A stretch of 50,594 nucleotides of DNA from a virus, in the IMG/VR virus record IMGVR_UViG_3300044984_002789, positions 1 to 50,594 of that record. The stretch is one strand, 5' to 3'. A model generated the notes under the pieces. The model worked only from the letters and a program-made list of their open reading frames with translations. It was not told the origin of the DNA and searched no databases. The stretch's first letter is position 1. The number at the start of each line of letters is the position of its first letter. Shown here piece by piece: positions 1 through 50,594 of this stretch. A program made the position numbers and the translations under genes.

Positions 1-1
1 G

Positions 2-2884
2 TATCAGGAAGATTACGCTGCATTACTAAGTAGTCTTGGACCGTACGGTGGACAGTTTCAAGATGAATTACAGGAATTAACTAAAACTTTAGATGGTGCT
101 AAACTAGAGCAAGCTAAAACAGCATTTTTAACTAAGCTACAATCTACCAGTGGCATAATAGATAAGCAAGATGCTAGTGGTAGAAACACCGATATATTTA
201 AAGCACTTACTGAGTTATTGAGAGTTGGTAGAAATGCTGATGGTACCGCAAAGGTACAGGGTAAGTGGTTTGAAGAGTTAGTAAAAGTTAATAATCAGTT
301 AACTAATGGAATGACTGGGGTTAGTAGCGTTAATGTTTACGATAGTGTAACGGAAGATGCTGTAAAAAATCTACTAGCAGCACAAGTTGGGTTTGTAACT
401 GATATTAAAAATAGTTTTTCACAAGTTCACGCTGATATATTAAATGAGGCGGTAGCCGCCACTGCATCACAGCTTGGAAGAGATCATGTTAGTGTATTAA
501 CTGCAGTTGAAAACTATGCGGCGCAATCTATTAGTGCATTTGAAGCTAATGGTGCAAGAGTACTATCAGAGGCTGCTAAAACTTTTGCTGATGGGTCAGA
601 AGTAGAGTTACAAAACACTGTTGTTGCATTAGTGCGTGAAGCGCTAGTTGGCTCTAATAATCAAGCAGATGAGCTAAAGTCGTATGAGCAATTAAAATAT
701 ATTGGTGATTATAATCAGTATATGGCTCAATTAACTGAAAAGTTGTTAAGCACTAATCAAATATTAGGCAAAGAAGACACCAAGCTATTACAAAATCTAA
801 TCAAAAGTGGAAAAGATTCAGGCATTACTGATTCCGCAATGCTTGACGCTTTGGCAGATATTCAAGCTAAAGTAGCCACCGGTATTGATGTTAAAGTTGC
901 TGATTCTGTAACGAATAAGTTAACAGAATCACAAGCGCAGCTATCGGATGCATTTTCCCGAACTGCGGTAGATTTAGAGGGCTACAACAAAGGTCAAGGT
1001 AAAGCACTAGCAACCCTGCGTAGTAGTAATACAGCTACTGGTAAAATGCTTGCCGAGCTAGCTGCTATTAAACGCAACAATGGATCAATATCAGGTGGGG
1101 ATGTTCGTGGTGCGGTAGAAACAGCAGGTGGTGGCGACGCTATTGCAAAAGAAGTGCTTGGTGCTGTTGGTACTATGGTAAAAGCGGTATACGTTTTTGC
1201 AAAAGATGTTAGTAAGTTTACATCTACAGAATACGATGCGTTTGTAAGCAACAACATACAGCTAGATCGTACCGCTACCGGATCAACTAACGCAACTAAA
1301 CTAGACCTCGGTGAAGCTGATTTCATGAAGGTGTTTAGCGATTATAAAACCGCGTGGGTGAATGAAGGTGTTGGAGCTATAACGCAACAAATGCAAGCAA
1401 CTCATGATCAATATGAGCGCGTGTACGGTACCGATCCACAGGTTATAGCAAAAAATCAGTTAGCATTTAAGCAATTATCACAAATAACTGGATTAACTAC
1501 TGATCAGATTGCTGATATGCAACATAGCATGAAGCAAATGTCAACGGTTGTTGGATTAAGTACTCAAGAAATGACAGATATGACTATGAACATATCTAAA
1601 GATGCAGCATTTAGAAGCACATTACAAAAAATGAATTCTGCAGATCGTGCCGCAAGAGTAATGCAAATTCAAAAACAAGTAGAGTTTGCAGCTGCATTAG
1701 GTATGTCAAAAGAAGCTACTGAAGAGTTTGCTAAAGCGGTGCTTACAGTTGGTGAAGGGCTTTCACCAGAGGAGATTTTAGGTGATGTTGGCGGTATAAC
1801 TAATTTTGTGGCTACACTAACCCAAGCTGGTCAGCAAGTAGGTGTATCAGCAATTGACTACGGGTTGTCTGCTGACAAAATGAATGCATACAACGATGCA
1901 TTAATGATTAATGCTAGTGCACGTACCGAAGAGCAAAATAAATTAGTAGCTGAAACTGGAACACAAATTGCAAAGTTTAAGAATGATATTGAACAAGCGC
2001 AAAATGAACAAATTAAGGGCCTAGCTACACCTGAAGAGAAAAAAACCGCATCTCAGCAATTTGCAGGTATTAATACTGTTGCAAAGATGAGTGAAGCAAA
2101 ACTATCAGATGCACTAAAAAAGACAATTGAAGTTCCAGCAAGTCAACAATTAGAACAAGAATCTGCACTTAATCGTATGAAAAATGGTGCAAGTATAGAA
2201 GAGGTCAAAGCACAGGGTGAAGCGCTACAAAAAGCACAAGAGCCTGCATATCTTGAAGCTGAAAAAACTCTAGCTGATACGTTAAATCACATTTCAGCGC
2301 TATTTGATGGGTTAGCTGGCGCTGTTGCAACCGCAGTAGCGGCATTAGTGTTAGGTGGTGGTGCGTTACAAAAAGGTGTTGGGTTAGCTAGAGCAGCCGG
2401 AACTGCAGCAACTGCGATAGAAGGTGCGGGTATGTTAACTATGGCGGGTGAAGCTATTGCCGGTATAGGTACTATGGTTGCTGGAGCAGTGTCATCACCG
2501 GTAGTGCTTGGTGCACTTGGAGCTGCAGCGGTAGGTTATGCTGGATACGAGGCTTATAAGTACTTTTCAGATGATGATAAATCTGAAGGTACTGCAAAAC
2601 CAGCTGCTGATGCTAATAAACAAACTGCGGTTCAAATTACACCTGAAGAACCTAAAAAACTACCATCGACTCAAATTACAGAATCATTAAGTAATGAAAT
2701 ATCAGCTACAATTGCTGATGTTGGTAAACAATTACTAACATTCCTTGGTAGCGTTCCAGGTGATGTTACAAATACAGCTGCTTCAAATGCAGCGTTACTA
2801 GAGGTGATGAGCAACTGGGTTAAATCACAATCTAACCTAACTCCAGTGCCCGTTATAACACCGCAACCAAACGTTACACGGTAG
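2..2884 (+). CDS. Tail tape-measure-like protein, 5' partial
   Basis: The frame is open from base 2 with no credible start inside the window, so the gene enters from the left; about 960 residues are visible. The protein is alanine-rich and largely helical, with long stretches lacking Pro and Gly. A strongly hydrophobic Ala/Gly-rich block is encoded at about 2290-2560, followed by a charged linker (DDDKSEG) and a short C-terminal domain. Long helical proteins with a hydrophobic segment near the C-terminus, next to baseplate genes, are typical of tape-measure proteins, which set tail length and are ejected during DNA entry. It converges with the next gene and overlaps it by 11 bases. It could instead be another large virion protein, since no family motif is decisive. 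Confidence 0.5.
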   Translation, partial: YQEDYAALLSSLGPYGGQFQDELQELTKTLDGAKLEQAKTAFLTKLQSTSGIIDKQDASGRNTDIFKALTELLRVGRNADGTAKVQGKWFEELVKVNNQLTNGMTGVSSVNVYDSVTEDAVKNLLAAQVGFVTDIKNSFSQVHADILNEAVAATASQLGRDHVSVLTAVENYAAQSISAFEANGARVLSEAAKTFADGSEVELQNTVVALVREALVGSNNQADELKSYEQLKYIGDYNQYMAQLTEKLLSTNQILGKEDTKLLQNLIKSGKDSGITDSAMLDALADIQAKVATGIDVKVADSVTNKLTESQAQLSDAFSRTAVDLEGYNKGQGKALATLRSSNTATGKMLAELAAIKRNNGSISGGDVRGAVETAGGGDAIAKEVLGAVGTMVKAVYVFAKDVSKFTSTEYDAFVSNNIQLDRTATGSTNATKLDLGEADFMKVFSDYKTAWVNEGVGAITQQMQATHDQYERVYGTDPQVIAKNQLAFKQLSQITGLTTDQIADMQHSMKQMSTVVGLSTQEMTDMTMNISKDAAFRSTLQKMNSADRAARVMQIQKQVEFAAALGMSKEATEEFAKAVLTVGEGLSPEEILGDVGGITNFVATLTQAGQQVGVSAIDYGLSADKMNAYNDALMINASARTEEQNKLVAETGTQIAKFKNDIEQAQNEQIKGLATPEEKKTASQQFAGINTVAKMSEAKLSDALKKTIEVPASQQLEQESALNRMKNGASIEEVKAQGEALQKAQEPAYLEAEKTLADTLNHISALFDGLAGAVATAVAALVLGGGALQKGVGLARAAGTAATAIEGAGMLTMAGEAIAGIGTMVAGAVSSPVVLGALGAAAVGYAGYEAYKYFSDDDKSEGTAKPAADANKQTAVQITPEEPKKLPSTQITESLSNEISATIADVGKQLLTFLGSVPGDVTNTAASNAALLEVMSNWVKSQSNLTPVPVITPQPNVTR

Positions 2885-3929
2885 GTTGTTGACCTTGTTG
2901 TGCAGGTTGTTGTTCTGGTTGTGTTTGCTGTGCAGGTTGAGCAGCTCCACGAGCAGTTGCTTGCTTATTAATCATAGCTAATTGCTGCTGTAATCTACGA
3001 ATCTGATCATCATATAATTTACTTGCACGAGCTTTTTGTACAGATATTGCAGCAATTTTGGTTTGAATTGCATTTACATTAGCTGTAATATCTTCATTCA
3101 TAACATCGTTAAAATCCATAACACCTTCATATGTTGGAGTATTAGTTACTTCATTACGGTATTTCGCTAATTTAGCCAATCTATCCGCTTCTTTCTTTTC
3201 TTCAGCTTGCTTCTTAAAGTGCTCTTCAGCACGAAGCATATCTTCTTCATTTTTAACTTTAGTGTTAGTTAATTGAATAGTTAACTTTGCTTGCTCAGCT
3301 TCAGCTTGAGCTGTCTTTGCTTTTGCTTCAGCCGTTTTTGAATCAGCATCCGCTTTTAACATATCAATAACTTTAAGTAGTATGCTTGAATCATCTACAG
3401 CAGGTGCCGCTGGTGGTAGCTCAGCAGGTAGTTCACCCTCTGCTCCCTCTGGTGGAACATCACCCTCAGGTTTATCACCATCTTTTTTGGTATCAAGCAC
3501 ATTATCAACTTCTTCATCTTCTGGTAGCTTTGGCCACTCAACATATAAGATATCAAAAGAGTTTCTTAAGTTAAATAAAATTTCGTTAACATCAACGTGA
3601 TCTTCATCTTGTAATATCTTACTTAACGCCTGTTTAAACTCACCATCTTGCTCTTTGCTAACATATACTTTTGTAATATTACCATCAGCATCTTCTATAC
3701 CATACGCTACAGAATCTTGTTTAAGCTCATTTGCTTTTTCTGCACCTTGTAATTTTGACACTACATCAACACTACTAAAATCATTAACTTTTTTATCTTC
3801 TGTCAACTTGTACTTTTTCTTACGCTTACGTGTTATTGGTTTTGAAAACATTGGCGCACGAAATCCAGCGATATCTCCACCAGAGATCGCAGCGTCACCG
3901 CTTTCATTTAAATAATCTGTCAGTCTCAT
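2874..3929 (-). CDS. Putative virion protein with capsid-targeting-like N-terminus and coiled coil
   Basis: A GTG at 3941 is in frame, but the Shine-Dalgarno GGAG abuts it; the same GGAG lies 11 bases before the ATG at 3929, so the protein most likely starts MRLTDYLNESG (351 aa). This N-terminus matches those of five other proteins in the window and has L-N-E at residues 7-9, like a T4 prohead-protease site. A basic patch (RKRKKK) follows near residue 35. The middle is acidic and Pro-rich, then comes a long Ala/Lys/Glu coiled coil, and the C-terminus is Gln/Pro-rich (repeated QQ, QPAQQ). A late-type TATAAATA box lies upstream. I know similar unannotated proteins in T4-like phages but cannot name a function. 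A virion component is the best inference. Confidence 0.6.
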   Translation of the reverse strand: MRLTDYLNESGDAAISGGDIAGFRAPMFSKPITRKRKKKYKLTEDKKVNDFSSVDVVSKLQGAEKANELKQDSVAYGIEDADGNITKVYVSKEQDGEFKQALSKILQDEDHVDVNEILFNLRNSFDILYVEWPKLPEDEEVDNVLDTKKDGDKPEGDVPPEGAEGELPAELPPAAPAVDDSSILLKVIDMLKADADSKTAEAKAKTAQAEAEQAKLTIQLTNTKVKNEEDMLRAEEHFKKQAEEKKEADRLAKLAKYRNEVTNTPTYEGVMDFNDVMNEDITANVNAIQTKIAAISVQKARASKLYDDQIRRLQQQLAMINKQATARGAAQPAQQTQPEQQPAQQGQQPTV

Positions 3930-3956
3930 TATGCTATACACTCCGGAGATACAACT

Positions 3957-3978
3957 AATAAATATGATTATATTTATA
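3957..3978. promoter_or_regulatory. Divergent late-type promoter boxes forming an inverted repeat
   Basis: ATAAATAT (3958-3965), GATT, ATATTTAT (3970-3977) form a perfect inverted repeat. Read leftward it contains TATAAATA (3971-3978), identical to the T4 late promoter consensus, 41 bases before the ATG at 3929. Read rightward it contains AATAAATA (3957-3964), one mismatch, 30 bases before the ATG at 3995. It is placed to drive both divergent genes. Confidence 0.5.
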
Positions 3979-3994
3979 AAACTAAGAGATAGCT

Positions 3995-4663
3995 ATGACC
4001 ACCTTGATTTTATCGGAAAATAACATACCACAAGAAACAGCTAAATTACTAGAAACATTTAGCACTACCTGGCCATTTACTCAATCTGTTACATGTGAAG
4101 ATGCAACTCTGTTATACACGCATTGCCCATCATTAGATGATATCTCAAATAATATTCCAGTGTTTCATATCTATGAATATCAAGGGCAATATGTTTGTGG
4201 TGTCTCTAATTTTATAGGTAATGCATATACCCTTAGTAAAACAATAATATTAGAGTCGACGATTGGGCAGCACGTTGATATAACTATTATGGGATTAAAT
4301 AACAATCAACCAATTAAAAGTAAAGTTGATACCGGTGCTGCATGCTGCAGCTTAAATGCAAAAAACATTAAATTAACTGATAGTACGGTTGAGTTTGAAT
4401 ACGGTAATTCAAAATACAAATTTAATTTATCTGGGCATCAACAAATTGAAACCGCAGATAATGGTGTTGAAGAACGTCCAGTAATAACAGTTACTTGCAA
4501 ATTAGGTAATGAAGTTATTAAAAATGTTCAAGTTAATCTTAACGATCGTACTGGATTAGATGACTTCTTAGCTGGTGTAAATTTGTTAAAACATACTAAT
4601 AGCACAATCGACCCTAAACTTGAAGGCTTAATATCACAGTGCTTAGCCCTCCTATCATCTTAA
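3995..4663 (+). CDS. Retropepsin-like aspartyl protease (RimK-associated/PF05618-like)
   Basis: The 222-residue protein has an N-terminal region of unknown type (about 1-85) and a C-terminal domain with VDTGA at 111-115 followed by S-L-N-A. This is the catalytic loop of single-domain retropepsin-like proteases of the 'ATP-dependent zinc protease' family PF05618 (typically DTGA-x-x-S-x-L-x-A). Downstream, RPVITVTCKLG, NVQVNLNDR and the hydrophobic FLAGVNLL match the family's later strands (usual form LTDR...PxLLGR). These proteases work as dimers with one Asp per subunit. The gene sits between virion genes with a late-type box upstream, so a role in maturing a virion or tail protein is possible, but that is inference. 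It overlaps the next gene by 25 bases. Confidence 0.62.
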   Translation: MTTLILSENNIPQETAKLLETFSTTWPFTQSVTCEDATLLYTHCPSLDDISNNIPVFHIYEYQGQYVCGVSNFIGNAYTLSKTIILESTIGQHVDITIMGLNNNQPIKSKVDTGAACCSLNAKNIKLTDSTVEFEYGNSKYKFNLSGHQQIETADNGVEERPVITVTCKLGNEVIKNVQVNLNDRTGLDDFLAGVNLLKHTNSTIDPKLEGLISQCLALLSS

Positions 4664-5154
4664 TAGACGGTTTTATACCACCACTAAAATGTCAATCTGA
4701 TAATGTGTTGGAATTCACCACTCATAAAGCTAATAGCGTGATTGCTGTTGTTGAAAAGTATTATAATGTCAAAATAGCTGAATTAGTACCTGCAAATTTT
4801 GGTGATGTAATCGTACGGCCAATTTGTGATAATAGTGTATATTTTAATAGAAAATGGACCCGTATAAACAAATACGATTTTACTGGATACATACCTATCA
4901 GCACATACAATAATACAACACCATTTGATATATCTACTGATGTGTATGGTGGCGAATTAATATTTAAGACATTTAAATTTAAACATGCACCAAATATGGG
5001 TGAGCTACTAATATTTCCTAGCGCACCAAATTTTATTCATTATCATGATACTGTAAAGATTGGTAACTTACAGTATATTAAATTTTATATGGTATGCGAT
5101 ACACCATACGTGTACGATTATCGAAAATTTAACAATATTTGTAGTAAATGGTAA
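4639..5154 (+). CDS. 2OG-Fe(II) oxygenase-like fold protein, probably degenerate
   Basis: The start is GTG inside the end of the preceding gene, with GAAGG 12 bases upstream; no later start fits better (171 aa). The C-terminal half has the signature of prolyl-hydroxylase-like 2OG-Fe(II) oxygenases: YGGELIF, then GELLIFPS, then a distal H (about FIHYHDTV) and G-x-x-QY where the family usually has G-x-RY. The proximal iron ligand motif HxD is not visible: the expected place, before the GGEL strand, reads ISTYNNTTPFD. The fold call is therefore better supported than enzymatic activity. Such proteins are common in T4-like phages of aquatic bacteria. It lies between a protease-like gene and the spike gene and may be a virion part. 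Confidence 0.45.
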   Translation: MLSPPIILIDGFIPPLKCQSDNVLEFTTHKANSVIAVVEKYYNVKIAELVPANFGDVIVRPICDNSVYFNRKWTRINKYDFTGYIPISTYNNTTPFDISTDVYGGELIFKTFKFKHAPNMGELLIFPSAPNFIHYHDTVKIGNLQYIKFYMVCDTPYVYDYRKFNNICSKW

Positions 5155-5180
5155 GCTACACTAATTAATAAGGGTAAGTA

Positions 5181-8100
5181 ATGTACGGTCCAAATCAAAA
5201 CGTAAATCCATATACAGTGGTATCTACTGGGTTAATAGTAGATACTAACGACCCGCAAGGTCGAGGTAGAATAAAAGTATATTGTCAAGCATACGGAGAC
5301 TTACCAGGTACGCCATACGAAAACTTACCGTGGTGCAACTATATTACTCCATTTGGTGGAATGATATCTACAAATATTAATAGAGGTCCAGATGATTCTG
5401 TAACGGAAGGATCTACATCGTATGGCATGTGGGCACTACCAAAAGTCGGTTCTGAAGCTGTTATTATGTGCTTAAATGGTGATCCAACTAGCAGAGTCTT
5501 CTTTGGATGTATGCCTCCTAGATTCATGGAACATACTATGCCTCATGGTAGACATATTAAAGATAAAGATGGTAAATATTCTGGCCCACTATCATCTACC
5601 GAAAAACCTATTCAACCATTATCAACTAACATAACAAAAGCGTTTGGCACAGATACTAAACGTCCTGAATACGTATCCCGTGTTACAGATCCAGGGGTAA
5701 CTGGATTAAGTGATCAATATATAAAAAACAAGTATACAGAATCACAAGTTGCTGATACCACGTCTGGATATAAACGATCTAGAATTAATCCAGATCGTAA
5801 ATTTACTGCCAATGGTGACAACTACGATAGTCAGATATATTCAATGACTACACCAGGATTTCACTCATGGTCAATGGATGATAGCGCTGATAATTGTAGA
5901 ATACGTATTAGATCTTCTTGTGGACATAATATTATAATTGATGATACTAATGAAAGAATATACATTAACACAGCTGAAGGTAATAACTGGATTGAACTTG
6001 ATCAAGATGGATCTATTGATATCTACGCTAGTCAATCAATATCTATTAATTCTGATGCAGATATTAATTTAAATGCAAAGCAGTCTATCAGAATGCACGC
6101 AGAAGATATACACATGAATGCTAATCATGATATCGTACTATCATCTAATCATGTCATCAGTAACAGTAGCGACGTTATAACCTCTACTGCAAAAACAAAT
6201 TATTATGTACGTTCACAAAAAACTAACTTACGTAGCACTAAAGAAATTAACACTACTAGCGATAAGATAACTACTATTGCAAAATCAAACTGCTACATTC
6301 AAGGTAAGGTGCTTAACCTTAAAGGTACTACAGCGTTAAAAGCTGAAGGTAAACGTACAACAGTTACCGGTACAAATAATCTAGTATTAAGTGGCAATAC
6401 ACTTGATGCGGTTACAACTAAATTTAACATTACTAATAAATCATCACTAACTATTAGAAGTGGTTCAATAATACTAGGTAGTGCCGCTATTAGTGCAACC
6501 AGTGGTATAGTAGCACCACAAGCTGTAGCAAGTAAGACTAAAGCAGCTCTAGGTGTTGCAGGCTCAGTTGGTTCAACTGGTGCAGACGTTACACCGGTAT
6601 TAGTCGATGGAGTTTTAGTTGATCCAACTGTAACACCAGTTTCAAGTGATACGTCAGGTGATAGTGCTGCTTCTAACCTAACATCTGCACAACTAGCTCA
6701 GGTATTGGGATCTATTTCAAGTGATAGTATTAGCGACACTATGGCAAATATGCCTAGTGAAGATCTTGGTCGTGCGTTATCAGAAATGTCAGATGAGGTT
6801 GTTAGTAATCTGCTTAGTAGTGTTGGTGCAGATATGTTTGGGCAAGTATCATCAAATATACCAGCTGATATGCTACCTGGTATTCTAGATAAGATTAGTG
6901 GAGCTGCAGCTGGCGGTATAATGCAATCATTACCACCAGAAGACTTAGATGGTATTTTATCTCAATTACCGTCACCTCAATTAGGTAATATATTATCAAA
7001 AATTCCATCGGATCAAATTAACGATGTGGTAGATAATATACCAGATACTAACATATTAAACGATATGCAAAGTGCTAAATTAGGTGACATGTTATCAAAT
7101 ATGCAGTCAGATAAATTAGCAGCATTATTAGAAAAAATAGATCCTAATACGGTATGTAATTTACATCCTGCGCTCGCAGGCGAGTTAATTGCACGTGCAA
7201 ATACAGAAAAATCTACTGTAGATGCAAACGGGGTTGCAGTAGATCAAAACACTGTTACTCCTGATAACGCGCTTAAGTATCCTAATTTTGGTAGAATTTT
7301 AGCAACTAGATCACCAGACGAGATTAATAGTGTACTAGCTAATATGGAGCCATCTGCATTAGGCGAAGCAATGTCGTATATACCGACCGACAAATTAACC
7401 GTAGATAGCACCGGGGTTCAACGATTTGATACATCGAAAATTATTCCCGGTAATTTTCAAAGCACCTTTTCAAATAGCATGACTGGTGCAGATATTGGCG
7501 CAAAAATTGCTGATTTACCACCTGAAGATGTCAATAATCTTATGGAGCAAATGTCACCAGATCAACGCGGTCAACTGCTAACCATGGTGCCAGATACCGG
7601 TGTTGTACTACCACAAGTATCTAAATTTTTAACAAGTTTAAGTGACAAGGATAAAGTTGCAGTATTTACATCTGCTGCAAGTATGGATGCAACTGAAGCG
7701 CTAAATAGTATGACAAATGATGAAGTTACGCAAATGAGTGCGGTGCTTCCAACGTTAAGTGGTCCTGATGCAACTGGAGTATTATCCGACTTTAATGATA
7801 AAGACGTAACATCACTACTAAATGGTATGGAGCCAGATGATGTTGGTAGTATGTTAAAAGATATACCAATTAATGATTTTACTGATTTAATTAATCGTGC
7901 ACCACTTGCTGATTTAATTGATGTATTCTCAAATATGTCACCTGAATTATTGGGAGCTGATCTTGCACGTATCCCAGATGAGGAGCTTAATAACTTCTTA
8001 ATGAGCATGCCAAACGAAACAATGATGAGTTTGTTGGATAAAATACCTGATCAAGATAGGGCAGCGATATTAACAAAAATGAATGGACCTAGAGCTGCAT

Positions 8101-8267
8101 CATCATCAGCTGCATTAATAGCCGCATATCCATTGAGAATACCAAAACACGAACCATGGATTAGGTCAGATAATAAATCTAATACTGACATGACTCAGAA
8201 ATATACAAATAATGAGGCTGAAATTGGACGGACTCATAAAACTAGAAATAAGTATTGGAGTAGGTAA
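5181..8267 (+). CDS. gp5-like baseplate central spike protein with OB domain, beta-helix and C-terminal helical repeats
   Basis: Residues about 10-115 form a gp5-type OB-fold (Y-T-x-V...DPQGRGRIKVYC...PW...GSEAVIM), the platform of the tail needle. Residues about 233-440 are short Ile/Asn/Asp-rich repeats (for example SISINSDADINLNAKQSI), as in triple-stranded beta-helix spikes. No lysozyme domain lies between them, unlike T4 gp5. From about 500 to 970 the protein carries many short repeats of the pattern LPxEDLxxILxxLP, which resemble the MgtE N-terminal superhelical repeat and are unusual on a spike. The tail ends IPKHEPWIRSDN; a similar HEPW element occurs in other phage gp5 proteins. It should puncture the outer membrane. 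The next gene overlaps it by one base. Confidence 0.85.
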   Translation: MYGPNQNVNPYTVVSTGLIVDTNDPQGRGRIKVYCQAYGDLPGTPYENLPWCNYITPFGGMISTNINRGPDDSVTEGSTSYGMWALPKVGSEAVIMCLNGDPTSRVFFGCMPPRFMEHTMPHGRHIKDKDGKYSGPLSSTEKPIQPLSTNITKAFGTDTKRPEYVSRVTDPGVTGLSDQYIKNKYTESQVADTTSGYKRSRINPDRKFTANGDNYDSQIYSMTTPGFHSWSMDDSADNCRIRIRSSCGHNIIIDDTNERIYINTAEGNNWIELDQDGSIDIYASQSISINSDADINLNAKQSIRMHAEDIHMNANHDIVLSSNHVISNSSDVITSTAKTNYYVRSQKTNLRSTKEINTTSDKITTIAKSNCYIQGKVLNLKGTTALKAEGKRTTVTGTNNLVLSGNTLDAVTTKFNITNKSSLTIRSGSIILGSAAISATSGIVAPQAVASKTKAALGVAGSVGSTGADVTPVLVDGVLVDPTVTPVSSDTSGDSAASNLTSAQLAQVLGSISSDSISDTMANMPSEDLGRALSEMSDEVVSNLLSSVGADMFGQVSSNIPADMLPGILDKISGAAAGGIMQSLPPEDLDGILSQLPSPQLGNILSKIPSDQINDVVDNIPDTNILNDMQSAKLGDMLSNMQSDKLAALLEKIDPNTVCNLHPALAGELIARANTEKSTVDANGVAVDQNTVTPDNALKYPNFGRILATRSPDEINSVLANMEPSALGEAMSYIPTDKLTVDSTGVQRFDTSKIIPGNFQSTFSNSMTGADIGAKIADLPPEDVNNLMEQMSPDQRGQLLTMVPDTGVVLPQVSKFLTSLSDKDKVAVFTSAASMDATEALNSMTNDEVTQMSAVLPTLSGPDATGVLSDFNDKDVTSLLNGMEPDDVGSMLKDIPINDFTDLINRAPLADLIDVFSNMSPELLGADLARIPDEELNNFLMSMPNETMMSLLDKIPDQDRAAILTKMNGPRAASSSAALIAAYPLRIPKHEPWIRSDNKSNTDMTQKYTNNEAEIGRTHKTRNKYWSR

Positions 8268-8854
8268 TGGCACAACGGCAAACAGTTAACACTCTGGGTA
8301 TCGATCTTTCATCGCTTATAGCGACACCAACAGTAAAAGGTACTAATACCAAATCAACTAGTATATTGAATGGTACTAATAACCTTAACTATAACGGTAC
8401 ACTATATAGAGGCTTTTCTACTATCGATTTTAATTCAGGTACAATTAAAAAAGGTGTGTTTCCAGCTACTAATACGCAAGGACTAACATCGCCTATACCA
8501 GCAAATTATAATATTGAAAATCCCGGGAATAATACATTTACCCTTACTGATGTTAGTCTAGTTGAACGGAATATACTAAATCATATTAATACAATAAAAG
8601 GTAGTCGAGTAATGATGCCTGGATTTGGATCAATTATTCCTGAATTGTTATTTGAGCCGTTAGATGATGAAGTAGTGATTCAGGTTGAAGATGAACTTAA
8701 AACAATTATTGCGTATGATCCACGCGTTCAATTATTAAAAATTAAGTCAACTAAAATACCAAATACTAACACGTTAAATGTTGCAATGATGTTAATGTAC
8801 ATTGAATTAAATGTTACTAAAAATATGGACTTTAATTTAGAATTCAGTGCATAA
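8267..8854 (+). CDS. gp25-like baseplate wedge protein
   Basis: This 195-residue protein has a C-terminal GPW/gp25 domain: NHINTIKGSRVMMPGFGS, then LLFEPLDDE, then DPRVQLLKI. This is the family's characteristic order (a loop around PxFG, an acidic helix and the strand after DPR). T4 gp25 is about 132 residues; this one carries an N-terminal extension of about 80 residues (Asn/Thr-rich). gp25 is part of the inner baseplate ring next to gp6 and gp53 and starts sheath assembly. The ATG shares one base with the spike stop codon, so the two are probably translated together. Confidence 0.85.
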   Translation: MAQRQTVNTLGIDLSSLIATPTVKGTNTKSTSILNGTNNLNYNGTLYRGFSTIDFNSGTIKKGVFPATNTQGLTSPIPANYNIENPGNNTFTLTDVSLVERNILNHINTIKGSRVMMPGFGSIIPELLFEPLDDEVVIQVEDELKTIIAYDPRVQLLKIKSTKIPNTNTLNVAMMLMYIELNVTKNMDFNLEFSA

Positions 8855-8857
8855 ATA
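8850..8857 (+). promoter_or_regulatory. Late-type promoter box (CATAAATA)
   Basis: CATAAATA has one mismatch to the T4 late consensus TATAAATA. It overlaps the stop codon region of the gp25-like gene and lies 27 bases before the ATG at 8885, the first gene of the tagged-protein operon. Confidence 0.35.
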
Positions 8858-8884
8858 ATCAATTATACCTTAGAGTTTACAGCA

Positions 8885-9457
8885 ATGAAATTATACGAAA
8901 TCGCAGTTCCAGATGTAGATATTGCTAAATTAAAGCAGTTATGTGCTCCTTATATTGAAGTATTAAAGCATACTGACGGTGCTCCATTATTTCGTGGATA
9001 TAAAGGTAGTAGATTTACCAACGTTGAAGGTTTTAATGTAATAGAACCTAACTTAAATAGAGTTCCGGTTGATACCCCTCGAGTGCTACACGATGCACTA
9101 AATCAATCGTTTAAGCGTGCTTTTGGTTTTCCATATCGCAATGGAGTTTTTGCTTCTAGCAGTTATGATGATGCACGTTATTACGGGCCGGTTTATGCAG
9201 TGTTTCCAATTGGCGAATTGCACTATATTTGGAGCAAACAAATTAGTGATTTATATGTTCAATTGGATAAAACCTTTGACTTTGAGACACTTGAAAGCTC
9301 TAAACAATCATTAATAAATGCTGTTGCTAGCATAGCTGATGCGTATCAAAATAATGAATTGGATAAAGCTATACAAACAGGTCATGAAGTTATGCTTAAC
9401 AATAAGTGTATTATGATTCAAAATTATGGTATGATTAAAGATGCGGTGATGTCGTGA
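8885..9457 (+). CDS. Tagged ADP-ribosyltransferase-like protein, paralog 1
   Basis: First of three tandem paralogs (190 aa) that alternate conserved blocks: C-x-PYIEVLK, LFRG (R38), DTPRVLHD..N, FPYRNGVFASS (S91-S93), FPIGELHYIWS..ISDLY and GHEVM (E168) near the end. The order Arg, Ser-rich strand, Glu is that of R-S-E ADP-ribosyltransferases such as T4 Alt. The usual ExE is reduced to a single Glu here, so I treat this as inference. The N-terminus MKLYEIAVPD belongs to the capsid-targeting-like tag set. It overlaps the next gene by 4 bases (GTGA). The family is widespread and unannotated in T4-like phages as far as I recall. Confidence 0.45.
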   Translation: MKLYEIAVPDVDIAKLKQLCAPYIEVLKHTDGAPLFRGYKGSRFTNVEGFNVIEPNLNRVPVDTPRVLHDALNQSFKRAFGFPYRNGVFASSSYDDARYYGPVYAVFPIGELHYIWSKQISDLYVQLDKTFDFETLESSKQSLINAVASIADAYQNNELDKAIQTGHEVMLNNKCIMIQNYGMIKDAVMS

Positions 9458-10092
9458 GATTACATGAAGTTATAGATGCAACTGATTTATCACATATTGT
9501 TGAAACTATTAGACAGCATTGTGGACCGTATATTGAAATACTAAAGCAAAATAACGGTGATTGCTTGTTTAGAGGTAGTAATAGCGGTAAAGCCTATCCA
9601 GGTCATATTAACTTAATTAAACCTAGATTAGATAGAACTCCATTAGATACGCCTAGATTAATACATAAGTTTTTAAATCAAGAGTTTCAAACAAAATTTC
9701 ATTTTCCGTTCCGTAATGGAATATTTGCCACAGGTAATCAACCACGTGCAGCTGGATATGGTTCCGTCAGCGTAGTGTTTCCAGTAGGTGAATTAAATTT
9801 CATCTGGAGCCCTAAGATAGAAGATCTGTTTGCTGTTGTTGACACTACAATTGCTAACTTGGGAGATGGTACAGCGTTTGATTCAGATGAGGATCGTTTA
9901 GATAATACTTTACCTGTTAGTGACTACAACAATAAGCTGCTGCTTGATAAACTCAATCAATATATTAATACCTATACAAATAAAGATTTACTTGCAGCTA
10001 CTGCCAGTGATCACGAAATAATGTTTGCAAATGATTGCTATATGGTTAGTATCTATGATTATGGAAAAGTAGTTCAGGAGTTAACAAAATGA
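9454..10092 (+). CDS. Tagged ADP-ribosyltransferase-like protein, paralog 2
   Basis: It starts with GTG overlapping the previous stop as GTGA, giving MRLHEVIDATD (212 aa). Conserved blocks appear in the same order as in the first paralog: HCGPYIEILK, LFRGSN, RTPLDTPRLIHK, FPFRNGIFATG, FPVGELNFIWSP and, near the end, SDHEIMF. The Arg of LFRG, the FAT(S/G) strand and the Glu of HEIM are retained. It has about 20 extra residues between the IWSP block and the C-terminal Glu. It overlaps the next gene by 4 bases (ATGA). Function is inferred only from motif order and from comparison with T4 Alt. Confidence 0.45.
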   Translation: MRLHEVIDATDLSHIVETIRQHCGPYIEILKQNNGDCLFRGSNSGKAYPGHINLIKPRLDRTPLDTPRLIHKFLNQEFQTKFHFPFRNGIFATGNQPRAAGYGSVSVVFPVGELNFIWSPKIEDLFAVVDTTIANLGDGTAFDSDEDRLDNTLPVSDYNNKLLLDKLNQYINTYTNKDLLAATASDHEIMFANDCYMVSIYDYGKVVQELTK

Positions 10093-10682
10093 AACTAAAT
10101 GAAATTCTTAATAATGATAATCATAGCATCGATGAAATTGTAGCAATATTAAAACGTGATTGTGCTCCAATTATTGCGGAGTATAATAACGTTGGGGTGC
10201 CATTATCTCGAGGAATACAAGATAGCAATATACCACCAATGACCGTTATTCATCCATCACTAGATAGTAGAAGTCCTAAAGATACTAATATAACGGTTCA
10301 TAATTATATTAACAATTACTTTACTAAGCATGCTGGGTTACCATTCCGTAATGCGATCTTTGCAACCTCTGATTGGGAAGTTGCAGAAGTTTATGGTGAA
10401 GCATATGTGTTGTTTCCTATTGGACCATTAAAGTACTTGTGGAGCCCTCAAGTAGGTGATTTGTACGATACAGTGTCAAAGCTCGAATCTAGTAAAGATG
10501 CAGATCCAGCAAAAAAATATGATCAACAATTCTATCAAAAATTAGATCAATATCTTTCAACATATATATCTAAGAACCTCCACGCAGCATTAGAAGATGG
10601 TAGTGAAGTTATGATCGCTAATAACTGTTACGTGGTCACAATGGACTTATGGTTTGATCATTTAGAAGAGGCACTCTCATGA
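10089..10682 (+). CDS. Tagged ADP-ribosyltransferase-like protein, paralog 3
   Basis: Third paralog (197 aa), starting MKLNEILNNDN at an ATGA overlap. Blocks: RDCAPIIAEYN, LSRGIQ (the Phe of LFRG is replaced, Arg kept), SPKDTNITVHNYIN, LPFRNAIFATS, FPIGPLKYLWSP..GDLYD and GSEVMIANNCYVV. It is the most diverged of the three by eye. The candidate catalytic Arg, Ser/Thr and Glu are all present. The ATGA overlap with the kinase gene suggests the four proteins are made together in fixed proportion. Confidence 0.45.
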   Translation: MKLNEILNNDNHSIDEIVAILKRDCAPIIAEYNNVGVPLSRGIQDSNIPPMTVIHPSLDSRSPKDTNITVHNYINNYFTKHAGLPFRNAIFATSDWEVAEVYGEAYVLFPIGPLKYLWSPQVGDLYDTVSKLESSKDADPAKKYDQQFYQKLDQYLSTYISKNLHAALEDGSEVMIANNCYVVTMDLWFDHLEEALS

Positions 10683-11407
10683 AATTATATGACATATTAT
10701 CAGAAGGAATCTACGACAAAGGTATTTTTAAGTGCTTATTCCTAGGTGGTATTCCTGCTAGTGGAAAAAGCACAATCGTGAAAGATATTATTCAAGAACT
10801 AACTGTATCACATAGCATTAAACCACGTGTATTAGATTACGATAAATTTTATGAATACTTGAGCAAGAAGCATGATGTACCTATTAGTACAAGCGCTGAA
10901 GTTGAAGCTCCAGGAGCAGTATCAATTCAAAATAGAACTAAAGAGTTAATGTCATCACAACTTGAGTTATACCTAACCAGTATGCTACCAGTTATTATTG
11001 ACACTACTGCATCTAATGTTCATAGTACCATCGTACGTATGCGTAGACTACGCCAATACGGTTATGATGTAATGATGTTATATAAAGAATCTGAATTAGA
11101 GCGATCATTAACTCGGGCTGAATCACGTAGACGTTTTGTGCCACCAGAGTATATTAAAGATACGCACGAATCAAAACCTAGAACGATTGAAAAGATGCAA
11201 AAAGTGTTTAATAATGCACACTATCCGTTGCAAATACTAGGTGTAGATGAGGAGGTGGCGACTGTAATGCCTGCTATAGTACAATTCTTTACTAGTCCAA
11301 TACGTAATCCTATTGGCTTGCAGCAGGTTGATAGTCTAAAATCTGCAGAACGTAAATATATTATACGTGGGCAGACTCCTCCAGTTGATTGGTATGGAAA
11401 ATATTAA
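10679..11407 (+). CDS. Tagged P-loop kinase, zeta-toxin/AAA_33-like
   Basis: The 242-residue protein begins MKLYDILSEG, with L-S-E at residues 7-9, as in the tagged set. A Walker A motif GGIPASGKST lies near residues 23-32. It is followed by VLDYDKF (probable substrate Asp), VIIDTT (Walker B-like strand) and an Arg-rich lid (RAESRRRF). This is the layout of the small-molecule and RNA kinase family that includes zeta toxins and PNK-type kinases; the substrate cannot be told from sequence. It is the last gene of the four-gene coupled operon and converges on the next gene with a 4-base overlap. It could be an injected effector given its tag. Confidence 0.6.
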   Translation: MKLYDILSEGIYDKGIFKCLFLGGIPASGKSTIVKDIIQELTVSHSIKPRVLDYDKFYEYLSKKHDVPISTSAEVEAPGAVSIQNRTKELMSSQLELYLTSMLPVIIDTTASNVHSTIVRMRRLRQYGYDVMMLYKESELERSLTRAESRRRFVPPEYIKDTHESKPRTIEKMQKVFNNAHYPLQILGVDEEVATVMPAIVQFFTSPIRNPIGLQQVDSLKSAERKYIIRGQTPPVDWYGKY

Positions 11408-11658
11408 TGAATTTTTCCAAATTGATGTTCAAATGATGCTTCGTCGTATAGCACAGATTGAATAGTACCAGATCCAGTAGGCCATACAACTACGTATTCA
11501 CCTAACGCAGCCTCTTCTTCACCTACATATAATGATTTTGAACCATCATATATAAGAGTGTTTTCTAAATTAAATTGAGCCGTCATATCATAAATGGCTT
11601 GATAGTTATTACCATTCCATTTTACAGCAGTTACCGTGTGCTTAAAAGCGTATTGCAT
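11404..11658 (-). CDS. Small hypothetical protein
   Basis: The upstream ATG at 11670 is out of place because its own second codon supplies the Shine-Dalgarno: GGAG lies 6 bases before the ATG at 11658, so the product starts MQYAFKHTV (84 aa). It is a soluble, slightly acidic protein with Trp-Asn-Gly-Asn and a Gly-rich strand (VVWPTGSGTIQ). It resembles short phage proteins of unknown function that I cannot name. A late-like AATAAATA box lies about 34-41 bases upstream. Confidence 0.6.
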   Translation of the reverse strand: MQYAFKHTVTAVKWNGNNYQAIYDMTAQFNLENTLIYDGSKSLYVGEEEAALGEYVVVWPTGSGTIQSVLYDEASFEHQFGKIH

Positions 11659-11691
11659 ACATAGCTCCATAAATCTAAAGTGTATATTATA

Positions 11692-11699
11692 TATTTATT
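11692..11699 (-). promoter_or_regulatory. Late-type promoter box (AATAAATA, minus strand)
   Basis: On the minus strand this reads AATAAATA, one mismatch to TATAAATA. It is 33 bases before the ATG of the small gene ending at 11658 and lies back to back with the host-type promoter for the RNA repair gene. Confidence 0.3.
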
Positions 11700-11721
11700 C
11701 CATATAACATGCACGTATAAC

Positions 11722-11750
11722 TTGATTTATAATTGCAGGTGTACTATAAT
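11722..11750 (+). promoter_or_regulatory. Sigma70-like promoter for the HD-Pnk gene
   Basis: TTGATT (11722-11727), a 17-base spacer and TATAAT (11745-11750), followed by ATATTATTTTTT. It lies 28 bases before the ATG at 11779. The same arrangement recurs before the RNA ligase at 13144. Confidence 0.75.
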
Positions 11751-11778
11751 ATTATTTTTTTTTATCGTGGTGATTATT

Positions 11779-12900
11779 ATGGACACAAATCAAAAAGTAG
11801 AGTGGTTGCAAATAGAATTCCCTAAGTTGTGGAGTGATATGGAGAACAGTAATCACCATTTTAATGCAACTACATTAAACCCATATCACCTAGAGGGTCG
11901 TGTGAGTACTCATACACTGATGGTGGCTAAAATAGCTGAATTATATAATGAAGATGATATTGTACAATGGGCTGCATTGCTACATGATATCGGCAAACCA
12001 TCAGCTCGTATCGAGATTCCAGAAAAAACACGTGCTAGATTTGTACAACATGAATCGATTAGCATGTTTTTAGCGATTGATATATTAAATAGAACAGATA
12101 TGTCAACAGAAGATAAAATAATGACTCTGCGTACTATAGCTGGTCACAGTTTACTATTTGATTTAGTATTAATTGAAGATAATGACCTCGTGCTAGATGA
12201 AAAAGCTCTTACTATCTTTGAAGGTGAACGTACGTTTTTATCGTATGTTAGTCGAATTACTCGATGCGACACACTCGGTAGATTTGCAAAAGGTGCTGAT
12301 GCTCGAACTAAATTAGGTGAATTAATAGTTAACCGCACACAAACAATTGTTGATCGGTTAGTTGATAAACCTGATATTAATATTACTAAAAATAGATTAA
12401 CTATACTATGTGGTCTACCTGGTAGCGGTAAATCTTCATACATTGAAACGTTACCTGCAGATACAATTGTTATCTCCAGAGATAACGTGCTTGAAGCTAT
12501 TGCAGCTCGTATGAACATTACATACAATGAAGCGTTTCACTTACAAGCTAATGATAAGCAAGTTAAAACCGCTATCGATGATGAAATTGCTAGAGTAGTT
12601 CAGTCCGCTAAATCAACTAATGCAAACGTGGTTGTCGATATGACTAATTTGAGCAAAAAATCAAGACGTCGTTGGATTGGTCAGTTTGGTAAACATTATA
12701 GAGTTGAGTGCATACTATTTTTAACTGGTATGTCAGAACTTGCACGGCGCAATGAAATTAGAAGTCAAGCTGGTAAATCTATAAGTGATGATGTATACTT
12801 ACATATGATGAAATCGTTTACACTACCTATGTATAATGAAGGAATATCTCGCATTGAATATAGGTTATTTGAAGGGAATACAAATGCAACAACACATTGA
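11779..12900 (+). CDS. HD-Pnk: HD-domain phosphoesterase fused to 5'-OH polynucleotide kinase
   Basis: The frame is open further upstream but that part overlaps the promoter; ATG 11779 with GGTGATT in front is the start (373 aa). Residues about 40-170 are an HD domain: H45, the HD pair at 69-70 (LLHDIGK), H91 and a later Asp in TRCD. Residues about 205-365 are a PNK-type kinase: Walker A GLPGSGKS (212-219), SRD (233-235), then VVVDMTN and an Arg-rich stretch. The same domain order occurs in the characterised bacterial HD-Pnk of Runella slithyformis, where HD removes 2',3'-cyclic or 3' phosphates and the kinase phosphorylates 5'-OH ends. It would prepare broken RNA for the ligase encoded 0.3 kb downstream, replacing the kinase-phosphatase PseT used by T4. 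Confidence 0.82.
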   Translation: MDTNQKVEWLQIEFPKLWSDMENSNHHFNATTLNPYHLEGRVSTHTLMVAKIAELYNEDDIVQWAALLHDIGKPSARIEIPEKTRARFVQHESISMFLAIDILNRTDMSTEDKIMTLRTIAGHSLLFDLVLIEDNDLVLDEKALTIFEGERTFLSYVSRITRCDTLGRFAKGADARTKLGELIVNRTQTIVDRLVDKPDINITKNRLTILCGLPGSGKSSYIETLPADTIVISRDNVLEAIAARMNITYNEAFHLQANDKQVKTAIDDEIARVVQSAKSTNANVVVDMTNLSKKSRRRWIGQFGKHYRVECILFLTGMSELARRNEIRSQAGKSISDDVYLHMMKSFTLPMYNEGISRIEYRLFEGNTNATTH

Positions 12901-13147
12901 CGGTATTAATAATCTAACTAATTTATATGATGAATCGCTGAGAGCTAGAGCACTGCAATGGCTTGACCGGTATACAGACGCATCTATCACACGTATCTGT
13001 ACTACTGAGGACGGGTGCATCTGTATTGAATATAACTTAGATGATTTATACCATCAATGTGTCGTATTTGAGACAAAAAGACTTATCATGTGGAACACGG
13101 TAGGTAACGTTCGTAAGAATTATCGCAGAGTACAATATTTAACTTGA
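12884..13147 (+). CDS. Small hypothetical protein between HD-Pnk and RNA ligase
   Basis: A longer frame begins at 12836, but the ATG at 12884 follows GAAGGG closely, giving MQQHIDGINN (87 aa) with a 17-base overlap of the HD-Pnk end. It has an acidic C-terminal half with strands (CICIEYNLDDLYHQCVVF) and no motif I recognise. Its position, coupled to HD-Pnk, suggests a shared role or expression, but nothing more can be said. Confidence 0.6.
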   Translation: MQQHIDGINNLTNLYDESLRARALQWLDRYTDASITRICTTEDGCICIEYNLDDLYHQCVVFETKRLIMWNTVGNVRKNYRRVQYLT

Positions 13148-13172
13148 CTTAACACTATAATTGTACTATAAT
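13144..13172 (+). promoter_or_regulatory. Sigma70-like promoter for the RNA ligase gene
   Basis: TTGACT (13144-13149), 17 bases, TATAAT (13167-13172). The -35 box overlaps the last codon and stop of the preceding gene. The stretch GTACTATAATATTATTTT is nearly the same as in the promoter at 11722. Confidence 0.78.
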
Positions 13173-13211
13173 ATTATTTTAAAGCAATCAATTAAATCAA
13201 AAGGTGCATAA

Positions 13212-14333
13212 ATGACTTTTCCAATTATTAATAATATCAACGACTTACTACCACATATCAGCGATAAGTCTGAAATTAACGTAGTTACACATGAAAATGG
13301 TTGTACAGTAATTAGCTATATGTTTCAAGATCGAGATACATTTGCCGGTGAAAACGCAGAGTGGGCTCGTGAATGTAGAGGTATCACATTTGACGCAGAA
13401 GGTAATGTTGCATCGAGAACATTTCATAAATTCTTTAATGTAAACGAGCGTCCTGAAACAAAAGAAGAAGTTATTGACTGGAATGATATTCAATCAACTT
13501 ATGATAAGCGTGATGGGTCAATGATTTCACCTGTACGCATTAATGATAAGATTGTTTTTAAAACTAAAAAGAGTTTTGATAATGAAATTAGTCAGAACGT
13601 AAACGCTATATTTAATGATGAGTCTCCTGAATATCGATTAAGTGAGTATCTATTAACTCAAGAAATTAAAGCTACTCCAATTTTTGAATATACCGCACCT
13701 AGTAATCGTATTGTATTAAAATACGATGAAGTAAAGCTAACATTATTAGCTGTACGTGAGAATATTACTGGTATGTATTGGACTTATAGTGAGCTTCTTG
13801 AGCTATGTAATAAATTATTTCGTACTATCAACCTAGTAGATAGATTTTCAGTTGATACTAATGATGTAAATTGGCTAGGAAAATTAAAAGATGTACTAGC
13901 CTCAGCTGAAAATTTTGAAGGCTATGTTTTTGAAACAAGTACAGGTGAGCGATATAAATGGAAATGTGCTTGGTACGACTTACTACATCATAACTGCACA
14001 TTTACAACTGAACGTAATATCGCGGAAATGGTTGCAGATGAAAAAGTAGACGATTTTAAAGCTTATTGTGTCAGCATTGGTGATACAGAACTGTTTAATA
14101 AAGTAGAAGCTATTGAAACCCGCGCGGTTAACTTATTACGAGATCTTACACTTGCAGTTGATGCTACAGTAGTAATTGATAGTGGGCTAGAAGTTAAAGA
14201 TTTTTGCTTAAAGCATAAAGATAATCCATTGTTTCATTTAATGATTGCTGCATTTAGGCATAAAGAAGTTAACTATATTGATTACTTTAAAAAGTACGTA
14301 CTAAATATTGAATTTAGTGCAGACACCATTTGA
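13212..14333 (+). CDS. RNA ligase, T4 Rnl1-like
   Basis: The 373-residue protein (T4 Rnl1 has 374) carries the nucleotidyltransferase motifs in order. These are the upstream ARECRG strand, motif I K-R-D-G-S with the adenylated lysine at residue 99 (the same number as T4 Rnl1 Lys99), motif IIIa/III near TPIFEYTAP, motif IV EGYVF and motif V YKWKCAWY. The start at 13212 has AAGGTG 6 bases upstream. Rnl1-type ligases seal 3'-OH/5'-phosphate RNA breaks, classically tRNA cut by host anticodon nucleases. Together with HD-Pnk this makes a complete heal-and-seal pair. The stop codon overlaps the -35 box of the next promoter. Confidence 0.88.
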   Translation: MTFPIINNINDLLPHISDKSEINVVTHENGCTVISYMFQDRDTFAGENAEWARECRGITFDAEGNVASRTFHKFFNVNERPETKEEVIDWNDIQSTYDKRDGSMISPVRINDKIVFKTKKSFDNEISQNVNAIFNDESPEYRLSEYLLTQEIKATPIFEYTAPSNRIVLKYDEVKLTLLAVRENITGMYWTYSELLELCNKLFRTINLVDRFSVDTNDVNWLGKLKDVLASAENFEGYVFETSTGERYKWKCAWYDLLHHNCTFTTERNIAEMVADEKVDDFKAYCVSIGDTELFNKVEAIETRAVNLLRDLTLAVDATVVIDSGLEVKDFCLKHKDNPLFHLMIAAFRHKEVNYIDYFKKYVLNIEFSADTI

Positions 14334-14358
14334 TTTTTATGTTAAAATATACTACAAT
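14330..14358 (+). promoter_or_regulatory. Sigma70-like promoter before the zinc-finger/nucleotidyltransferase genes
   Basis: TTGATT (14330-14335, overlapping the ligase stop), 17 bases, TACAAT (14353-14358). It lies 32 bases before ATG 14391. Confidence 0.65.
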
Positions 14359-14390
14359 AGTATTTTAAATCAATTATAAAGAGGTTTAGA

Positions 14391-14615
14391 ATGCTTTGTA
14401 GTATATGCGGAGATGATACCGCGGTATCGTTTGAAGATCTAGAGATTTTTGAACATAGAGGTGTAGTTAAAGAGCTACCGTCGTATTTTAGTGAGTGCGA
14501 TCAATGCGGTTTATTTGCTACACAGTTACAAATAAACAAAAATGCTGCAATTACTCGTAAGTTTCATGAAGATGTAAATAAAATGTTCTTACGTTATGCA
14601 AACGTTATTTTTTAA
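14391..14615 (+). CDS. YgiT/MqsA-type zinc-finger protein
   Basis: 74 residues with C-x-x-C at the N-terminus (CSICG) and C-x-x-C after the strand (SECDQCG). A central EHRG element separates them, as in the zinc-binding N-terminal domain of MqsA/YgiT-like antitoxins. No DNA-binding helix-turn-helix half is present, so it is the zinc domain alone plus a helical tail. GAGG lies 6 bases before the ATG. In bacteria such domains bind partner proteins; here the partner is unknown. Confidence 0.6.
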   Translation: MLCSICGDDTAVSFEDLEIFEHRGVVKELPSYFSECDQCGLFATQLQINKNAAITRKFHEDVNKMFLRYANVIF

Positions 14616-14627
14616 ATGGTGAATACT

Positions 14628-14828
14628 ATGGTAGTTAACGACCAAAACTTAAATAGTAAAATTAGTAGATCTGCTATGATATCAGAACTAGAACTTAAAC
14701 AAATTATGTCCGATCGCAGTATGTGTCACGCAGAAAGCGTTGCACGTGACACCCCATCTAAAAGTACTGCTCGTATGCAACAAGCGTTAGACTTTAAGTT
14801 TGATGAAATCTTTAGGAACAGTAAATGA
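14628..14828 (+). CDS. Small hypothetical helical protein
   Basis: An in-frame ATG at 14616 exists, but GGTGA ends 5 bases before the ATG at 14628, which I prefer (66 aa). The product is charged and helical with a Ser/Arg-rich middle. It overlaps the nucleotidyltransferase gene by 4 bases (ATGA), so it is probably translated with it. No family recognised. Confidence 0.5.
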   Translation: MVVNDQNLNSKISRSAMISELELKQIMSDRSMCHAESVARDTPSKSTARMQQALDFKFDEIFRNSK

Positions 14829-15757
14829 ATATTATAGTTGAAACATTGTTCGGTAGTCACTTGTACGATTTAGACACACCTAACTCCGATAAGGATTATA
14901 AGGGTGTAATTTTACCTACTGCTAGTGAAATTTTATTAGGTAAAGCAAGCTATCACGTCGACAAGAGCACCAGCAATCATTCTGGTAAAAATACTAAAGA
15001 TGATATTGATCGTACATTTTACTCATTAAGTTACTTTATTGATCTTGCGTGTAAAGGTGAAACGGTTGCACTTGATATGTTGCATGGTGGTGTAGATAAA
15101 CGTATTGTCACCAGTGATATCTGGGATTTTCTTGTGAGTAATCGCCATCGATTTTATACAAAATCAATGAAGTCATATATTGGATACGTACGTAAACAAG
15201 CAGCTAAATATGGCATTAAAGGCTCACGGATTGGTGAGTTAGAAAAACTCATTGACTACCTTAAAAACCACGACGCTAACTTAGTTGTTGAAGATATGTA
15301 CTTTCCAATAAATGACTTTGGAAAGTGGATCGACTACAAAGGTAACAGATACTATGAATTTGCTGGTAGTAAGTTTCAAGACAATCTAAAAATTAAGTAT
15401 ATGCTAGATACGCTTGAAAAAATTTATGCAAATTATGGAGAGCGTGCTAAATTAGCAAAAGAAAATCTTGGAGTTGATTGGAAAGCTGTGTCGCACTGCT
15501 TACGTGCCGGATATCAAGCTCGAGACATCTTTACTAAAGGTTACTTTGAATATCCACTAGATGAAACAGATTTTCTGATAAAGGTTAAAGCTGGTGAGCT
15601 AGATTTCTTGACGGAGGTCGAACCAGAAATTGAACGAATCACTAAAGAAACATTAGCGTTATCAGATGAATCTACGCTACCGCAAGACGTAGATCGCGAA
15701 TTTTGGAATACAGTTATTGAGACTATACATCTTGATATTGTAAAAAAGACATTGTAA
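14825..15757 (+). CDS. Predicted nucleotidyltransferase (COG3541/YcgL-like)
   Basis: The 310-residue protein opens with FGSHLYDLDTPNSDKDYKG. This is the GS(H)LY...SDxDYxG motif of COG3541 predicted nucleotidyltransferases, in which the Ser and the two Asp residues form the polymerase-beta-like active site. The middle contains a conserved helical region (YIGYVRKQAAKYG). Members occur in many T4-like phages, often near RNA ligases. The substrate is unknown, and tRNA or RNA ends are a reasonable guess here because of the neighbouring repair enzymes. It is coupled to the preceding small gene by ATGA. Confidence 0.75.
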   Translation: MNIIVETLFGSHLYDLDTPNSDKDYKGVILPTASEILLGKASYHVDKSTSNHSGKNTKDDIDRTFYSLSYFIDLACKGETVALDMLHGGVDKRIVTSDIWDFLVSNRHRFYTKSMKSYIGYVRKQAAKYGIKGSRIGELEKLIDYLKNHDANLVVEDMYFPINDFGKWIDYKGNRYYEFAGSKFQDNLKIKYMLDTLEKIYANYGERAKLAKENLGVDWKAVSHCLRAGYQARDIFTKGYFEYPLDETDFLIKVKAGELDFLTEVEPEIERITKETLALSDESTLPQDVDREFWNTVIETIHLDIVKKTL

Positions 15758-15777
15758 TGAATTGGAGACATTTTGAT

Positions 15778-16515
15778 ATGGGTATGTTTGACACTACAAC
15801 GCTGCACTGCCCTAAATGTGGTACAGGTAACCAGATACAATCTAAAGGTGGTGATTGCGTACTTGCTGAATACGAACGCTTTGAACAGACACCCATTGAT
15901 GTACTGGCTGGCCTATTAGAGGCTAATAAGGTAATTACATGTACACATTGTGATACACCTTACCGTGTAAAAGCTCAATTTAATGTTACAGCTACTAACA
16001 TTGTGTCTGAATTAATTACTTGGATAGAAGAAACAGATAGTAGATTAGCTAATAAGCTTGCACCTACAGTTATTGATGATGCATATACTTTTGTACAAAC
16101 ATACTCATTATTTTCAATACCGTTAATGGCATCTATTGATGGTAATATTACGCTTATATGGAAACTAGCAGATAGTGATAAATTATCTGTTACCTTTACT
16201 GGTAACCAGCAATACAATGTGCAGCTCGTTGTTAATAATGAGTTACTGGATGATACATTGAACATAGATCAAACATTGCCGTCTTATGTTATGATACAGC
16301 TACCATGGATTAATCATTTTTCAATTCGCGATAATGATGTAGTAAGCCATATAGGTACCGCGTTTGCCAATAATCGAATAGCATCAGTTAACTTTCATCA
16401 TACCCATGTAGTACTTAAAGATCTTGCTGATAAGCTAAGTGAAATTTATTCGGTATGGGATGAAAAATATATTTCATCCCATTTGTATTTTATTAACGCG
16501 GCTAGTATGGAATAA
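15778..16515 (+). CDS. Zinc-ribbon phage protein (MGMFDT family)
   Basis: The frame is open from the ATG at 15757, but GGAG at 15763-15766 fits ATG 15778, giving MGMFDTTTLHCPKCG, a start I know from related phage proteins (245 aa). CPKCG and CTHCD form a zinc ribbon within the first 65 residues. The rest is an acidic alpha/beta region with no known motif. An 11-bp perfect hairpin lies inside its last codons, and its stop codon abuts that of the convergent gene. Function unknown. Confidence 0.6.
   Translation: MGMFDTTTLHCPKCGTGNQIQSKGGDCVLAEYERFEQTPIDVLAGLLEANKVITCTHCDTPYRVKAQFNVTATNIVSELITWIEETDSRLANKLAPTVIDDAYTFVQTYSLFSIPLMASIDGNITLIWKLADSDKLSVTFTGNQQYNVQLVVNNELLDDTLNIDQTLPSYVMIQLPWINHFSIRDNDVVSHIGTAFANNRIASVNFHHTHVVLKDLADKLSEIYSVWDEKYISSHLYFINAASME
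16455..16482 (+). terminator. Hairpin with T-rich tail inside the 3' end of a gene
   Basis: ATGGGATGAAA (16455-16465), loop AATATA, TTTCATCCCAT (16472-16482), then TTGTATTTTATT. The 11-bp stem is perfect. It acts, if at all, as a terminator of + strand transcription even though it lies about 30 bases before the stop codon. Confidence 0.5.
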
Positions 16516-16521
16516 CTAGCC
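16500..16521. terminator. Hairpin spanning both stop codons of a convergent gene pair
   Basis: GGCTAGT (16500-16506), 8-base loop, ACTAGCC (16515-16521). The + strand TAA and the minus strand TAG stops are adjacent inside it with no spacer. The tail AGCTTTTG on the + strand is only weakly T-rich. Confidence 0.35.
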
Positions 16522-17532
16522 AGCTTTTGACTTGAATAATTCAAGATTGTGAATAAGCGTATCGTGAACCCATGGAAACTTAACGTTGCGCTTAGCATAA
16601 TCAAACAAGCTTACTGGGCTATCATTTAACGCAGATTGCTGATACGTGGCAAGATTTGTACGGACATTATTAAAATCTACTACACCGTTAAGCCATACTA
16701 ACAATAACAATTTAACATCTGTATCGCTACGACCGTGCAAGAATTCATACAATGAGCGATCTGCAGCTTTTGATTCTAACAACCGTTGAAGTTTCTGACA
16801 TAACTCACCAGATATTGATCTTAAAATAACACTCACTTTTTTAGTTTTATCATCTAATGCTTCTTCCAGAGCATCAATGTTGTAAATGCTCAGTAACTCT
16901 GATTTACGTTTCGTAAAATCATTATTGAAAATAGTATCTAGAACAACTAGTTTGTCTTTGTTTAGTAGCAGTACTTGTACTTGCTCACCATCGTGAATTA
17001 GTTCATTAGAGTCTGCAAACCCACTATAATTTAAAGCAAGTAGAATTTTAGCCCATTGTTGTTGATATCTTTCAGGACTTAACTCTTTAGCAATGTATTT
17101 TGTTAATTGCCAGAACGCTTCAAATGGTTGTTTGTATGCAATGCGCTCAAGTTCTTTATCTAGATTAACTAAATGTGAGTATCTATTTTTTAAAACATTA
17201 ATATCGTTTTCTAAGTTTCTATATCTATCAGTAGCTAAGATTTCGTGTGGAAATTTTATGATATGAATATATGGGTGGTTGTTTGCATACGGATAATTGT
17301 CAAAGTTTTGATTTTGCTCAACATTATACTTAGCCCAAGTTGACTTTAGCGGGTAAGCATATATTCCGGCTGGAGCGTCGGTTGACTTAGTGCTAATCGG
17401 TGGCTTACTGTTTTTTGACATACTAATATAAACGGCAGCATCATTCTTATACGGTAGCAACTGCTCATACGCTGATCGTTTTGTTTTAGGTGCTGAAGAT
17501 TCTTCAGCTTCAAATAATTCATATAATTTCAT
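16516..17532 (-). CDS. Tagged phage protein of unknown function (MKLYELFEAEES...)
   Basis: The 338-residue protein begins MKLYELFEAEES, with L-F-E at residues 6-8, the best match in the window to the T4 capsid-targeting peptide MKTYQEFIAEA. The body begins with an alpha/beta region containing VYISMSKN, AGIYAYPL and PYIHIIK. I recall these blocks from unannotated T4-like phage proteins. The remainder is helical. A perfect TATAAATA box lies 31 bases upstream, with no strong Shine-Dalgarno. A protein packaged in the head is the best inference. Confidence 0.6.
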   Translation of the reverse strand: MKLYELFEAEESSAPKTKRSAYEQLLPYKNDAAVYISMSKNSKPPISTKSTDAPAGIYAYPLKSTWAKYNVEQNQNFDNYPYANNHPYIHIIKFPHEILATDRYRNLENDINVLKNRYSHLVNLDKELERIAYKQPFEAFWQLTKYIAKELSPERYQQQWAKILLALNYSGFADSNELIHDGEQVQVLLLNKDKLVVLDTIFNNDFTKRKSELLSIYNIDALEEALDDKTKKVSVILRSISGELCQKLQRLLESKAADRSLYEFLHGRSDTDVKLLLLVWLNGVVDFNNVRTNLATYQQSALNDSPVSLFDYAKRNVKFPWVHDTLIHNLELFKSKAG

Positions 17533-17562
17533 GGCAACTATTCATTTGTAGTGTAAATCGTA

Positions 17563-17570
17563 TATTTATA
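17563..17570 (-). promoter_or_regulatory. Late-type promoter (TATAAATA, minus strand)
   Basis: Exact T4 late consensus on the minus strand, 30 bases before the ATG at 17532 of the tagged protein. Confidence 0.55.
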
Positions 17571-17604
17571 TCAATCATGTAGCATCTAAATTAGGAGACA
17601 ACAT

Positions 17605-17847
17605 ATGTCGTTAACATCACTTAAAAACGAATTTGCAGAACTTGAACTATCCACCGTAATCTTATTAGATGAATACTTAGCTGCATATGAATTAGCGGTT
17701 AAGTATCAAGATCAATCAAAAATATTATATGATAAATATATCCAGACCAAAAACCTTAGAGTTCAGGCTCTGCATAGATTGCAGGATGCATGCGATCACG
17801 AGCAAGTAGAAGATCATATCTGCACTATATGTGGTGCAGACATTTAA
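17605..17847 (+). CDS. Small coiled-coil protein with C-terminal zinc knuckle
   Basis: 80 residues: a helical, coiled-coil-like N-terminal two-thirds and a C-terminal CDHEQVEDHICTICGAD, that is C-x-H with C-x-x-C, a likely zinc site. AGGAG lies 7 bases before the ATG. The same architecture occurs in the unlinked gene at 23655-23939. Function unknown. Confidence 0.65.
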   Translation: MSLTSLKNEFAELELSTVILLDEYLAAYELAVKYQDQSKILYDKYIQTKNLRVQALHRLQDACDHEQVEDHICTICGADI

Positions 17848-17867
17848 AACAAATATAGGACAATATT

Positions 17868-18014
17868 ATGTATATGCTAGTAGATAAAGATGATAACAGT
17901 ATCCCATTTCATAACTACGATGAAGCGATTAATGCTATGTGTTTACATAATGCAATGAATGAAAATAATTTATGGAACATAATTGAGGTAGTTCACGAGG
18001 ATGAGGTATCATGA
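17868..18014 (+). CDS. Small hypothetical protein (48 aa)
   Basis: TAGGA lies 7 bases before ATG 17868. The 48-residue acidic product starts MYMLVDKDD and ends at a TGA that overlaps the next ATG as ATGA. The coupling and clean Shine-Dalgarno make this a credible gene despite its length. No family recognised. Confidence 0.6.
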   Translation: MYMLVDKDDNSIPFHNYDEAINAMCLHNAMNENNLWNIIEVVHEDEVS

Positions 18015-18226
18015 ATAAACCAAACTTTTATAAATTGCTAAGCTCCTATTTAAAGCTATTAGTAGTCTCGCCCGTGGGTGTTACTGTTAGTGAGTCTGAT
18101 GTTAAACAAGTAGTAACTAACCGATACTTTGATCAGTTTGTTGAGTTCTTAATAGCTCAATGTGGTGAAATTGGATATAATGTTATCGTTAACGAGAAAC
18201 AATACCATATAATTAGGGCAGAATAA
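18011..18226 (+). CDS. Small hypothetical protein (71 aa)
   Basis: It starts at the ATGA overlap with the 48-residue gene and ends sharing one base with the next ATG (TAATG). The product is mixed alpha/beta with no recognisable motif. It is the middle member of a four-gene run of small genes read together. Confidence 0.6.
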   Translation: MNKPNFYKLLSSYLKLLVVSPVGVTVSESDVKQVVTNRYFDQFVEFLIAQCGEIGYNVIVNEKQYHIIRAE

Positions 18227-18669
18227 TGAAAATATATACCGGTAACTGGTCAAAGCATAGACCATTTTATGACTTTTTTGAAAAGCTTGGTATTTCAAAT
18301 GAGTTAAACCATCAAATACATAACGGTTTAAAATGGCTTAAACTTATTGAGCGGGACCGTATCAACTATATTAAAGTTGATAAATGGGATACATGGAATG
18401 CTGATGATACACTAGCTACTATCATTGCAGCAGTTATGATTAAATTTAAAGATGAAGGTATCAACGGATATCCTCCATCATTTGATACTAAAGATTCAAA
18501 TGGTTTAGATGAAATTGAAGGCTGGACGTATATAATTGATGAAATTATATACGTGTTTAGTAACTATGCAATGATGTGGGATCATGATGACGACTATATT
18601 GCAAATAAAGCACGCTTTGATAACGGAGCGCGCTTATTTGCAAAATATTTTACTCATCTGTGGGATTAA
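18226..18669 (+). CDS. Conserved phage protein of unknown function (147 aa)
   Basis: The 147-residue protein has the pattern VDKWDTWNADDTLATIIAAV, then W-x-YIIDEIIYVF and a C-terminal helix. It fits a family I recall as common and unannotated in T4-like phages (W-x-DxTLAxII followed by WxxDEMIWxF). It is acidic and soluble. The gene converges on the fibre-like gene with no gap: the + stop is at 18667-18669 and the minus stop begins at 18670. Confidence 0.6.
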   Translation: MKIYTGNWSKHRPFYDFFEKLGISNELNHQIHNGLKWLKLIERDRINYIKVDKWDTWNADDTLATIIAAVMIKFKDEGINGYPPSFDTKDSNGLDEIEGWTYIIDEIIYVFSNYAMMWDHDDDYIANKARFDNGARLFAKYFTHLWD

Positions 18670-18963
18670 CTATGCTTGCGCAAGTGTAGCCCAAACAGGT
18701 GTTGTGCCTGCGCTAGTGCAAATCATCATATTCTTTTTTTCAGAATTATAAAATAGCTGCCCCACAACTGGCTTCGTTGGGGCAGATGATGATGCAAAAT
18801 GTTCCATTAGATGCAATACATTTGTGTTTAATTCCTTACCGTAATCTGGATATTGTCTACCAAAAAACGATAAGCTGGTACTAGTATCGTTACCTGTCTT
18901 ATCAGCTATACTCGGAATTACAACTGTACCTGCATAATTTTTGACAGCATATGGTGTACTCAT
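18670..18963 (-). CDS. Small virion-associated protein with tail-fibre N-terminal-like domain
   Basis: 97 residues with the blocks FFGRQYPDYGKELNTN..HLMEHFA and PTKPVVGQLFYN, ending in a short strand with a Trp. These match a repeat-like domain in myovirus tail fibre and structural proteins (form: G-x-x-Y-x-DYG-x-x-xN-x-x-x-LLExFA...PxxGQLWY). The protein is that single domain alone. It lies 2 bases after the endolysin stop, so the two are cotranscribed. A homologous single-domain gene is at 25666-25962. Confidence 0.6.
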   Translation of the reverse strand: MSTPYAVKNYAGTVVIPSIADKTGNDTSTSLSFFGRQYPDYGKELNTNVLHLMEHFASSSAPTKPVVGQLFYNSEKKNMMICTSAGTTPVWATLAQA

Positions 18964-18965
18964 GC

Positions 18966-19436
18966 TTAGCTACCTACATGTTCAAATAATTGTGATTCTT
19001 TTTCACGTCGTGCAACTAAACCTTTTAGCACTTTGCCGTTTGATTTATTCCACTTGTGAAACTCTTTAGCTGCAGCCGCATAATCTTTAGCGTTTACTTT
19101 TTTAAGTAGTGTTGACGCGTTCAAGTTACCAATACCACAATTATACGCAAAACTGGTTAACGCACCTAATTGATTTTCAGTAAGAGGTACTTGTACCGCT
19201 TTTAATACTTTATCTTCAAATGTTTTAAGCACATCTTTAAAAAGTTTATCTGCTTCTTCTTGTGTGATTTTATCAGTCGCGTGGACAGCGCGTCCATCTG
19301 CGTAAAAAGTGTTACCCCACCCAATAGTCCAAAACTTTTTTCCAGGTGGTAGTGACTTTGAAGTTGCACATTCATACGCTTCAAGCTCGCAACTTTCATA
19401 GAATTTAATTAAATCTATTGATTCTTTGTTTATCAT
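18966..19436 (-). CDS. Endolysin, GH24 lysozyme
   Basis: An ORF extension reaches 19478, but GGAG lies 7 bases before ATG 19436, giving MINKESIDLIKFYES (156 aa). E14 in KFYES is the catalytic Glu. TIGWGNT is the glycine-rich active-site strand, and NQLGALTSFAYNCG is the conserved substrate-groove helix of phage lysozymes. It hydrolyses peptidoglycan from the cytoplasmic side once released. It has no signal peptide, so a holin is expected but none is adjacent. A TATAAATA late box is 23 bases upstream. Confidence 0.9.
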   Translation of the reverse strand: MINKESIDLIKFYESCELEAYECATSKSLPPGKKFWTIGWGNTFYADGRAVHATDKITQEEADKLFKDVLKTFEDKVLKAVQVPLTENQLGALTSFAYNCGIGNLNASTLLKKVNAKDYAAAAKEFHKWNKSNGKVLKGLVARREKESQLFEHVGS

Positions 19437-19459
19437 CGTTATGCTCCAGTACAAAACAA

Positions 19460-19467
19460 TATTTATA
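19460..19467 (-). promoter_or_regulatory. Late-type promoter of the endolysin gene (TATAAATA)
   Basis: Exact TATAAATA on the minus strand, 23 bases before the endolysin ATG at 19436, as expected for a lysis gene expressed late. Confidence 0.55.
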
Positions 19468-19536
19468 TAACTTAACATCTAGCTATTAAAACCGCTAAAT
19501 AAGTAAAGTTACACAGGAACCGCTAACGCGCATTCA

Positions 19537-19544
19537 AATAAATA
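19537..19544 (+). promoter_or_regulatory. Late-type promoter box of the gp6-like gene (AATAAATA)
   Basis: One mismatch to TATAAATA, 30 bases before ATG 19575. The same intergenic region also holds a short direct repeat (ACCGCTAA at about 19490 and 19519). Confidence 0.35.
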
Positions 19545-19574
19545 TTATAATTAGTCCGAGCATCAGATAACTCT

Positions 19575-22500
19575 ATGGCCATTACACTTTCAAAAGCAGA
19601 ATCTTGGGACAAAATCTACCAAGCAAGTAAATTTATTAATTTTGCGTCGTTTGATTTTGCCGCAGTTAAACAATCGTTAATTGAGTATTTTAAACTGTAT
19701 CATCCAGAATTTAATAACTGGATTGAAACAGACGAATTTGTAATGCAAATTGAAGCATTTGCGTATGTGTGTGAATTGTACTCGTATCGACTAGATATGA
19801 TTGCAAATGAAAATTTACTATCAACAGCTCAACGCAAAGATTCTATACTTAAATTAGCTAAGTTTATATCGTATAATCAGTCTCGTAATATTGCGGGGAC
19901 AGGGCTAGTAAAAATTACATCAATTAGCACTACTGAAGATGTATATGACTTTAACGGTAACAATCTAGCCAATAAGAAAATTACATGGAATGATGCTAAT
20001 AATGCAAATTGGAAATCACAATTTTTTACGGTGATTAGCGCAATTATTAATAGCGATTTTGGTGATGTGGTACCTTCAAACCGAGTTCAAATATACGATC
20101 AAATATTTGAATTATATACAATTAAAAATATTCCGCTAACCAACGGTGTAATTAGCTATTCTGCAAAAGTTGCAAATAATAATATTCCGATGGAATTAGT
20201 GTCTGCAGAATTGAGTGAAGCTGGTCCATCAGAGCAGCGTCCAAATTCAAATAATAAGTTTAATGTGATATACGGTATAGATGGGCTAGGTGATTCATCT
20301 AACTATACTGGATTCTTTATGCTTACTAAACAAGGTAGCTTACAGAAAACTCAGTCAACGTTTGATGGTGTTACTACTCATAGCTCATATACACCAGCAT
20401 TTGATAACGTAAATAATACAGATGTTTGGGTAAATCAGTTAGTTAATGATTCTGATGTAAATGCAATTAAATGGACTGCGGTTAATACTACTAACGCTCA
20501 AAATATTATTTTTAATAGCGACTATAGTAAAACTAAGTATGAAATTGAAACACTAGATAACGATAATATTAAAATATTATTTGGTGATGGTGATTTTGCT
20601 GATATTCCAAACGGTAAATTTGATTTCTGGTTTAGGGTATCGGATCCAAATCCATCACCTATTCCTACATCTGCAATTAGTGATCTTACAACTAGTATTG
20701 CATATACAGGTAGTGACAATAATACGTATTACACAATTATTAATTACACACTTGTACACCCAATTCAAAACGCAGCACCTAGTGAAGATAAAGACCATAT
20801 AAAAGTTAATGCTCCATCTGTTTACTATACTCAAAATAGAATGGTAAATGGTCAGGATTATAACTCGTATCTATTGCAAGATCATTCAATACTAAAGTTA
20901 TCTGCAATCAATAGAACATATGCAGGTCATAGCAAATACACCACGTTTAATGATGCAAGCGGCACGTACGATGTTATTAATCACTTTGGATCTGACTTAT
21001 CGGTGTATATTAATTATGATGTAGCGACGATTAAGGTGTCTGCTAATACATCAGCTATCGCATTAATATCAAACTATTTACAGCCATTGTTATCTAATGC
21101 ACAAAATACCTGCTACCGCACACTAAAAAAATTACCAGCTCGTAGATTGTTCACCCCGGCTGAAAAACATAGATTTGTGTTTGAGCAATTAGGTGAGATT
21201 TACGATATTACTGATGGTAATCCACCAAATCCAAAATTACCGGCTGACATATATTACATTGAAAATGAGAGCACGTATAAGCCTACAACGACAATTCCCG
21301 CTGCGGAAAGTGCCAAGCTTGAGTGGATATTTTCCATTAATAAAGCAAACGGGTTCTGGACTATAAAGTATCGCACCGCTGCGATTGTAACTCATAGCCC
21401 AACCACTAAATTTTGGAACAATAATACAACAGATATTATAAACATATTGGATATTAATCCTGGTAGTTCACGCACTGCTGCTAATAGTCCAAAACAAAGC
21501 TACGATATTATTTTACCAGTGATAGGTAACCGTACATACGACTCAACTAGCAATACAGGCCTACAAGACTTCAATAGCTTGCTTGTCACAGTGATGGATA
21601 AAAATAACGACGGGTTTCCAGACATTGAAGAAGTTACTAAGCTGATTAATAATACTATTGTAACTAATGTTGCAGATACACAATTATATGAAGATAGTAA
21701 GTATGGTCGGTTATTTAATAGAGTATTTAACGCACCGTTTGATTCATACAATATTAGTAATCCAACTATTCAATTAGACTATGATTTCTTAACTACTGAT
21801 GTTACAATTACAGGTAACGTCACTAAAGAGTATGATGTTGATGCTGCGGGAGTTAAAACAACTAACATTACTTGGGCAGAAAGTGCAAACCCTATTGCAA
21901 ACAGTATCACTATTACTAACCCAGGTCCAAACTCTATAATTACTGTAACTATTAAAGATTTTGTATATCTGTATCGTGCAACATTAGACGATGCGTTTCA
22001 ACCAGCTCCAGGTAATGAAAGTGTTAAAGCATGGTTAGTTGAAGAACTTGCACTTAACCACATACACTATATTCGTAAACCAGGTAGAAGTAACCTTAAC
22101 TTCTTATGGCAGCATACACCTACTACTGATACTAGAATCAATCCATCAACATCGAATATTATTGATTGTTTTATTATTACTAATGGGTACTATGAAAGCG
22201 TACTATCATGGGTACAAGGTACGTCTAATATTAAACCAGTTAAACCAACTCCATATGAGCTTAGCAACACGTATGGTAAATTAATACAAAATAAAATGAT
22301 ATCGGATGAACTTGTATTGTCATCAGGTGAGTTTAAAATTATATTTGGTAAATACGCATCGCCTGAGCTACAAGCAACTGTAGTAGTGGTTAAGTCTGAT
22401 ACATCTACATTAACTGATAATCAGATTAAAACACAAATAGTTAGTGAAGTATATAACTATTTTGATATTAATTATTGTAACTTTGGTGATACATTTAACT

Positions 22501-22898
22501 TTACAGCGTTGTCAGCACATCTACATAATCAATTATCTAGTAACGTTAATTCTATAGTAATTAAACCTAAGAATACGCAATTTGGTGGGCTGTTCCAAAT
22601 TCATGCATTAGAGAATGAGATTATTATTCCTGCTATCACGTTAGACGACATAGAAATTGTATCATACTTAACATCATTAAATATTGGGGCAGCTGCTAAC
22701 AACGTAAGTAATGTAAATTACGGTACAGCTACAAACGATCTCGCAGATATGGTTGCAAGATATGAAGCAAACTTTACAAATAAACCATCTAGTAATGAAG
22801 CGAGTCCTACACAACCTAGAGTAAGAATTTCACCACCATCACCAATTTCATTAATTGATAACCTGGTACCGAGACCAACTACGCCTACAACTCCTTAG
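19575..22898 (+). CDS. gp6-like baseplate wedge protein
   Basis: The 1107-residue protein opens with the family's N-terminal helical domain: SLIEYFKLYHPEF-NNWI, then FVMQIEAFAYVCELYSYRLDMIANENLLSTAQRKDSI. This is the arrangement of T4 gp6 and GpJ-like wedge proteins (helix, 'AYxxxxxYxxDxxANExFLxTAxxRxSI'). T4 gp6 is about 660 residues; this one is much longer, with an Asn/Thr-rich insertion in the middle. Near the C-terminus is a further domain (VVKSDTSTLTD...) and a Pro-rich tail. Two gp6 copies clamp each wedge of the baseplate. It converges on the phosphoesterase gene after 10 bases. Confidence 0.85.
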   Translation: MAITLSKAESWDKIYQASKFINFASFDFAAVKQSLIEYFKLYHPEFNNWIETDEFVMQIEAFAYVCELYSYRLDMIANENLLSTAQRKDSILKLAKFISYNQSRNIAGTGLVKITSISTTEDVYDFNGNNLANKKITWNDANNANWKSQFFTVISAIINSDFGDVVPSNRVQIYDQIFELYTIKNIPLTNGVISYSAKVANNNIPMELVSAELSEAGPSEQRPNSNNKFNVIYGIDGLGDSSNYTGFFMLTKQGSLQKTQSTFDGVTTHSSYTPAFDNVNNTDVWVNQLVNDSDVNAIKWTAVNTTNAQNIIFNSDYSKTKYEIETLDNDNIKILFGDGDFADIPNGKFDFWFRVSDPNPSPIPTSAISDLTTSIAYTGSDNNTYYTIINYTLVHPIQNAAPSEDKDHIKVNAPSVYYTQNRMVNGQDYNSYLLQDHSILKLSAINRTYAGHSKYTTFNDASGTYDVINHFGSDLSVYINYDVATIKVSANTSAIALISNYLQPLLSNAQNTCYRTLKKLPARRLFTPAEKHRFVFEQLGEIYDITDGNPPNPKLPADIYYIENESTYKPTTTIPAAESAKLEWIFSINKANGFWTIKYRTAAIVTHSPTTKFWNNNTTDIINILDINPGSSRTAANSPKQSYDIILPVIGNRTYDSTSNTGLQDFNSLLVTVMDKNNDGFPDIEEVTKLINNTIVTNVADTQLYEDSKYGRLFNRVFNAPFDSYNISNPTIQLDYDFLTTDVTITGNVTKEYDVDAAGVKTTNITWAESANPIANSITITNPGPNSIITVTIKDFVYLYRATLDDAFQPAPGNESVKAWLVEELALNHIHYIRKPGRSNLNFLWQHTPTTDTRINPSTSNIIDCFIITNGYYESVLSWVQGTSNIKPVKPTPYELSNTYGKLIQNKMISDELVLSSGEFKIIFGKYASPELQATVVVVKSDTSTLTDNQIKTQIVSEVYNYFDINYCNFGDTFNFTALSAHLHNQLSSNVNSIVIKPKNTQFGGLFQIHALENEIIIPAITLDDIEIVSYLTSLNIGAAANNVSNVNYGTATNDLADMVARYEANFTNKPSSNEASPTQPRVRISPPSPISLIDNLVPRPTTPTTP

Positions 22899-22908
22899 TA
22901 ATACAAGG

Positions 22909-23652
22909 TTAAATGTAAAATGATTTAAATTCAAACGTATTAAATATTTCCTCATTTGGGTAGCCACGGATGTTAGATACAATCTTACATCCGTTGTACT
23001 CAACATCTAACCCATCGTGCGCATGACCGTAAATCCAATACGATACATTGTTGATATATTTCAACAGATCTGCGCAATAACAACCATTAGACTCAAAATC
23101 ATCCTGATGATGTGGGCTGGCCGTTATAATCGATGGGCTATGATGTGAGACAACAACATTAGTATACTTACTATAGTTTACACTAGCTAAAAATTTAATA
23201 AACTTATCATGTTCTTCTAACCATGAATAAGTATTAAATCTATCACCACCCGCTGTAATCTTTCTAAAATCGCTTAAGAATTTATTAGCAGTCATAATAG
23301 TGCGGGCATCTAACGCATTAAATGATGTCCATCCAGTACCACCAATAAATTGAATGTCATCTATAACTAAACACTCGTTGTGTAATACATGTAAATTATC
23401 AAGCTTATAAAAACTTTTTAATTTTACAATATCACTAAGATCACCATCAAAAAACTCATGGTTACCAGCAACATATATTACGTGGTTAAATCTATCTGCA
23501 ACTGTATTAAAAAATAACGCAACATGCTTTTCATGTAATTGATTAATTTGAACAATATCACCAGCTAACACTAACACATCACCTGATAAATCAGGATGTA
23601 CACGATACTCACGATATTCTAAGTGCATATCAGATGCATACGTTATCTTCAT
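22909..23652 (-). CDS. Calcineurin-like metallophosphoesterase
   Basis: 247 residues with all five motifs of the family: DMHLE (D8, H10), GDIV, GNHEF, SHHSPS and GHAHDG. Two metal ions bound by these residues hydrolyse phosphate esters. Related phage and bacterial proteins are annotated only as phosphoesterases; the substrate here is unknown. It is the last gene of the leftward block carrying the clamp loader and stands 2 bases after the coiled-coil/zinc gene. Confidence 0.85.
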   Translation of the reverse strand: MKITYASDMHLEYREYRVHPDLSGDVLVLAGDIVQINQLHEKHVALFFNTVADRFNHVIYVAGNHEFFDGDLSDIVKLKSFYKLDNLHVLHNECLVIDDIQFIGGTGWTSFNALDARTIMTANKFLSDFRKITAGGDRFNTYSWLEEHDKFIKFLASVNYSKYTNVVVSHHSPSIITASPHHQDDFESNGCYCADLLKYINNVSYWIYGHAHDGLDVEYNGCKIVSNIRGYPNEEIFNTFEFKSFYI

Positions 23653-23654
23653 TA

Positions 23655-23939
23655 CTACACTCCTGTACTAATTCCAAAATTATTGTCGCAAAATTTACAT
23701 GTAGCTATTCCATCAACTACAACTAAGTATTCTTGTGGGTGAATACATTCCTGTAACATCTGCGTACGCAATTCATGAATTTCTAACGCGATTGGTATTT
23801 TGTGATCTTCAAGTATTAACACTTGATCTGATAATTTATTAATACGTTCCACTAGTACTTGTAAGTTCGTGTACTTTCTATTCCATGCAGTCTTATCTGA
23901 TTGAACAGCTTGATTAGCAATTATTTTTTTAACGTTCAT
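23655..23939 (-). CDS. Small coiled-coil protein with C-terminal zinc knuckle
   Basis: 94 residues, a long amphipathic helix followed by ECIHPQEYLVVVDGIATCKFCD, that is C-x-H followed by C-x-x-C. The architecture is the same as in the gene at 17605-17847, though the sequences differ. AAGGA precedes the ATG. Probable zinc-binding partner protein, function unknown. Confidence 0.65.
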   Translation of the reverse strand: MNVKKIIANQAVQSDKTAWNRKYTNLQVLVERINKLSDQVLILEDHKIPIALEIHELRTQMLQECIHPQEYLVVVDGIATCKFCDNNFGISTGV

Positions 23940-23949
23940 TATATTTCCT

Positions 23950-24837
23950 TTATACTCTACTTAGTTCAATAATACATGCAATCAACGTAATCAATGGATT
24001 CATACCACTCTTTGATAAGTAATCAGCAATAATAACTATACCGGTTTCATATGCATCAACCTCCGCAAATTTACTACATAAATGCAAGTTTTGATATAAT
24101 GATACATATATGTCTTCGTAATCTATATCTTTTTGTGCTGCTAGATCCAATCTCAATTGTCGCCAATTATTACCTACAATATAATCAACTACATTAAACT
24201 TCTTAACTTCTACCTTAACTAATGTACCGCTACTACTATTAAGCTGCAACGTACCGATAGTTTTTCTAATATCCGGATAACATATATCTACATAATAATC
24301 AACTGTATCTAAATCAAACTTGATGTTTTCTTTAATTAATATCTTAACAGCTAACTCTGTAATATCATCTCTATCACTTGGCTTAATTGTAAGCTCAACA
24401 CAACGCGATTTTAATGCATCGTGTATTAGGTGAGGATAGTTACCAGTTAATATAAACTTAGCGTTATCAGTGTACTGTGGACTAATAATACCACGTAGCA
24501 CAGCTTGCGCAGATTTTGATAAGTAATCAGCCTCATCTAATAACACCACCTTATATTTTCCAAACGATGCTGTCTCAATGAACGACTTCACTCGATCTCT
24601 AATATAATCAACGTTATTATCGTCCGATGCGTTAATACGTAGAAAATCTAATGGATCAATACCGTGATGTTTAACTAATAACTCAGCTAATGTGGTCTTC
24701 CCGGTCCCAGGCGACCCCAGTAACATTAAATGCGTTATATCCTCCAACGACATAAGAAACTGTTTAGTTTCTGCATCATTAAATACGTAATCCTCTAATG
24801 ACGTTGGTGCGTGAGCAATATCCCATGGTAACTTCAT
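23950..24837 (-). CDS. Sliding clamp loader ATPase, T4 gp44-like
   Basis: 295 residues, AAA+ clamp-loader layout: Walker A GSPGTGKT (41-48), Walker B LLDEAD (about 99-104), sensor 1 LTGN and the SRC motif (LKSRC) that supplies the arginine finger to the neighbouring subunit. It resembles RFC-small/gp44, the catalytic ring subunit that opens the clamp and loads it at primer ends. The partner gp62-like subunit and the clamp are not in this window. AAGGATATAC lies before the ATG. Confidence 0.9.
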   Translation of the reverse strand: MKLPWDIAHAPTSLEDYVFNDAETKQFLMSLEDITHLMLLGSPGTGKTTLAELLVKHHGIDPLDFLRINASDDNNVDYIRDRVKSFIETASFGKYKVVLLDEADYLSKSAQAVLRGIISPQYTDNAKFILTGNYPHLIHDALKSRCVELTIKPSDRDDITELAVKILIKENIKFDLDTVDYYVDICYPDIRKTIGTLQLNSSSGTLVKVEVKKFNVVDYIVGNNWRQLRLDLAAQKDIDYEDIYVSLYQNLHLCSKFAEVDAYETGIVIIADYLSKSGMNPLITLIACIIELSRV

Positions 24838-24879
24838 GCTGTATATCCTTGTTTTAAAACGACTATTATAGCTGATTTA

Positions 24880-25236
24880 CTATTTGTATACCACATTATA
24901 TTGACTACGTTTAGGTGATCCATACAATTCATTGCGCCAATATTTTGTCCAATTAGTGGGGCCTAATATAGGAATTAAATATTGATCTAATACCTTAATG
25001 CTACTATCAGGTGGTAAATTAAACTTACCAGTTGGTTGATAACCACGGCGTTTTTTACGTCTAATTATCTCCGGAGCAACTACTAACGCTGGTGTCACTT
25101 CTTCGTCTTCTTCATCTAGATCTTCTTCTTCATTATCTTCCTCATCTTCATCCTCAAGATCGTCGGAGCTGTCGATAATAATCTCATCATTCTCATCATC
25201 AATGAGTTCACTAACATCCAATTCTACATCATCCAT
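24880..25236 (-). CDS. Acidic hypothetical protein
   Basis: An upstream extension to 25284 overlaps the preceding gene; AAGGTG 5 bases before ATG 25236 fixes the start (118 aa). The N-terminal half is an extreme acidic tract (runs of D and E), followed by RRKKRRG and a Trp/Tyr-containing C-terminal region (GPTNWTKYWRNELYG). Acidic-then-basic layout suggests a protein- or nucleic-acid-binding factor. No family recognised. Confidence 0.55.
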   Translation of the reverse strand: MDDVELDVSELIDDENDEIIIDSSDDLEDEDEEDNEEEDLDEEDEEVTPALVVAPEIIRRKKRRGYQPTGKFNLPPDSSIKVLDQYLIPILGPTNWTKYWRNELYGSPKRSQYNVVYK

Positions 25237-25249
25237 AACAACACCTTTA

Positions 25250-25438
25250 TTACTGTTCAATAAATTCACTAAACTTACACTCACCTAACATTTTTTTATA
25301 AATCGTTGTTACAAGAGCGTAATTACCTTCTTTACCCTCATCTTTTACTACCTTGCTAGCCTTTGCCCATAATTCATCAGATTTCTCTACTGATATGTTA
25401 TGCTTCTTTGCCATCTTTTTAATATATGCTGTTGGCAT
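25250..25438 (-). CDS. Conserved small phage protein (62 aa)
   Basis: It begins MPTAYIKKMAKKHN, with a helical body and a C-terminal LVTTIYKKMLG. Short proteins of exactly this form (MPTAYVKKLA...GLVTxIxKKMLG) are frequent in T4-like phages and have no known role. AGGAGT precedes the ATG. A sigma70-like promoter lies about 150 bases upstream. Confidence 0.65.
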   Translation of the reverse strand: MPTAYIKKMAKKHNISVEKSDELWAKASKVVKDEGKEGNYALVTTIYKKMLGECKFSEFIEQ

Positions 25439-25588
25439 TGTAACTCCTGTTGATTATATTGTTATCTCGTGTGTATCTTTGATCTGCTCAATGACCGTAA
25501 CTTATTAATACCTTATGTAAGGATAATAATGTCATTTAATGCTGCTAGTATTACGTAAGGTAAAACAGATAAGGTGTGATTTAGATAT

Positions 25589-25617
25589 ATTATATAATAT
25601 CTTTAAGGTAAAATCAA
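25589..25617 (-). promoter_or_regulatory. Sigma70-like promoter, minus strand
   Basis: Minus strand TTGATT (25612-25617), 17 bases, TATAAT (25589-25594). It drives the leftward genes from 25438. The roughly 150 bases between it and the gene carry no ORF I can support but contain palindromes CCTTATGTAAGG and TTACGTAA near 25512-25560, candidate operator sites. Confidence 0.7.
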
Positions 25618-25618
25618 C

Positions 25619-25642
25619 GTACTGGAGTATTAACCCCAGTAC
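25619..25642 (-). terminator. Hairpin between fibre-domain gene and promoter
   Basis: GTACTGG (25619-25625) pairs with CCAGTAC (25636-25642). On the minus strand it lies between the stop at 25666 and the next promoter; the T-tract after it is interrupted (GTTGATTTT), so termination is plausible but not certain. Confidence 0.4.
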
Positions 25643-25665
25643 ATAACACTACGAATCTTTATATC

Positions 25666-25962
25666 TTATAAATCTACAACTTTTAACTTTACGAACGTGG
25701 TTTTTGATGTGTACAATCTTAACTCATCTCCACCAACATAAATCAATTGACCTGGTACTGCTTTACTGTAATCACTTGCTGCGTGGGTGTAAAAATTAGT
25801 TAAAATATCTATCACATTTTGTTGTAATGTACCACCATAATCTTCTAGACCATGGCCTATAAATTGAACCATAGTATCTGAGTTTACAGCATTATCTTGC
25901 ACTATATAATCAGCAGCACCATTGCCTGGTGTTGCCGTCTTTCTTAAACTATATGCCGCCAT
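25666..25962 (-). CDS. Small virion-associated protein with tail-fibre N-terminal-like domain
   Basis: An upstream extension to 25989 has no ribosome site; the ATG at 25962 gives 98 residues starting MAAYSLRKTA, nearly the length of its homolog at 18670. Shared blocks are FIGHGLEDYGGTLQQN, a helix (IDILTNFYTHAA) and KAVPGQLIYVGG. The second homolog being of the same one-domain size argues for a standalone protein, not a fibre fragment. Confidence 0.55.
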   Translation of the reverse strand: MAAYSLRKTATPGNGAADYIVQDNAVNSDTMVQFIGHGLEDYGGTLQQNVIDILTNFYTHAASDYSKAVPGQLIYVGGDELRLYTSKTTFVKLKVVDL

Positions 25963-26030
25963 TATTATTCCCGTATATTGTTGATACAATATATGTATTT
26001 ACTAATATTCTAACAATGGTATCATACTGG

Positions 26031-26279
26031 TTAGAAAAATTCATGAACTAAATGTTTATAGTCCTCAGCTGATAAAATTACAGTCTCCTTAGATTGATTA
26101 TGTAACACTATCGGCTGCATTGAATATACTACCACGTGATCATTTGTTTGAATAATTAAATACTCGTGATGATGCTGATCAAAGTGAATAGCTATCTTTC
26201 TATAGTAATTTTCTTGATATTCATCGTTACCTAGTGCAATAGTGCTATACAACATTAGTGCTAATAATATTTTTTTCAT
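26031..26279 (-). CDS. Small exported protein
   Basis: 82 residues with a clear signal peptide (MKKILLALMLYSTIALG, cleavage before NDEYQ). The mature part is His-rich (HFDQHHHEY) and strand-rich. It overlaps the preceding gene by 4 bases (ATGA). It is probably periplasmic. No family recognised. Confidence 0.6.
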   Translation of the reverse strand: MKKILLALMLYSTIALGNDEYQENYYRKIAIHFDQHHHEYLIIQTNDHVVVYSMQPIVLHNQSKETVILSAEDYKHLVHEFF

Positions 26280-26677
26280 GCTTCACTCCAAAAAACTGTA
26301 ATTATAAACAAACAATCAGATCCACCAACATCAGTGTGTTGCGTTTTATATCCAACTTCGTTGAGTTTAAGTTCAATTAGTCTACACATCTCCACAAACG
26401 TATTACTCGATCCAGCTTTATATCCATCTGTATTCAAGTAAAAGTATACTCGACTTAAATTAGGACTAACTGAACATGCATATGTAGTGCTACTTGCAAA
26501 ATGAAAATTAATTGTCTTTGCACCCATATCGTTAGCATTAATGATAGCCTTGCTCATATCATTAATTGTTTGACTCATAATATTATCAAAAGCTGCAGAA
26601 CGTATTGTAGACATAACTTCATCTGGTAGCACATTAATCATAGTACGCTTTATTAAATTGCGGAGAAAGTTTACCAT
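26276..26677 (-). CDS. Hypothetical protein (133 aa)
   Basis: The product begins with a basic helix (MVNFLRNLIKRT). It continues with an alpha/beta domain having NFHFASSTTYACSVSP and C-terminal hydrophobic strand CLFIITVFW. It lies 8 bases after the DNA ligase stop and is coupled to the exported protein downstream. No function can be assigned. Confidence 0.5.
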   Translation of the reverse strand: MVNFLRNLIKRTMINVLPDEVMSTIRSAAFDNIMSQTINDMSKAIINANDMGAKTINFHFASSTTYACSVSPNLSRVYFYLNTDGYKAGSSNTFVEMCRLIELKLNEVGYKTQHTDVGGSDCLFIITVFWSEA

Positions 26678-26685
26678 AACCTTAC

Positions 26686-28029
26686 CTATTTTAATGATGC
26701 TATAGCGCTATCAAACGAATCTTTAATTCGTTCTAACGTATCCGCCTCATCTTTATCGTGCCTAATTTCAATAAATCGAGGTAAAAATAATGAGTGAGGT
26801 TTGCTAGTTTTTGATAATAACAACCCGTTAAACTGAATAGCAATAATCTTACCGACTAACTCATCACGCTGCTGAAAGATACTTGCCCGTTCATGATCTT
26901 TAAAGCCTGATACATTGACCCACACTAATCCATCACTAGACTTACATCTGATCGCCCCAAATGTTTTTGCATTCTTATTTTTACCTGGAGTAAATTCAAC
27001 AATCTCTAAATCAGCATCTACTACTAATTTTAACTTTACCTGAAATTTACTAGTTGTGTCCATCCAAACACCATCCGGGTGCTTGATAACTGCACCTTCT
27101 AATCCTTTTTCTAACTGCTCAACGTAGAACTCAAATGCTTCACCTACGCTGTATACAAGTTTTGTTTCAATAACCTTAACATATTCAGCACCTGCCAACG
27201 AAGTGGTTAATCGTTGATATCGTTCACTGTATGGTACAATACCTTTATTCTTAGGTATAGCATATGCTAAATCGATGTGATCCCAAACCATAAACACAGG
27301 CTTCTCGTTCCCTGCAAACACACCACCTTGTGACACACTATTTAAAATTCCATTACCAATCTCACGAGGTAAAATCTCACCATCTCGCTCAACTAATAAC
27401 TCACCATGAGTTTGTGTATCTGGCGTGAAATGTGATTTAATATCAGCTACTAATTCACCAAAGTGTGATAAGTCCATTGGGTTACCATTACGCGATAAGA
27501 ACTCTACATCACCAGTTACGTAATAATTTGCATTTTGATACATCCCATCTGCTTTAAGTTGAGCATATACACCAGACTCAAACGGCCATTTAGTAATATC
27601 AACCGATTTAAGCACTTCACATCGCATATAAGGAAAATCTGGAATTAAATCCTTCCATACTTTGTTAACAGTACTCACATTAACACCGCATTTTAAATCA
27701 CCTTCAATAATACGAGTAAGTACTACCGCGTCATCCGCATTTACAGCTGCTAATAAAAACGATAAATGCGATACAGCCATTAACCCAGTAACTTCTCGAG
27801 ATGAAAACTTAGATAACTGACTAATAGCTTTATCTAATGTAATAACATCATCAGTATTGTTTGGAGTATACGTAGGTATTTTTTTAATATAATATTTTAC
27901 CAACGGATTTAATGCTGCAACAATTACTTCTTGTAACAATTCATTATCTTTATACGCAGTTAAAATTGCGAGTTTTACGCCGGTTTTTGGGGTTGCGGCT
28001 AATGTGTTTAATATAGCAAGAATGCTCAT
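26686..28029 (-). CDS. ATP-dependent DNA ligase, T4 gp30-like
   Basis: 447 residues. An N-terminal helical domain is followed by the adenylation domain: motif I AQLKADGM with the nucleotidyl lysine at residue 159 (the same position as in T4 ligase), FLSRNG (motif Ia), HGELL (motif III), EGAVIKH (motif IV) and KFQVKLKL (motif V). A C-terminal OB domain completes it (EFTPGKNK, FKDHER). It seals nicks during replication and recombination. It has its own sigma70-like promoter at 28060-28088 and a terminator isolates it from thymidylate synthase upstream. Confidence 0.93.
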   Translation of the reverse strand: MSILAILNTLAATPKTGVKLAILTAYKDNELLQEVIVAALNPLVKYYIKKIPTYTPNNTDDVITLDKAISQLSKFSSREVTGLMAVSHLSFLLAAVNADDAVVLTRIIEGDLKCGVNVSTVNKVWKDLIPDFPYMRCEVLKSVDITKWPFESGVYAQLKADGMYQNANYYVTGDVEFLSRNGNPMDLSHFGELVADIKSHFTPDTQTHGELLVERDGEILPREIGNGILNSVSQGGVFAGNEKPVFMVWDHIDLAYAIPKNKGIVPYSERYQRLTTSLAGAEYVKVIETKLVYSVGEAFEFYVEQLEKGLEGAVIKHPDGVWMDTTSKFQVKLKLVVDADLEIVEFTPGKNKNAKTFGAIRCKSSDGLVWVNVSGFKDHERASIFQQRDELVGKIIAIQFNGLLLSKTSKPHSLFLPRFIEIRHDKDEADTLERIKDSFDSAIASLK

Positions 28030-28059
28030 TTAATGTACCTTATCTCTAACGAAAACAAT

Positions 28060-28088
28060 ATTATAGCACCTCAAAGTACTAAAATCAA
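28060..28088 (-). promoter_or_regulatory. Sigma70-like promoter of the DNA ligase gene
   Basis: Minus strand TTGATT (28083-28088), 17 bases containing AGTACTTT, TATAAT (28060-28065). It lies 30 bases before the ligase ATG. Confidence 0.75.
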
Positions 28089-28102
28089 CGTATTATTTAG
28101 AC

Positions 28103-28131
28103 AAAAAAAAGCCTGTTATTACTAACAGGCT
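28103..28131 (-). terminator. Intrinsic terminator downstream of thymidylate synthase
   Basis: On the minus strand AGCCTGTTA, loop GTAA, TAACAGGCT, then eight T. The stem is 9 bp and perfect. The region from 28132 to 28217 between it and the thymidylate synthase stop holds no ORF; it includes CTAGT/ACTAG arms around TTTGAC and an isolated GGGAGGAG. Confidence 0.85.
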
Positions 28132-28217
28132 GAAACTAGTTTTGACACTAGAGGGAGGAGAAACTAAGTTGAATTAGCTACATATATTAATAACTAATAC
28201 TAATATAGGCAACTAAT

Positions 28218-29006
28218 TTATACCGCTACTTTGGCTGCTATAGCAGGGTAATGCTCATAATTATTTAATGTTAAATGCTCATATCGAATATCATCAATAT
28301 CAGTTAAGTCAGAGCTAATGGTAATAGTTGGTAACTTATATTTGGTATAATCACGTTTAAGTAATTCCATAGTTTGTTCAATATGGTTTTGATATAAATG
28401 TACGTCTCCACCCATATAAACTAACTTACCTACTTTTAATCCGGTTAAGTGTGCTATTATATGAGTTAATAATGCATAACTTGCAATATTATATGGAAGA
28501 CCTAAAAACACGTCATTAGATCTCATATAATATAAGCATGACAACGCGCCATCACGAACATAGAATTGGAATAATAAATGACATGGTGGTAATGCAGCTG
28601 TATCAACGGTAGCTGGATCCCAGGCGCTTACAATATGTCGTCTACTTTGAGGGTTGGTCTTAATACTATTAATTACTTTTGCAATTTGATCAACTGATTC
28701 AATACCAAATGCACGCCAATGTTTAGGATATGTTTCAGGTAACCAATCACCTACCATCCACTCGTCCCAAATCGTATTGTTGTTGTCGCGCAAGTACTGT
28801 ACGTTAGTGCTACCTTTTAAAAACCAAATAAGCTCGGTAGCTACATTCTTAAACGATACTTTTTTTGTAGTTAGTAACGGAAAGCCTTCGTTTAAATCAA
28901 ACTCTAATTTTGCACCAAATATCGATATGGTGCCAGTACCGGTACGGTCATCTGACGCAATACCTTCAGTTAATATTTGTTGTAATAATTGATGATAGTT
29001 CTGCAC
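28218..29006 (-). CDS. thyA: Thymidylate synthase (ThyA type)
   Basis: 262 residues with the complete ThyA layout: DRTGTGT and GFPLLTTKK near the N-terminus, ELIWFLKG, RRHIVSAW, the catalytic Cys in LPPCHLLFQF, MRSNDVFLGLPYNIASYA, GGDVHLYQNH and the C-terminal PAIAAKVAV. It converts dUMP to dTMP with methylene-tetrahydrofolate. The start is GTG with AAGG 6 bases upstream. The first 41 bases overlap the end of the preceding small gene. Confidence 0.95.
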   Translation of the reverse strand: MQNYHQLLQQILTEGIASDDRTGTGTISIFGAKLEFDLNEGFPLLTTKKVSFKNVATELIWFLKGSTNVQYLRDNNNTIWDEWMVGDWLPETYPKHWRAFGIESVDQIAKVINSIKTNPQSRRHIVSAWDPATVDTAALPPCHLLFQFYVRDGALSCLYYMRSNDVFLGLPYNIASYALLTHIIAHLTGLKVGKLVYMGGDVHLYQNHIEQTMELLKRDYTKYKLPTITISSDLTDIDDIRYEHLTLNNYEHYPAIAAKVAV

Positions 29007-29151
29007 TTTGCACCTTCTTGCTTTTTAATATAGTTTCTTCGCTGAAGAAATCTGGATGATACTCACCATCTTCAGTTAGTATTTTTGCAGACACTAATAA
29101 TGCTGCACGCTCTTCTGGGGTAATAGCACACCTACTAAAATCTTTATGCAT
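28966..29151 (-). CDS. Small hypothetical protein (61 aa)
   Basis: 61 residues with ITPEERAALL, ILTEDGEYHPDFFSEET and a Ser-rich tail. This pattern resembles short T4-like phage proteins of unknown role. It overlaps thymidylate synthase by 41 bases and the membrane gene upstream by 8. The ribosome site is weak, so confidence is moderate. Confidence 0.5.
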   Translation of the reverse strand: MHKDFSRCAITPEERAALLVSAKILTEDGEYHPDFFSEETILKSKKVQSAELSSIITTNIN

Positions 29152-29344
29152 ACTGATTTGCCACGATAACTACACCACATATTATGAATATGATATAAGT
29201 TAATCTAAGTACTACTTGTCTATGCATAGTAGTAAAAATAAAAAACATATCTACATCAAATAGGTTTGCGATTGCTGATGATAGTATTAAAACAAACATA
29301 ACTAATGATGTTGTACTAGATAAATTGGTGTGAATTAGCTCCAT
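29144..29344 (-). CDS. Small membrane protein with two transmembrane segments
   Basis: 66 residues with hydrophobic segments near residues 15-28 and 46-62 separated by a short charged loop (TTMHRQ). Size and topology would allow a class II holin, but nothing else supports that. It is the last of a series of small envelope genes. Confidence 0.5.
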   Translation of the reverse strand: MELIHTNLSSTTSLVMFVLILSSAIANLFDVDMFFIFTTMHRQVVLRLTYIIFIICGVVIVANQYA

Positions 29345-29382
29345 ACGAGTCTCTCAAAATAATATTATATATGATGTAGCAG

Positions 29383-29730
29383 TTAATTGCTACGAACTGG
29401 CTTAGTATAACCTGGTATACCATCTACATCTTTTATGATACTTCTCGTACCTGACGGAATCATTACACGTACCGGTGTTCCAAACTCGTCACCTGCCCAA
29501 TAAAATCCGTATGGTAGTCGAGAGTATGATAGATAAGATAATGATATTACCTCGAGCGCGGTGGGTAATCGCCAATCTCTATATCCACCATAGTCTAAAA
29601 ATTTGCAATATAGTGCCGCATCATCATACGGTATGTACGGTGTAATTGATGCAAACATATACAATCTACCACCTTCTAATTGAAACGTCCCTACCCCGTT
29701 TGATTGACGTAATCCAGCAAACTCGCTCAT
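29383..29730 (-). CDS. DUF1566 (Lcl)-like domain protein
   Basis: Upstream in-frame codons belong to the previous gene's region; the ATGA overlap at 29730 sets the start MSEFAG (115 aa). The core A-x-YC-x-x-L-x-x-GGYRDWRLPT-x-x-EV is the signature of DUF1566 domains, which occur in extracellular and lipoprotein contexts. No signal peptide is visible. It could be a small structural or surface-binding protein. Confidence 0.65.
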   Translation of the reverse strand: MSEFAGLRQSNGVGTFQLEGGRLYMFASITPYIPYDDAALYCKFLDYGGYRDWRLPTALEVISLSYLSYSRLPYGFYWAGDEFGTPVRVMIPSGTRSIIKDVDGIPGYTKPVRSN

Positions 29731-29921
29731 TTTTGCTGAAATGCACACACAACGAATCGTGCACCGTAATAAAATGCATAAAACCATACGTAAAGTGGCC
29801 ACAGTATTGTTAAACCAATACAAAAGCCAATTGACTTACCATTGTCACGGGCTATAGCGGTAAACAATAAGCCTGCAAACAAATAACACATTACCATCAT
29901 TAACAACTTAATTAATATCAT
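29727..29921 (-). CDS. Small membrane protein
   Basis: 64 residues, two hydrophobic segments (LLMMVMCYLFAGLLFTAIA and IGFCIGLTILWPLYVWFYAF). It is coupled by ATGA to the DUF1566 gene. Role unknown; another small candidate for a holin or envelope modifier. Confidence 0.55.
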   Translation of the reverse strand: MILIKLLMMVMCYLFAGLLFTAIARDNGKSIGFCIGLTILWPLYVWFYAFYYGARFVVCAFQQK

Positions 29922-29928
29922 TAGAATC

Positions 29929-30090
29929 TCACATAAATCTTAACATAACAGAAATTAATATAATCGGACCAAATAAAATAGCAACTACTTTTGCAGCTGC
30001 TCGCTGTAATGGAGTAGCTTTTATTCTAGGGTCATCACAACGATAAGCTAACCAAAATCCTATCATTAAGTACACGAATACGTATATCAT
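29929..30090 (-). CDS. Small membrane protein (53 aa)
   Basis: The frame runs from ATG 30088-30090, which overlaps the previous stop as ATGA, to TGA 29929-29931. The 53-residue product has an N-terminal segment (MIYVFVYLMIGFWLA), a charged loop (RCDDPRIKA) and a second hydrophobic segment ending in LRFM. It is 7 bases upstream of the next small membrane gene, so the three form a tight series. Confidence 0.6.
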   Translation of the reverse strand: MIYVFVYLMIGFWLAYRCDDPRIKATPLQRAAAKVVAILFGPIILISVMLRFM

Positions 30091-30554
30091 GATTGCACGA
30101 CAATGTTGTTTAAATCATCGATATATCGAACTTCTAATGATCTACATCTAAGCATACGTTTTAATTTACGCTTAACAGTAGAAATTTTACAGCTGTGGTT
30201 TGAATACACCCCGCGTACATCACCAGGTAACTCTGGCACCACTAAAGCATACCAGAATTCTTTTGACACTGGTGTTGGATGCCACGAACGACCACGAGCC
30301 ATGTTAGTATCATACGTCTTACCATTTATTCTAACAATACGCTCAGCATATTCTGCACTATTTAAATTATAGCTCCAATTCTTACGTGCAACAACGTATT
30401 GCCCATCATTTATTTGAATGTACAAGATAGCTTGCTTTCCACGGAACTCTTTTCGATAATGCGGCATAATTTGAATATGATTACGCTTATACCCATACAT
30501 TAAATACCCAGGATACTCTCCTGAGAATTCACAACATTTTTCAATTCCCGCCAC
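30087..30554 (-). CDS. Hypothetical protein with basic C-terminus
   Basis: An ATG at 30578 is in frame but has no ribosome site, while GGAGG lies 5 bases before GTG 30554, which I take as the start (155 aa). The protein is strand-rich with many Tyr and Arg, includes GYKRNHIQIMPHYRK and WHPTPVSKEFWYALVVPELPG, and has a basic stretch KRKLKRMLRCR. No family recognised. Confidence 0.55.
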   Translation of the reverse strand: MAGIEKCCEFSGEYPGYLMYGYKRNHIQIMPHYRKEFRGKQAILYIQINDGQYVVARKNWSYNLNSAEYAERIVRINGKTYDTNMARGRSWHPTPVSKEFWYALVVPELPGDVRGVYSNHSCKISTVKRKLKRMLRCRSLEVRYIDDLNNIVVQS

Positions 30555-30603
30555 TTTTACCTCCAGTGAACATCGCATTCATTATACGGCTGTTAAAATT
30601 TAA

Positions 30604-30780
30604 TCATTTTATATACTCAGGCTGATAATCTACACAATACGATGATATAATTGCATCACCGTAAGTTATTGATAAATCGTGCTCCATAATTTTACACTCA
30701 TCCATATTATCGTTTGGTATTATAATAGTAGCTTCTTTTCCATGAAATAATAAAACCATAACTAATGTAAATACTGTCAC
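30604..30780 (-). CDS. Small exported or membrane protein (58 aa)
   Basis: GTG 30778-30780 overlaps the previous stop as GTGA; the frame runs to TGA 30604-30606. The product has a hydrophobic N-terminus (about MTVFTLVMVLLFHG) followed by an acidic, two-cysteine domain (Cys near residues 29 and 49). The form is like the 56-residue gene at 35293. Confidence 0.55.
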   Translation of the reverse strand: MTVFTLVMVLLFHGKEATIIIPNDNMDECKIMEHDLSITYGDAIISSYCVDYQPEYIK

Positions 30781-31130
30781 TTAGCATACTCCGAGTAGTT
30801 ATTTAAAAATGATACAAGTTTTTTAATACTATTAAACTGTTTATCAATCTCTTGAATTCCATACATCACCAATACTGAATAGCCCAATTTACGAACTTCA
30901 ATCTCGATATATAAGTCATCTTTTTCATATTCAAACTGTACAATCCCACCAGCCCAACCAACCGGGTACACATGCCAATCTTTATGACCCCAATCTGGGA
31001 GATGTTCAAGCACTATAAACGCACTACTTATTGCTGATGGTGATAATGGATCAGCACCATAATTATTCCAGTTATCCTTATAATCGCAGAAACTAATTAA
31101 TCGTTCCTCACAACTTTTATAGTTATTCAT
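30777..31130 (-). CDS. Hypothetical protein (117 aa)
   Basis: The pattern is CDYKDNWNNYGADPLSPSAI, then WHVYPVGWAGGIVQFEY and DLYIEIEV. It matches a family I have seen in bacteria and phages as a small soluble protein (NWDGYGAxP...VxPxxxGGIxxEW), of unknown function. It is coupled to both neighbours (TAATG upstream, GTGA downstream). Confidence 0.5.
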   Translation of the reverse strand: MNNYKSCEERLISFCDYKDNWNNYGADPLSPSAISSAFIVLEHLPDWGHKDWHVYPVGWAGGIVQFEYEKDDLYIEIEVRKLGYSVLVMYGIQEIDKQFNSIKKLVSFLNNYSEYAK

Positions 31131-31471
31131 TATGACTTCATCTTAGGTTTAGTAACTGGGCTAGGTTTAATATTAGATTTAACTATAACACTAGGTTTAT
31201 CTTTACATGATTCATTTAACTTCACGTACTTCCATTTAGTGCATTGTTTATGCGATTCAAGAAATACTTTCTGCTTTGCTTCAGCTAATAATAATCTCTT
31301 TGACTTACATGATACTAATAAATTAACCGGGTCTTTACACGCCTCTGACTTATACCACGCATTCTTACTTAATGGTGGTGTTGGAGCATCATATTCAATT
31401 GGTGGGTAATGAATTTCTTCTGCTAATGCGCTCACTGATAACATTAATAATACTACACTAATAATTTTCAT
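31130..31471 (-). CDS. Exported cysteine-containing protein
   Basis: 113 residues with a signal peptide (MKIISVVLLMLSVSALA, cleavage before EEIHY). Four Cys follow in the mature part, likely two disulfides in the periplasm, with a Lys/Pro-rich C-terminus. ATGA overlap upstream, one-base overlap downstream. Function unknown. Confidence 0.6.
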   Translation of the reverse strand: MKIISVVLLMLSVSALAEEIHYPPIEYDAPTPPLSKNAWYKSEACKDPVNLLVSCKSKRLLLAEAKQKVFLESHKQCTKWKYVKLNESCKDKPSVIVKSNIKPSPVTKPKMKS

Positions 31472-31863
31472 TTTAATTCAACCATAATTTTAATAAATTC
31501 ATCGTCGGTTATTTTATCATCTAACAAAATATTAGTCAAATTATATTTTTGTAACATGGTAAATAACTTATCTAAAGTATCCACACTACTAGGGCTAAGC
31601 GGCTCACCTAACGTTAACACAGTGGTATGTAAATCAGAATAACATGGATGTAAAAAAGATGTAATGTAAATCATATCGCGCTCACGCAGTGTAAGCTCTG
31701 CCTGCTCATAAAACTTACATAGCTGTATATCACTCGACTTAAAAACAGTTTCCCACGAATGCGGATCTATCTGTTTAAAATACTCGTTTGCTAATTCCAT
31801 TCTACGTGAGATAGTCTCCGGATTATCAGCATCCGCTAAAGATAATGCAACTTCTTTTGACAT
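31468..31863 (-). CDS. Hypothetical protein at the head of the small-gene operon
   Basis: 131 residues, soluble and helical, with no motif I recognise. GGAGG lies close before the ATG, and a sigma70-like promoter lies 18 bases further upstream. It is the first gene of the ATGA-coupled series that continues to thymidylate synthase. Confidence 0.6.
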   Translation of the reverse strand: MSKEVALSLADADNPETISRRMELANEYFKQIDPHSWETVFKSSDIQLCKFYEQAELTLRERDMIYITSFLHPCYSDLHTTVLTLGEPLSPSSVDTLDKLFTMLQKYNLTNILLDDKITDDEFIKIMVELK

Positions 31864-31881
31864 ATTTCCTCCAAAGAATAT

Positions 31882-31910
31882 ATTATATAATACTATAGTA
31901 CATTAATCAA
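31882..31910 (-). promoter_or_regulatory. Sigma70-like promoter of the small-gene operon
   Basis: Minus strand TTGATT (31905-31910), 17 bases, TATAAT (31882-31887). The -35 box overlaps the end of the VWA gene region at 31911. Confidence 0.7.
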
Positions 31911-33098
31911 CTATAATGCTTCATATATAACACATTCACCAAACGGTGGTGTAGCACTTTGATTACCTTTCACGATAAACAATGTATCACAATAATCAGG
32001 ATCACCCCAGCTACCGTTAGGATAACCGTCAGTAAACATAAAGAACTTTTTAGGTTGAATATCGTTTTCTTTCATCCAATCCCAATTAACCTCAAAATCT
32101 GTACCACCATTACCTACAGGTTCGTAATGTAATAGCTCATATGCATTATCCTGAGTAATACGTTTATGATTATATACATCTGTATCAAAACACCAAATAT
32201 CAATAGCAAAATCTTGATACTGTTCAACAATACCTACAACTTCACTTAAGAACGCTCTTGCATCATCATTGCAAATACTACCACTCATATCAAGCGCAAT
32301 TGCAATCTCAATAGTCTCTTCTTGAATAAGTCCAGGTAACACTACATTATATGCCCAACCTTTCCTGTTTGGTCTAGCATACGAGTAATTAGTTTTAACT
32401 AAACTTTGAATATTCATACAAACTATATCACGCCAGCTCAATTTAGCTTCAGTTAAGTCGCTAATCATTCGGCTAATTGCATTTGGAGTACTACCAGGAT
32501 CAGCTGATGCTGCCTGAATCATAGCTTCTCTAATCTCATTACGAATATCCTGCAATTCTTCCTTTGATAATACTGGTGCGTTAGGGTTGTCGTTAAAATC
32601 ACCGTTAATATGAGTATCTAACAACTCACCTAATTTATCCATATAATCATCTAATGAAAGCTTATCAGCATTATCGTATAAGTCATCATAGATATCTTCC
32701 CATGCCCAACCACGATACTTATCGTTTTGCAGTATCGGAATGGCTGTAATACGCTCACCAATCTTATCATCTACTAATATTTGATTAATTGCATAATCTT
32801 GCGCAAAGTTTGCTAATCTACGATTTCTTGAACCAGTTCGACCAAAATGATCAAATGCGCAATGTAAGATCTCATGAGCAAATAAAAACTCGATATTTTT
32901 AGGTGATATTTCATCTATAAATTTTGAATTATAAAAGAAGTTCCTACCATCTGTACCTGCGGTAGTTACCCATGAATCAGCATTAGTAATACGCATACGG
33001 CTTGCCATATTACCAAAAAATGGTAACCTAATCATAAGTCCAATACGACCACATACTAATTTTTCTTCAATTGCCGCAACGTCTACTTCTTGAGTCAT
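31911..33098 (-). CDS. DUF2201-type metallopeptidase-like/VWA domain protein
   Basis: 395 residues. H75-E-I-L-H79 with H84 is a zinc-binding HExxH...H site of the DUF2201 N-terminal domain. The C-terminal half is a VWA domain with the metal-ion site DMSGS near residue 270, later T in GGTDFEV and D in FTDGYPNG. Such proteins pair with MoxR-type AAA ATPases; here the MoxR gene is 14 bases upstream. The pair is related to CobS/CobT-like chelatase machines and similar genes occur in T4-like cyanophages, but the target is unknown. AGAGGA precedes the ATG. Confidence 0.82.
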   Translation of the reverse strand: MTQEVDVAAIEEKLVCGRIGLMIRLPFFGNMASRMRITNADSWVTTAGTDGRNFFYNSKFIDEISPKNIEFLFAHEILHCAFDHFGRTGSRNRRLANFAQDYAINQILVDDKIGERITAIPILQNDKYRGWAWEDIYDDLYDNADKLSLDDYMDKLGELLDTHINGDFNDNPNAPVLSKEELQDIRNEIREAMIQAASADPGSTPNAISRMISDLTEAKLSWRDIVCMNIQSLVKTNYSYARPNRKGWAYNVVLPGLIQEETIEIAIALDMSGSICNDDARAFLSEVVGIVEQYQDFAIDIWCFDTDVYNHKRITQDNAYELLHYEPVGNGGTDFEVNWDWMKENDIQPKKFFMFTDGYPNGSWGDPDYCDTLFIVKGNQSATPPFGECVIYEAL

Positions 33099-33112
33099 GG
33101 GTTATCCTCTGA

Positions 33113-34195
33113 TTAAGCTGTTAATGCTTTAATAAAATACTTACCGTACTTGGTATGAAATGCATCCCAATTAGGTAATTTAGATGGAGTAATATCAAAC
33201 TTATATACAACGATCGCAGATCTCGCACCCATGATAGTTACTTCAATAGGGAAATTATTCGACATAAACGTGAAGAAGTTATCTAACATTTGATGCCAAC
33301 CTTCAACGTTATTTGCTAATCTATCTTTAAGCTCGTACGACATAGATACAGTTAGTGAATACATAGCACTAATATCACTAATCTTTGCTTGCGTAATCTT
33401 ACCATCTAAGATATCACCAGGTCTAGGTAACTGGCCAGCTACTTTACGATGACTCATGAACTTCGTACCAACACCGTCACCAATCGTACCTGATACTAAT
33501 GCATGCAACGTTTGACTATCAATCTCACCTTCATCCCAAACGAGATCTGAAAGGAACTTCCAGGTACGTGGAGTAGCAAATGCTTTGCTGTTATCGGTTG
33601 ATTTATACGTGTTAAGATCATTTGGTGCAAAGCTCAAATAACCGACTACTTCAGGGTGAATTTGATTTTCAATTGCCCATTCTTGCCAATCTTCAAAATC
33701 AACTTTTAATTCAAGATGAATAAAACGGTTAGCTAACGGAGCAGGAATACGGTATGTAACTCCTCGATCACCCTCTCTATTACCAGCAGCAACAATATCG
33801 ACACCCTTTGGCAAGACATATGTACCACAACGACGATTTAAAATTAGCTGATACGCTGCAGCCTGTACAGCAGGTGGTGCTGAGTTTAACTCATCGAAAA
33901 ATAAAATAGCATTGCTATCTGGATCACTTGGAAGTTCAGGTGGTGACGACCATGCAGTTGTGCCTAGATTTGGATTAAAATGTAAAACACCTTTAAGATC
34001 AGTTGGATCCCATAACGCTAATCTAATATCGATAATAGGTCGCCCAGCTTCTGCACCAATAGAGTGCACGATATCACTTTTACCTATACCAGGTGCACCG
34101 TGTAGGAATACAGGTCTACGAACTTTAATTGCACGTGCAACTGCACGCTTTGCTGCGTTTGGACCAACTGTACGAATACTTTCTGCTGCTGACAT
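33113..34195 (-). CDS. MoxR-type AAA+ ATPase
   Basis: 360 residues with Walker A HGAPGIGKS (32-40), Walker B ILFFDELN, sensor 1 VAAGN and an arginine-rich region after (PAPLANRFIHLEL). This is the MoxR/CobS clade, whose rings remodel a VWA partner protein. The partner gene follows directly. It has its own sigma70-like promoter at 34258-34286. Confidence 0.85.
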   Translation of the reverse strand: MSAAESIRTVGPNAAKRAVARAIKVRRPVFLHGAPGIGKSDIVHSIGAEAGRPIIDIRLALWDPTDLKGVLHFNPNLGTTAWSSPPELPSDPDSNAILFFDELNSAPPAVQAAAYQLILNRRCGTYVLPKGVDIVAAGNREGDRGVTYRIPAPLANRFIHLELKVDFEDWQEWAIENQIHPEVVGYLSFAPNDLNTYKSTDNSKAFATPRTWKFLSDLVWDEGEIDSQTLHALVSGTIGDGVGTKFMSHRKVAGQLPRPGDILDGKITQAKISDISAMYSLTVSMSYELKDRLANNVEGWHQMLDNFFTFMSNNFPIEVTIMGARSAIVVYKFDITPSKLPNWDAFHTKYGKYFIKALTA

Positions 34196-34257
34196 GATTA
34201 CTCTCGCTATGATTTATAATTTAACTAAATTCGGATATTTCTAAACCCGATGTAGCT

Positions 34258-34286
34258 ATTATATACCAATAGCGAGAATAAATCAA
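34258..34286 (-). promoter_or_regulatory. Sigma70-like promoter of the MoxR-VWA pair
   Basis: Minus strand TTGATT (34281-34286), 17 bases, TATAAT (34258-34263). AGTACTAAAG lies about 20 bases further upstream; the AGTACT element recurs near other promoters of this class. Confidence 0.72.
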
Positions 34287-34309
34287 CAGCTGTTTATAAT
34301 ACTTTAGTA

Positions 34310-35308
34310 CTACCTTACGTTAATTAAATGCGATTTGAATATTAGCCAACAATTGGTCCAGGTCCATCGTGCAGATGTTGACTTTACAGCATCTCTATCA
34401 AGCAGTAAGCATTTTTGAACAGACTCCTCAAAATTGTTGAGCATATATCCGTTAACACCAGGTTCTAATATGTCTAATGGACCTGGCACGTGAAATGCTG
34501 CAACGGGTGTACCTAACGATAGTGCTTCAATAATAACTATACCAAACGTATCAGTTCTACTTGGAAAACAGAATACATCAGCATTTTGATAATAGTTTGC
34601 TAATGATTCACCTCTATGATATCCCACGAAATCAACCGCAGGGTAACGCTTCTCTAGATCTTTACGATATGGACCATCACCTACTATTTGAATAGTGTAC
34701 TTATCTGTTGATAATGAGCATAAATCATCTAATCCTTTTTCTTTTGATACCCGGCCTACATATAACAAAATTGGCTTAGATCTAGTTGTACGTCCTCGTG
34801 ATGGCGATAAGTTTGTACGATCTACTCCACGTGTCCAAGGAACTACACTACCACTAAACCCATGCGCTTGTAATTCATTAACCATAGTTTGCGTTGTGGT
34901 TAATACTCGATACGATTTTTCATGAAACCAGCGAACGTACCCATAAGTGATACATTCTGGTATACGATATAATTTATTTAAGAATTCAGGAAATTTTGTG
35001 TGATACGATGTATTAAAATTTAAGTCGTGTTTAACACAATAATTGCGTATAGCTAAGCCTATTGGACCTTCTGTAGCAATATGAATATAACTAGGATTAA
35101 TTTCTTTTATAATCTCTGCAATATCGGTTACTATGCTTAGTTTAACTTCATTGTAGCCAATTGCGGAAAAATGTGTGAACATGCTAGGATCGACATATTG
35201 AATAATATAATCATCCTTACGTGCTTCGATTTCAATGTTAGTGAAGGTCGTTACAACTCCATTAACTTGATCAAGTAAATTATCCGTCGCTATTAAGATT
35301 GTTTGCAT
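34310..35308 (-). CDS. GT4 glycosyltransferase, Agt/SqdX-like
   Basis: 332 residues. Family features: QVNGVVTTF near the N-terminus, SYHTKFPEFL, VPWTRGVD, LLYVGRVSKEKGL, VGDGPYRKDLEKRYP, VDFVGYHRGE, VFCFPSRTDTFGIVIIEAL (GT4 E-x7-E) and GTPVAAFHVPGP. This is the SqdX/Agt-like branch that adds sugars to diacylglycerol. Directly upstream, after a 56-residue gene, is a PlcP-like phosphoesterase. In marine proteobacteria these two genes form the plcP-agt pair that replaces phospholipids by glycolipids under phosphate limitation. The product is shorter than bacterial Agt by some tens of residues, mainly between domains. Confidence 0.72.
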   Translation of the reverse strand: MQTILIATDNLLDQVNGVVTTFTNIEIEARKDDYIIQYVDPSMFTHFSAIGYNEVKLSIVTDIAEIIKEINPSYIHIATEGPIGLAIRNYCVKHDLNFNTSYHTKFPEFLNKLYRIPECITYGYVRWFHEKSYRVLTTTQTMVNELQAHGFSGSVVPWTRGVDRTNLSPSRGRTTRSKPILLYVGRVSKEKGLDDLCSLSTDKYTIQIVGDGPYRKDLEKRYPAVDFVGYHRGESLANYYQNADVFCFPSRTDTFGIVIIEALSLGTPVAAFHVPGPLDILEPGVNGYMLNNFEESVQKCLLLDRDAVKSTSARWTWTNCWLIFKSHLINVR

Positions 35309-35463
35309 TTGGTAACGACCTTGAAGTCAGGAAATTTTAATTTGAAGCTCATAGTATTTGCTACTGCATGACATTCTGCTTCTGAGTTAAACGTTAATTT
35401 AATCTCACCAGGTATATCTGTTGGATCATTAACGTGCATTACCGATAATAATAAAAACCACAT
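35293..35463 (-). CDS. Small exported protein (56 aa) between the glycosyltransferase and phosphoesterase genes
   Basis: ATG 35461-35463 has GAGG 9 bases upstream and the frame runs to TAA 35293-35295, overlapping the glycosyltransferase start by 16 bases. The product has a very short hydrophobic start (MWFLLLSVMH), a strand (EIKLTFNSEAEC) and two Cys (residues 31 and 53). No family recognised. Confidence 0.6.
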   Translation of the reverse strand: MWFLLLSVMHVNDPTDIPGEIKLTFNSEAECHAVANTMSFKLKFPDFKVVTKCKQS

Positions 35464-35467
35464 AATT

Positions 35468-36226
35468 TTATTCCTCGTTTATTATTTTGTCCCAAACAAT
35501 TATTTCCCACTCACCAGAAAAATGCTCTACTAATGCCGTCATGCTCTCCACCCAATCACCGTCATTCATATAAGCAATGCCGTTGATATCTTTGATCTCC
35601 GCGTGGTGAATGTGACCACATATAATACCGTCGAACTTTCTTTTTGCACAATAGTTAACTAAGTTATCTTCAAATTTAAACATGAAGTCTACAACAGACT
35701 TAACTCTATATTTTACGTATTTGCTAATTGACCAATACTCCCGACCAAATTTACCACGTATAACATTTAAATAATGATTTACTCGTAGCAGCACATCGTA
35801 TCCTGTATCTCCAATAAATCCTAACCATGGAGCGATAGCTGATATACCATCAAATAAATCACCATGAATTACGAGATATCGTTTACCATCTACTCCTATA
35901 TGTTCGTATTGATTTACTACTTTAATATCACCAAATCCAATATTATATGGGATTAGAGGACGCAAAAATTCATCGTGATTACCTGTTACGTATATCACTG
36001 ATGCACCTCTTCTTGCATGCTTTAATATTTTTTGAACCGCTGTTGTATGGCTTTGATCCCAGTACCATTTATTTCGTTGAATCTTCCAACCATCTATTAT
36101 GTCTCCAACTAGATAAAGTGTTTCACATTTGTTATACTTTAAAAAGTTTATTAATTCCAACGACTTACAATCACGTGTACCTAAATGTACATCAGATATG
36201 AATATGCTCTTATAGTGATGTTTCAT
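35468..36226 (-). CDS. PlcP-like metallophosphoesterase (COG2908)
   Basis: 252 residues with the calcineurin-like motifs: FISDVHLGT (D12, H14), GDIIDGW (D42), GNHDEFLR (N83, H84), IHGD and GHIHHAE. The long SISKYVKYRVKSVVDFMFKFE segment and MNDGDWVES are typical of the bacterial PlcP/'UDP-2,3-diacylglucosamine diphosphatase-like' branch, including Sinorhizobium SMc00171. That branch cleaves head groups from phospholipids. The neighbouring Agt-like transferase supports the lipid role over LpxH-type lipid A synthesis. A late-like GATAAATA box precedes it. Confidence 0.75.
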   Translation of the reverse strand: MKHHYKSIFISDVHLGTRDCKSLELINFLKYNKCETLYLVGDIIDGWKIQRNKWYWDQSHTTAVQKILKHARRGASVIYVTGNHDEFLRPLIPYNIGFGDIKVVNQYEHIGVDGKRYLVIHGDLFDGISAIAPWLGFIGDTGYDVLLRVNHYLNVIRGKFGREYWSISKYVKYRVKSVVDFMFKFEDNLVNYCAKRKFDGIICGHIHHAEIKDINGIAYMNDGDWVESMTALVEHFSGEWEIIVWDKIINEE

Positions 36227-36251
36227 ATATTTCCAGGTAGTTAGCTGCTAG

Positions 36252-36259
36252 TATTTATC
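36252..36259 (-). promoter_or_regulatory. Late-type promoter box of the PlcP-like gene (GATAAATA)
   Basis: Minus strand GATAAATA, one mismatch to TATAAATA, 25 bases before ATG 36226. Confidence 0.35.
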
Positions 36260-36324
36260 AGCCTAACATAGGTTTGGTTTCAAGTGAAAGTACTAAATAG
36301 TACTAAAAATATCGGGAGATTAAA

Positions 36325-36408
36325 ATGGACTTTTTTAGCGCTATTGCTGAGGTTGGATTCCCAATTGCTGCTGCGTGTGCAGCTGGATATTTCGTGTTAT
36401 TGAAGTAA
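36325..36408 (+). pseudogene. Truncated small membrane protein gene (27 codons)
   Basis: GGGAGATTAAA lies before ATG 36325; the 27-residue product starts MDFFSAIAEVGFPIAAA and stops at 36406-36408. I know intact relatives that continue for some 20-30 residues with a transmembrane segment after GYFVFL. Here the sequence passes into the start of the next gene in another frame. A near-direct repeat (GGATTCCCAATTG at 36355, GGATTTCCAATTG at 36420) offset by 65 bases links the two genes. A deletion between related neighbours is the likely cause. Upstream, AGTACTAAA occurs twice (36286-36305), but no promoter is clear. Confidence 0.45.
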
Positions 36409-36668
36409 TTAACAAATATGGATTTCCAATTGTTGCAGCTGGTGGAATGGGGTACTTTGTATACTTTATATGGCTATGGACAGCAAATGATATTAAGCCA
36501 CAAATAAGCAAGGCGCATGATGAACTTATCGCGTTAATTGATAGAGTAAGAATGCTGGATAATGATCTTATCCGGTTAAATGAAAAAGTAAATGTTGTGT
36601 TATACTTACGTAGATTAACACCGACATACGATCAACCACCTGATACTTCCGAGAGTAATAAAGAATGA
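36375..36668 (+). CDS. Small membrane protein, start uncertain
   Basis: The recognisable protein begins V-I-E-V-I-N-K-Y-G-F-P-I-V-A-A, a hydrophobic segment (GMGYFVYFIWLW), then a helix ALIDRVRMLDNDLIRLNEKVN. In relatives the product starts with Met just before EVINKYG. Here no ATG is available: the only in-frame start codons are GTG 36375 with no ribosome site, or an ATT at 36399. Translation may depend on coupling with the 27-codon gene, or this is damage. It overlaps the lipase gene by 4 bases (ATGA). Confidence 0.5.
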   Translation: MCSWIFRVIEVINKYGFPIVAAGGMGYFVYFIWLWTANDIKPQISKAHDELIALIDRVRMLDNDLIRLNEKVNVVLYLRRLTPTYDQPPDTSESNKE

Positions 36669-37408
36669 TTTCACAATTAACATTATACGAACAGTCACTT
36701 TTAATGGCTAGACTTAGCAGCTTAGCTTATTTTGATAATCAATCATTTACAGAATTAGGATACGATAGCGTGTTTATCGATCATAACGATTCTCAAGCGT
36801 ATGTACTTTGGGATATAGATGATATTATCTTAGTTAGCCGTGGAACGCAACCTACTGAACTTGCTGATATCGAAGCTGATATTCAATTTAATTTAGTTCA
36901 AAGCATAGGTCAACACGGCTTGGTTCATTATGGTTTTAAGCGCAGTGTTGATCATGTCTGGAGTGATATGTCTGCATTACTTACAAAATACAGTAATAGA
37001 AAAGTCTGGTGCACTGGGCATAGCCTAGGTGCAGCAATGGCTACTATAATTTCTGCTAGATGCTGTGGACTTAAAAACGTAGCTACTCCAACATTGTTTA
37101 CCTTTGGTAGTCCAAGAGTAGGTAATCAAGATTACGTTAATTACTTGTCATCACAAGGTATCGAACATTATCGTTGGGTAAATAGTGCGGATGTAGTTGC
37201 TCGTAATCCTATTGCACCTTACAAACACCATGGCAATCTCTGCTACTTTGATCACCATGGTAGATTAGCCGTAAGAACTGAATGGCAAAGAACTAAAGAC
37301 CGTGTAAAAGGCTTTTTTGCAGGTCTACGCCGTGGTAGCGTTAGTTTATTTGCTAATCATATGATAGACGGTTACATTACTAATATAGATAAATTAACCA
37401 TTAAGTAA
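36665..37408 (+). CDS. Class 3 lipase-like alpha/beta hydrolase
   Basis: 247 residues with SRGTQ (oxyanion-hole strand), the nucleophile elbow GHSLG (Ser 120), FGSPRVGN, and VNSADVVAR (catalytic Asp 176) followed by KHHGN (His). These are the three parts of class 3 lipases such as fungal triacylglycerol lipases. There is no signal peptide. It could act on host lipids during infection or lysis. It is the only sizeable plus-strand gene in a leftward region and stands next to the PlcP-Agt-like pair. Confidence 0.8.
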   Translation: MISQLTLYEQSLLMARLSSLAYFDNQSFTELGYDSVFIDHNDSQAYVLWDIDDIILVSRGTQPTELADIEADIQFNLVQSIGQHGLVHYGFKRSVDHVWSDMSALLTKYSNRKVWCTGHSLGAAMATIISARCCGLKNVATPTLFTFGSPRVGNQDYVNYLSSQGIEHYRWVNSADVVARNPIAPYKHHGNLCYFDHHGRLAVRTEWQRTKDRVKGFFAGLRRGSVSLFANHMIDGYITNIDKLTIK

Positions 37409-37774
37409 CTTACTATCAGTATTTTCTAATACCTCAACCAGCTTACGAGTTTTAGTCGGCACTTGAGTAAACAACTCGTTGAATACTTTTGCTGTTAAGT
37501 TCTTCTTAGCTTCAGATATCGAAATTGATAACGAATCATACGATCCCGTTCTGTTAATAAACTCCGGGATCGTTAACGTACATACATTAGCTAGCGCTGG
37601 TTTCGAATACATAATCGTGTAAAAATCATTACTTAATTTTACTGCATCTGATGTATCTACCGCACTAGCATGCGATGCTAACTCTTTTTTAATCTGATCA
37701 TATCGCACCTGAAGTGGCTTGATTTGGTTGTGCAATTCTGCAAACTCGCTAATTAACTCTTTGATATCAGTCAT
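37394..37774 (-). CDS. Hypothetical protein, helical
   Basis: A GTG start at 37786 is possible, but GTGAG sits 7 bases before ATG 37774 (MTDIKELISE), which I prefer (126 aa). Coiled-coil N-terminal half, mixed C-terminal half. Its stop region overlaps the convergent lipase end by 15 bases. It has its own sigma70-like promoter. Confidence 0.55.
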   Translation of the reverse strand: MTDIKELISEFAELHNQIKPLQVRYDQIKKELASHASAVDTSDAVKLSNDFYTIMYSKPALANVCTLTIPEFINRTGSYDSLSISISEAKKNLTAKVFNELFTQVPTKTRKLVEVLENTDSKLLNG

Positions 37775-37812
37775 CTTTATACTCACTATGTTAAAATTAA
37801 TACAACAAAGAT

Positions 37813-37841
37813 ATTATAACTGATACTAAATTAATAATCAA
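37813..37841 (-). promoter_or_regulatory. Sigma70-like promoter, minus strand
   Basis: Minus strand TTGATT (37836-37841), 17 bases, TATAAT (37813-37818), then ATCTTTGTTGT, a downstream element almost identical to the promoters at 42269 and 44767. AGTACT lies directly before the -35 box. Confidence 0.72.
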
Positions 37842-37852
37842 GTACTTTACTA

Positions 37853-38020
37853 CTAACCAACCCCTAGTAGGTCTGCATCTTCACCGTATAACGCATCTAA
37901 CTGTTTATCTACTACTGGGACAGTCGGGTCAAAATATTTTATATATCCGTGATAATGTACAGGATATCCAGTTGATTGTTCGTTTACCATAATAGGCTCT
38001 TGTGGGATGTCAATTAACAT
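37853..38020 (-). CDS. Small hypothetical protein (55 aa)
   Basis: ATG 38018-38020 to TAG 37853-37855. The 55-residue product (MLIDIPQEP...) is acidic and has YHGYIKYFDP. The ribosome site is weak. It fills the only ORF-sized gap here and lies 20 bases after the preceding gene. Confidence 0.45.
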   Translation of the reverse strand: MLIDIPQEPIMVNEQSTGYPVHYHGYIKYFDPTVPVVDKQLDALYGEDADLLGVG

Positions 38021-38040
38021 AAGTGTTACTCAATAATAAA

Positions 38041-38310
38041 TTATAATACAGTTAGTGCAGCTGCAGCAATTGCTAGCACGGCATCAACAATTACTTTTAA
38101 ATCTTCATATGCTCGTAATTCGTTAGCAGTGGTAATAATAGCTTCTTCAGTGTTAACATCATGAATTAGTTCAAAATATTCCTGTGCGGTAATTTTGTTA
38201 GCTTTATAATCACTAGTTATAGTTTTTAATTGATTGAAAACTTCTGCTAATTGAGCGTTTTCAATATCTGTATGGCTATCTATAAGCCCTAATACTTCTG
38301 TTATATTCAT
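38041..38310 (-). CDS. Small protein with hydrophobic C-terminus
   Basis: 89 residues, helical, ending in VIVDAVLAIAAAALTVL, a possible tail anchor. It is coupled by ATGA to the lipoprotein gene upstream. It may belong to the envelope/lysis group. No family recognised. Confidence 0.5.
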   Translation of the reverse strand: MNITEVLGLIDSHTDIENAQLAEVFNQLKTITSDYKANKITAQEYFELIHDVNTEEAIITTANELRAYEDLKVIVDAVLAIAAAALTVL

Positions 38311-38705
38311 TTAGATTTACTTCCTAATACTTGTTGAATAGTTGTAGCAGCTGATCGTATAACGTTAAATTTAATTTTACAATACGACTCACTTACTGGT
38401 TCTTTAGTGTTGTATCTATCATGTAATCCACGTGTAATATCATATAATGATTGAGCTAACGTAACGGTGTATTCGTTATGTGGTATCATAGACGCGTAGT
38501 TTTTAAATTCAGTACTTCGTAGAAACACGTAATTAACAGACTGTACAGTTTTAGGTAAACTACCACACTCATTTTCTGCAATCTGTGAGACACTATTAAT
38601 CTGATTTACTAACTGATATTCATTTACATCAAAATTACTTAAGTTGTGTGCATCAATTGCAGTACAACCAGATAATGCTATTGATAGCAATACTATTTTC
38701 TTCAT
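38307..38705 (-). CDS. Lipoprotein
   Basis: 132 residues with a lipobox LSGC (MKKIVLLSIALSGC). The mature part is soluble and mixed, with two further Cys. It overlaps the o-spanin gene end by 4 bases (ATGA), so it is translated with the lysis genes. Not itself a spanin by form (no Pro-rich short mature part). Confidence 0.6.
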   Translation of the reverse strand: MKKIVLLSIALSGCTAIDAHNLSNFDVNEYQLVNQINSVSQIAENECGSLPKTVQSVNYVFLRSTEFKNYASMIPHNEYTVTLAQSLYDITRGLHDRYNTKEPVSESYCKIKFNVIRSAATTIQQVLGSKSK

Positions 38706-39001
38706 TTTATTTCCTCACGCATTTTCGCTTGGGTCTTATACCATTCAATCCACGCGTTGTAACGTTCCAATAACTCGTAATACTTACCGTAGTTATTATT
38801 GGCATTCATAATTAAATCACTTAATTCAATTGTGTTCGGGTTTAATGGAGTTAGTGTCGGTGCTGGTTGCAGCAGAGCTTCCGGTGCTGAGGGAAACTTC
38901 GTTGTTAACGGCACGATTGTAGAACACCCTTGCAATATCAGGCACCCTGCAGTCAGCATTGATAACTGCACTGTTTTGTTGAATAGTTTGTTCAGCTGCA
39001 T
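38702..39001 (-). CDS. Rz1-like outer-membrane spanin lipoprotein
   Basis: AAGGA 8 bases before ATG 39001 gives MQLNKLFNKTVQLS with lipobox LQGC (99 aa). The mature part is Pro-rich (KFPSAPEALLQPAPTLTPL) and ends in a Trp/Tyr-rich helix (YNAWIEWYKTQAKM), a form typical of o-spanins. 176 bases of it lie inside the i-spanin gene in another frame, the classical embedded Rz1 arrangement. It joins the inner-membrane partner to fuse membranes at lysis. Confidence 0.82.
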   Translation of the reverse strand: MQLNKLFNKTVQLSMLTAGCLILQGCSTIVPLTTKFPSAPEALLQPAPTLTPLNPNTIELSDLIMNANNNYGKYYELLERYNAWIEWYKTQAKMREEIK

Positions 39002-39320
39002 GTGTTTTTTCCTTGACGTATTTAACACGTTCAACAATCTTGGTTTCAATTCTAATATTTTCAGTGTGTGCTGCTGCTTCAGCTGCTGCTAGTTGTTGTT
39101 CTAACTTAACAATTCGTACTTGCCATTCTTCTTCAACACTAAAACCACCTTTAAAATATGATCCACCCGCAAGCAGTATAATAGATATTCCACGAATTGG
39201 TAGTTGATATAGTAATAGTATTGGAAAAAACGTAATGGCTGTTCCAATAACACCTAATGCTAATATAATGTTGACTACCAATTCTATGATAACATCTGGT
39301 AATAAATGTAGTAAGAACAT
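38826..39320 (-). CDS. Rz-like inner-membrane spanin
   Basis: 164 residues with N-terminal hydrophobic segments (about residues 10-52), then a coiled coil (KLEQQLAAAEAAAH, IETKIVERVKYVKEKTH) and a C-terminal region with DCRVPDIARVFYNRA, which resembles the end of Rz proteins. GGGGA lies 8 bases before the ATG. The overlapping Rz1-like gene within it makes the call strong. Confidence 0.82.
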   Translation of the reverse strand: MFLLHLLPDVIIELVVNIILALGVIGTAITFFPILLLYQLPIRGISIILLAGGSYFKGGFSVEEEWQVRIVKLEQQLAAAEAAAHTENIRIETKIVERVKYVKEKTHAAEQTIQQNSAVINADCRVPDIARVFYNRAVNNEVSLSTGSSAATSTDTNSIKPEHN

Positions 39321-39350
39321 ATTTAAATCCCCACTGCTAGTAGGTCATAT

Positions 39351-39370
39351 GTAATCAATACACTGATTAC
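39351..39370. repeat. Short inverted repeat between late promoter and Rz gene
   Basis: GTAATCA, six bases, TGATTAC: perfect 7-bp arms. A potential operator or RNA hairpin in the leader of the lysis transcript. A 22-codon frame starting at 39413 (MSKLYAIN...) overlaps this leader, but its ribosome site is weak and I do not call it a gene. Confidence 0.35.
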
Positions 39371-39432
39371 TGTTTTGTGTAGCGTTTTTGTTAATAGCAT
39401 ATAATTTACTCATATTTCAAATAGATATGAAA

Positions 39433-39440
39433 TATTTATA
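39433..39440 (-). promoter_or_regulatory. Late-type promoter of the lysis cassette (TATAAATA)
   Basis: Exact TATAAATA on the minus strand, 112 bases before the Rz ATG. It overlaps an inverted repeat ATATTTCA/TGAAATAT at 39412-39435. Confidence 0.5.
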
Positions 39441-39451
39441 TGCTAATTACA

Positions 39452-40027
39452 CTACCTCTTTGATAATTTTGACATATTCATAAAGCTAGTTTTTGCAGCT
39501 GGTGCTGGCTTACTTATAATCGGCGCCGGCTTAGCTAAATTTACAGGTGGTGTTGATGCAAACTTTGCAGTGTCCATATAGTTCTTTTTTTCTGGCAACG
39601 GTGGAGCTACTGTAGGCATTGGTGGTGCGTTCCTAGCAGCTGGTAGACTATTACTACTATAATGAGTATCATGCGTTGGAGCTACCGGTTGCTCGTTCAT
39701 CTTGTTGTATACATGCCCAGCTAGTGCACCTGCTGCTGCACCGGCAACAAAGCTACCTACACCACTTGAGCTTTCAGTTTGATGAACTATCACTGGTGGT
39801 TGAGCGTACTGTTGTTGTGGAATAACTTGCGGTGCGTATTGTTGCACTGGTGGTGTATACTGTTGCTGATATTCCGCTTGTTGAGCCTGTAACTGTTGCT
39901 GCTGTGCGATAATCTGTTGTTGCTGAGCTTGAATTTGTTGCTGTGCTTGCACTTGACGATCGTGCTCACTACTACCACATCCAGTCAACGCAACTAATAC
40001 AGGTGCTACTAATAATACTTTTTTCAT
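39452..40027 (-). CDS. Gln-rich lipoprotein with glycine zipper
   Basis: 191 residues with lipobox LTGC, a Gln-rich stretch (many QQ in residues 25-80), a glycine-zipper helix GSFVAGAAAGALAGH, and a Pro/Ala-rich C-terminus. Glycine zippers insert into or associate with membranes, so an outer- or inner-leaflet lipoprotein is likely. It might act in superinfection exclusion or lysis; neither is shown. It has its own promoter. Confidence 0.6.
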   Translation of the reverse strand: MKKVLLVAPVLVALTGCGSSEHDRQVQAQQQIQAQQQQIIAQQQQLQAQQAEYQQQYTPPVQQYAPQVIPQQQYAQPPVIVHQTESSSGVGSFVAGAAAGALAGHVYNKMNEQPVAPTHDTHYSSNSLPAARNAPPMPTVAPPLPEKKNYMDTAKFASTPPVNLAKPAPIISKPAPAAKTSFMNMSKLSKR

Positions 40028-40060
40028 CTTATACTCACTTATGCTTAATATTGAACTACT

Positions 40061-40089
40061 ATTATATTATACTAATACATTAAATACAA
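40061..40089 (-). promoter_or_regulatory. Sigma70-like promoter of the Gln-rich lipoprotein
   Basis: Minus strand TTGTAT (40084-40089), 17 bases, TATAAT (40061-40066). It overlaps the 3' end of the upstream gene. Confidence 0.55.
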
Positions 40090-40460
40090 CTACGCATTAA
40101 TAACATTATATCAGGTATGTAATCTACCTCAACGTATCGATATTCGTTAAACCAGGTTAAATACTCATTATCTACACGATTGTGACCGTAAATTACAACA
40201 TCATTAAATTGATGTAATATACTAGTTACCTCAACTATCCACATGTCATCAGATTCGTAGTCATTTAAGGGTAAAATATCAATACTTGGAAAAATATGCC
40301 TTAACTCTGTATAACGCTCTTCGTACGTATATGGACTTGCTCGATTTGCAGAACTTATCAGCACCACATGATCATCAGTATCATCATACATCTGACTAAT
40401 AACTTCAATATGGCTACTAGTTAATGGCTGACACTTACATATAAAGACTCCGGTGCTCAT
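40080..40460 (-). CDS. Minimal NMN adenylyltransferase-like protein
   Basis: 126 residues with the nucleotidyltransferase signature K-x-QPLTSSH (variant of P-x-x-H-x-G-H) and ISSANRASPYTYEER, which corresponds to the ISSxxxxxxNPFTxxER motif of NadM/NMNAT enzymes. Full NMNATs are about 160-340 residues; here only the core is present, without the Nudix domain found in some phage bifunctional homologs. The His of the first motif is kept. It would make NAD+ from NMN and ATP. It is coupled to the next gene by ATGA. Confidence 0.65.
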   Translation of the reverse strand: MSTGVFICKCQPLTSSHIEVISQMYDDTDDHVVLISSANRASPYTYEERYTELRHIFPSIDILPLNDYESDDMWIVEVTSILHQFNDVVIYGHNRVDNEYLTWFNEYRYVEVDYIPDIMLLMRSCI

Positions 40461-40723
40461 CGTTGGCCTTTATCTATCTGCTGCTTCAATATTCGTACAG
40501 CTCGATGCTCTTCATCTAACTCATCCTCAAGCTGCCGTAATCTTTTGCGCATCTCAAACAAATCATTACATACATCGTTGCTATGACGTCTACGTTCACG
40601 ATTTGCTTCATACCTATTACTATAATATTCATGTGCATATCTATCATCAGCGCGATCCAAGCAATCTTCTGCATTTGCTGCAAATGATATCATAATACTG
40701 GTTAAGATTAAAAGGTATTTCAT
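40457..40723 (-). CDS. Exported coiled-coil protein
   Basis: 88 residues with a signal peptide (MKYLLILTSIMISFAANA, cleavage before EDCLD), two Cys and an Arg/Glu-rich coiled coil in the mature part. It is coupled to the NMNAT-like gene by ATGA and to the preceding gene by TAATG. Role unknown, periplasmic. Confidence 0.6.
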   Translation of the reverse strand: MKYLLILTSIMISFAANAEDCLDRADDRYAHEYYSNRYEANRERRRHSNDVCNDLFEMRKRLRQLEDELDEEHRAVRILKQQIDKGQR

Positions 40724-41064
40724 TACTTATCTCGAAACTTTTCAACATCAGTTAATATTGTGTTAGCTACATTTATAGCTGATTGCTCATCTAAAATCAA
40801 GTACGCTTCTGAGGTATGGTAGCCTTTGGTTAATAAGTCCCAAGCAGCTTTAAACCTATTAAACGTCTTCTTGCATGAGTCTCGTGTAGTCGTTTCAACA
40901 ATAAATGCTAAGTTAACTTGTTTAAACTCTTCTTCTCTATCAACTTCAACCCACATATACACACCGTGTTGTGGTGTTGCGCAATTACACTCAATTCGAT
41001 AGCTCGTAGAATCCTTAAATTCACTCATTTTTAAAATATTTGATGCTGGTGATTGTGGTTGCAT
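40723..41064 (-). CDS. Conserved phage protein (MSEFKDSTSYR family)
   Basis: GAGG lies 6 bases before ATG 41064, giving 113 residues; an internal Met at 41028 (MSEFKDSTS) resembles the usual N-terminus of these proteins but has no ribosome site. Blocks RIECNCATPQHGVYMWVEVD, TTTRDSCKKTFNRFKAAWDLL and AYLILDEQSA recur in unannotated T4-like phage proteins as I recall. First gene of a short coupled set. Function unknown. Confidence 0.55.
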   Translation of the reverse strand: MQPQSPASNILKMSEFKDSTSYRIECNCATPQHGVYMWVEVDREEEFKQVNLAFIVETTTRDSCKKTFNRFKAAWDLLTKGYHTSEAYLILDEQSAINVANTILTDVEKFRDK

Positions 41065-41093
41065 ACATGGCCTCGTTATAAAAAAATTATTAT

Positions 41094-41122
41094 TAAAAAG
41101 CTGGGCACCTAAGTGCCCAGCT
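41094..41122 (-). terminator. Intrinsic terminator
   Basis: Minus strand AGCTGGGCAC, loop TTAG, GTGCCCAGCT, then TTTTT. Stem 10 bp, perfect. It ends the transcript of the DUF932-like gene. Confidence 0.85.
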
Positions 41123-41130
41123 CTTACTAA

Positions 41131-42201
41131 TTATGCACCGAAGAATGCTTGATCTGGGTTACTAAATGCGCTCAAAATAGGTGCTCTATTTAGCTCACGA
41201 ACACTATTTGTATTACTTGGAAATAATAACCCGTTAGCTAATCGTTGAAGTGCACCAGTTGTGCTTTCTTCAGATTCACTTGTATGAGTGCTTAACTCAG
41301 TAGCAAGATTATAGCAATCAAATTGCGTTAAATGCCCAGGTACACGAGCCGCAATATTTTTTTCTACAAACACGTTAGGTTGATAGTGATTAGATAAGTG
41401 AATAATTGGATCACTAACTTTGATAATAGTATCTAATCGTTTTTTCTCAGCAAGATTACCAACTTCTTGCTTACGCGCTGCAGCATGACGAGCAATTAAT
41501 TGTAAGTCAGCAATACTAGCACGTTGTGTACCCATTTCACTTAAGCGGTGTGTTACTAAGCCGCTTACTTTATTTTGCATTTGAATGTTTGCAATTTGCA
41601 AATGTTCTTCCCAGCGGTTAATTAATGGAATACGACTATTAATTAACTCAGATGTACCTACCATCCCATTAGAGCAAATTTCACGAACAATTTCAAATGC
41701 TCCACGTACAAATGAAGTAAATGGGCTCCATGTAAATAACATACTAGATGTAAACTTACCACCTTGTAAATATCCAGGAACATCAAAACCTTCTGTGCTG
41801 TATCTGTTCATTAACATAAAATCAGATGGAACAGTGTTTAATCTTAGCCCAGATCTAGTAACGTTTTCGTTCTCAGAAATACCGATGTGCTTTACTAGAT
41901 TTTCAATTGCTCTATCATCATGAACAAAACCATTATAACTACTGTCACGAAAGTCAACTAATTGATCATCAACGAAAAAATAATTACCGTTGCTTAATCT
42001 ATCTTCGAGTTGTGATGTTGCAAGCGATAATTGATCTCCACTTGCATGTGATAATGCTTTTGATACACGTGACTGCGAATCAAATACATGCTCTTTTTGA
42101 CCGTTTACCAGAATGTGTGCTCGAATATGACCTTGCTCGTCAAATAAGTTAGATACTTTAACGTTAGCATTACGAAATAATGTATAGTCTTGTGGTTTCA
42201 T
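41131..42201 (-). CDS. DUF932-like protein
   Basis: 356 residues. The middle has FTWSPFTSFVRGAFEIVREICSNGM, which matches the W-x-P-x-x-x-x-VR...R-x-x-CSNG region of DUF932 (phage/plasmid-like TIGR03299) proteins, followed by long helices (MQNKVSGLVTHRLSEM, LIARHAAAR). DUF932 genes are common in phages and plasmids; no activity is established. It forms a one-gene unit with its own promoter (42269-42297) and terminator. Confidence 0.65.
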   Translation of the reverse strand: MKPQDYTLFRNANVKVSNLFDEQGHIRAHILVNGQKEHVFDSQSRVSKALSHASGDQLSLATSQLEDRLSNGNYFFVDDQLVDFRDSSYNGFVHDDRAIENLVKHIGISENENVTRSGLRLNTVPSDFMLMNRYSTEGFDVPGYLQGGKFTSSMLFTWSPFTSFVRGAFEIVREICSNGMVGTSELINSRIPLINRWEEHLQIANIQMQNKVSGLVTHRLSEMGTQRASIADLQLIARHAAARKQEVGNLAEKKRLDTIIKVSDPIIHLSNHYQPNVFVEKNIAARVPGHLTQFDCYNLATELSTHTSESEESTTGALQRLANGLLFPSNTNSVRELNRAPILSAFSNPDQAFFGA

Positions 42202-42268
42202 TTTTAAACTCCGATTACGTTGCTTTAATTTAATTACGTTATAATGATGAATCTCTTACAACACAGAT

Positions 42269-42297
42269 ATTATATGATATTTTAGTACTTTGTGCAA
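42269..42297 (-). promoter_or_regulatory. Promoter of the DUF932-like gene, ATATCATATAATATCTGTGTTGT family
   Basis: Minus strand TTGCAC (42292-42297), 17 bases, TATAAT (42269-42274), flanked by ATATCA upstream and ATCTGTGTTGT downstream. It shares the flanks with the promoters at 43380 and 44767. Confidence 0.7.
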
Positions 42298-42301
42298 CTG
42301 T

Positions 42302-43330
42302 TTATGCAGCAAGTTTAAAACTTGCTATGTCAAGCAATGGAATCTCTTCATCTGATTTTAAGATATTAGATAGCTCTTGTTTACTAAAAATACCATTGGT
42401 GCTCAAGTATCTAAATAATTTTTTCATTGTAATCATCTCTTCATAAGTAGTGATGTTACGGTTAATGCCTAACAACCATGCCATAGCTTGAGTGAATGAT
42501 AAGCCGATATCAAATGTTTGCTTAATTTCAGTTGAAATCTGTGGCAAGTTAACTGTTTTTAATTGAACCATTAATTTAGGTAATTGCAATGGCTCAATTG
42601 ACTGATACCCAAATTGTCTAGTTAATGCTGTTCCGGCAACAATCGCAAACTGTAAGTTTACCATTAAGTTATTATCAACCTTATCAAACTGAGTTGTTAA
42701 TCCGATAGTATCTTCAGATTTTATTTTATTGCTACCAATACCTTCTAATGTTTTCCAGATCGGAGGAGTAATGGAGAATACATCGTTATTTGCAACATAC
42801 GCTAAGCAATTACGTGACTCTACATATACATCGCTACTAATACCAATATAATTAATATGAATAGCTTGAGCTACTAATGACCTAAAATTACCACTTCTAG
42901 ATAAAAACTTACCACCTGTTATAGCATCTTCTAATGAACACCCAAATGAATAAACGTAGCTACCATCAAAGTACCAATCATACTGAGCATTCATTAATGA
43001 CTGAACTGTGCTATATACACGCTCCATTTGCGGAACCCATTCAATAATACCGTTTAAACCTTCTGTAAATCTTTCATTGATAACAGCTTTTTCGAGTGCA
43101 ACGATATGCCCATCATATAACATAATAGCACATTCATACGGAACAGTAAAAAATGTAATGTTATATGTTTTTTTAAACAATCGAGTAATAGAGTTATGAC
43201 ACTCCATTTTATATGTTTTCTCTTTGCCGCGCACAGTTTCATCAATTACTTGAATAGATCCCGATAACGCATTAATAGTTTTAAGTTTTATTTTTTTAAA
43301 AGTTACTTTAGCTGGGTCAAATTTGATCAT
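42302..43330 (-). CDS. Hypothetical protein (342 aa)
   Basis: No family recognised. It starts MIKFDPAKVTFKKI and is mixed alpha/beta with a helical C-terminal third. Weak resemblance in size and neighbourhood to the DUF932-like gene, and an almost identical promoter, suggest the two are used together. Ends 4 bases before the next promoter. Confidence 0.6.
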   Translation of the reverse strand: MIKFDPAKVTFKKIKLKTINALSGSIQVIDETVRGKEKTYKMECHNSITRLFKKTYNITFFTVPYECAIMLYDGHIVALEKAVINERFTEGLNGIIEWVPQMERVYSTVQSLMNAQYDWYFDGSYVYSFGCSLEDAITGGKFLSRSGNFRSLVAQAIHINYIGISSDVYVESRNCLAYVANNDVFSITPPIWKTLEGIGSNKIKSEDTIGLTTQFDKVDNNLMVNLQFAIVAGTALTRQFGYQSIEPLQLPKLMVQLKTVNLPQISTEIKQTFDIGLSFTQAMAWLLGINRNITTYEEMITMKKLFRYLSTNGIFSKQELSNILKSDEEIPLLDIASFKLAA

Positions 43331-43379
43331 TGTTATTCACCTTTTATTTAAATTGGATGTGTTTCGTTAATACCCAGCT

Positions 43380-43408
43380 ATTATATGATATCTGATCATT
43401 TTTTACAA
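43380..43408 (-). promoter_or_regulatory. Promoter, ATATCATATAATA family
   Basis: Minus strand TTGTAA (43403-43408), 17 bases, TATAAT (43380-43385). The -35 box coincides with the last codon and stop (TTG TAA) of the preceding small gene, and ATATCATATAATAGCTG matches the two sister promoters. Confidence 0.68.
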
Positions 43409-43573
43409 CTGGTTTTCTAGTTTATCTCGTAACTCACTTAATGCTGCTTTAATAGGTTTAATCTCATCACATTCACGGTCAGGTGATGAATGCATTTGAC
43501 GCATCCTAATCTCTGAAACCATAGTTGCAAGACTATCAATAATATTAACTACCTTAATTAAATCTTGAGACAT
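43403..43573 (-). CDS. Small helical protein (56 aa)
   Basis: ATG 43571-43573 with GGAGA 7 bases upstream, ending TAA 43403-43405. The 56-residue product (MSQDLIKVVN...) is helical and charged with a single Cys. It is the last gene of the helicase transcript. No family recognised. Confidence 0.65.
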   Translation of the reverse strand: MSQDLIKVVNIIDSLATMVSEIRMRQMHSSPDRECDEIKPIKAALSELRDKLENQL

Positions 43574-43593
43574 TTAGTTCTCTCCTATGTTAA

Positions 43594-43635
43594 GCTCAAT
43601 GCACCTCAGGTATTACTTTTATAAATGCATTGAGC
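43594..43635 (-). other. Long-loop hairpin between helicase and small gene
   Basis: GCTCAATGCA (43594-43603) and TGCATTGAGC (43626-43635) are perfect 10-bp arms with a 22-base loop. There is no T-tract, so it is more likely an RNA processing or stability element than a terminator. Confidence 0.4.
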
Positions 43636-43655
43636 AGACCTTAAAATCTAACGGA

Positions 43656-44726
43656 TTAAATATGAGTATAGTCGAAGTACTCTTCATTCCATTTATTTTT
43701 TGCAAAATAAATTAATTTATGTGATGCAGGAGTACCGGTTACTGCAGTCGTATCTAAATTATCTTTTGCTAACGGATTTACAATTTCATAGATATGGCAA
43801 GGGCAATCAGGTCTAGCAGCACGACCAATCATTTGATTTAATAAACTATAACTAGCTACATTACGCCCAATAATAACAGTATGGCAATTTTTAACGTCAA
43901 TACCTTCACTTAACTTCTGACAGCTCACGATAAAGTCAACCTCACCGTTACTAAACGCATTTAAGATCTCATCTAACTCTTCTTTAGTTTGATCTAATAA
44001 TCCAATAGCTTTATAACCCATTGATATTAAATGATTATTAATTGCAGTTACTTCTTTTTTAGTTTTTGCAAAAACTAACGTACCATTCATTTCACTTGCA
44101 TATGTATCTAAGATATCAATAACGATTTCAGCTTTAGATCTTTCGGATCCATCAACGATTGTGTGTAGATATGTTTCTGCCAAGTATCCCTGCTCAACTG
44201 CTTCTTCTCTGCTAATAGGATTAACAAATTCTTCAAATTTGATAATCATACCGTCATGACGATCAGGTGTAGCAGTTAGTCCAATTAAAGGAATATCACC
44301 AACTAAAGTATCTAATTGATATTGCATTGAGCTGCAAGCTTCATGATGAGCTTCGTCTAGTACTGTAATATCCCAGCCTGCATCGATTACATCTTGTGGT
44401 ATATCAGACATCATCGACTGTAAGATTAACTCAACATTACTATCTTCAATAAATGTACGTTCTGCTTGAGTTAGTAATCGGTGATTGTGAGCAATGAATA
44501 ATACACGAATTTTACGATCAACAACGTTAAGTACTTGTGCTAGCTCTGCGCTACCGATGGTAACTGCAATTGCAAGTGTTTTACCTGTACCGGTAGGTAA
44601 TACCATTAGAATTCGTTTTTTACCAGCTCGAATAGCTTGAATTGATTGATTTCTTGCTGCAACTTGATACCAACGAACTGATTTATCACCATAGATTTCA
44701 TCGACATTTAATTCTGTATCTGACAT
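43656..44726 (-). CDS. SF2 DEAD/DEAH-box helicase
   Basis: An extension to 44795 overlaps the promoter; AAGGA 7 bases before ATG 44726 gives MSDTELNVDE (356 aa). Motifs: Q-like region WYQVAARNQSI, Walker A LPTGTGKT (43-50), DEAH (LDEAHHEA), GLTATPDR (motif III), SEGIDVKNC and QMIGRAARP (motif VI). It resembles the RadD/UvsW-type group that remodels branched DNA or R-loops. The C-terminus is short, without an accessory domain. Confidence 0.85.
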   Translation of the reverse strand: MSDTELNVDEIYGDKSVRWYQVAARNQSIQAIRAGKKRILMVLPTGTGKTLAIAVTIGSAELAQVLNVVDRKIRVLFIAHNHRLLTQAERTFIEDSNVELILQSMMSDIPQDVIDAGWDITVLDEAHHEACSSMQYQLDTLVGDIPLIGLTATPDRHDGMIIKFEEFVNPISREEAVEQGYLAETYLHTIVDGSERSKAEIVIDILDTYASEMNGTLVFAKTKKEVTAINNHLISMGYKAIGLLDQTKEELDEILNAFSNGEVDFIVSCQKLSEGIDVKNCHTVIIGRNVASYSLLNQMIGRAARPDCPCHIYEIVNPLAKDNLDTTAVTGTPASHKLIYFAKNKWNEEYFDYTHI

Positions 44727-44766
44727 TAGCTTTTCCTTATAATTAGTTAATTTCGACAACACAGAT

Positions 44767-44795
44767 ATTATATGATATTCATCAAAAATTCTCAA
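44767..44795 (-). promoter_or_regulatory. Promoter of the helicase gene, ATATCATATAATATCTGTGTTGT family
   Basis: Minus strand TTGAGA (44790-44795), 17 bases, TATAAT (44767-44772), with the same flanks (ATATCA, ATCTGTGTTGT) as the promoter at 42269. Confidence 0.7.
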
Positions 44796-44858
44796 CTAGT
44801 TTTTACAGCTTTAATTGTTTGCAGCTAAATATGTGTTTTTAAGCTACCTGCATTTAAT

Positions 44859-45794
44859 ATGAGACCAATTAGATACGTATGTGCTCAACCTGCGCAAACA
44901 TACTTTACCTGGCAAGTTGAAGTTATGATTAATAATTTTATGCGAAACGGTGTTCACCCAAATTATATGGATATCGTCTGTTCTATACCAGTCGGTGAAG
45001 GTATTCCCGAGTATTGGTCTAAGTTAGCTAATAGATATAATATGGTGCGATTCTTTTTTTACGAAGATGATAGAGTAGACTCACCATATCAGCCAAGTGT
45101 GCGACCAAATATATTAAAAAAACATTTTAAAGCTCACCCATACCTAAAGGACGAGGTAATCTTTTATCACGACAGCGATATAGTGTTTACTAGACCAGTT
45201 AATTGGAGTCATTACTTAGAGGATGACAACTGGTATTGTAGCGATACTATCTCTTATATCGGTACAAGATATATCAAAGAAAAGGGTGAGGATATCTACA
45301 CCAATATGTGCCGTATAGTTGGTATAGATGAATCGATTCCGATTGAGCAAGAAGCTGGTGCAGGTGGTGCGCAGTATATAATGAAGAATATTGATCATAC
45401 GTTCTGGGAAAAAGTAGAACGTGATTGTGATGCTCTATATCAATACTTTGTTGATAGAAGACTTGAATATCCAGATATTCACCCAGATATTGAAATTCAA
45501 GCATGGACGGCTGATATGTGGGCGGTGTTGTGGAATGGTTGGCTAAGAGGTGCAAAATCATTTTGCCCGGCTGATCTGGAGTTTGCATGGGCAAATGGAT
45601 CTAAAGATCAATGGGATAACTGTGCAATATATCATAACGCAGGTGCATTGCGTGATGATGATCATCTGTTTTATAAAGGTGCGTATGTTGGTAATCTACC
45701 TTACGATATTGTAAATACTTATAATCCAACATATGCAACTTATTATTATGTTGAGGAAATTGTAGCTACAGCAAAGGTGACCTGTTTACGCTAG
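44859..45794 (+). CDS. Glycosyltransferase-like protein with DxD
   Basis: 311 residues. The sequence VIFYHDSDIVFTRP carries a D-x-D metal motif after a hydrophobic strand, as in GT-A glycosyltransferases. IEQEAGAGGAQYIMKNIDHTFW and WTADMWAVLWN follow. It resembles the family that includes hydroxyproline arabinosyltransferases and phage relatives. The acceptor and sugar are unknown. Convergent with galE, overlapping it by 29 bases. The ribosome site is weak. Confidence 0.65.
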   Translation: MRPIRYVCAQPAQTYFTWQVEVMINNFMRNGVHPNYMDIVCSIPVGEGIPEYWSKLANRYNMVRFFFYEDDRVDSPYQPSVRPNILKKHFKAHPYLKDEVIFYHDSDIVFTRPVNWSHYLEDDNWYCSDTISYIGTRYIKEKGEDIYTNMCRIVGIDESIPIEQEAGAGGAQYIMKNIDHTFWEKVERDCDALYQYFVDRRLEYPDIHPDIEIQAWTADMWAVLWNGWLRGAKSFCPADLEFAWANGSKDQWDNCAIYHNAGALRDDDHLFYKGAYVGNLPYDIVNTYNPTYATYYYVEEIVATAKVTCLR

Positions 45795-46764
45795 AATACC
45801 AGTTCCATGCATCTATACACATTTGTTCAATACTATATGTTGGTGCCCAATCTGTAATTGATGTAATTAAATTAGTTGACGCGTAACTATTAGCAATATC
45901 ACCAGGTCTACGATCACAAATTATATGTGGTATAATTATATTATTTGTTTTTTGAAAAGTGTGTATCAATTGCAGCACAGATACTCCGATACCCGTACCT
46001 ACGTTTGCTATAACATAGCTTGGTGAATTAAGGTGTTCAAGTACCGATATGTGACCTTGTGCAAGGTCCATAACATGAATAAAATCTCGCACTGCACTCC
46101 CATCTATAGTGTCATAATCATCACCGAATACCTGCACTAGCGGAATATCTTTGTTAGCGGCTCGACAAATAATAGACATAAGGTTAGTTGGTCTAGAATC
46201 TCCAATTAACCCGCTACTATGAGCTCCGACAGGATTAAAGTAACGTAAGCATGCAATCGTCCAGGTCTTGTCTGACTCATATAGGTCAAGTAGCATATCC
46301 TCAATTATTGACTTAGTTCTACCGTATGGGCTCGATGGTTGTTTAATTGAAGTCTCTTGCACAGGCACATCAATATTACCGTACACTGCTGCTGATGATG
46401 AAAATACTAATGTCTTCACATTATATTTTTTCATTGCAGTTAATAAATTAATAGTTCCCATCACATTATTAGTATAATACTTATGTGAGTCAATTAATGA
46501 TTCATCTACGAACTTACAGCCAGCAAAATGAATTACTGCATCAAATTTATTGTGCTGAAATACTTTATCAATTGCATTAGCATCTTTAATATCTACTAGA
46601 TGGAAACTGGGCCGAACAGTTGTGATGTGTTCAATTGCATCTAATACACTCTGTGAACTATTTGATAAGTCATCAATAACTGTGATTTTATACTTGGGTT
46701 GCAATAAGGTTATTGTGTGAGATCCAATATATCCGGCACCACCAGTTATTAGTATATGCTTCAT
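45766..46764 (-). CDS. galE: UDP-glucose 4-epimerase
   Basis: 332 residues: GGAGYIGSH (NAD-binding Rossmann start), VIDDLSNSS, VIHFAGCKFVDES, SSSAAVYG, YGRTK (catalytic Tyr-x3-Lys), RYFNPVGAHSSG and the C-terminal RPGDIANSYAS. Standard short-chain epimerase that interconverts UDP-Glc and UDP-Gal, probably supplying the neighbouring glycosyltransferases. It overlaps the next gene by 4 bases (ATGA). Confidence 0.92.
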   Translation of the reverse strand: MKHILITGGAGYIGSHTITLLQPKYKITVIDDLSNSSQSVLDAIEHITTVRPSFHLVDIKDANAIDKVFQHNKFDAVIHFAGCKFVDESLIDSHKYYTNNVMGTINLLTAMKKYNVKTLVFSSSAAVYGNIDVPVQETSIKQPSSPYGRTKSIIEDMLLDLYESDKTWTIACLRYFNPVGAHSSGLIGDSRPTNLMSIICRAANKDIPLVQVFGDDYDTIDGSAVRDFIHVMDLAQGHISVLEHLNSPSYVIANVGTGIGVSVLQLIHTFQKTNNIIIPHIICDRRPGDIANSYASTNLITSITDWAPTYSIEQMCIDAWNWYSSVNRSPLL

Positions 46765-47645
46765 TTATCAAGTAACAGTAAAGGCATATAGTCGTTAAAA
46801 TTACCCCAATACTCATGAACGTGAGTTAATTCAGTCCGGGAATATATATTGCTATGAGACGTAAAATGCACACCATGATTGATATGTATTGCTTGATTTT
46901 CGCAATGCCATTGAGTTCTAGTTAATGTCTGTGTTTCGATCATACCGTTATTAGTTGCAATAGCATTTGGAAGTATTCGTTCACAGTGAGCAATTGCATC
47001 ATCAAAAACCATAGTCATCTGGTGAAAGGGTTCATCATCCTGAGTACGTTTTTGCCACCCATCCTTACACAATCCTCCAAAGTTCATATTTGTAATCACT
47101 TTACCACTACTAAATTCTGGATAATTAAAATATCCAACCGGATACATTACATCATGTTCACAAAATGATACAAATTTATAATCACCTGTTGCGCGCGCTT
47201 GATATAAGCATTGCATAACTTGTATTAGTTGATTTAAATGTGATTGGCTGGTATACCAACTAGGTACATTGTAAAACGGATTACCTGGTTGGTTTTCCCA
47301 TGTACATGTAATTACATCTGCAATACCATCACTCGCTATACGTATAGTATCTAAAGATTTTTGTATTGCTGGCCATATTAATCGATTGTTATTATTTGAA
47401 TAAAATATTGCTAATCTATTATTTGTCGATTTAGGTATACGTAGTTGTAACCCTTCACGTACACTCTCACTATACTTCTTTCCATCTTGAGACCATTCGA
47501 TATTTAAATATTTAACTTCATTTACCAGCGGATCTCCAATAAGATCATTGTTGGACTTAACTAATAGCACATCATTAACTATCTTACTTCTGACAATATT
47601 AGTGCAGTCAACTCCACCATACGTAGCTTTTGTTATATTAATCAC
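46761..47645 (-). CDS. Glycosyltransferase-like protein with DUF3395-like N-terminal domain
   Basis: GTG start with AAAGGT 5 bases upstream (294 aa). Residues 1-75 (ATYGGVDCTNIV, GDPLVNEVKYLNIEW, QDGKKYSESVREGLQLRIP) have the DUF3395 pattern (YG-x-DVT, GDP-x-x-x-x-KxLxVxY, E-x-x-LxLP), also seen in DnaJC11-type proteins. The C-terminal part includes FVSFCEHDVMYP, a D-x-x-containing GT-A-like active site, and QNQ/NHGV. The same N-terminal domain is in the gene at 48484. Coupled to galE. Confidence 0.55.
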   Translation of the reverse strand: MINITKATYGGVDCTNIVRSKIVNDVLLVKSNNDLIGDPLVNEVKYLNIEWSQDGKKYSESVREGLQLRIPKSTNNRLAIFYSNNNNRLIWPAIQKSLDTIRIASDGIADVITCTWENQPGNPFYNVPSWYTSQSHLNQLIQVMQCLYQARATGDYKFVSFCEHDVMYPVGYFNYPEFSSGKVITNMNFGGLCKDGWQKRTQDDEPFHQMTMVFDDAIAHCERILPNAIATNNGMIETQTLTRTQWHCENQAIHINHGVHFTSHSNIYSRTELTHVHEYWGNFNDYMPLLLLDK

Positions 47646-47675
47646 ACGAGACCTTTACTGTAAATGATAATTTGG

Positions 47676-48428
47676 TTATTTATTTACCGGCACACCGGTG
47701 TAGTTTTTATGTACTTGATATGAATGATTTTCTAGTAAACATCCCTGCCAAGCCATTAATAATATACGCTCAAAATAATGCGCCTCGATTGGATTGTTAT
47801 GGTAATCAGTGTAAAACATCATTTTTTTATAAAAATTCTTACTATATTTTAATATATTTGCTTTAGGTACTACCATATTCACCCCCGGACAGAAAGATAG
47901 ATATTCAGGTATTCGGTTTATTATAAATAAATCCTTAATAAATTCACGAATACCTTTAATGCGTGGATATATTTTTGAGTCGTGGGTGTTTACGTTGATT
48001 GAATCTACCAACTCTATAAACGAACTATCATTAACGTATATTCCTGATCCCATTATCTCGTAATAATTTGGTAGACCATTACCAATTGGATCAGTATCAA
48101 TTGGCACAAACCAATCAGCTGATAACGCATAATGTAATCGGTCCTTGTTTGTATATGTACGCCAATTAACATTACCTTTTAATAAAATGTTGATGTCTGC
48201 TAAACTATCATAGTTTTCAACTATATACCTACCGTAATCGTATATATTAGAACCTACATTAGGTGAGCGGATTACCTGACCAAGATGCTCGATATGAGAC
48301 AAATCACCATCACTTCGTTCGTAGATATATGTATTGGTAGCTGTTATACCGTACTGTGATAACTCTGAAATCCACTCAATACAATTATTTGCATGATTAG
48401 TTACGATTAACCGCTTAGTATTATTCAT
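47676..48428 (-). CDS. DUF3431-like glycosyltransferase-like protein
   Basis: 250 residues. SPNVGSNIYDYGRYIVENYDSLADINILLKGN matches the DUF3431 core (LPNVGREAHTYLxHIIxNYDxLADxTxFxQGN) and EAHYFERILLMAW its C-terminal E-x-x-FER-x-W. GAGGTGG precedes the ATG. DUF3431 proteins are glycosyltransferase-like and of unknown specificity. Part of the right-end glycan cluster. Confidence 0.6.
   Translation of the reverse strand: MNNTKRLIVTNHANNCIEWISELSQYGITATNTYIYERSDGDLSHIEHLGQVIRSPNVGSNIYDYGRYIVENYDSLADINILLKGNVNWRTYTNKDRLHYALSADWFVPIDTDPIGNGLPNYYEIMGSGIYVNDSSFIELVDSINVNTHDSKIYPRIKGIREFIKDLFIINRIPEYLSFCPGVNMVVPKANILKYSKNFYKKMMFYTDYHNNPIEAHYFERILLMAWQGCLLENHSYQVHKNYTGVPVNK
47677..47684 (-). promoter_or_regulatory. 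Late-type promoter box (AATAAATA, minus strand)
   Basis: One mismatch to TATAAATA, 31 bases before the GTG at 47645; it overlaps the 3' end of the upstream gene. Confidence 0.25.
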
Positions 48429-48483
48429 ATTACCACCTCAACTAAATAGAGTATTATATTATAATCAGATAGGACGTTAAACT

Positions 48484-49893
48484 ATGATAATTAAATCTGC
48501 CACGTACGGTGGAGTAGATTTTACTACAACAGTTGTACAGTATATATTAACTAACAGCCTTAGTGATTTACGCGTTCCCAATGCAATGTTTGGAGATCCT
48601 CAACCTAACGTCCGTAAATATTTAACAGTGGTGTATGAGATCGATGGAATTGAGCACTACGCGGGCACAGCTGATGATTCAGGTGAACCTGTAACAACAG
48701 CTGGTGCGTATAACGCAAAGTCACAATTAGTACAATTATATCATCAGTGGTGTAATACACCTATGGATATTAATGAGCACTTACCAACCTTAATGCGGTT
48801 TGCAAAAAAATGTGATCATATTACCGAAATGGGTGTTCGAGGTATAGTGTCTACATACGGATTATTGATGGGTAAACCAAAAACAATGGTATCATACGAT
48901 ATATGCGATTGCGATTGGTTACCTGTCCGAGCTATGGTGGAGCAGGATACTGATTTTAAATTTATTCAGGCTGACACTCGAGAATGTATCATTAACCCTA
49001 CTGATTTACTATTCATAGACACCCTACATAATTATAATCAATTAAAAATTGAATTAGCTCGCCATGCCGATAAAGTAAAAAAATATTTAATATTTCACGA
49101 CACATCATCATTTGAGTTTCATGGTGAGACAGAGGAAATTGGTTTGTGGCCTGCAATTGCTGAGTTTTTGGATGATAACCCTGATTGGCGTATATTAGAA
49201 CGGTTCCATCATAATAACGGATTAACAATTTTAGCTAGAACTCCAGCTATACCACGAGTACTGGTTATGACAGCAAATACCGGAGCTTCAGGATCAAACG
49301 ATATGGTTGAACAAGTGGGTACAGAGGTGGATTTTATATGTATTGACAATGATAACTACCCCTTACGCAATAATTCGTTATCACCTCGAATGCTAGGTAA
49401 AATGCCAAAAATGCTTGCCTGGGAAATGTACCCGGGTTACGATTACTACATATGGATTGATATTAGGTTTAAATTTAGTCGATCAGATGCAGTAGGGTGG
49501 TTTATTAATCAATTACATGATAATGATGCTGCGTTCTTTGTACATCCAGGTCGAAATAAAATTATTGATGAGCTGATATTTGTTGAAAATGAAATTACAA
49601 ATAATAACGAATACTTCATCTCACGATACTCTGGCGAAAACATGCGATCACAAGTTGAAACATACTTAGCGGATCCTGAGTTTGTAGATAATACACTATT
49701 TGCTGCAGGAGCATTTATATACACTCCTACATTAGTGGCAAATGAAAGCTATAACCTCATGAAAGAATGGTTTTACCAAAACTGTGTATGGTCTGTTCAA
49801 GATCAACTTAGCCTACCGTACGTATTACAAAAATTTAATACTAGGTATACTACAATACCTGAGTCTATATTTGATTGTATATACTTGAAATAA
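48484..49893 (+). CDS. Three-domain protein: DUF3395-like, methyltransferase-like, DUF616-like
   Basis: 469 residues. Residues 1-75 repeat the ATYGGVDFTTTV...GDPQPNVRKYLTV pattern of the gene at 46761. Residues about 80-250 resemble CmcI-type SAM methyltransferases (EMGVRGIVSTYGLLM, VSYDIC, LLFIDTLHNYNQLKIELARH, FHDT). Residues about 255-469 resemble DUF616/TOD1-type glycosyltransferases (MLGKMPKMLAWEMYPGYDYYIWIDI, HPGRNKIIDEL, QDQLSLPYVLQK). A single product could methylate and glycosylate the same glycan. No ribosome site is outstanding (GGACG 10 bases before the ATG). Confidence 0.55.
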   Translation: MIIKSATYGGVDFTTTVVQYILTNSLSDLRVPNAMFGDPQPNVRKYLTVVYEIDGIEHYAGTADDSGEPVTTAGAYNAKSQLVQLYHQWCNTPMDINEHLPTLMRFAKKCDHITEMGVRGIVSTYGLLMGKPKTMVSYDICDCDWLPVRAMVEQDTDFKFIQADTRECIINPTDLLFIDTLHNYNQLKIELARHADKVKKYLIFHDTSSFEFHGETEEIGLWPAIAEFLDDNPDWRILERFHHNNGLTILARTPAIPRVLVMTANTGASGSNDMVEQVGTEVDFICIDNDNYPLRNNSLSPRMLGKMPKMLAWEMYPGYDYYIWIDIRFKFSRSDAVGWFINQLHDNDAAFFVHPGRNKIIDELIFVENEITNNNEYFISRYSGENMRSQVETYLADPEFVDNTLFAAGAFIYTPTLVANESYNLMKEWFYQNCVWSVQDQLSLPYVLQKFNTRYTTIPESIFDCIYLK

Positions 49894-49926
49894 TTACCAT
49901 TTACAACCTACTACAGAGCTTAATAT

Positions 49927-50502
49927 ATGCTTGTTGAATTTATAATCCCAACATATGATAGAATATACCCACTACATGCAATGCTATCATCACTCATGGC
50001 TCAAACTGACGATGATTGGTCTGCTCATGTACTAGTGGATGATACATCTCACGAATTAATGGATTCAATTATAGCTCAATATAATACACCTAAAATCTAT
50101 TGCACATATATGGATAAGCGTTATAACGATTGGGGTCACACTCCTCGTGAATTAGGTAAACAAATGAGTAAAGCTGATTACGTAATTATGACAGGTGATG
50201 ATAATTACTACATGCCAATCTTTGTAGAAGAGCTTCGTAAAGCTGTAAATGAAACAGGAGCTGATTTTATATATTGGGATATGATTCATTCGTACGAACC
50301 GTTTAGATATCAATTATTTGACTGTAAGCCGAGACTCGGTGAAATTGATATGGGTGCGTACGCTACGAGAACATGGTTAGCTCAGCAAATACATCTATCA
50401 TCTAATATGTGTGCTGATGGTGAGTTTGTTGATGAAATAAGAACAAAATACACATGCTCACCAATGCATAAAATAAACAAGGTGTTATTTGTTCACAATT
50501 GA
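49927..50502 (+). CDS. Family 2 glycosyltransferase
   Basis: 191 residues. VEFIIPTYDRIYPLHAMLSSL and VLVDDTS mark the nucleotide-binding half of a GT2 enzyme; TGDDNYYMP supplies the D-x-D-like metal site. It is short, close to the catalytic core alone, without the C-terminal membrane or acceptor domain. It overlaps a partial minus-strand gene by 18 bases at its end. Confidence 0.72.
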   Translation: MLVEFIIPTYDRIYPLHAMLSSLMAQTDDDWSAHVLVDDTSHELMDSIIAQYNTPKIYCTYMDKRYNDWGHTPRELGKQMSKADYVIMTGDDNYYMPIFVEELRKAVNETGADFIYWDMIHSYEPFRYQLFDCKPRLGEIDMGAYATRTWLAQQIHLSSNMCADGEFVDEIRTKYTCSPMHKINKVLFVHN

Positions 50503-50594
50503 TTTACCGTAATACTTGTACCATTGAGGCTTCATCTGTATTTTTTCATTGATGCGAGCCTCAACTAATAAGTTATCTTTATCACGTGCTTGCC
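50485..50594 (-). CDS. 3' end of a further gene, partial
   Basis: Only the last 35 codons are visible (ending WYKYYGKSIVNK, stop at 50485-50487). The frame is open to the window edge. Charged, no family recognisable. Confidence 0.4.
   Translation of the reverse strand, partial: QARDKDNLLVEARINEKIQMKPQWYKYYGKSIVNK

Follow-up and report, generated by a model that had tools for sequence, protein, structure and literature searches.

The first 8–10 residues of six proteins encoded in the window, the whole 50,594-nucleotide stretch analysed here, are probably a T4-type capsid-targeting sequence. The DNA represents part of the genome of a T4-like jumbo myovirus, and the N-terminus shared by the six proteins is real and non-random. 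A tag of this type had been proposed in a sequence-only reading of the same DNA. The proposal is supported by enrichment of the tag in relatives, by its dialects, by a spacing shared with the T4 internal proteins (IPs) and gp24, by a nearby gp21-type protease, by an [LIM]-x-E site in the major capsid protein (MCP), by late promoters and by the virion cluster of phage Atu_ph07, but proteolytic cutting is plausible, judging from the residues at the tag end, for three of the six proteins only.

The six N-termini lie where that reading had placed them: MRLTDYLNESG (3929), MKLYEIAVPD (8885), MRLHEVIDA (9454), MKLNEILNN (10089), MKLYDILSEG (10679) and MKLYELFEAEES (17532). The pattern offered for them, M[KR]L-x-[DE]-x-[LIF], fits five, MKLYEIAVPD having A at position 7. 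Their description as six unrelated proteins had to be abandoned, since those starting at 8885, 9454 and 10089 are paralogs (34–37% identity), and the set falls into four families. The three paralogs, similar to ADP-ribosyltransferases (ART-like), are encoded on the plus strand at 8885..9457, 9454..10092 (GTG start) and 10089..10682, and are followed by a zeta-toxin/polynucleotide-kinase-like P-loop kinase (10679..11407, plus strand). As had been noticed, these four genes form one operon (8885-11407), coupled through 4-base overlaps (GTGA/ATGA/ATGA). The kinase matches PF06414 (5.7e-9) and AAA_33 (2.7e-7), and features a Walker A motif (GxxxxGK[ST], present as GGIPASGKST). It also matches the 788-aa family phrog_12810, matched weakly by one ART-like paralog too. 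Two solitary genes are found on the minus strand: one (2874..3929) encodes an acidic coiled-coil protein of 351 aa, a candidate prohead-core or internal protein, the other (16516..17532) an orphan protein of 338 aa, in which the tag is followed by a variable linker, and this by a conserved domain starting SAYEQ. An alternative longer GTG start at 3941 was noted for the coiled-coil gene, without support. The single-sequence fold of the orphan protein (pLDDT 40) was not usable. An Rfam search of the whole window gave no match.

Chance was modelled by shuffling N-terminal columns in 5000 rounds. With one paralog kept, the original pattern marks 3 of 63 genes against 0.16 expected, a count reached in one shuffle, and the shorter M[KR]L-x-[DE] marks 4 against 0.48 expected (2 shuffles). 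Because the pattern was picked in the window after seeing the data, the decisive support comes from a held-out test in other phages, in which a motif built from N-termini of the ART family only was run on non-ART genes. Seven such genes were marked in Atu_ph07 and six in SCTP-2, against 0.04 expected in each and with no such result in 3000 shuffles for either phage; internal methionines, used as controls, gave 0/2320 and 0/2195 matches. These counts bear directly on the idea that the N-termini resemble one another only because a single tagged ancestor gave rise to both the kinase and the ART-like family, other matches being due to chance. Paralogs do make up three of the six window genes, and the majority of the tagged genes of Atu_ph07 and SCTP-2. 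Yet the seven and six carriers outside the family are far in excess of expectation, and the coiled-coil and orphan proteins have no detectable sequence in common with the other tagged proteins. Common ancestry, largely refuted by the held-out test, is very improbable. Tagged proteins similar to phrog_16075, tested as hidden ART relatives, showed no similarity to the ART-like family.

Each phage uses one dialect of the tag, common to paralogs and unrelated proteins. Tagged proteins number up to ~20 per genome, some of them found only with a loosened motif, and many are enzymes or enzyme-like. Weaker tagged matches include phosphoribosyltransferase-like and methyltransferase-like proteins. A motif derived from T4 and fixed beforehand was enriched in SCTP-2 (13 vs 3.2) and in the IMG/VR contig G003 (5 vs 0.8), not in Atu_ph07 (4 vs 5.4), where the tag is one residue shorter. 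The tagged array gp53-gp63 of Atu_ph07, like gp43, falls inside CDS 31-76, a cluster in which 29 of the 46 products are virion proteins, a count that refers to the cluster as a whole (PMC6102473).

In orthologs of the coiled-coil protein (46–77% identity), conservation of the tag is of chemistry rather than of letters: they begin MRLTDYLKEDG, MKFIDFLQEDG, MIFSEFLREDG, MRFTDFLQEEA or MNFSNFLKEEA; those of the kinase begin MRLVELLNEG in the relative G009, MKTFAELQEG in Melnitz phage and MIPFILKEG in HTVC008M. Counterparts of the orphan protein start with MKLVELFEARKNPELNLRLSAYEQ in the relative G007 and MRLQQLLDEVQNPELDQNASAYDQ in G009. MK/MR-L starts with A-rich codons are frequent in AT-rich phages, and the shared start might accordingly be read as a nucleotide-level feature of translation initiation, made of favourable codons, rather than as a peptide signal. 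Copies of the same peptide are however spelled by varied codons (TTA, CTA, CTG or CTT for Leu-3, GAA or GAC/GAT for residue 5), and a fixed hydrophobic spacing is maintained as far as residue 9. This explanation is very improbable.

The tags of three window proteins end in L-x-E, as the earlier reading had pointed out: L-N-E (residues 7-9) in the coiled-coil protein (MRLTDYLNE/SG, the slash marking the candidate cut), L-S-E (7-9) in the kinase (MKLYDILSE/G) and L-F-E (6-8) in the orphan protein (MKLYELFE/A), the tag of which is one residue shorter. Hydrophobic residues at i and i+3, followed by hydrophobic-x-Glu, are found in the coiled-coil protein, the kinase and their orthologs. Nearly all Atu_ph07 and SCTP-2 members have [LI]-x-E at the tag end. 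The ART-like paralogs have no Glu at the cut position, either in the window (MKLYEIAVPD, MRLHEVIDA, MKLNEILNND) or in G009 (MKLLEIVGPN, MRLYEILNSDD and MRLVELLTDD, respectively), and may be packaged uncut. In IPIII of T4 the first 10 residues are enough for targeting, which depends on residues 4 and 7, and cutting is governed by residues 8 and 10, Asp-10 stopping cutting with targeting intact (PMC9026906).

A search of the window itself for the prohead protease was negative, as was the positive control of the same search. In G002 and G003, near-identical IMG/VR contigs (96–100% identity across the shared region) used to inspect the flanks, a gp21-type prohead protease (Peptidase_S77, E ~1e-24) lies beyond the window, upstream of the corresponding region, which it adjoins together with the scaffold and MCP genes. 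The protease, a search for which had been suggested, is present beside the region in these contigs, and carries L-V-E/L-I-E close to its own N-terminus. The MCP has an [LIM]-x-E site at a position equivalent to that of the tag, and its predicted cut site reads [ILM]-x-E/[STN] in six phages. The search for further N-termini of the same pattern, also suggested, showed that the head block of the near-identical contigs holds additional examples, such as the genes starting MNFTQFLIESE and MKFLRQLLKED in G003.

The tag might alternatively be another virion-targeting or chaperone signal, serving docking to tail or baseplate, or delivery to GroEL-gp31. The ART-like operon comes after the baseplate hub (tail-lysozyme-like) and gp25-like genes (5181..8854, plus strand), MCP N-termini such as MSKLFES and MKELLEN are loosely tag-like, and the N-terminus of the T4 head protein is reported to direct proteins to GroEL. 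However, the terminal L-x-E is the head-protease motif, the T4 sequences nearest to the tag, those of the IPs and gp24, are head propeptides that undergo cutting, and the tagged genes of G003 cluster in the head block; a signal of this other kind is unlikely, though less so than common ancestry.

Timing is consistent with a capsid-targeting role. The hub and gp25-like genes run in line with the tagged operon, at a 30-bp gap, implying late co-expression. Both solitary genes are preceded by T4-type late promoter elements on the minus strand (TATAAATA), located at 3971..3978, 41 nt upstream of the start at 3929, and at 17563..17570, 30 nt upstream of that at 17532. ATAAATAT occurs upstream of 3995, at the head of the gene run that includes the baseplate and tagged operon genes. 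Tagged genes are not preceded by late promoters significantly more often than the remaining genes are (Fisher p = 0.06), and promoter placement therefore supports late timing only.

The three paralogs had been called ART-like, and the conserved residues (LxRG, R-N-[SGA]-x-F-x-T...A..YG and E-[IV]-M) fit an R-(N)S/T-E arrangement without being proof of it, though the Arg of LxRG is His in some SCTP-2 members. Pfam gave no ART family and no consistent match among 27 ART-like relatives, and no ART family for the window proteins. A profile of 13 ART-like proteins matched no PDB sequence, and a low-confidence AlphaFold model (4-sequence alignment, pLDDT 59) found no match in the PDB with Foldseek. 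The resemblance is one of motifs, and the paralogs were not confirmed as ADP-ribosyltransferases.

We infer the steps that lead from docking on the core, through packaging, cutting and injection, to activity of the enzymes. Late in infection the tagged proteins would be made alongside head and baseplate proteins, and their first residues (phi-x-[DE]-phi-phi-x-E after M-K/R) would dock onto the prohead core, around which the shell would close with the tagged proteins inside. Cleavage by the gp21-type protease after the Glu of L-x-E would then release the coiled-coil protein, the orphan protein and the kinase into the head interior; the ART-like proteins, which have the targeting part of the tag and lack the Glu, would be packaged uncut. 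At infection the enzymes would enter the host with the DNA and act immediately, as early effectors comparable to T4 Alt and IPs.

Many proteins are present in the heads of jumbo phages, and identifying the injected subset usually requires proteomics. No description of a shared tag of this kind in T4-like jumbo phages was found in the open-licence papers searched. We lean slightly towards a general scheme in which these phages load dozens of different enzymes into the head through an N-terminal address code specific to each phage, release depending on the prohead protease. The cargo would include zeta-like kinases, ART-like expansions and a nudix hydrolase, the injected set would be readable from sequence, and members that keep the address and have lost the cut site would be permanently tagged, uncut cargo. 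If the tag is a loading address, injected proteins could be listed from sequence alone, in uncultured phages such as this one as well; the ART-like arrays, the zeta-like kinase and the phosphoribosyltransferase-like protein would be first-minute effectors of host takeover, and loading tags for protein delivery would become available from phages besides T4.

Among known systems, the closest are T4 peptides, which in the sequence record read MKTYQEFIAEA (IPs), MAKINELLRES (gp24) and MNEPQLLIETW (gp21). The IP targeting sequence (MKTYQEFIAE/A) and the tag share position, length, amphipathic phi-x-x-phi-phi-x-E spacing, an acidic residue preceding the hydrophobic pair, a Glu cut site (in three of the six window proteins), a gp21-type protease, and the use of one tag on proteins with different bodies. 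The spacing is identical, shifted one residue toward the start; the window-type tag differs in being one residue shorter, in beginning M-K/R-L/F/I/W, and in forming phage-specific dialects with up to ~20 carriers per genome. The gp24 propeptide (MAKINELLRE/S) is nearly identical to the SCTP-2 peptide MKINELLNES, but gp24 belongs to the shell, as its vertex protein, and is no injected enzyme. T4 Alt, an ADP-ribosyltransferase that is packaged and is cut at ITE-6 and LTE-619, provides the concept of an enzyme carried in the head behind a short N-terminal propeptide that ends in [IL]-x-E; the window proteins differ in matching no known ART family in Pfam, and an ART fold was not confirmed for them. 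The packaging signal of P1 DarB and the propeptides of SPN3US/phiKZ are also N-terminal signals loading ejected proteins into heads. The Dar proteins, in contrast, have no common tag, and the SPN3US propeptides are mostly long and end at an A-x-E site.

The window (50,594 bases of an IMG/VR record) derives from a T4-like jumbo myovirus. It carries a baseplate hub/tail-lysozyme-like gene (5181-8267), with relatives in the annotated phages XacN1, Atu_ph07 and SCTP-2. The gene at 8267-8854 is putatively gp25-like, and that at 19575-22898 putatively encodes a gp6-like baseplate wedge. Two near-identical contigs, the 36-kb G002 and the 65-kb G003, share 96-100% protein identity with the window across the common part, and run beyond its start to reach head genes. 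Glycosyltransferase-like and sugar-epimerase-like genes, recognised by eye, lie in series at 44859-50502, which suggests that the phage glycosylates surface structures or DNA.

Short tags, ending in L-x-E in three of six cases, mark the N-terminus of a coiled-coil protein (2874-3929, minus strand), three ART-like proteins (starts at 8885, 9454 and 10089), a kinase (10679) and an orphan, the 16516 protein (16516-17532, minus strand). The sequence-only reading had described them as six unrelated proteins sharing the pattern M[KR]L-x-[DE]-x-[LIF]. All six N-termini were found where claimed, but the pattern fits five, one deviating at position 7, and four families remain, because three of the six are paralogs. 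Paralogs removed, the pattern marks 3/63 genes vs 0.16 expected (1/5000 column shuffles), and M[KR]L-x-[DE] marks 4/63 vs 0.48 (2/5000). Since the pattern had been picked post hoc, other genomes were taken for the real test.

In a tblastn search of a collection of annotated phages, members of the ART-like family turned up in two genomes only: Agrobacterium phage Atu_ph07, at 7 places, and Salicola phage SCTP-2, at 6. Their N-termini are dialects of the tag and include MKWHQLTEDT, MRWDQLTEAN and MRWEQLTESL in the former, MKINDLLKEN, MKVNDILKED and MKINELLNES in the latter. A generic motif tags 19 of 810 Atu_ph07 genes (0.8 in column shuffles, maximum 4 in 2000) and 20 of 526 SCTP-2 genes (0.6, maximum 5 in 2000), and never follows internal Met residues (0/2320 and 0/2195, respectively). 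In the strongest test, a motif derived from ART-family members alone was scored on all remaining genes: it marks 7 non-ART genes in Atu_ph07 and 6 in SCTP-2, vs 0.04 expected in either (0/3000 shuffles), and 0-1 in XacN1. The N-terminus is almost certainly a genuine shared signal. Unrelated carriers include MRLIDLLESS, MRLIDLLEDI, MRLIDLLEHT and MKWQDLSEGI in Atu_ph07, and a nudix hydrolase (phrog_1185, 3e-36) in SCTP-2. The MKWQDLSEGI protein (290373-290885) weakly matches ART-PolyVal (PF18760, 3.8e-4), an ART-like family of another kind under the same Atu_ph07-specific tag.

Orthologs of the coiled-coil protein (46-77% identity) begin MRLTDYLKEDG, MKFIDFLQEDG, MIFSEFLREDG, MRFTDFLQEEA and MNFSNFLKEEA; chemistry and Glu are kept, letters vary. 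Kinases begin MKLYDILSEG in the window, MRLVELLNEG in the related contig G009, MKTFAELQEG in Methylophilales phage Melnitz and MIPFILKEG in Pelagibacter phage HTVC008M, all followed by G-[IVL]-[YN]-D, the conserved beginning of the kinase. The 16516 protein and its orthologs keep the tag (MKLYELFEA, MKLVELFEA, MRLQQLLDE), after which come a poorly aligning linker and a conserved SAY[ED]Q; this arrangement supports 17532 as the true start, although no ribosome-binding site was recognised at that position.

The gp21-type protease that the same reading had proposed to look for exists: Peptidase_S77 is present in G002, G003, the related contigs G007-G013, Atu_ph07, SCTP-2 and XacN1. In G003 it lies 4 kb beyond the coiled-coil gene, and is followed by scaffold and major capsid protein (PF07068, 1.4e-101). 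In 6/6 phages examined, a predicted [ILM]-x-E site (IME|S, LTE|T, LSE|T, LAE|T, LKE|S, LME|N) precedes the conserved mature capsid domain, at the same position as the T4 site. Further tagged genes in this head block begin MLLNEILKD, MLLSELLLE, MLLNEIATD, MNFTQFLIESE and MKFLRQLLKED. The MLLNEIATD protein (G003 29723-31501, G009 40137-42002), preceded by a late promoter in G003, weakly matches phosphoribosyltransferases (PRTase-CE/UPRTase, 9e-5) and is a candidate packaged effector. The MKFLRQLLKED protein weakly matches methyltransferases (4e-5); the MLLSELLLE protein and its tagged Atu_ph07 relative MRLIDLLEHT both match phrog_1349. Fast-diverging proteins with MELNRMLQLAGL-VSE starts and the internal repeat RWLQLAGLVSE are encoded next to the protease (G003 22247-23422, G011 7305, G009 33875), and may represent a part of the prohead core that is cleaved at multiple sites.

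The T4-type late element TATAAATA is found in 5 copies in the window, below the 14.3 expected by chance. Yet it precedes the coiled-coil start by 41 nt and the 17532 start by 30 nt, and is also placed upstream of a lysozyme gene and, at 112 nt, of an Rz-like lysis gene. The promoter consensus (T/A)ATAAATAT is seen in the window (3958-3978, 17563-17570, 19460-19467 and 39433-39440), G003, G007, G009 and G012; it is scarce overall and accumulates 15-70 nt before late genes. Across six contigs of the clade, a same-strand gene begins 15-70 nt downstream of 58% of TATAAATA and 66% of ATAAATAT sites, vs a mean of 7% for 8-mers matched in composition; the genes behind them include those for protease, scaffold, major capsid protein, baseplate, fibre and tagged proteins. 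Elements are at times back-to-back, one overlapping element serving divergent genes (G007 10437-10450). The ART-kinase operon lacks an exact late element, with ATAAATAA 27 nt upstream of it, but comes straight after the hub and gp25 genes. Promoter placement and this adjacency therefore make the tagged genes look late, as expected of cargo; tagged genes showed no significant excess in promoter proximity over others (p = 0.06).

The window kinase is a zeta-toxin/PNK-like P-loop protein. In its Atu_ph07 relative gp53 (778 aa) the kinase part spans residues 250-455; phrog_12810 (788 aa) matches the kinase and, weakly in its N-terminal part, an ART-like protein, a fusion linking the two neighbouring gene types. 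The conserved residues of the ART-like family (LxRG, R-N-[SGA]-x-F-x-T, A..YG, FPxG, E-[IV]-M) fit the R-S-E enzymes suggested earlier, but no profile or fold search run confirmed ART identity; the balance tips slightly towards ADP-ribosyltransferases. A published survey argued, from fusions and gene context, that head packaging is frequent among phage ARTs (PMC9503650). Directly 3' of the tagged operon, an untagged gene (11680-12900) combines two domains, an HD phosphohydrolase (PF01966) and a P-loop domain resembling polynucleotide kinases (PF13671); its product may act in RNA repair or in nucleotide signalling.

Mass spectrometry of Atu_ph07 virions by Attai et al. identified 131 proteins of the phage; 29 are encoded by CDS 31-76, only two of them earlier predicted as structural (PMC6102473). 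Record accessions anchor the numbering (gp1 = AUZ94813, gp2 = ClpX, gp70 = helicase-primase), and therefore place the ART-kinase array (gp53-gp63) and MRLIDLLESS (gp43) within CDS 31-76. Were detection random within this interval, the chance that 0/12 such tagged genes were detected is 1.6e-7, and we infer that individual tagged proteins are among those detected. The tag probably loads proteins into the head.

Two internal proteins in the T4 record begin MKTYQEFIAEA, gp24 begins MAKINELLRES, LLIET lies near the N-terminus of gp21, and FLTEAEIGG occurs in gp23; the cut sites of T4 Alt are ITE-6 and LTE-619 (PMC5694885). A motif fixed from T4 data alone scored 13 in SCTP-2 vs 3.2 expected (0/2000), 5 in G003 vs 0.8 (2/2000), and was not enriched in Atu_ph07 (4 vs 5.4), the dialect of which is one residue shorter. 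The first ten residues of IPIII suffice for loading; targeting depends on residues 4 and 7, cutting on 8 and 10, and Asp at 10 stops cutting, leaving loading unaffected (PMC9026906). ART-like proteins lack Glu at the cut position in the window (AVPD, IDA, NND) and G009 (VGPN, NSDD, TDD); those of the window may, tentatively, be loaded uncut. Cutting at L-x-E is somewhat more likely than not for the kinase, the coiled-coil protein and the 16516 protein. Anchored on Glu, T4 Y4-Q-E-F7-I8-A-E10 aligns with L3-T-D-Y6-L7-N-E9 and L3-Y-D-I6-L7-S-E9 in the window.

Follow-up and report, generated by a model that had tools for sequence, protein, structure and literature searches.

In the window, that is, the whole stretch of viral DNA analysed here (an IMG/VR virus record with a length of 50,594 bases, from an uncultured T4-like phage), three coupled genes encode small paralogous proteins whose adoption of an ADP-ribosyltransferase (ART) fold is well supported by structure models. 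These proteins begin with a short leader that also occurs on unrelated proteins and, judged from sequence, resembles the capsid-targeting sequence of phage T4. Given this head-packaging-like start, the virus probably injects the ARTs alongside its DNA, so that they can modify molecules of the host.

Gene layout and distribution of the family

The left part of the window encodes two proteins of the myovirus baseplate, a gp5-like hub/lysozyme protein (5181-8267) and a gp25-like wedge (8267-8854). They are followed on the plus strand by paralog 1 (8885-9457, 190 aa, ATG start), paralog 2 (9454-10092, 212 aa, GTG start) and paralog 3 (10089-10682, 197 aa, ATG start), with the leaders MKLYEI, MRLHEV and MKLNEI, respectively. 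Reading frame and alignment define all three genes, complemented by a structure model for paralogs 1 and 2 and by a profile match for paralog 3. Stop/start overlaps of four bases couple the paralogs, and paralog 3 overlaps in the same way with a gene for a P-loop kinase of zeta-toxin/AAA_33-like type (10679-11407, plus strand, from reading frame and profile matches), so that the operon extends beyond position 10682. Paralog 1 shares 39% identity with paralog 2 and 35% with paralog 3, 44 alignment columns are invariant, and the profile of PHROG 11975 matches all three proteins (E 5e-25 to 2e-32). Consequently, a chance likeness among them can be dismissed. The motif order YRG/FRG, then F-x-(S/T), then E-(V/I)-M is kept in each, with LSRG replacing LFRG in paralog 3. 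These results bear out the proposal of a first-pass annotation that three coupled paralogs share their motifs in this order.

Searches of Pfam, NCBIfam, PADLOC and PDB sequences gave no family match for the paralogs; DUF1217, WGG and PtuA came up weakly and were judged to be chance matches. The strong matches are PHROG 11975 and PHROG 15932, both of unknown function. Across 50,697 phage records, tblastn found matches only in Agrobacterium phage Atu_ph07 and Salicola phage SCTP-2, in which a profile search locates 13 and 10 matching places, respectively. The same type of search assigns 12 genes of Atu_ph07 to the family, namely the eleven consecutive genes gp53-gp63 (AUZ94865-AUZ94875) and AUZ95167. 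The two PHROGs and gp53-gp63 belong to the same sequence family as the window ARTs, and the family genes of the related giant phages are all listed as 'hypothetical'. The Atu_ph07 copies differ from the window ARTs in being longer and in including a two-domain protein as well as an ART-kinase fusion. The fusion is gp53, in which an ART-family domain forms the N-terminal part and the C-terminal domain is homologous to the window kinase, an arrangement that supports common delivery of the ARTs and the kinase.

The IMG/VR contigs carry two to five copies each, mostly in runs, and no family member turned up when bacterial and archaeal genomes were scanned with a pattern. Within the collections searched, the family is confined to phages. 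The phylogenetic tree separates the copies into clades for Atu_ph07 (support 0.99), for locus L012 (0.92) and for the group formed by the window and L010 (0.96); paralog 1 (0.997) and paralog 2 (0.62) each have a counterpart in L010, with the order of the genes preserved. This pattern indicates repeated, lineage-specific expansion of the family, and such repeated duplication suggests that the copies differ in target.

Several other regions of the window also attract attention. A likely RNA-repair cluster at 11680-15757 comprises a protein with HD and AAA_33 kinase domains, a homolog of an Atu_ph07 RNA ligase, and RlaP. A MoxR-type AAA ATPase and its metallopeptidase-vWA partner, at 31911-34195, are homologous to a pair in Atu_ph07. 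Glycosyltransferase-like genes, together with two proteins that have a similar 'TYGGVD' start motif (46761 and 48484), occur at 34310-35308, 46761-47645 and 48484-49893.

Predicted fold and active-site residues

The AlphaFold2 model of paralog 1, which drew on 24 relatives and an input limited to the window and the IMG/VR loci, reached a pLDDT of 89.6 and a pTM of 0.84, and the model of paralog 2 reached a pLDDT of 84.1. A Foldseek search against the PDB returned nothing significant, the best E-values being 0.45 for paralog 1 and 0.72 for paralog 2. Such values could be read as a sign that the motif order arose by chance within an unrelated fold. However, this is very improbable, as two separate models gave VIA-align lists headed almost only by ARTs and the motifs lie at the expected strand ends. 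In the model of paralog 1, R37 is located in strand 35-38, at the end of the first core strand, S91 ends strand 88-91, and E168 directly precedes strand 169-171.

For paralog 1, all 22 VIA-align entries at Z of at least 2 are ART-superfamily structures. The best is BC2332 (2aua; Z 6.8, 129 residues, 4.2 Å), and Z amounts to 4.6 for Arr, 4.1 for DarT, 3.5 for both Tpt1 and diphtheria toxin, and about 3 for OspC3, CopC and SopF. Further entries include SAIP (the catalytic domain of an insecticidal protein), the anti-CRISPR protein 6kyf, PARP, PltA and pertussis toxin; the less familiar of the entries we take to be ARTs. For paralog 2, the first nine rows are all ARTs, and the rows below them are mostly unrelated, with Z of about 2; Arr (5.7), BC2332 (5.6), exotoxin A (4.2), PARP12 and tankyrase were all retrieved. 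Rotavirus VP8*, which filled the Foldseek list of paralog 2, dropped to a Z of about 2 in VIA-align and was rejected. All Z values are modest (6.8 or less) and lie below 8, in a range where common arrangements score too. The case for the split beta-sheet fold of the ARTs therefore rests on the consistency of the ART lists and on the positions of the motifs.

The VIA-align rows are mainly of H-Y-E, Arr and DarT types, and the solved folds that come closest (Arr, BC2332, DarT, diphtheria toxin, exotoxin A and PARP types) have Z values too low to separate the ART clades. The best structural matches, BC2332, Arr and DarT, are bacterial proteins with other catalytic residues, and the models share 5-11% identity with them. 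BC2332 has been matched by others to the active-site templates of diphtheria toxin, exotoxin A and cholix (PMC3024214). The R-S-E toxins of VIP2/C3 type and T4 Alt are absent from the VIA-align lists, which is no evidence against kinship.

Among the 24 family members, which share about 25% identity, E168 is invariant and R37 is kept in 22. Position 91 is S or T in 20/24, within the pattern F-(A/C)-(S/T)-(G/S)-x, and the full STS is not kept. R59 and P61 are conserved in 23 members, and C20 and Y154 in all 24. Column 166, the position of the first Glu of ExE, is variable (G, N, K, D, E, H or P), so that the first Glu of arginine-specific transferases is missing from the family. In weak profile alignments, the YRG of the family falls on the YRG of T4 ModB, and its E-(V/I)-M on the E-V-M-I of ModA, where the aligned Glu is the second, catalytic one of E-Q-E. 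Judged from these alignments, E168 corresponds to the second, catalytic Glu of ExE and the missing residue to the first. The first Glu is needed only by arginine-specific ARTs, and its loss suggests that the acceptor is probably a group other than protein arginine.

In the light of these data, the first-pass annotation needs revision on one point above all: it held that the second Glu of ExE is not conserved, which is the reverse of what the family displays, and its corollary that activity would need a variant site is not supported, the missing Glu being one that only arginine-specific ARTs need. For paralog 1 it had located S91-S93 and E168 correctly, whereas the Arg is residue 37 and not 38. 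Apart from the statement on Glu, its ART reading is upheld by the alignment of the models with solved ARTs and by the placement of R37, S91 and E168. One outcome that it had named as refuting that reading, an unrelated predicted fold, was looked for, and the fold found aligns with solved ARTs in 22 of 22 entries for paralog 1 and in the top nine rows for paralog 2.

Conservation also bears on whether the proteins are enzymes. They could be ART-fold proteins without catalysis, in which the fold serves as a scaffold for internal head or core proteins or for binding proteins. The absence of the Arg from two members (L012:2570 and L017:7312), the lack of the first Glu and the many divergent copies are in line with this, but the retention of E168 and R37 at such low identity makes it quite improbable, as does the comparison of paralog 1 with locus L008, which shows seven synonymous and no nonsynonymous codon differences. 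Alternatively, catalytically active ARTs could have nucleic acids or small molecules as targets, or act as NAD+ hydrolases, instead of modifying a protein. Arr, which acts on a small molecule, and DarT, which acts on DNA, are among the best structural matches, and the first Glu is again the missing element. On the other hand, the middling Z values do not discriminate between ART clades, and the first catalytic residue is R and not H, as is typical of the R-S-E clade; a non-protein target is accordingly somewhat unlikely, though a serious contender.

Leader peptide, late-promoter-like boxes and probable head packaging

Although the first five residues are disordered in the model of paralog 1 (pLDDT<50), all three paralogs agree in M1, L3 and E5. 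The kinase starts MKLYDILSEG, with the [L/I]-x-E site LSE/G. Two minus-strand genes of the window bear the leader as well. The product of 2874-3941, a charged low-complexity protein that is possibly a prohead core protein, starts MRLTDYLNE/SG from the ATG at 3929, and the product of 16516-17532 starts MKLYELFEAEE, comparable with MKTYQEFIAE of T4 IPIII. Both genes have TATAAATA just upstream, belong to no known family and encode candidate packaged proteins.

T4 cargo proteins are directed to the prohead by their ten N-terminal residues, and gp21 cleaves behind L/I-x-E (PMC9026906). The T4 starts compared are MKTYQEFIAEA for IPII and IPIII, and MELITELFDE for Alt. As in IPI, IPII and IPIII, a short leader of the form M-K-x-(Y/F/L)..(L/I)-x-E is found on unrelated cargo. 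The window ARTs, for which a targeting role is predicted, have L3-x-E5 but, unlike T4, no second [L/I]-x-E near residue 10 and no E at position 10.

In Atu_ph07, most members of the array start M(K/R)WxQL(T/N)E, for example MRWHQLTEA, with the site LTE/A at the end of the leader. Outside the family, 8 of 702 annotated starts show the motif, compared with 1 of 1820 among internal Met codons (p 2e-4); counting all candidate starts weakens the enrichment among non-family genes, with p values of 0.01 in Atu_ph07 and 0.11 in the window. The leader is absent from SCTP-2 gene 445 and from L012:2570. Atu_ph07 also encodes a T4-type head maturation protease (phrog_207, E 3e-55), and an LME motif occurs around residue 58 of its capsid protein. 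One of the leader-bearing non-family genes of this phage, 290373, matches ART-PolyVal weakly, with an E-value of 4e-4 that is below the cut-off. Two leader-bearing genes of Atu_ph07 outside the array, L027:40373-40885 and L028:3788-4783, one with a weak ART-PolyVal match (YHGS) and the other with LYHIT, are possibly further ARTs. The homolog of the window kinase in a T4-like methylotroph phage (Melnitz) starts MKTFAELQEG. In Pelagibacter phage HTVC008M, a nucleotidyltransferase-like protein with the start MKTLKELL (L070:3148-4938) adjoins a kinase homolog, and the leader may be widespread in Kyanoviridae.

The late-promoter-like box CATAAATA lies at 8850..8857 on the plus strand, 27 nt upstream of the paralog 1 start codon. 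It occurs once in the window, against 8.9 copies expected by chance, and TATAAATA is depleted, with 5 copies against 14.3. There are 12 NATAAATA boxes, 9 of which sit 15-45 nt upstream of a same-strand ORF start, where about 0.36 would be expected; genes downstream of such boxes include both leader genes of the minus strand and the gene for the lysozyme. This set of boxes matches T4-type late promoters.

The virion-protein cluster of Atu_ph07 comprises CDS 31-76, and 29 of its 46 products were detected by mass spectrometry (PMC6102473). The genes gp53-gp63 lie inside this cluster, to which, as a whole, the mass-spectrometric evidence applies.

The ARTs could instead be expressed during infection and remain unpackaged, the N-terminal motif being merely a family feature. 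T4 ModA and ModB form precisely such a tandem pair and carry no capsid-targeting leader, and the window ARTs have a shorter leader than the one found in T4. Nevertheless, this alternative is unlikely, as the leader is also found on an unrelated kinase and other genes, the operon comes after baseplate genes and a late-promoter-like box, and the Atu_ph07 homologs lie in the virion-protein cluster. Head packaging of the ARTs is likely, judged from the sequence features above.

The first-pass annotation had likened the proteins to T4 Alt, which is injected, and the T4-like leader, the late-promoter box and the Atu_ph07 virion cluster now lend independent support to this comparison. Common to both are the T4-like phage background, the order R...S/T...E and, by analogy, probable head packaging through an N-terminal propeptide followed by injection. 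In contrast, Alt has 682 aa, whereas the window ARTs are single domains of about 200 aa in tandem copies that lack the first Glu of ExE, and sequence homology to Alt is undetected (hhalign probability 0.2%). ModA and ModB are likewise small (about 200 aa), adjacent phage paralogs with alignable YRG and EVMI motifs, but the profile match is weak (hhalign 10-16%). The direct hhalign comparisons with Alt, ModA and ModB were set aside as too weak to count alone, and no direct sequence homology to any characterised ART was found. The polyvalent-protein and MuF-fused phage ARTs are also thought to be packaged and injected; they are fusions with head proteins or with other effector domains (PMC9503650, PMC5512222), whereas the window ARTs stand alone behind a leader peptide.

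Proposed course of infection and wider meaning

The explanation we favour, and regard as fairly likely, is that the ARTs and the kinase are late-made, head-packaged and injected effectors of a T4-like virus related to jumbo phages; packaging, cleavage, injection, catalysis and targets are the parts of it that we infer. A late operon would encode three small ADP-ribosyltransferases and a kinase, and the leader would recruit them into the prohead core, as the T4 capsid-targeting sequence does. A T4-type prohead protease would then trim the leader after [L/I]-x-E, and the trimmed proteins would be packaged alongside the DNA, to be ejected into the cell infected next. In this cell, each ART would use NAD+ to ADP-ribosylate a host macromolecule early in infection, as Alt does, with NAD+ bound by Arg37 and Ser/Thr91 and with Glu168 as the catalytic residue. 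The genes for NAD+ biosynthesis and ADP-ribose processing annotated in Atu_ph07 are consistent with the use of NAD+ but do not prove it.

Packaged phage ARTs are an established theme, and a survey sorts viral ARTs into 16 families (PMC9503650), although its main text does not mention Atu_ph07 or SCTP-2. Our literature search brought up no account of this ART family, of its expansion in tandem or of the common leader. A broader and more tentative generalisation, which we consider plausible while stopping short of calling it probable, is that a lineage of giant T4-like phages carries a head-packaged arsenal of effectors under one leader, in which many tandem, target-diversified ARTs and a kinase are injected together. 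If so, a single leader would define the injected proteome and allow it to be listed from sequence.

Most jumbo-phage genes are annotated as hypothetical, and a fold and, from the models, a probable activity can now be proposed for a whole family of them (12 genes in Atu_ph07 and 10 places in SCTP-2). A simple N-terminal signature may serve to predict the proteins that accompany the DNA into the host. This opens to direct test the question of what molecules of its host a jumbo phage modifies during the first minutes of infection.

Follow-up and report, generated by a model that had tools for sequence, protein, structure and literature searches.

The closest described system is the bacterial PlcP-Agt operon, which is known from S. 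meliloti, SAR11 HTCC7211, P. aeruginosa (PA3219-PA3218) and Methylosinus OB3b. The P. aeruginosa pair has been proven to make glucosyl-DAG (PMC8528852). The phage cassette described here contains the same enzyme families in the same order with the same active-site residues, and Pho-box-type control appears in many members of both. It differs by an extra 56-aa gene, by a GT2 that often stands in for Agt and by its location in T4-like phage genomes. A second point of reference are the cyanophage genes pstS, phoA and phoH, which are under host PhoB control. Like the cassette, they are auxiliary metabolic genes for which binding sites of the host PhoB are predicted, and pstS is sometimes a neighbor of the cassette. 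While the cyanophage genes act on phosphate uptake or stress, the cassette would act on membrane lipids. LpxH (UDP-2,3-diacylglucosamine hydrolase) shares the COG2908 fold with the phosphoesterase of the cassette but belongs to a separate clade, carries other motifs and is expected to use another substrate.

A viral PlcP is also encoded by a cultured phage. The 'putative UDP-2,3-diacylglucosamine hydrolase' of Pelagibacter phage Mosig (QOI69083.1) is 48% identical to the protein studied here, and its gene adjoins a PstS-like gene annotated as putative phosphate ABC transporter. Neither a cassette GT4 nor a GT2 was found anywhere in the Mosig genome, and the paper on this genome is silent on genes for phosphate or lipids. 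An earlier note on this DNA knew of no phage in which the plcP-agt pair had been studied; our literature searches, which did not cover preprints and most subscription papers, likewise found no report of it. The GT2 in the GT4 position, the plcP-linked small protein and the Pho-box-like repeats upstream of viral plcP appear to be undescribed. The cassette is the phage version of a pathway known from bacteria, new in its third gene and its exchanged glycosyltransferase.

Organization of the cassette and its phage context

The window, i.e. the whole analyzed stretch of 50,594 nucleotides, is a 50.6-kb IMG/VR record with T4-type structural and replication genes. Genes for a baseplate wedge protein, a tail-fibre attachment protein/RNA ligase, a DNA ligase, a clamp loader and thymidylate synthase reside on the same contig as the cassette, so that its viral origin is firm. 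The baseplate wedge protein is closest to those of the jumbo phages XacN1, CM1 and PA5oct, from which we infer that the window probably represents part of the genome of such a phage.

Three ORFs on the minus strand form a tight operon. plcP (35468–36226; 252 aa) encodes a metallophosphoesterase of the PlcP phospholipase C type and is followed by the 56-aa gene (35293–35463) and the GT4 gene (34310–35308; 332 aa), whose product is a predicted diacylglycerol glycosyltransferase. A gap of four bases separates plcP, ending at 35468, from the small gene, starting at 35463, and the latter overlaps the start of the GT4 gene by 16 nt (35293–35308), suggesting translational coupling. The pair proposed in the earlier note is thus real, including the small gene between its two members, but the frequency of the cassette, the replacement by GT2 and the membership of the small gene had escaped that note.

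Several other genes of the window were recorded. A GalE-type UDP-glucose 4-epimerase (45766–46764, minus strand), which scored 367 bits against a cut-off of 262, might be the source of UDP-galactose for the GT4 or for further glycosyltransferases encoded at 48484–50502. Divergent from the cassette (36375–37408, plus strand) lie a small protein matching phrog_18771, which also weakly matches a holin family, and a class 3 lipase (PF01764); no such lipase was present in the related loci first fetched. Downstream of the cassette (31911–34195, minus strand), an AAA ATPase (phrog_1297) and a DUF2201 VWA/metallopeptidase-like protein resemble a MoxR-VWA pair; the ATPase is kept near plcP in a few relatives (L081, L082, L106 and L108). 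A second metallophosphoesterase at 22909–23652 (minus strand; phrog_1649, 1e-40) is unrelated to plcP.

Assignment of the phosphoesterase and the glycosyltransferase

In profile searches the phosphoesterase matched Metallophos (PF00149, 3e-10), but general profiles cannot separate PlcP from LpxH. Over 234–242 aa it is 52% identical to the SAR11, 50% to the P. aeruginosa (PA3219) and 47% to the S. meliloti PlcP. In contrast, identity to LpxH is only 22–28% over 82–120 aa. A tree was calculated with four LpxH sequences, the S. meliloti PlcP (L311, which we take to be this enzyme from its sinI/sinR-like neighbors, with reference to SMc00168-SMc00171), the P. aeruginosa PlcP (L312, presumably PA3219 as judged from the neighboring azoR3 and cyaB) and a coarse sample of seven viral representatives. 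The window protein came to lie deep within PlcP, with the enzymes of P. aeruginosa and S. meliloti on either side of it, whereas the four LpxH sequences formed a group separate from all PlcPs (SH-aLRT 100). A second tree with enlarged viral sampling resolved two large groups of viral PlcPs, next to sequences from Pelagibacteraceae and Campylobacterota. The metal-ligand motifs are present, as are the PlcP signatures GNHDE and MNDGDWVE, while LpxH has GNRDF.

These data bear on the possibility that the phosphoesterase is LpxH-like and takes part in making or modifying lipid A, while the GT4 would add sugars to LPS or some surface glycan. Databases do label relatives as UDP-2,3-diacylglucosamine hydrolase, and the best PDB match of the confident structure model (pLDDT 89.7) is LpxH (Z 19.6). 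This match does not discriminate, since both enzymes share the COG2908 fold and no solved PlcP was among the PDB matches to the model. With the LpxH profile TIGR01854 the protein scored 34.5 bits, far below the cut-off of 190 bits. Taken with the clade separation at 100 support, the GNHDE motif and the identity to PlcP over the whole length, an LpxH function is highly improbable and close to refuted, and the COG2908 phosphoesterase is of the PlcP type, as had been proposed.

The glycosyltransferase matched Glycos_transf_1 (3.5e-24) and Glyco_transf_4 in profile searches. A first GT4 tree had very long outgroup branches and weak support, with WaaB inside Agt, and was rebuilt with fewer outgroups. 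In the resulting tree the window GT4 joined the Agt group alongside Agt1 of P. aeruginosa and Agt of SAR11 (bootstrap/SH-aLRT 100/99), while P. aeruginosa Agt2, WcaL and WaaG remained outside. Mutagenesis of SAR11 GTcp has identified residues that the enzyme requires to bind its donor and diacylglycerol (PMC8231724). All 14 mutagenized residues are kept in the window GT4, including the His103-Asp253 dyad, and they cover the catalytic dyad, the UDP-sugar motifs and the diacylglycerol-contacting residues. In the fetched SAR11 relatives all 14 occur where the publication places them, and the numbering is thereby validated. The Asp of the motif FPSRTDTFG marks the Agt group, other GT4s having Glu. 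Agt2, which makes glucuronosyl-DAG and falls outside the Agt group, has Glu at this position, as do some viral copies outside the group (FPSRWETFG), and the motif alone is therefore no proof of a diacylglycerol acceptor. A frameshift at the GT4 C-terminus was excluded, as homologues align to the end.

The Agt/SqdX-like GT4 of the earlier note is borne out by these results. Affinity to polysaccharide GT4s or placement of the phosphoesterase in LpxH would have refuted the pair; both trees point the other way, and together with the motifs they exclude a polysaccharide GT4. We regard the predicted identity of the cassette enzymes as near certain. PHROGs contains no dedicated family for viral PlcP, GT4 or GT2 and gave weak matches only.

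Linkage, the small protein and exchange of the glycosyltransferase

Viral contigs were scanned with each cassette component separately. plcP was adjacent in 78 of 80 GT4 loci, the remaining two being cut by contig ends, and in 75 of 79 GT2 loci; loci fetched with the small protein alone had plcP in 78 of 80 cases. Nearly all exceptions in the three scans are contig-end cuts. The one clear break is L325, a 327-kb record in which the small gene and GT4 are present while plcP is missing altogether. Among 239 distinct viral plcP sequences, GT4 came next in 133, GT2 in 80 and neither in 13, while 11 were cut. These proportions depend on the queries used and are not census figures. Hundreds of phage sequences from the environment contain the cassette. 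Most fetched bacterial plcP loci display the same plcP-agt order, including PA3219-PA3218. Some P. aeruginosa plasmids (L312, L485) carry a chromosomal plcP-agt1 segment and a plcH-plcR-agt2 segment.

As bacteria have the same pair, the cassette might consist of misbinned bacterial sequence or of host DNA carried along as a passenger, without a phage role. However, phage structural genes lie on the window contig, and 39 examined carrier records contain T4-type gp23 capsid in 20 and terminase in 21 cases; these T4-type proteins are encoded on the long contigs, and most of the others are short fragments. Large viral PlcP groups are distinct from the bacterial ones, plcP exists in the cultured SAR11 phage Mosig, and dN/dS values of 0.07–0.14 across all four cassette genes, although approximate because derived from ungapped pairwise estimates, indicate purifying selection. 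Barring large-scale contamination, a passenger or binning artifact is refuted, and the chance that it applies is negligible.

The small protein consists of 56 residues with two invariant cysteines and is under comparable constraint (median dN/dS 0.12). Its model is a beta-beta-alpha-beta fold (pLDDT 95.5). A fold search against the PDB gave no match at E 0.001 or better, and the only structural look-alikes are phage proteins of unknown function. No match to it was found in 80 bacterial plcP loci. It probably acts as a helper or an anchor for one of the two enzymes. Because it is kept beside plcP with either glycosyltransferase, we infer that it serves PlcP rather than the glycosyltransferase.

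In loci lacking GT4, a GT2-family enzyme (PF00535) of 235–240 aa occupies the GT4 position, often with the small gene retained. This unrelated enzyme fills the position in about a third of the sampled phages, and all ten GT2-type records inspected (10/10) were without a GT4 anywhere. At least seven GT4/GT2 changes are required on the PlcP tree. In the PDB, the GT2 resembles polysaccharide and teichoic-acid transferases. Two unrelated folds in one position beside a constant PlcP suggest that both share an acceptor, most simply the diacylglycerol made by PlcP; this is an inference, as the acceptor of the GT2 is unknown. The interchange amounts to a natural experiment that points to diacylglycerol. 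In bacteria, too, the glycosyltransferase partner of plcP varies (PMC4796936). At one viral locus (L063:5992-8190), plcP is followed by a cytidylyltransferase-like/mannose-6-phosphate-isomerase-like fusion and a nucleotide-sugar transferase-like gene, which replace GT4/GT2.

Upstream elements and the possible link to phosphate

A late-like box had been reported to precede plcP. The octamer GATAAATA at 36252–36259 (minus strand) is indeed present and matches TATAAATA at 7 of 8 positions, but within the window alone it lacks significance, with 164 such sites observed and 241 expected, and was discarded as strong evidence on its own. Upstream of viral plcP, in contrast, 7-of-8 matches are enriched (80/213 versus 237/2,130 random positions), which makes it probable that the box of the window is a genuine −10 or late-type promoter element.

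The Pho box consensus consists of tandem CTGTAAC-like heptamers with an 11-bp period. Inspection of viral plcP upstream regions revealed tandem heptamers of this form. When sequences matching CTGTMAYNNNNCTGTMAY with at most two mismatches were scored, the repeat was found in 85 of 212 viral plcP upstream regions compared to 4 of 1,060 shuffles. After removal of similar upstream sequences the repeat still preceded 30 of 105 plcP genes, compared to 9 cases among 564 genes of other kinds (Fisher P=1e-18). An unbiased count of spaced words also brought it up, as GTAA-N7-GTAA, in the group with the strongest enrichment. It also occurs upstream of phage pstS (19/20) and of Nitrobacter plcP. A TAAATA element follows the repeat at 11 or 21–22 bp, corresponding to one or two helical turns. 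At many viral plcP loci, TAAATA often ends only 0–8 nt ahead of the first NTG, a spacing that points to transcripts which are leaderless or very short.

Box-bearing loci are mostly of the window type (80) and rarely of the Mosig type (5). Upstream of the window plcP itself no Pho box was found, the best match having five mismatches, which is chance level, and the nearest relatives (L069 and L071) also lack a Pho-box-like site. A TTAGTAC tandem with a 10-bp period upstream of the window plcP was excluded from the count. The repeat of the relatives looks like a host phosphate-starvation switch; its function as a Pho box cannot be proven by sequence. Some predicted Pho boxes of a cyanophage failed to bind PhoB when tested (PMC10976474).

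PstS is encoded within 5 kb of viral plcP in 22 of 236 loci, always on the same strand. The phage PstS is 61% identical to that of Undibacterium, which merely hints that some carriers infect Burkholderiales. Another lipid-modifying enzyme, a fatty acid desaturase of the DesA type, is encoded near viral plcP in 26 of 236 loci (L460:5308-6012 and 25 others).

We consider it likely, at a probability of about 80%, that the cassette is a phage lipid-remodelling operon. PlcP, as a metal-dependent phospholipase C, would cleave host phospholipids (PE, PG) to diacylglycerol and a phospho-alcohol, and the Agt-type GT4 would transfer glucose, galactose or glucuronate from a UDP-sugar onto the diacylglycerol. 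The membrane would thereby retain its lipid mass while phosphorus is released, which may be used for phage DNA. Our data directly concern gene order, family placement, active-site conservation, linkage, purifying selection, the glycosyltransferase swap and the Pho-box-like sites of relatives. Activity, lipid products, action in infection and use of the phosphorus are inferred. Membrane remodelling during infection is probable, although the activity of no phage copy has been measured. The more detailed proposal, for which the odds are about even, is a widespread phage module that the phosphate-starvation regulator of the host would switch on and that would turn phospholipids of the infected cell into glycolipids. 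Its parts would be PlcP, a small helper found only in viruses, and glycosyltransferases of two unrelated folds that can replace one another.

Phosphate salvage by the cassette is plausible, but it is an inference. The Pho-box-like sites of relatives support a link to phosphate, but the window has no such site. Since the product of PlcP is a phospho-alcohol, free phosphate would require a further enzyme. A 350-kb genome contains 700,000 P atoms, and the lipids of a small marine cell were measured to contain about 540,000 (PMC4796936). The lipid phosphorus of such a cell would fund less than one 350-kb genome, so that salvage is credible only in larger hosts. An E. coli-sized cell has about 20 million lipids. 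Its lipid phosphorus could fund about 28 such genomes.

The small amount of lipid phosphorus relative to a jumbo genome in small hosts also favors an explanation without phosphate, namely that glycolipids alter envelope charge and permeability and thereby block superinfection or protect the infected cell. Both P. aeruginosa and E. coli become more resistant to polymyxin through Agt-made glycolipids (PMC8528852), neither the window nor its closest relatives have a Pho-box-like site, and the desaturase neighbors suggest broader membrane tuning. On the other hand, the Pho-box-like sites and pstS neighbors of relatives tie the cassette to phosphate starvation, and PlcP would be superfluous for a membrane change achieved by the glycosyltransferase only. 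Membrane tuning for reasons other than phosphate is the less likely purpose but stays a serious rival of phosphate salvage.

Phages need much phosphate, and the known phage phosphate genes serve uptake or stress. If the lipid-remodelling reading is true, phosphorus of the host membrane would be a new nutrient route for viruses, for which the cultured SAR11 phage Mosig with its plcP offers a clean experiment. Infected cells would then differ in lipid make-up, which matters for environmental lipid biomarkers, and surveys that use plcP as an indicator of phosphorus limitation would be affected.
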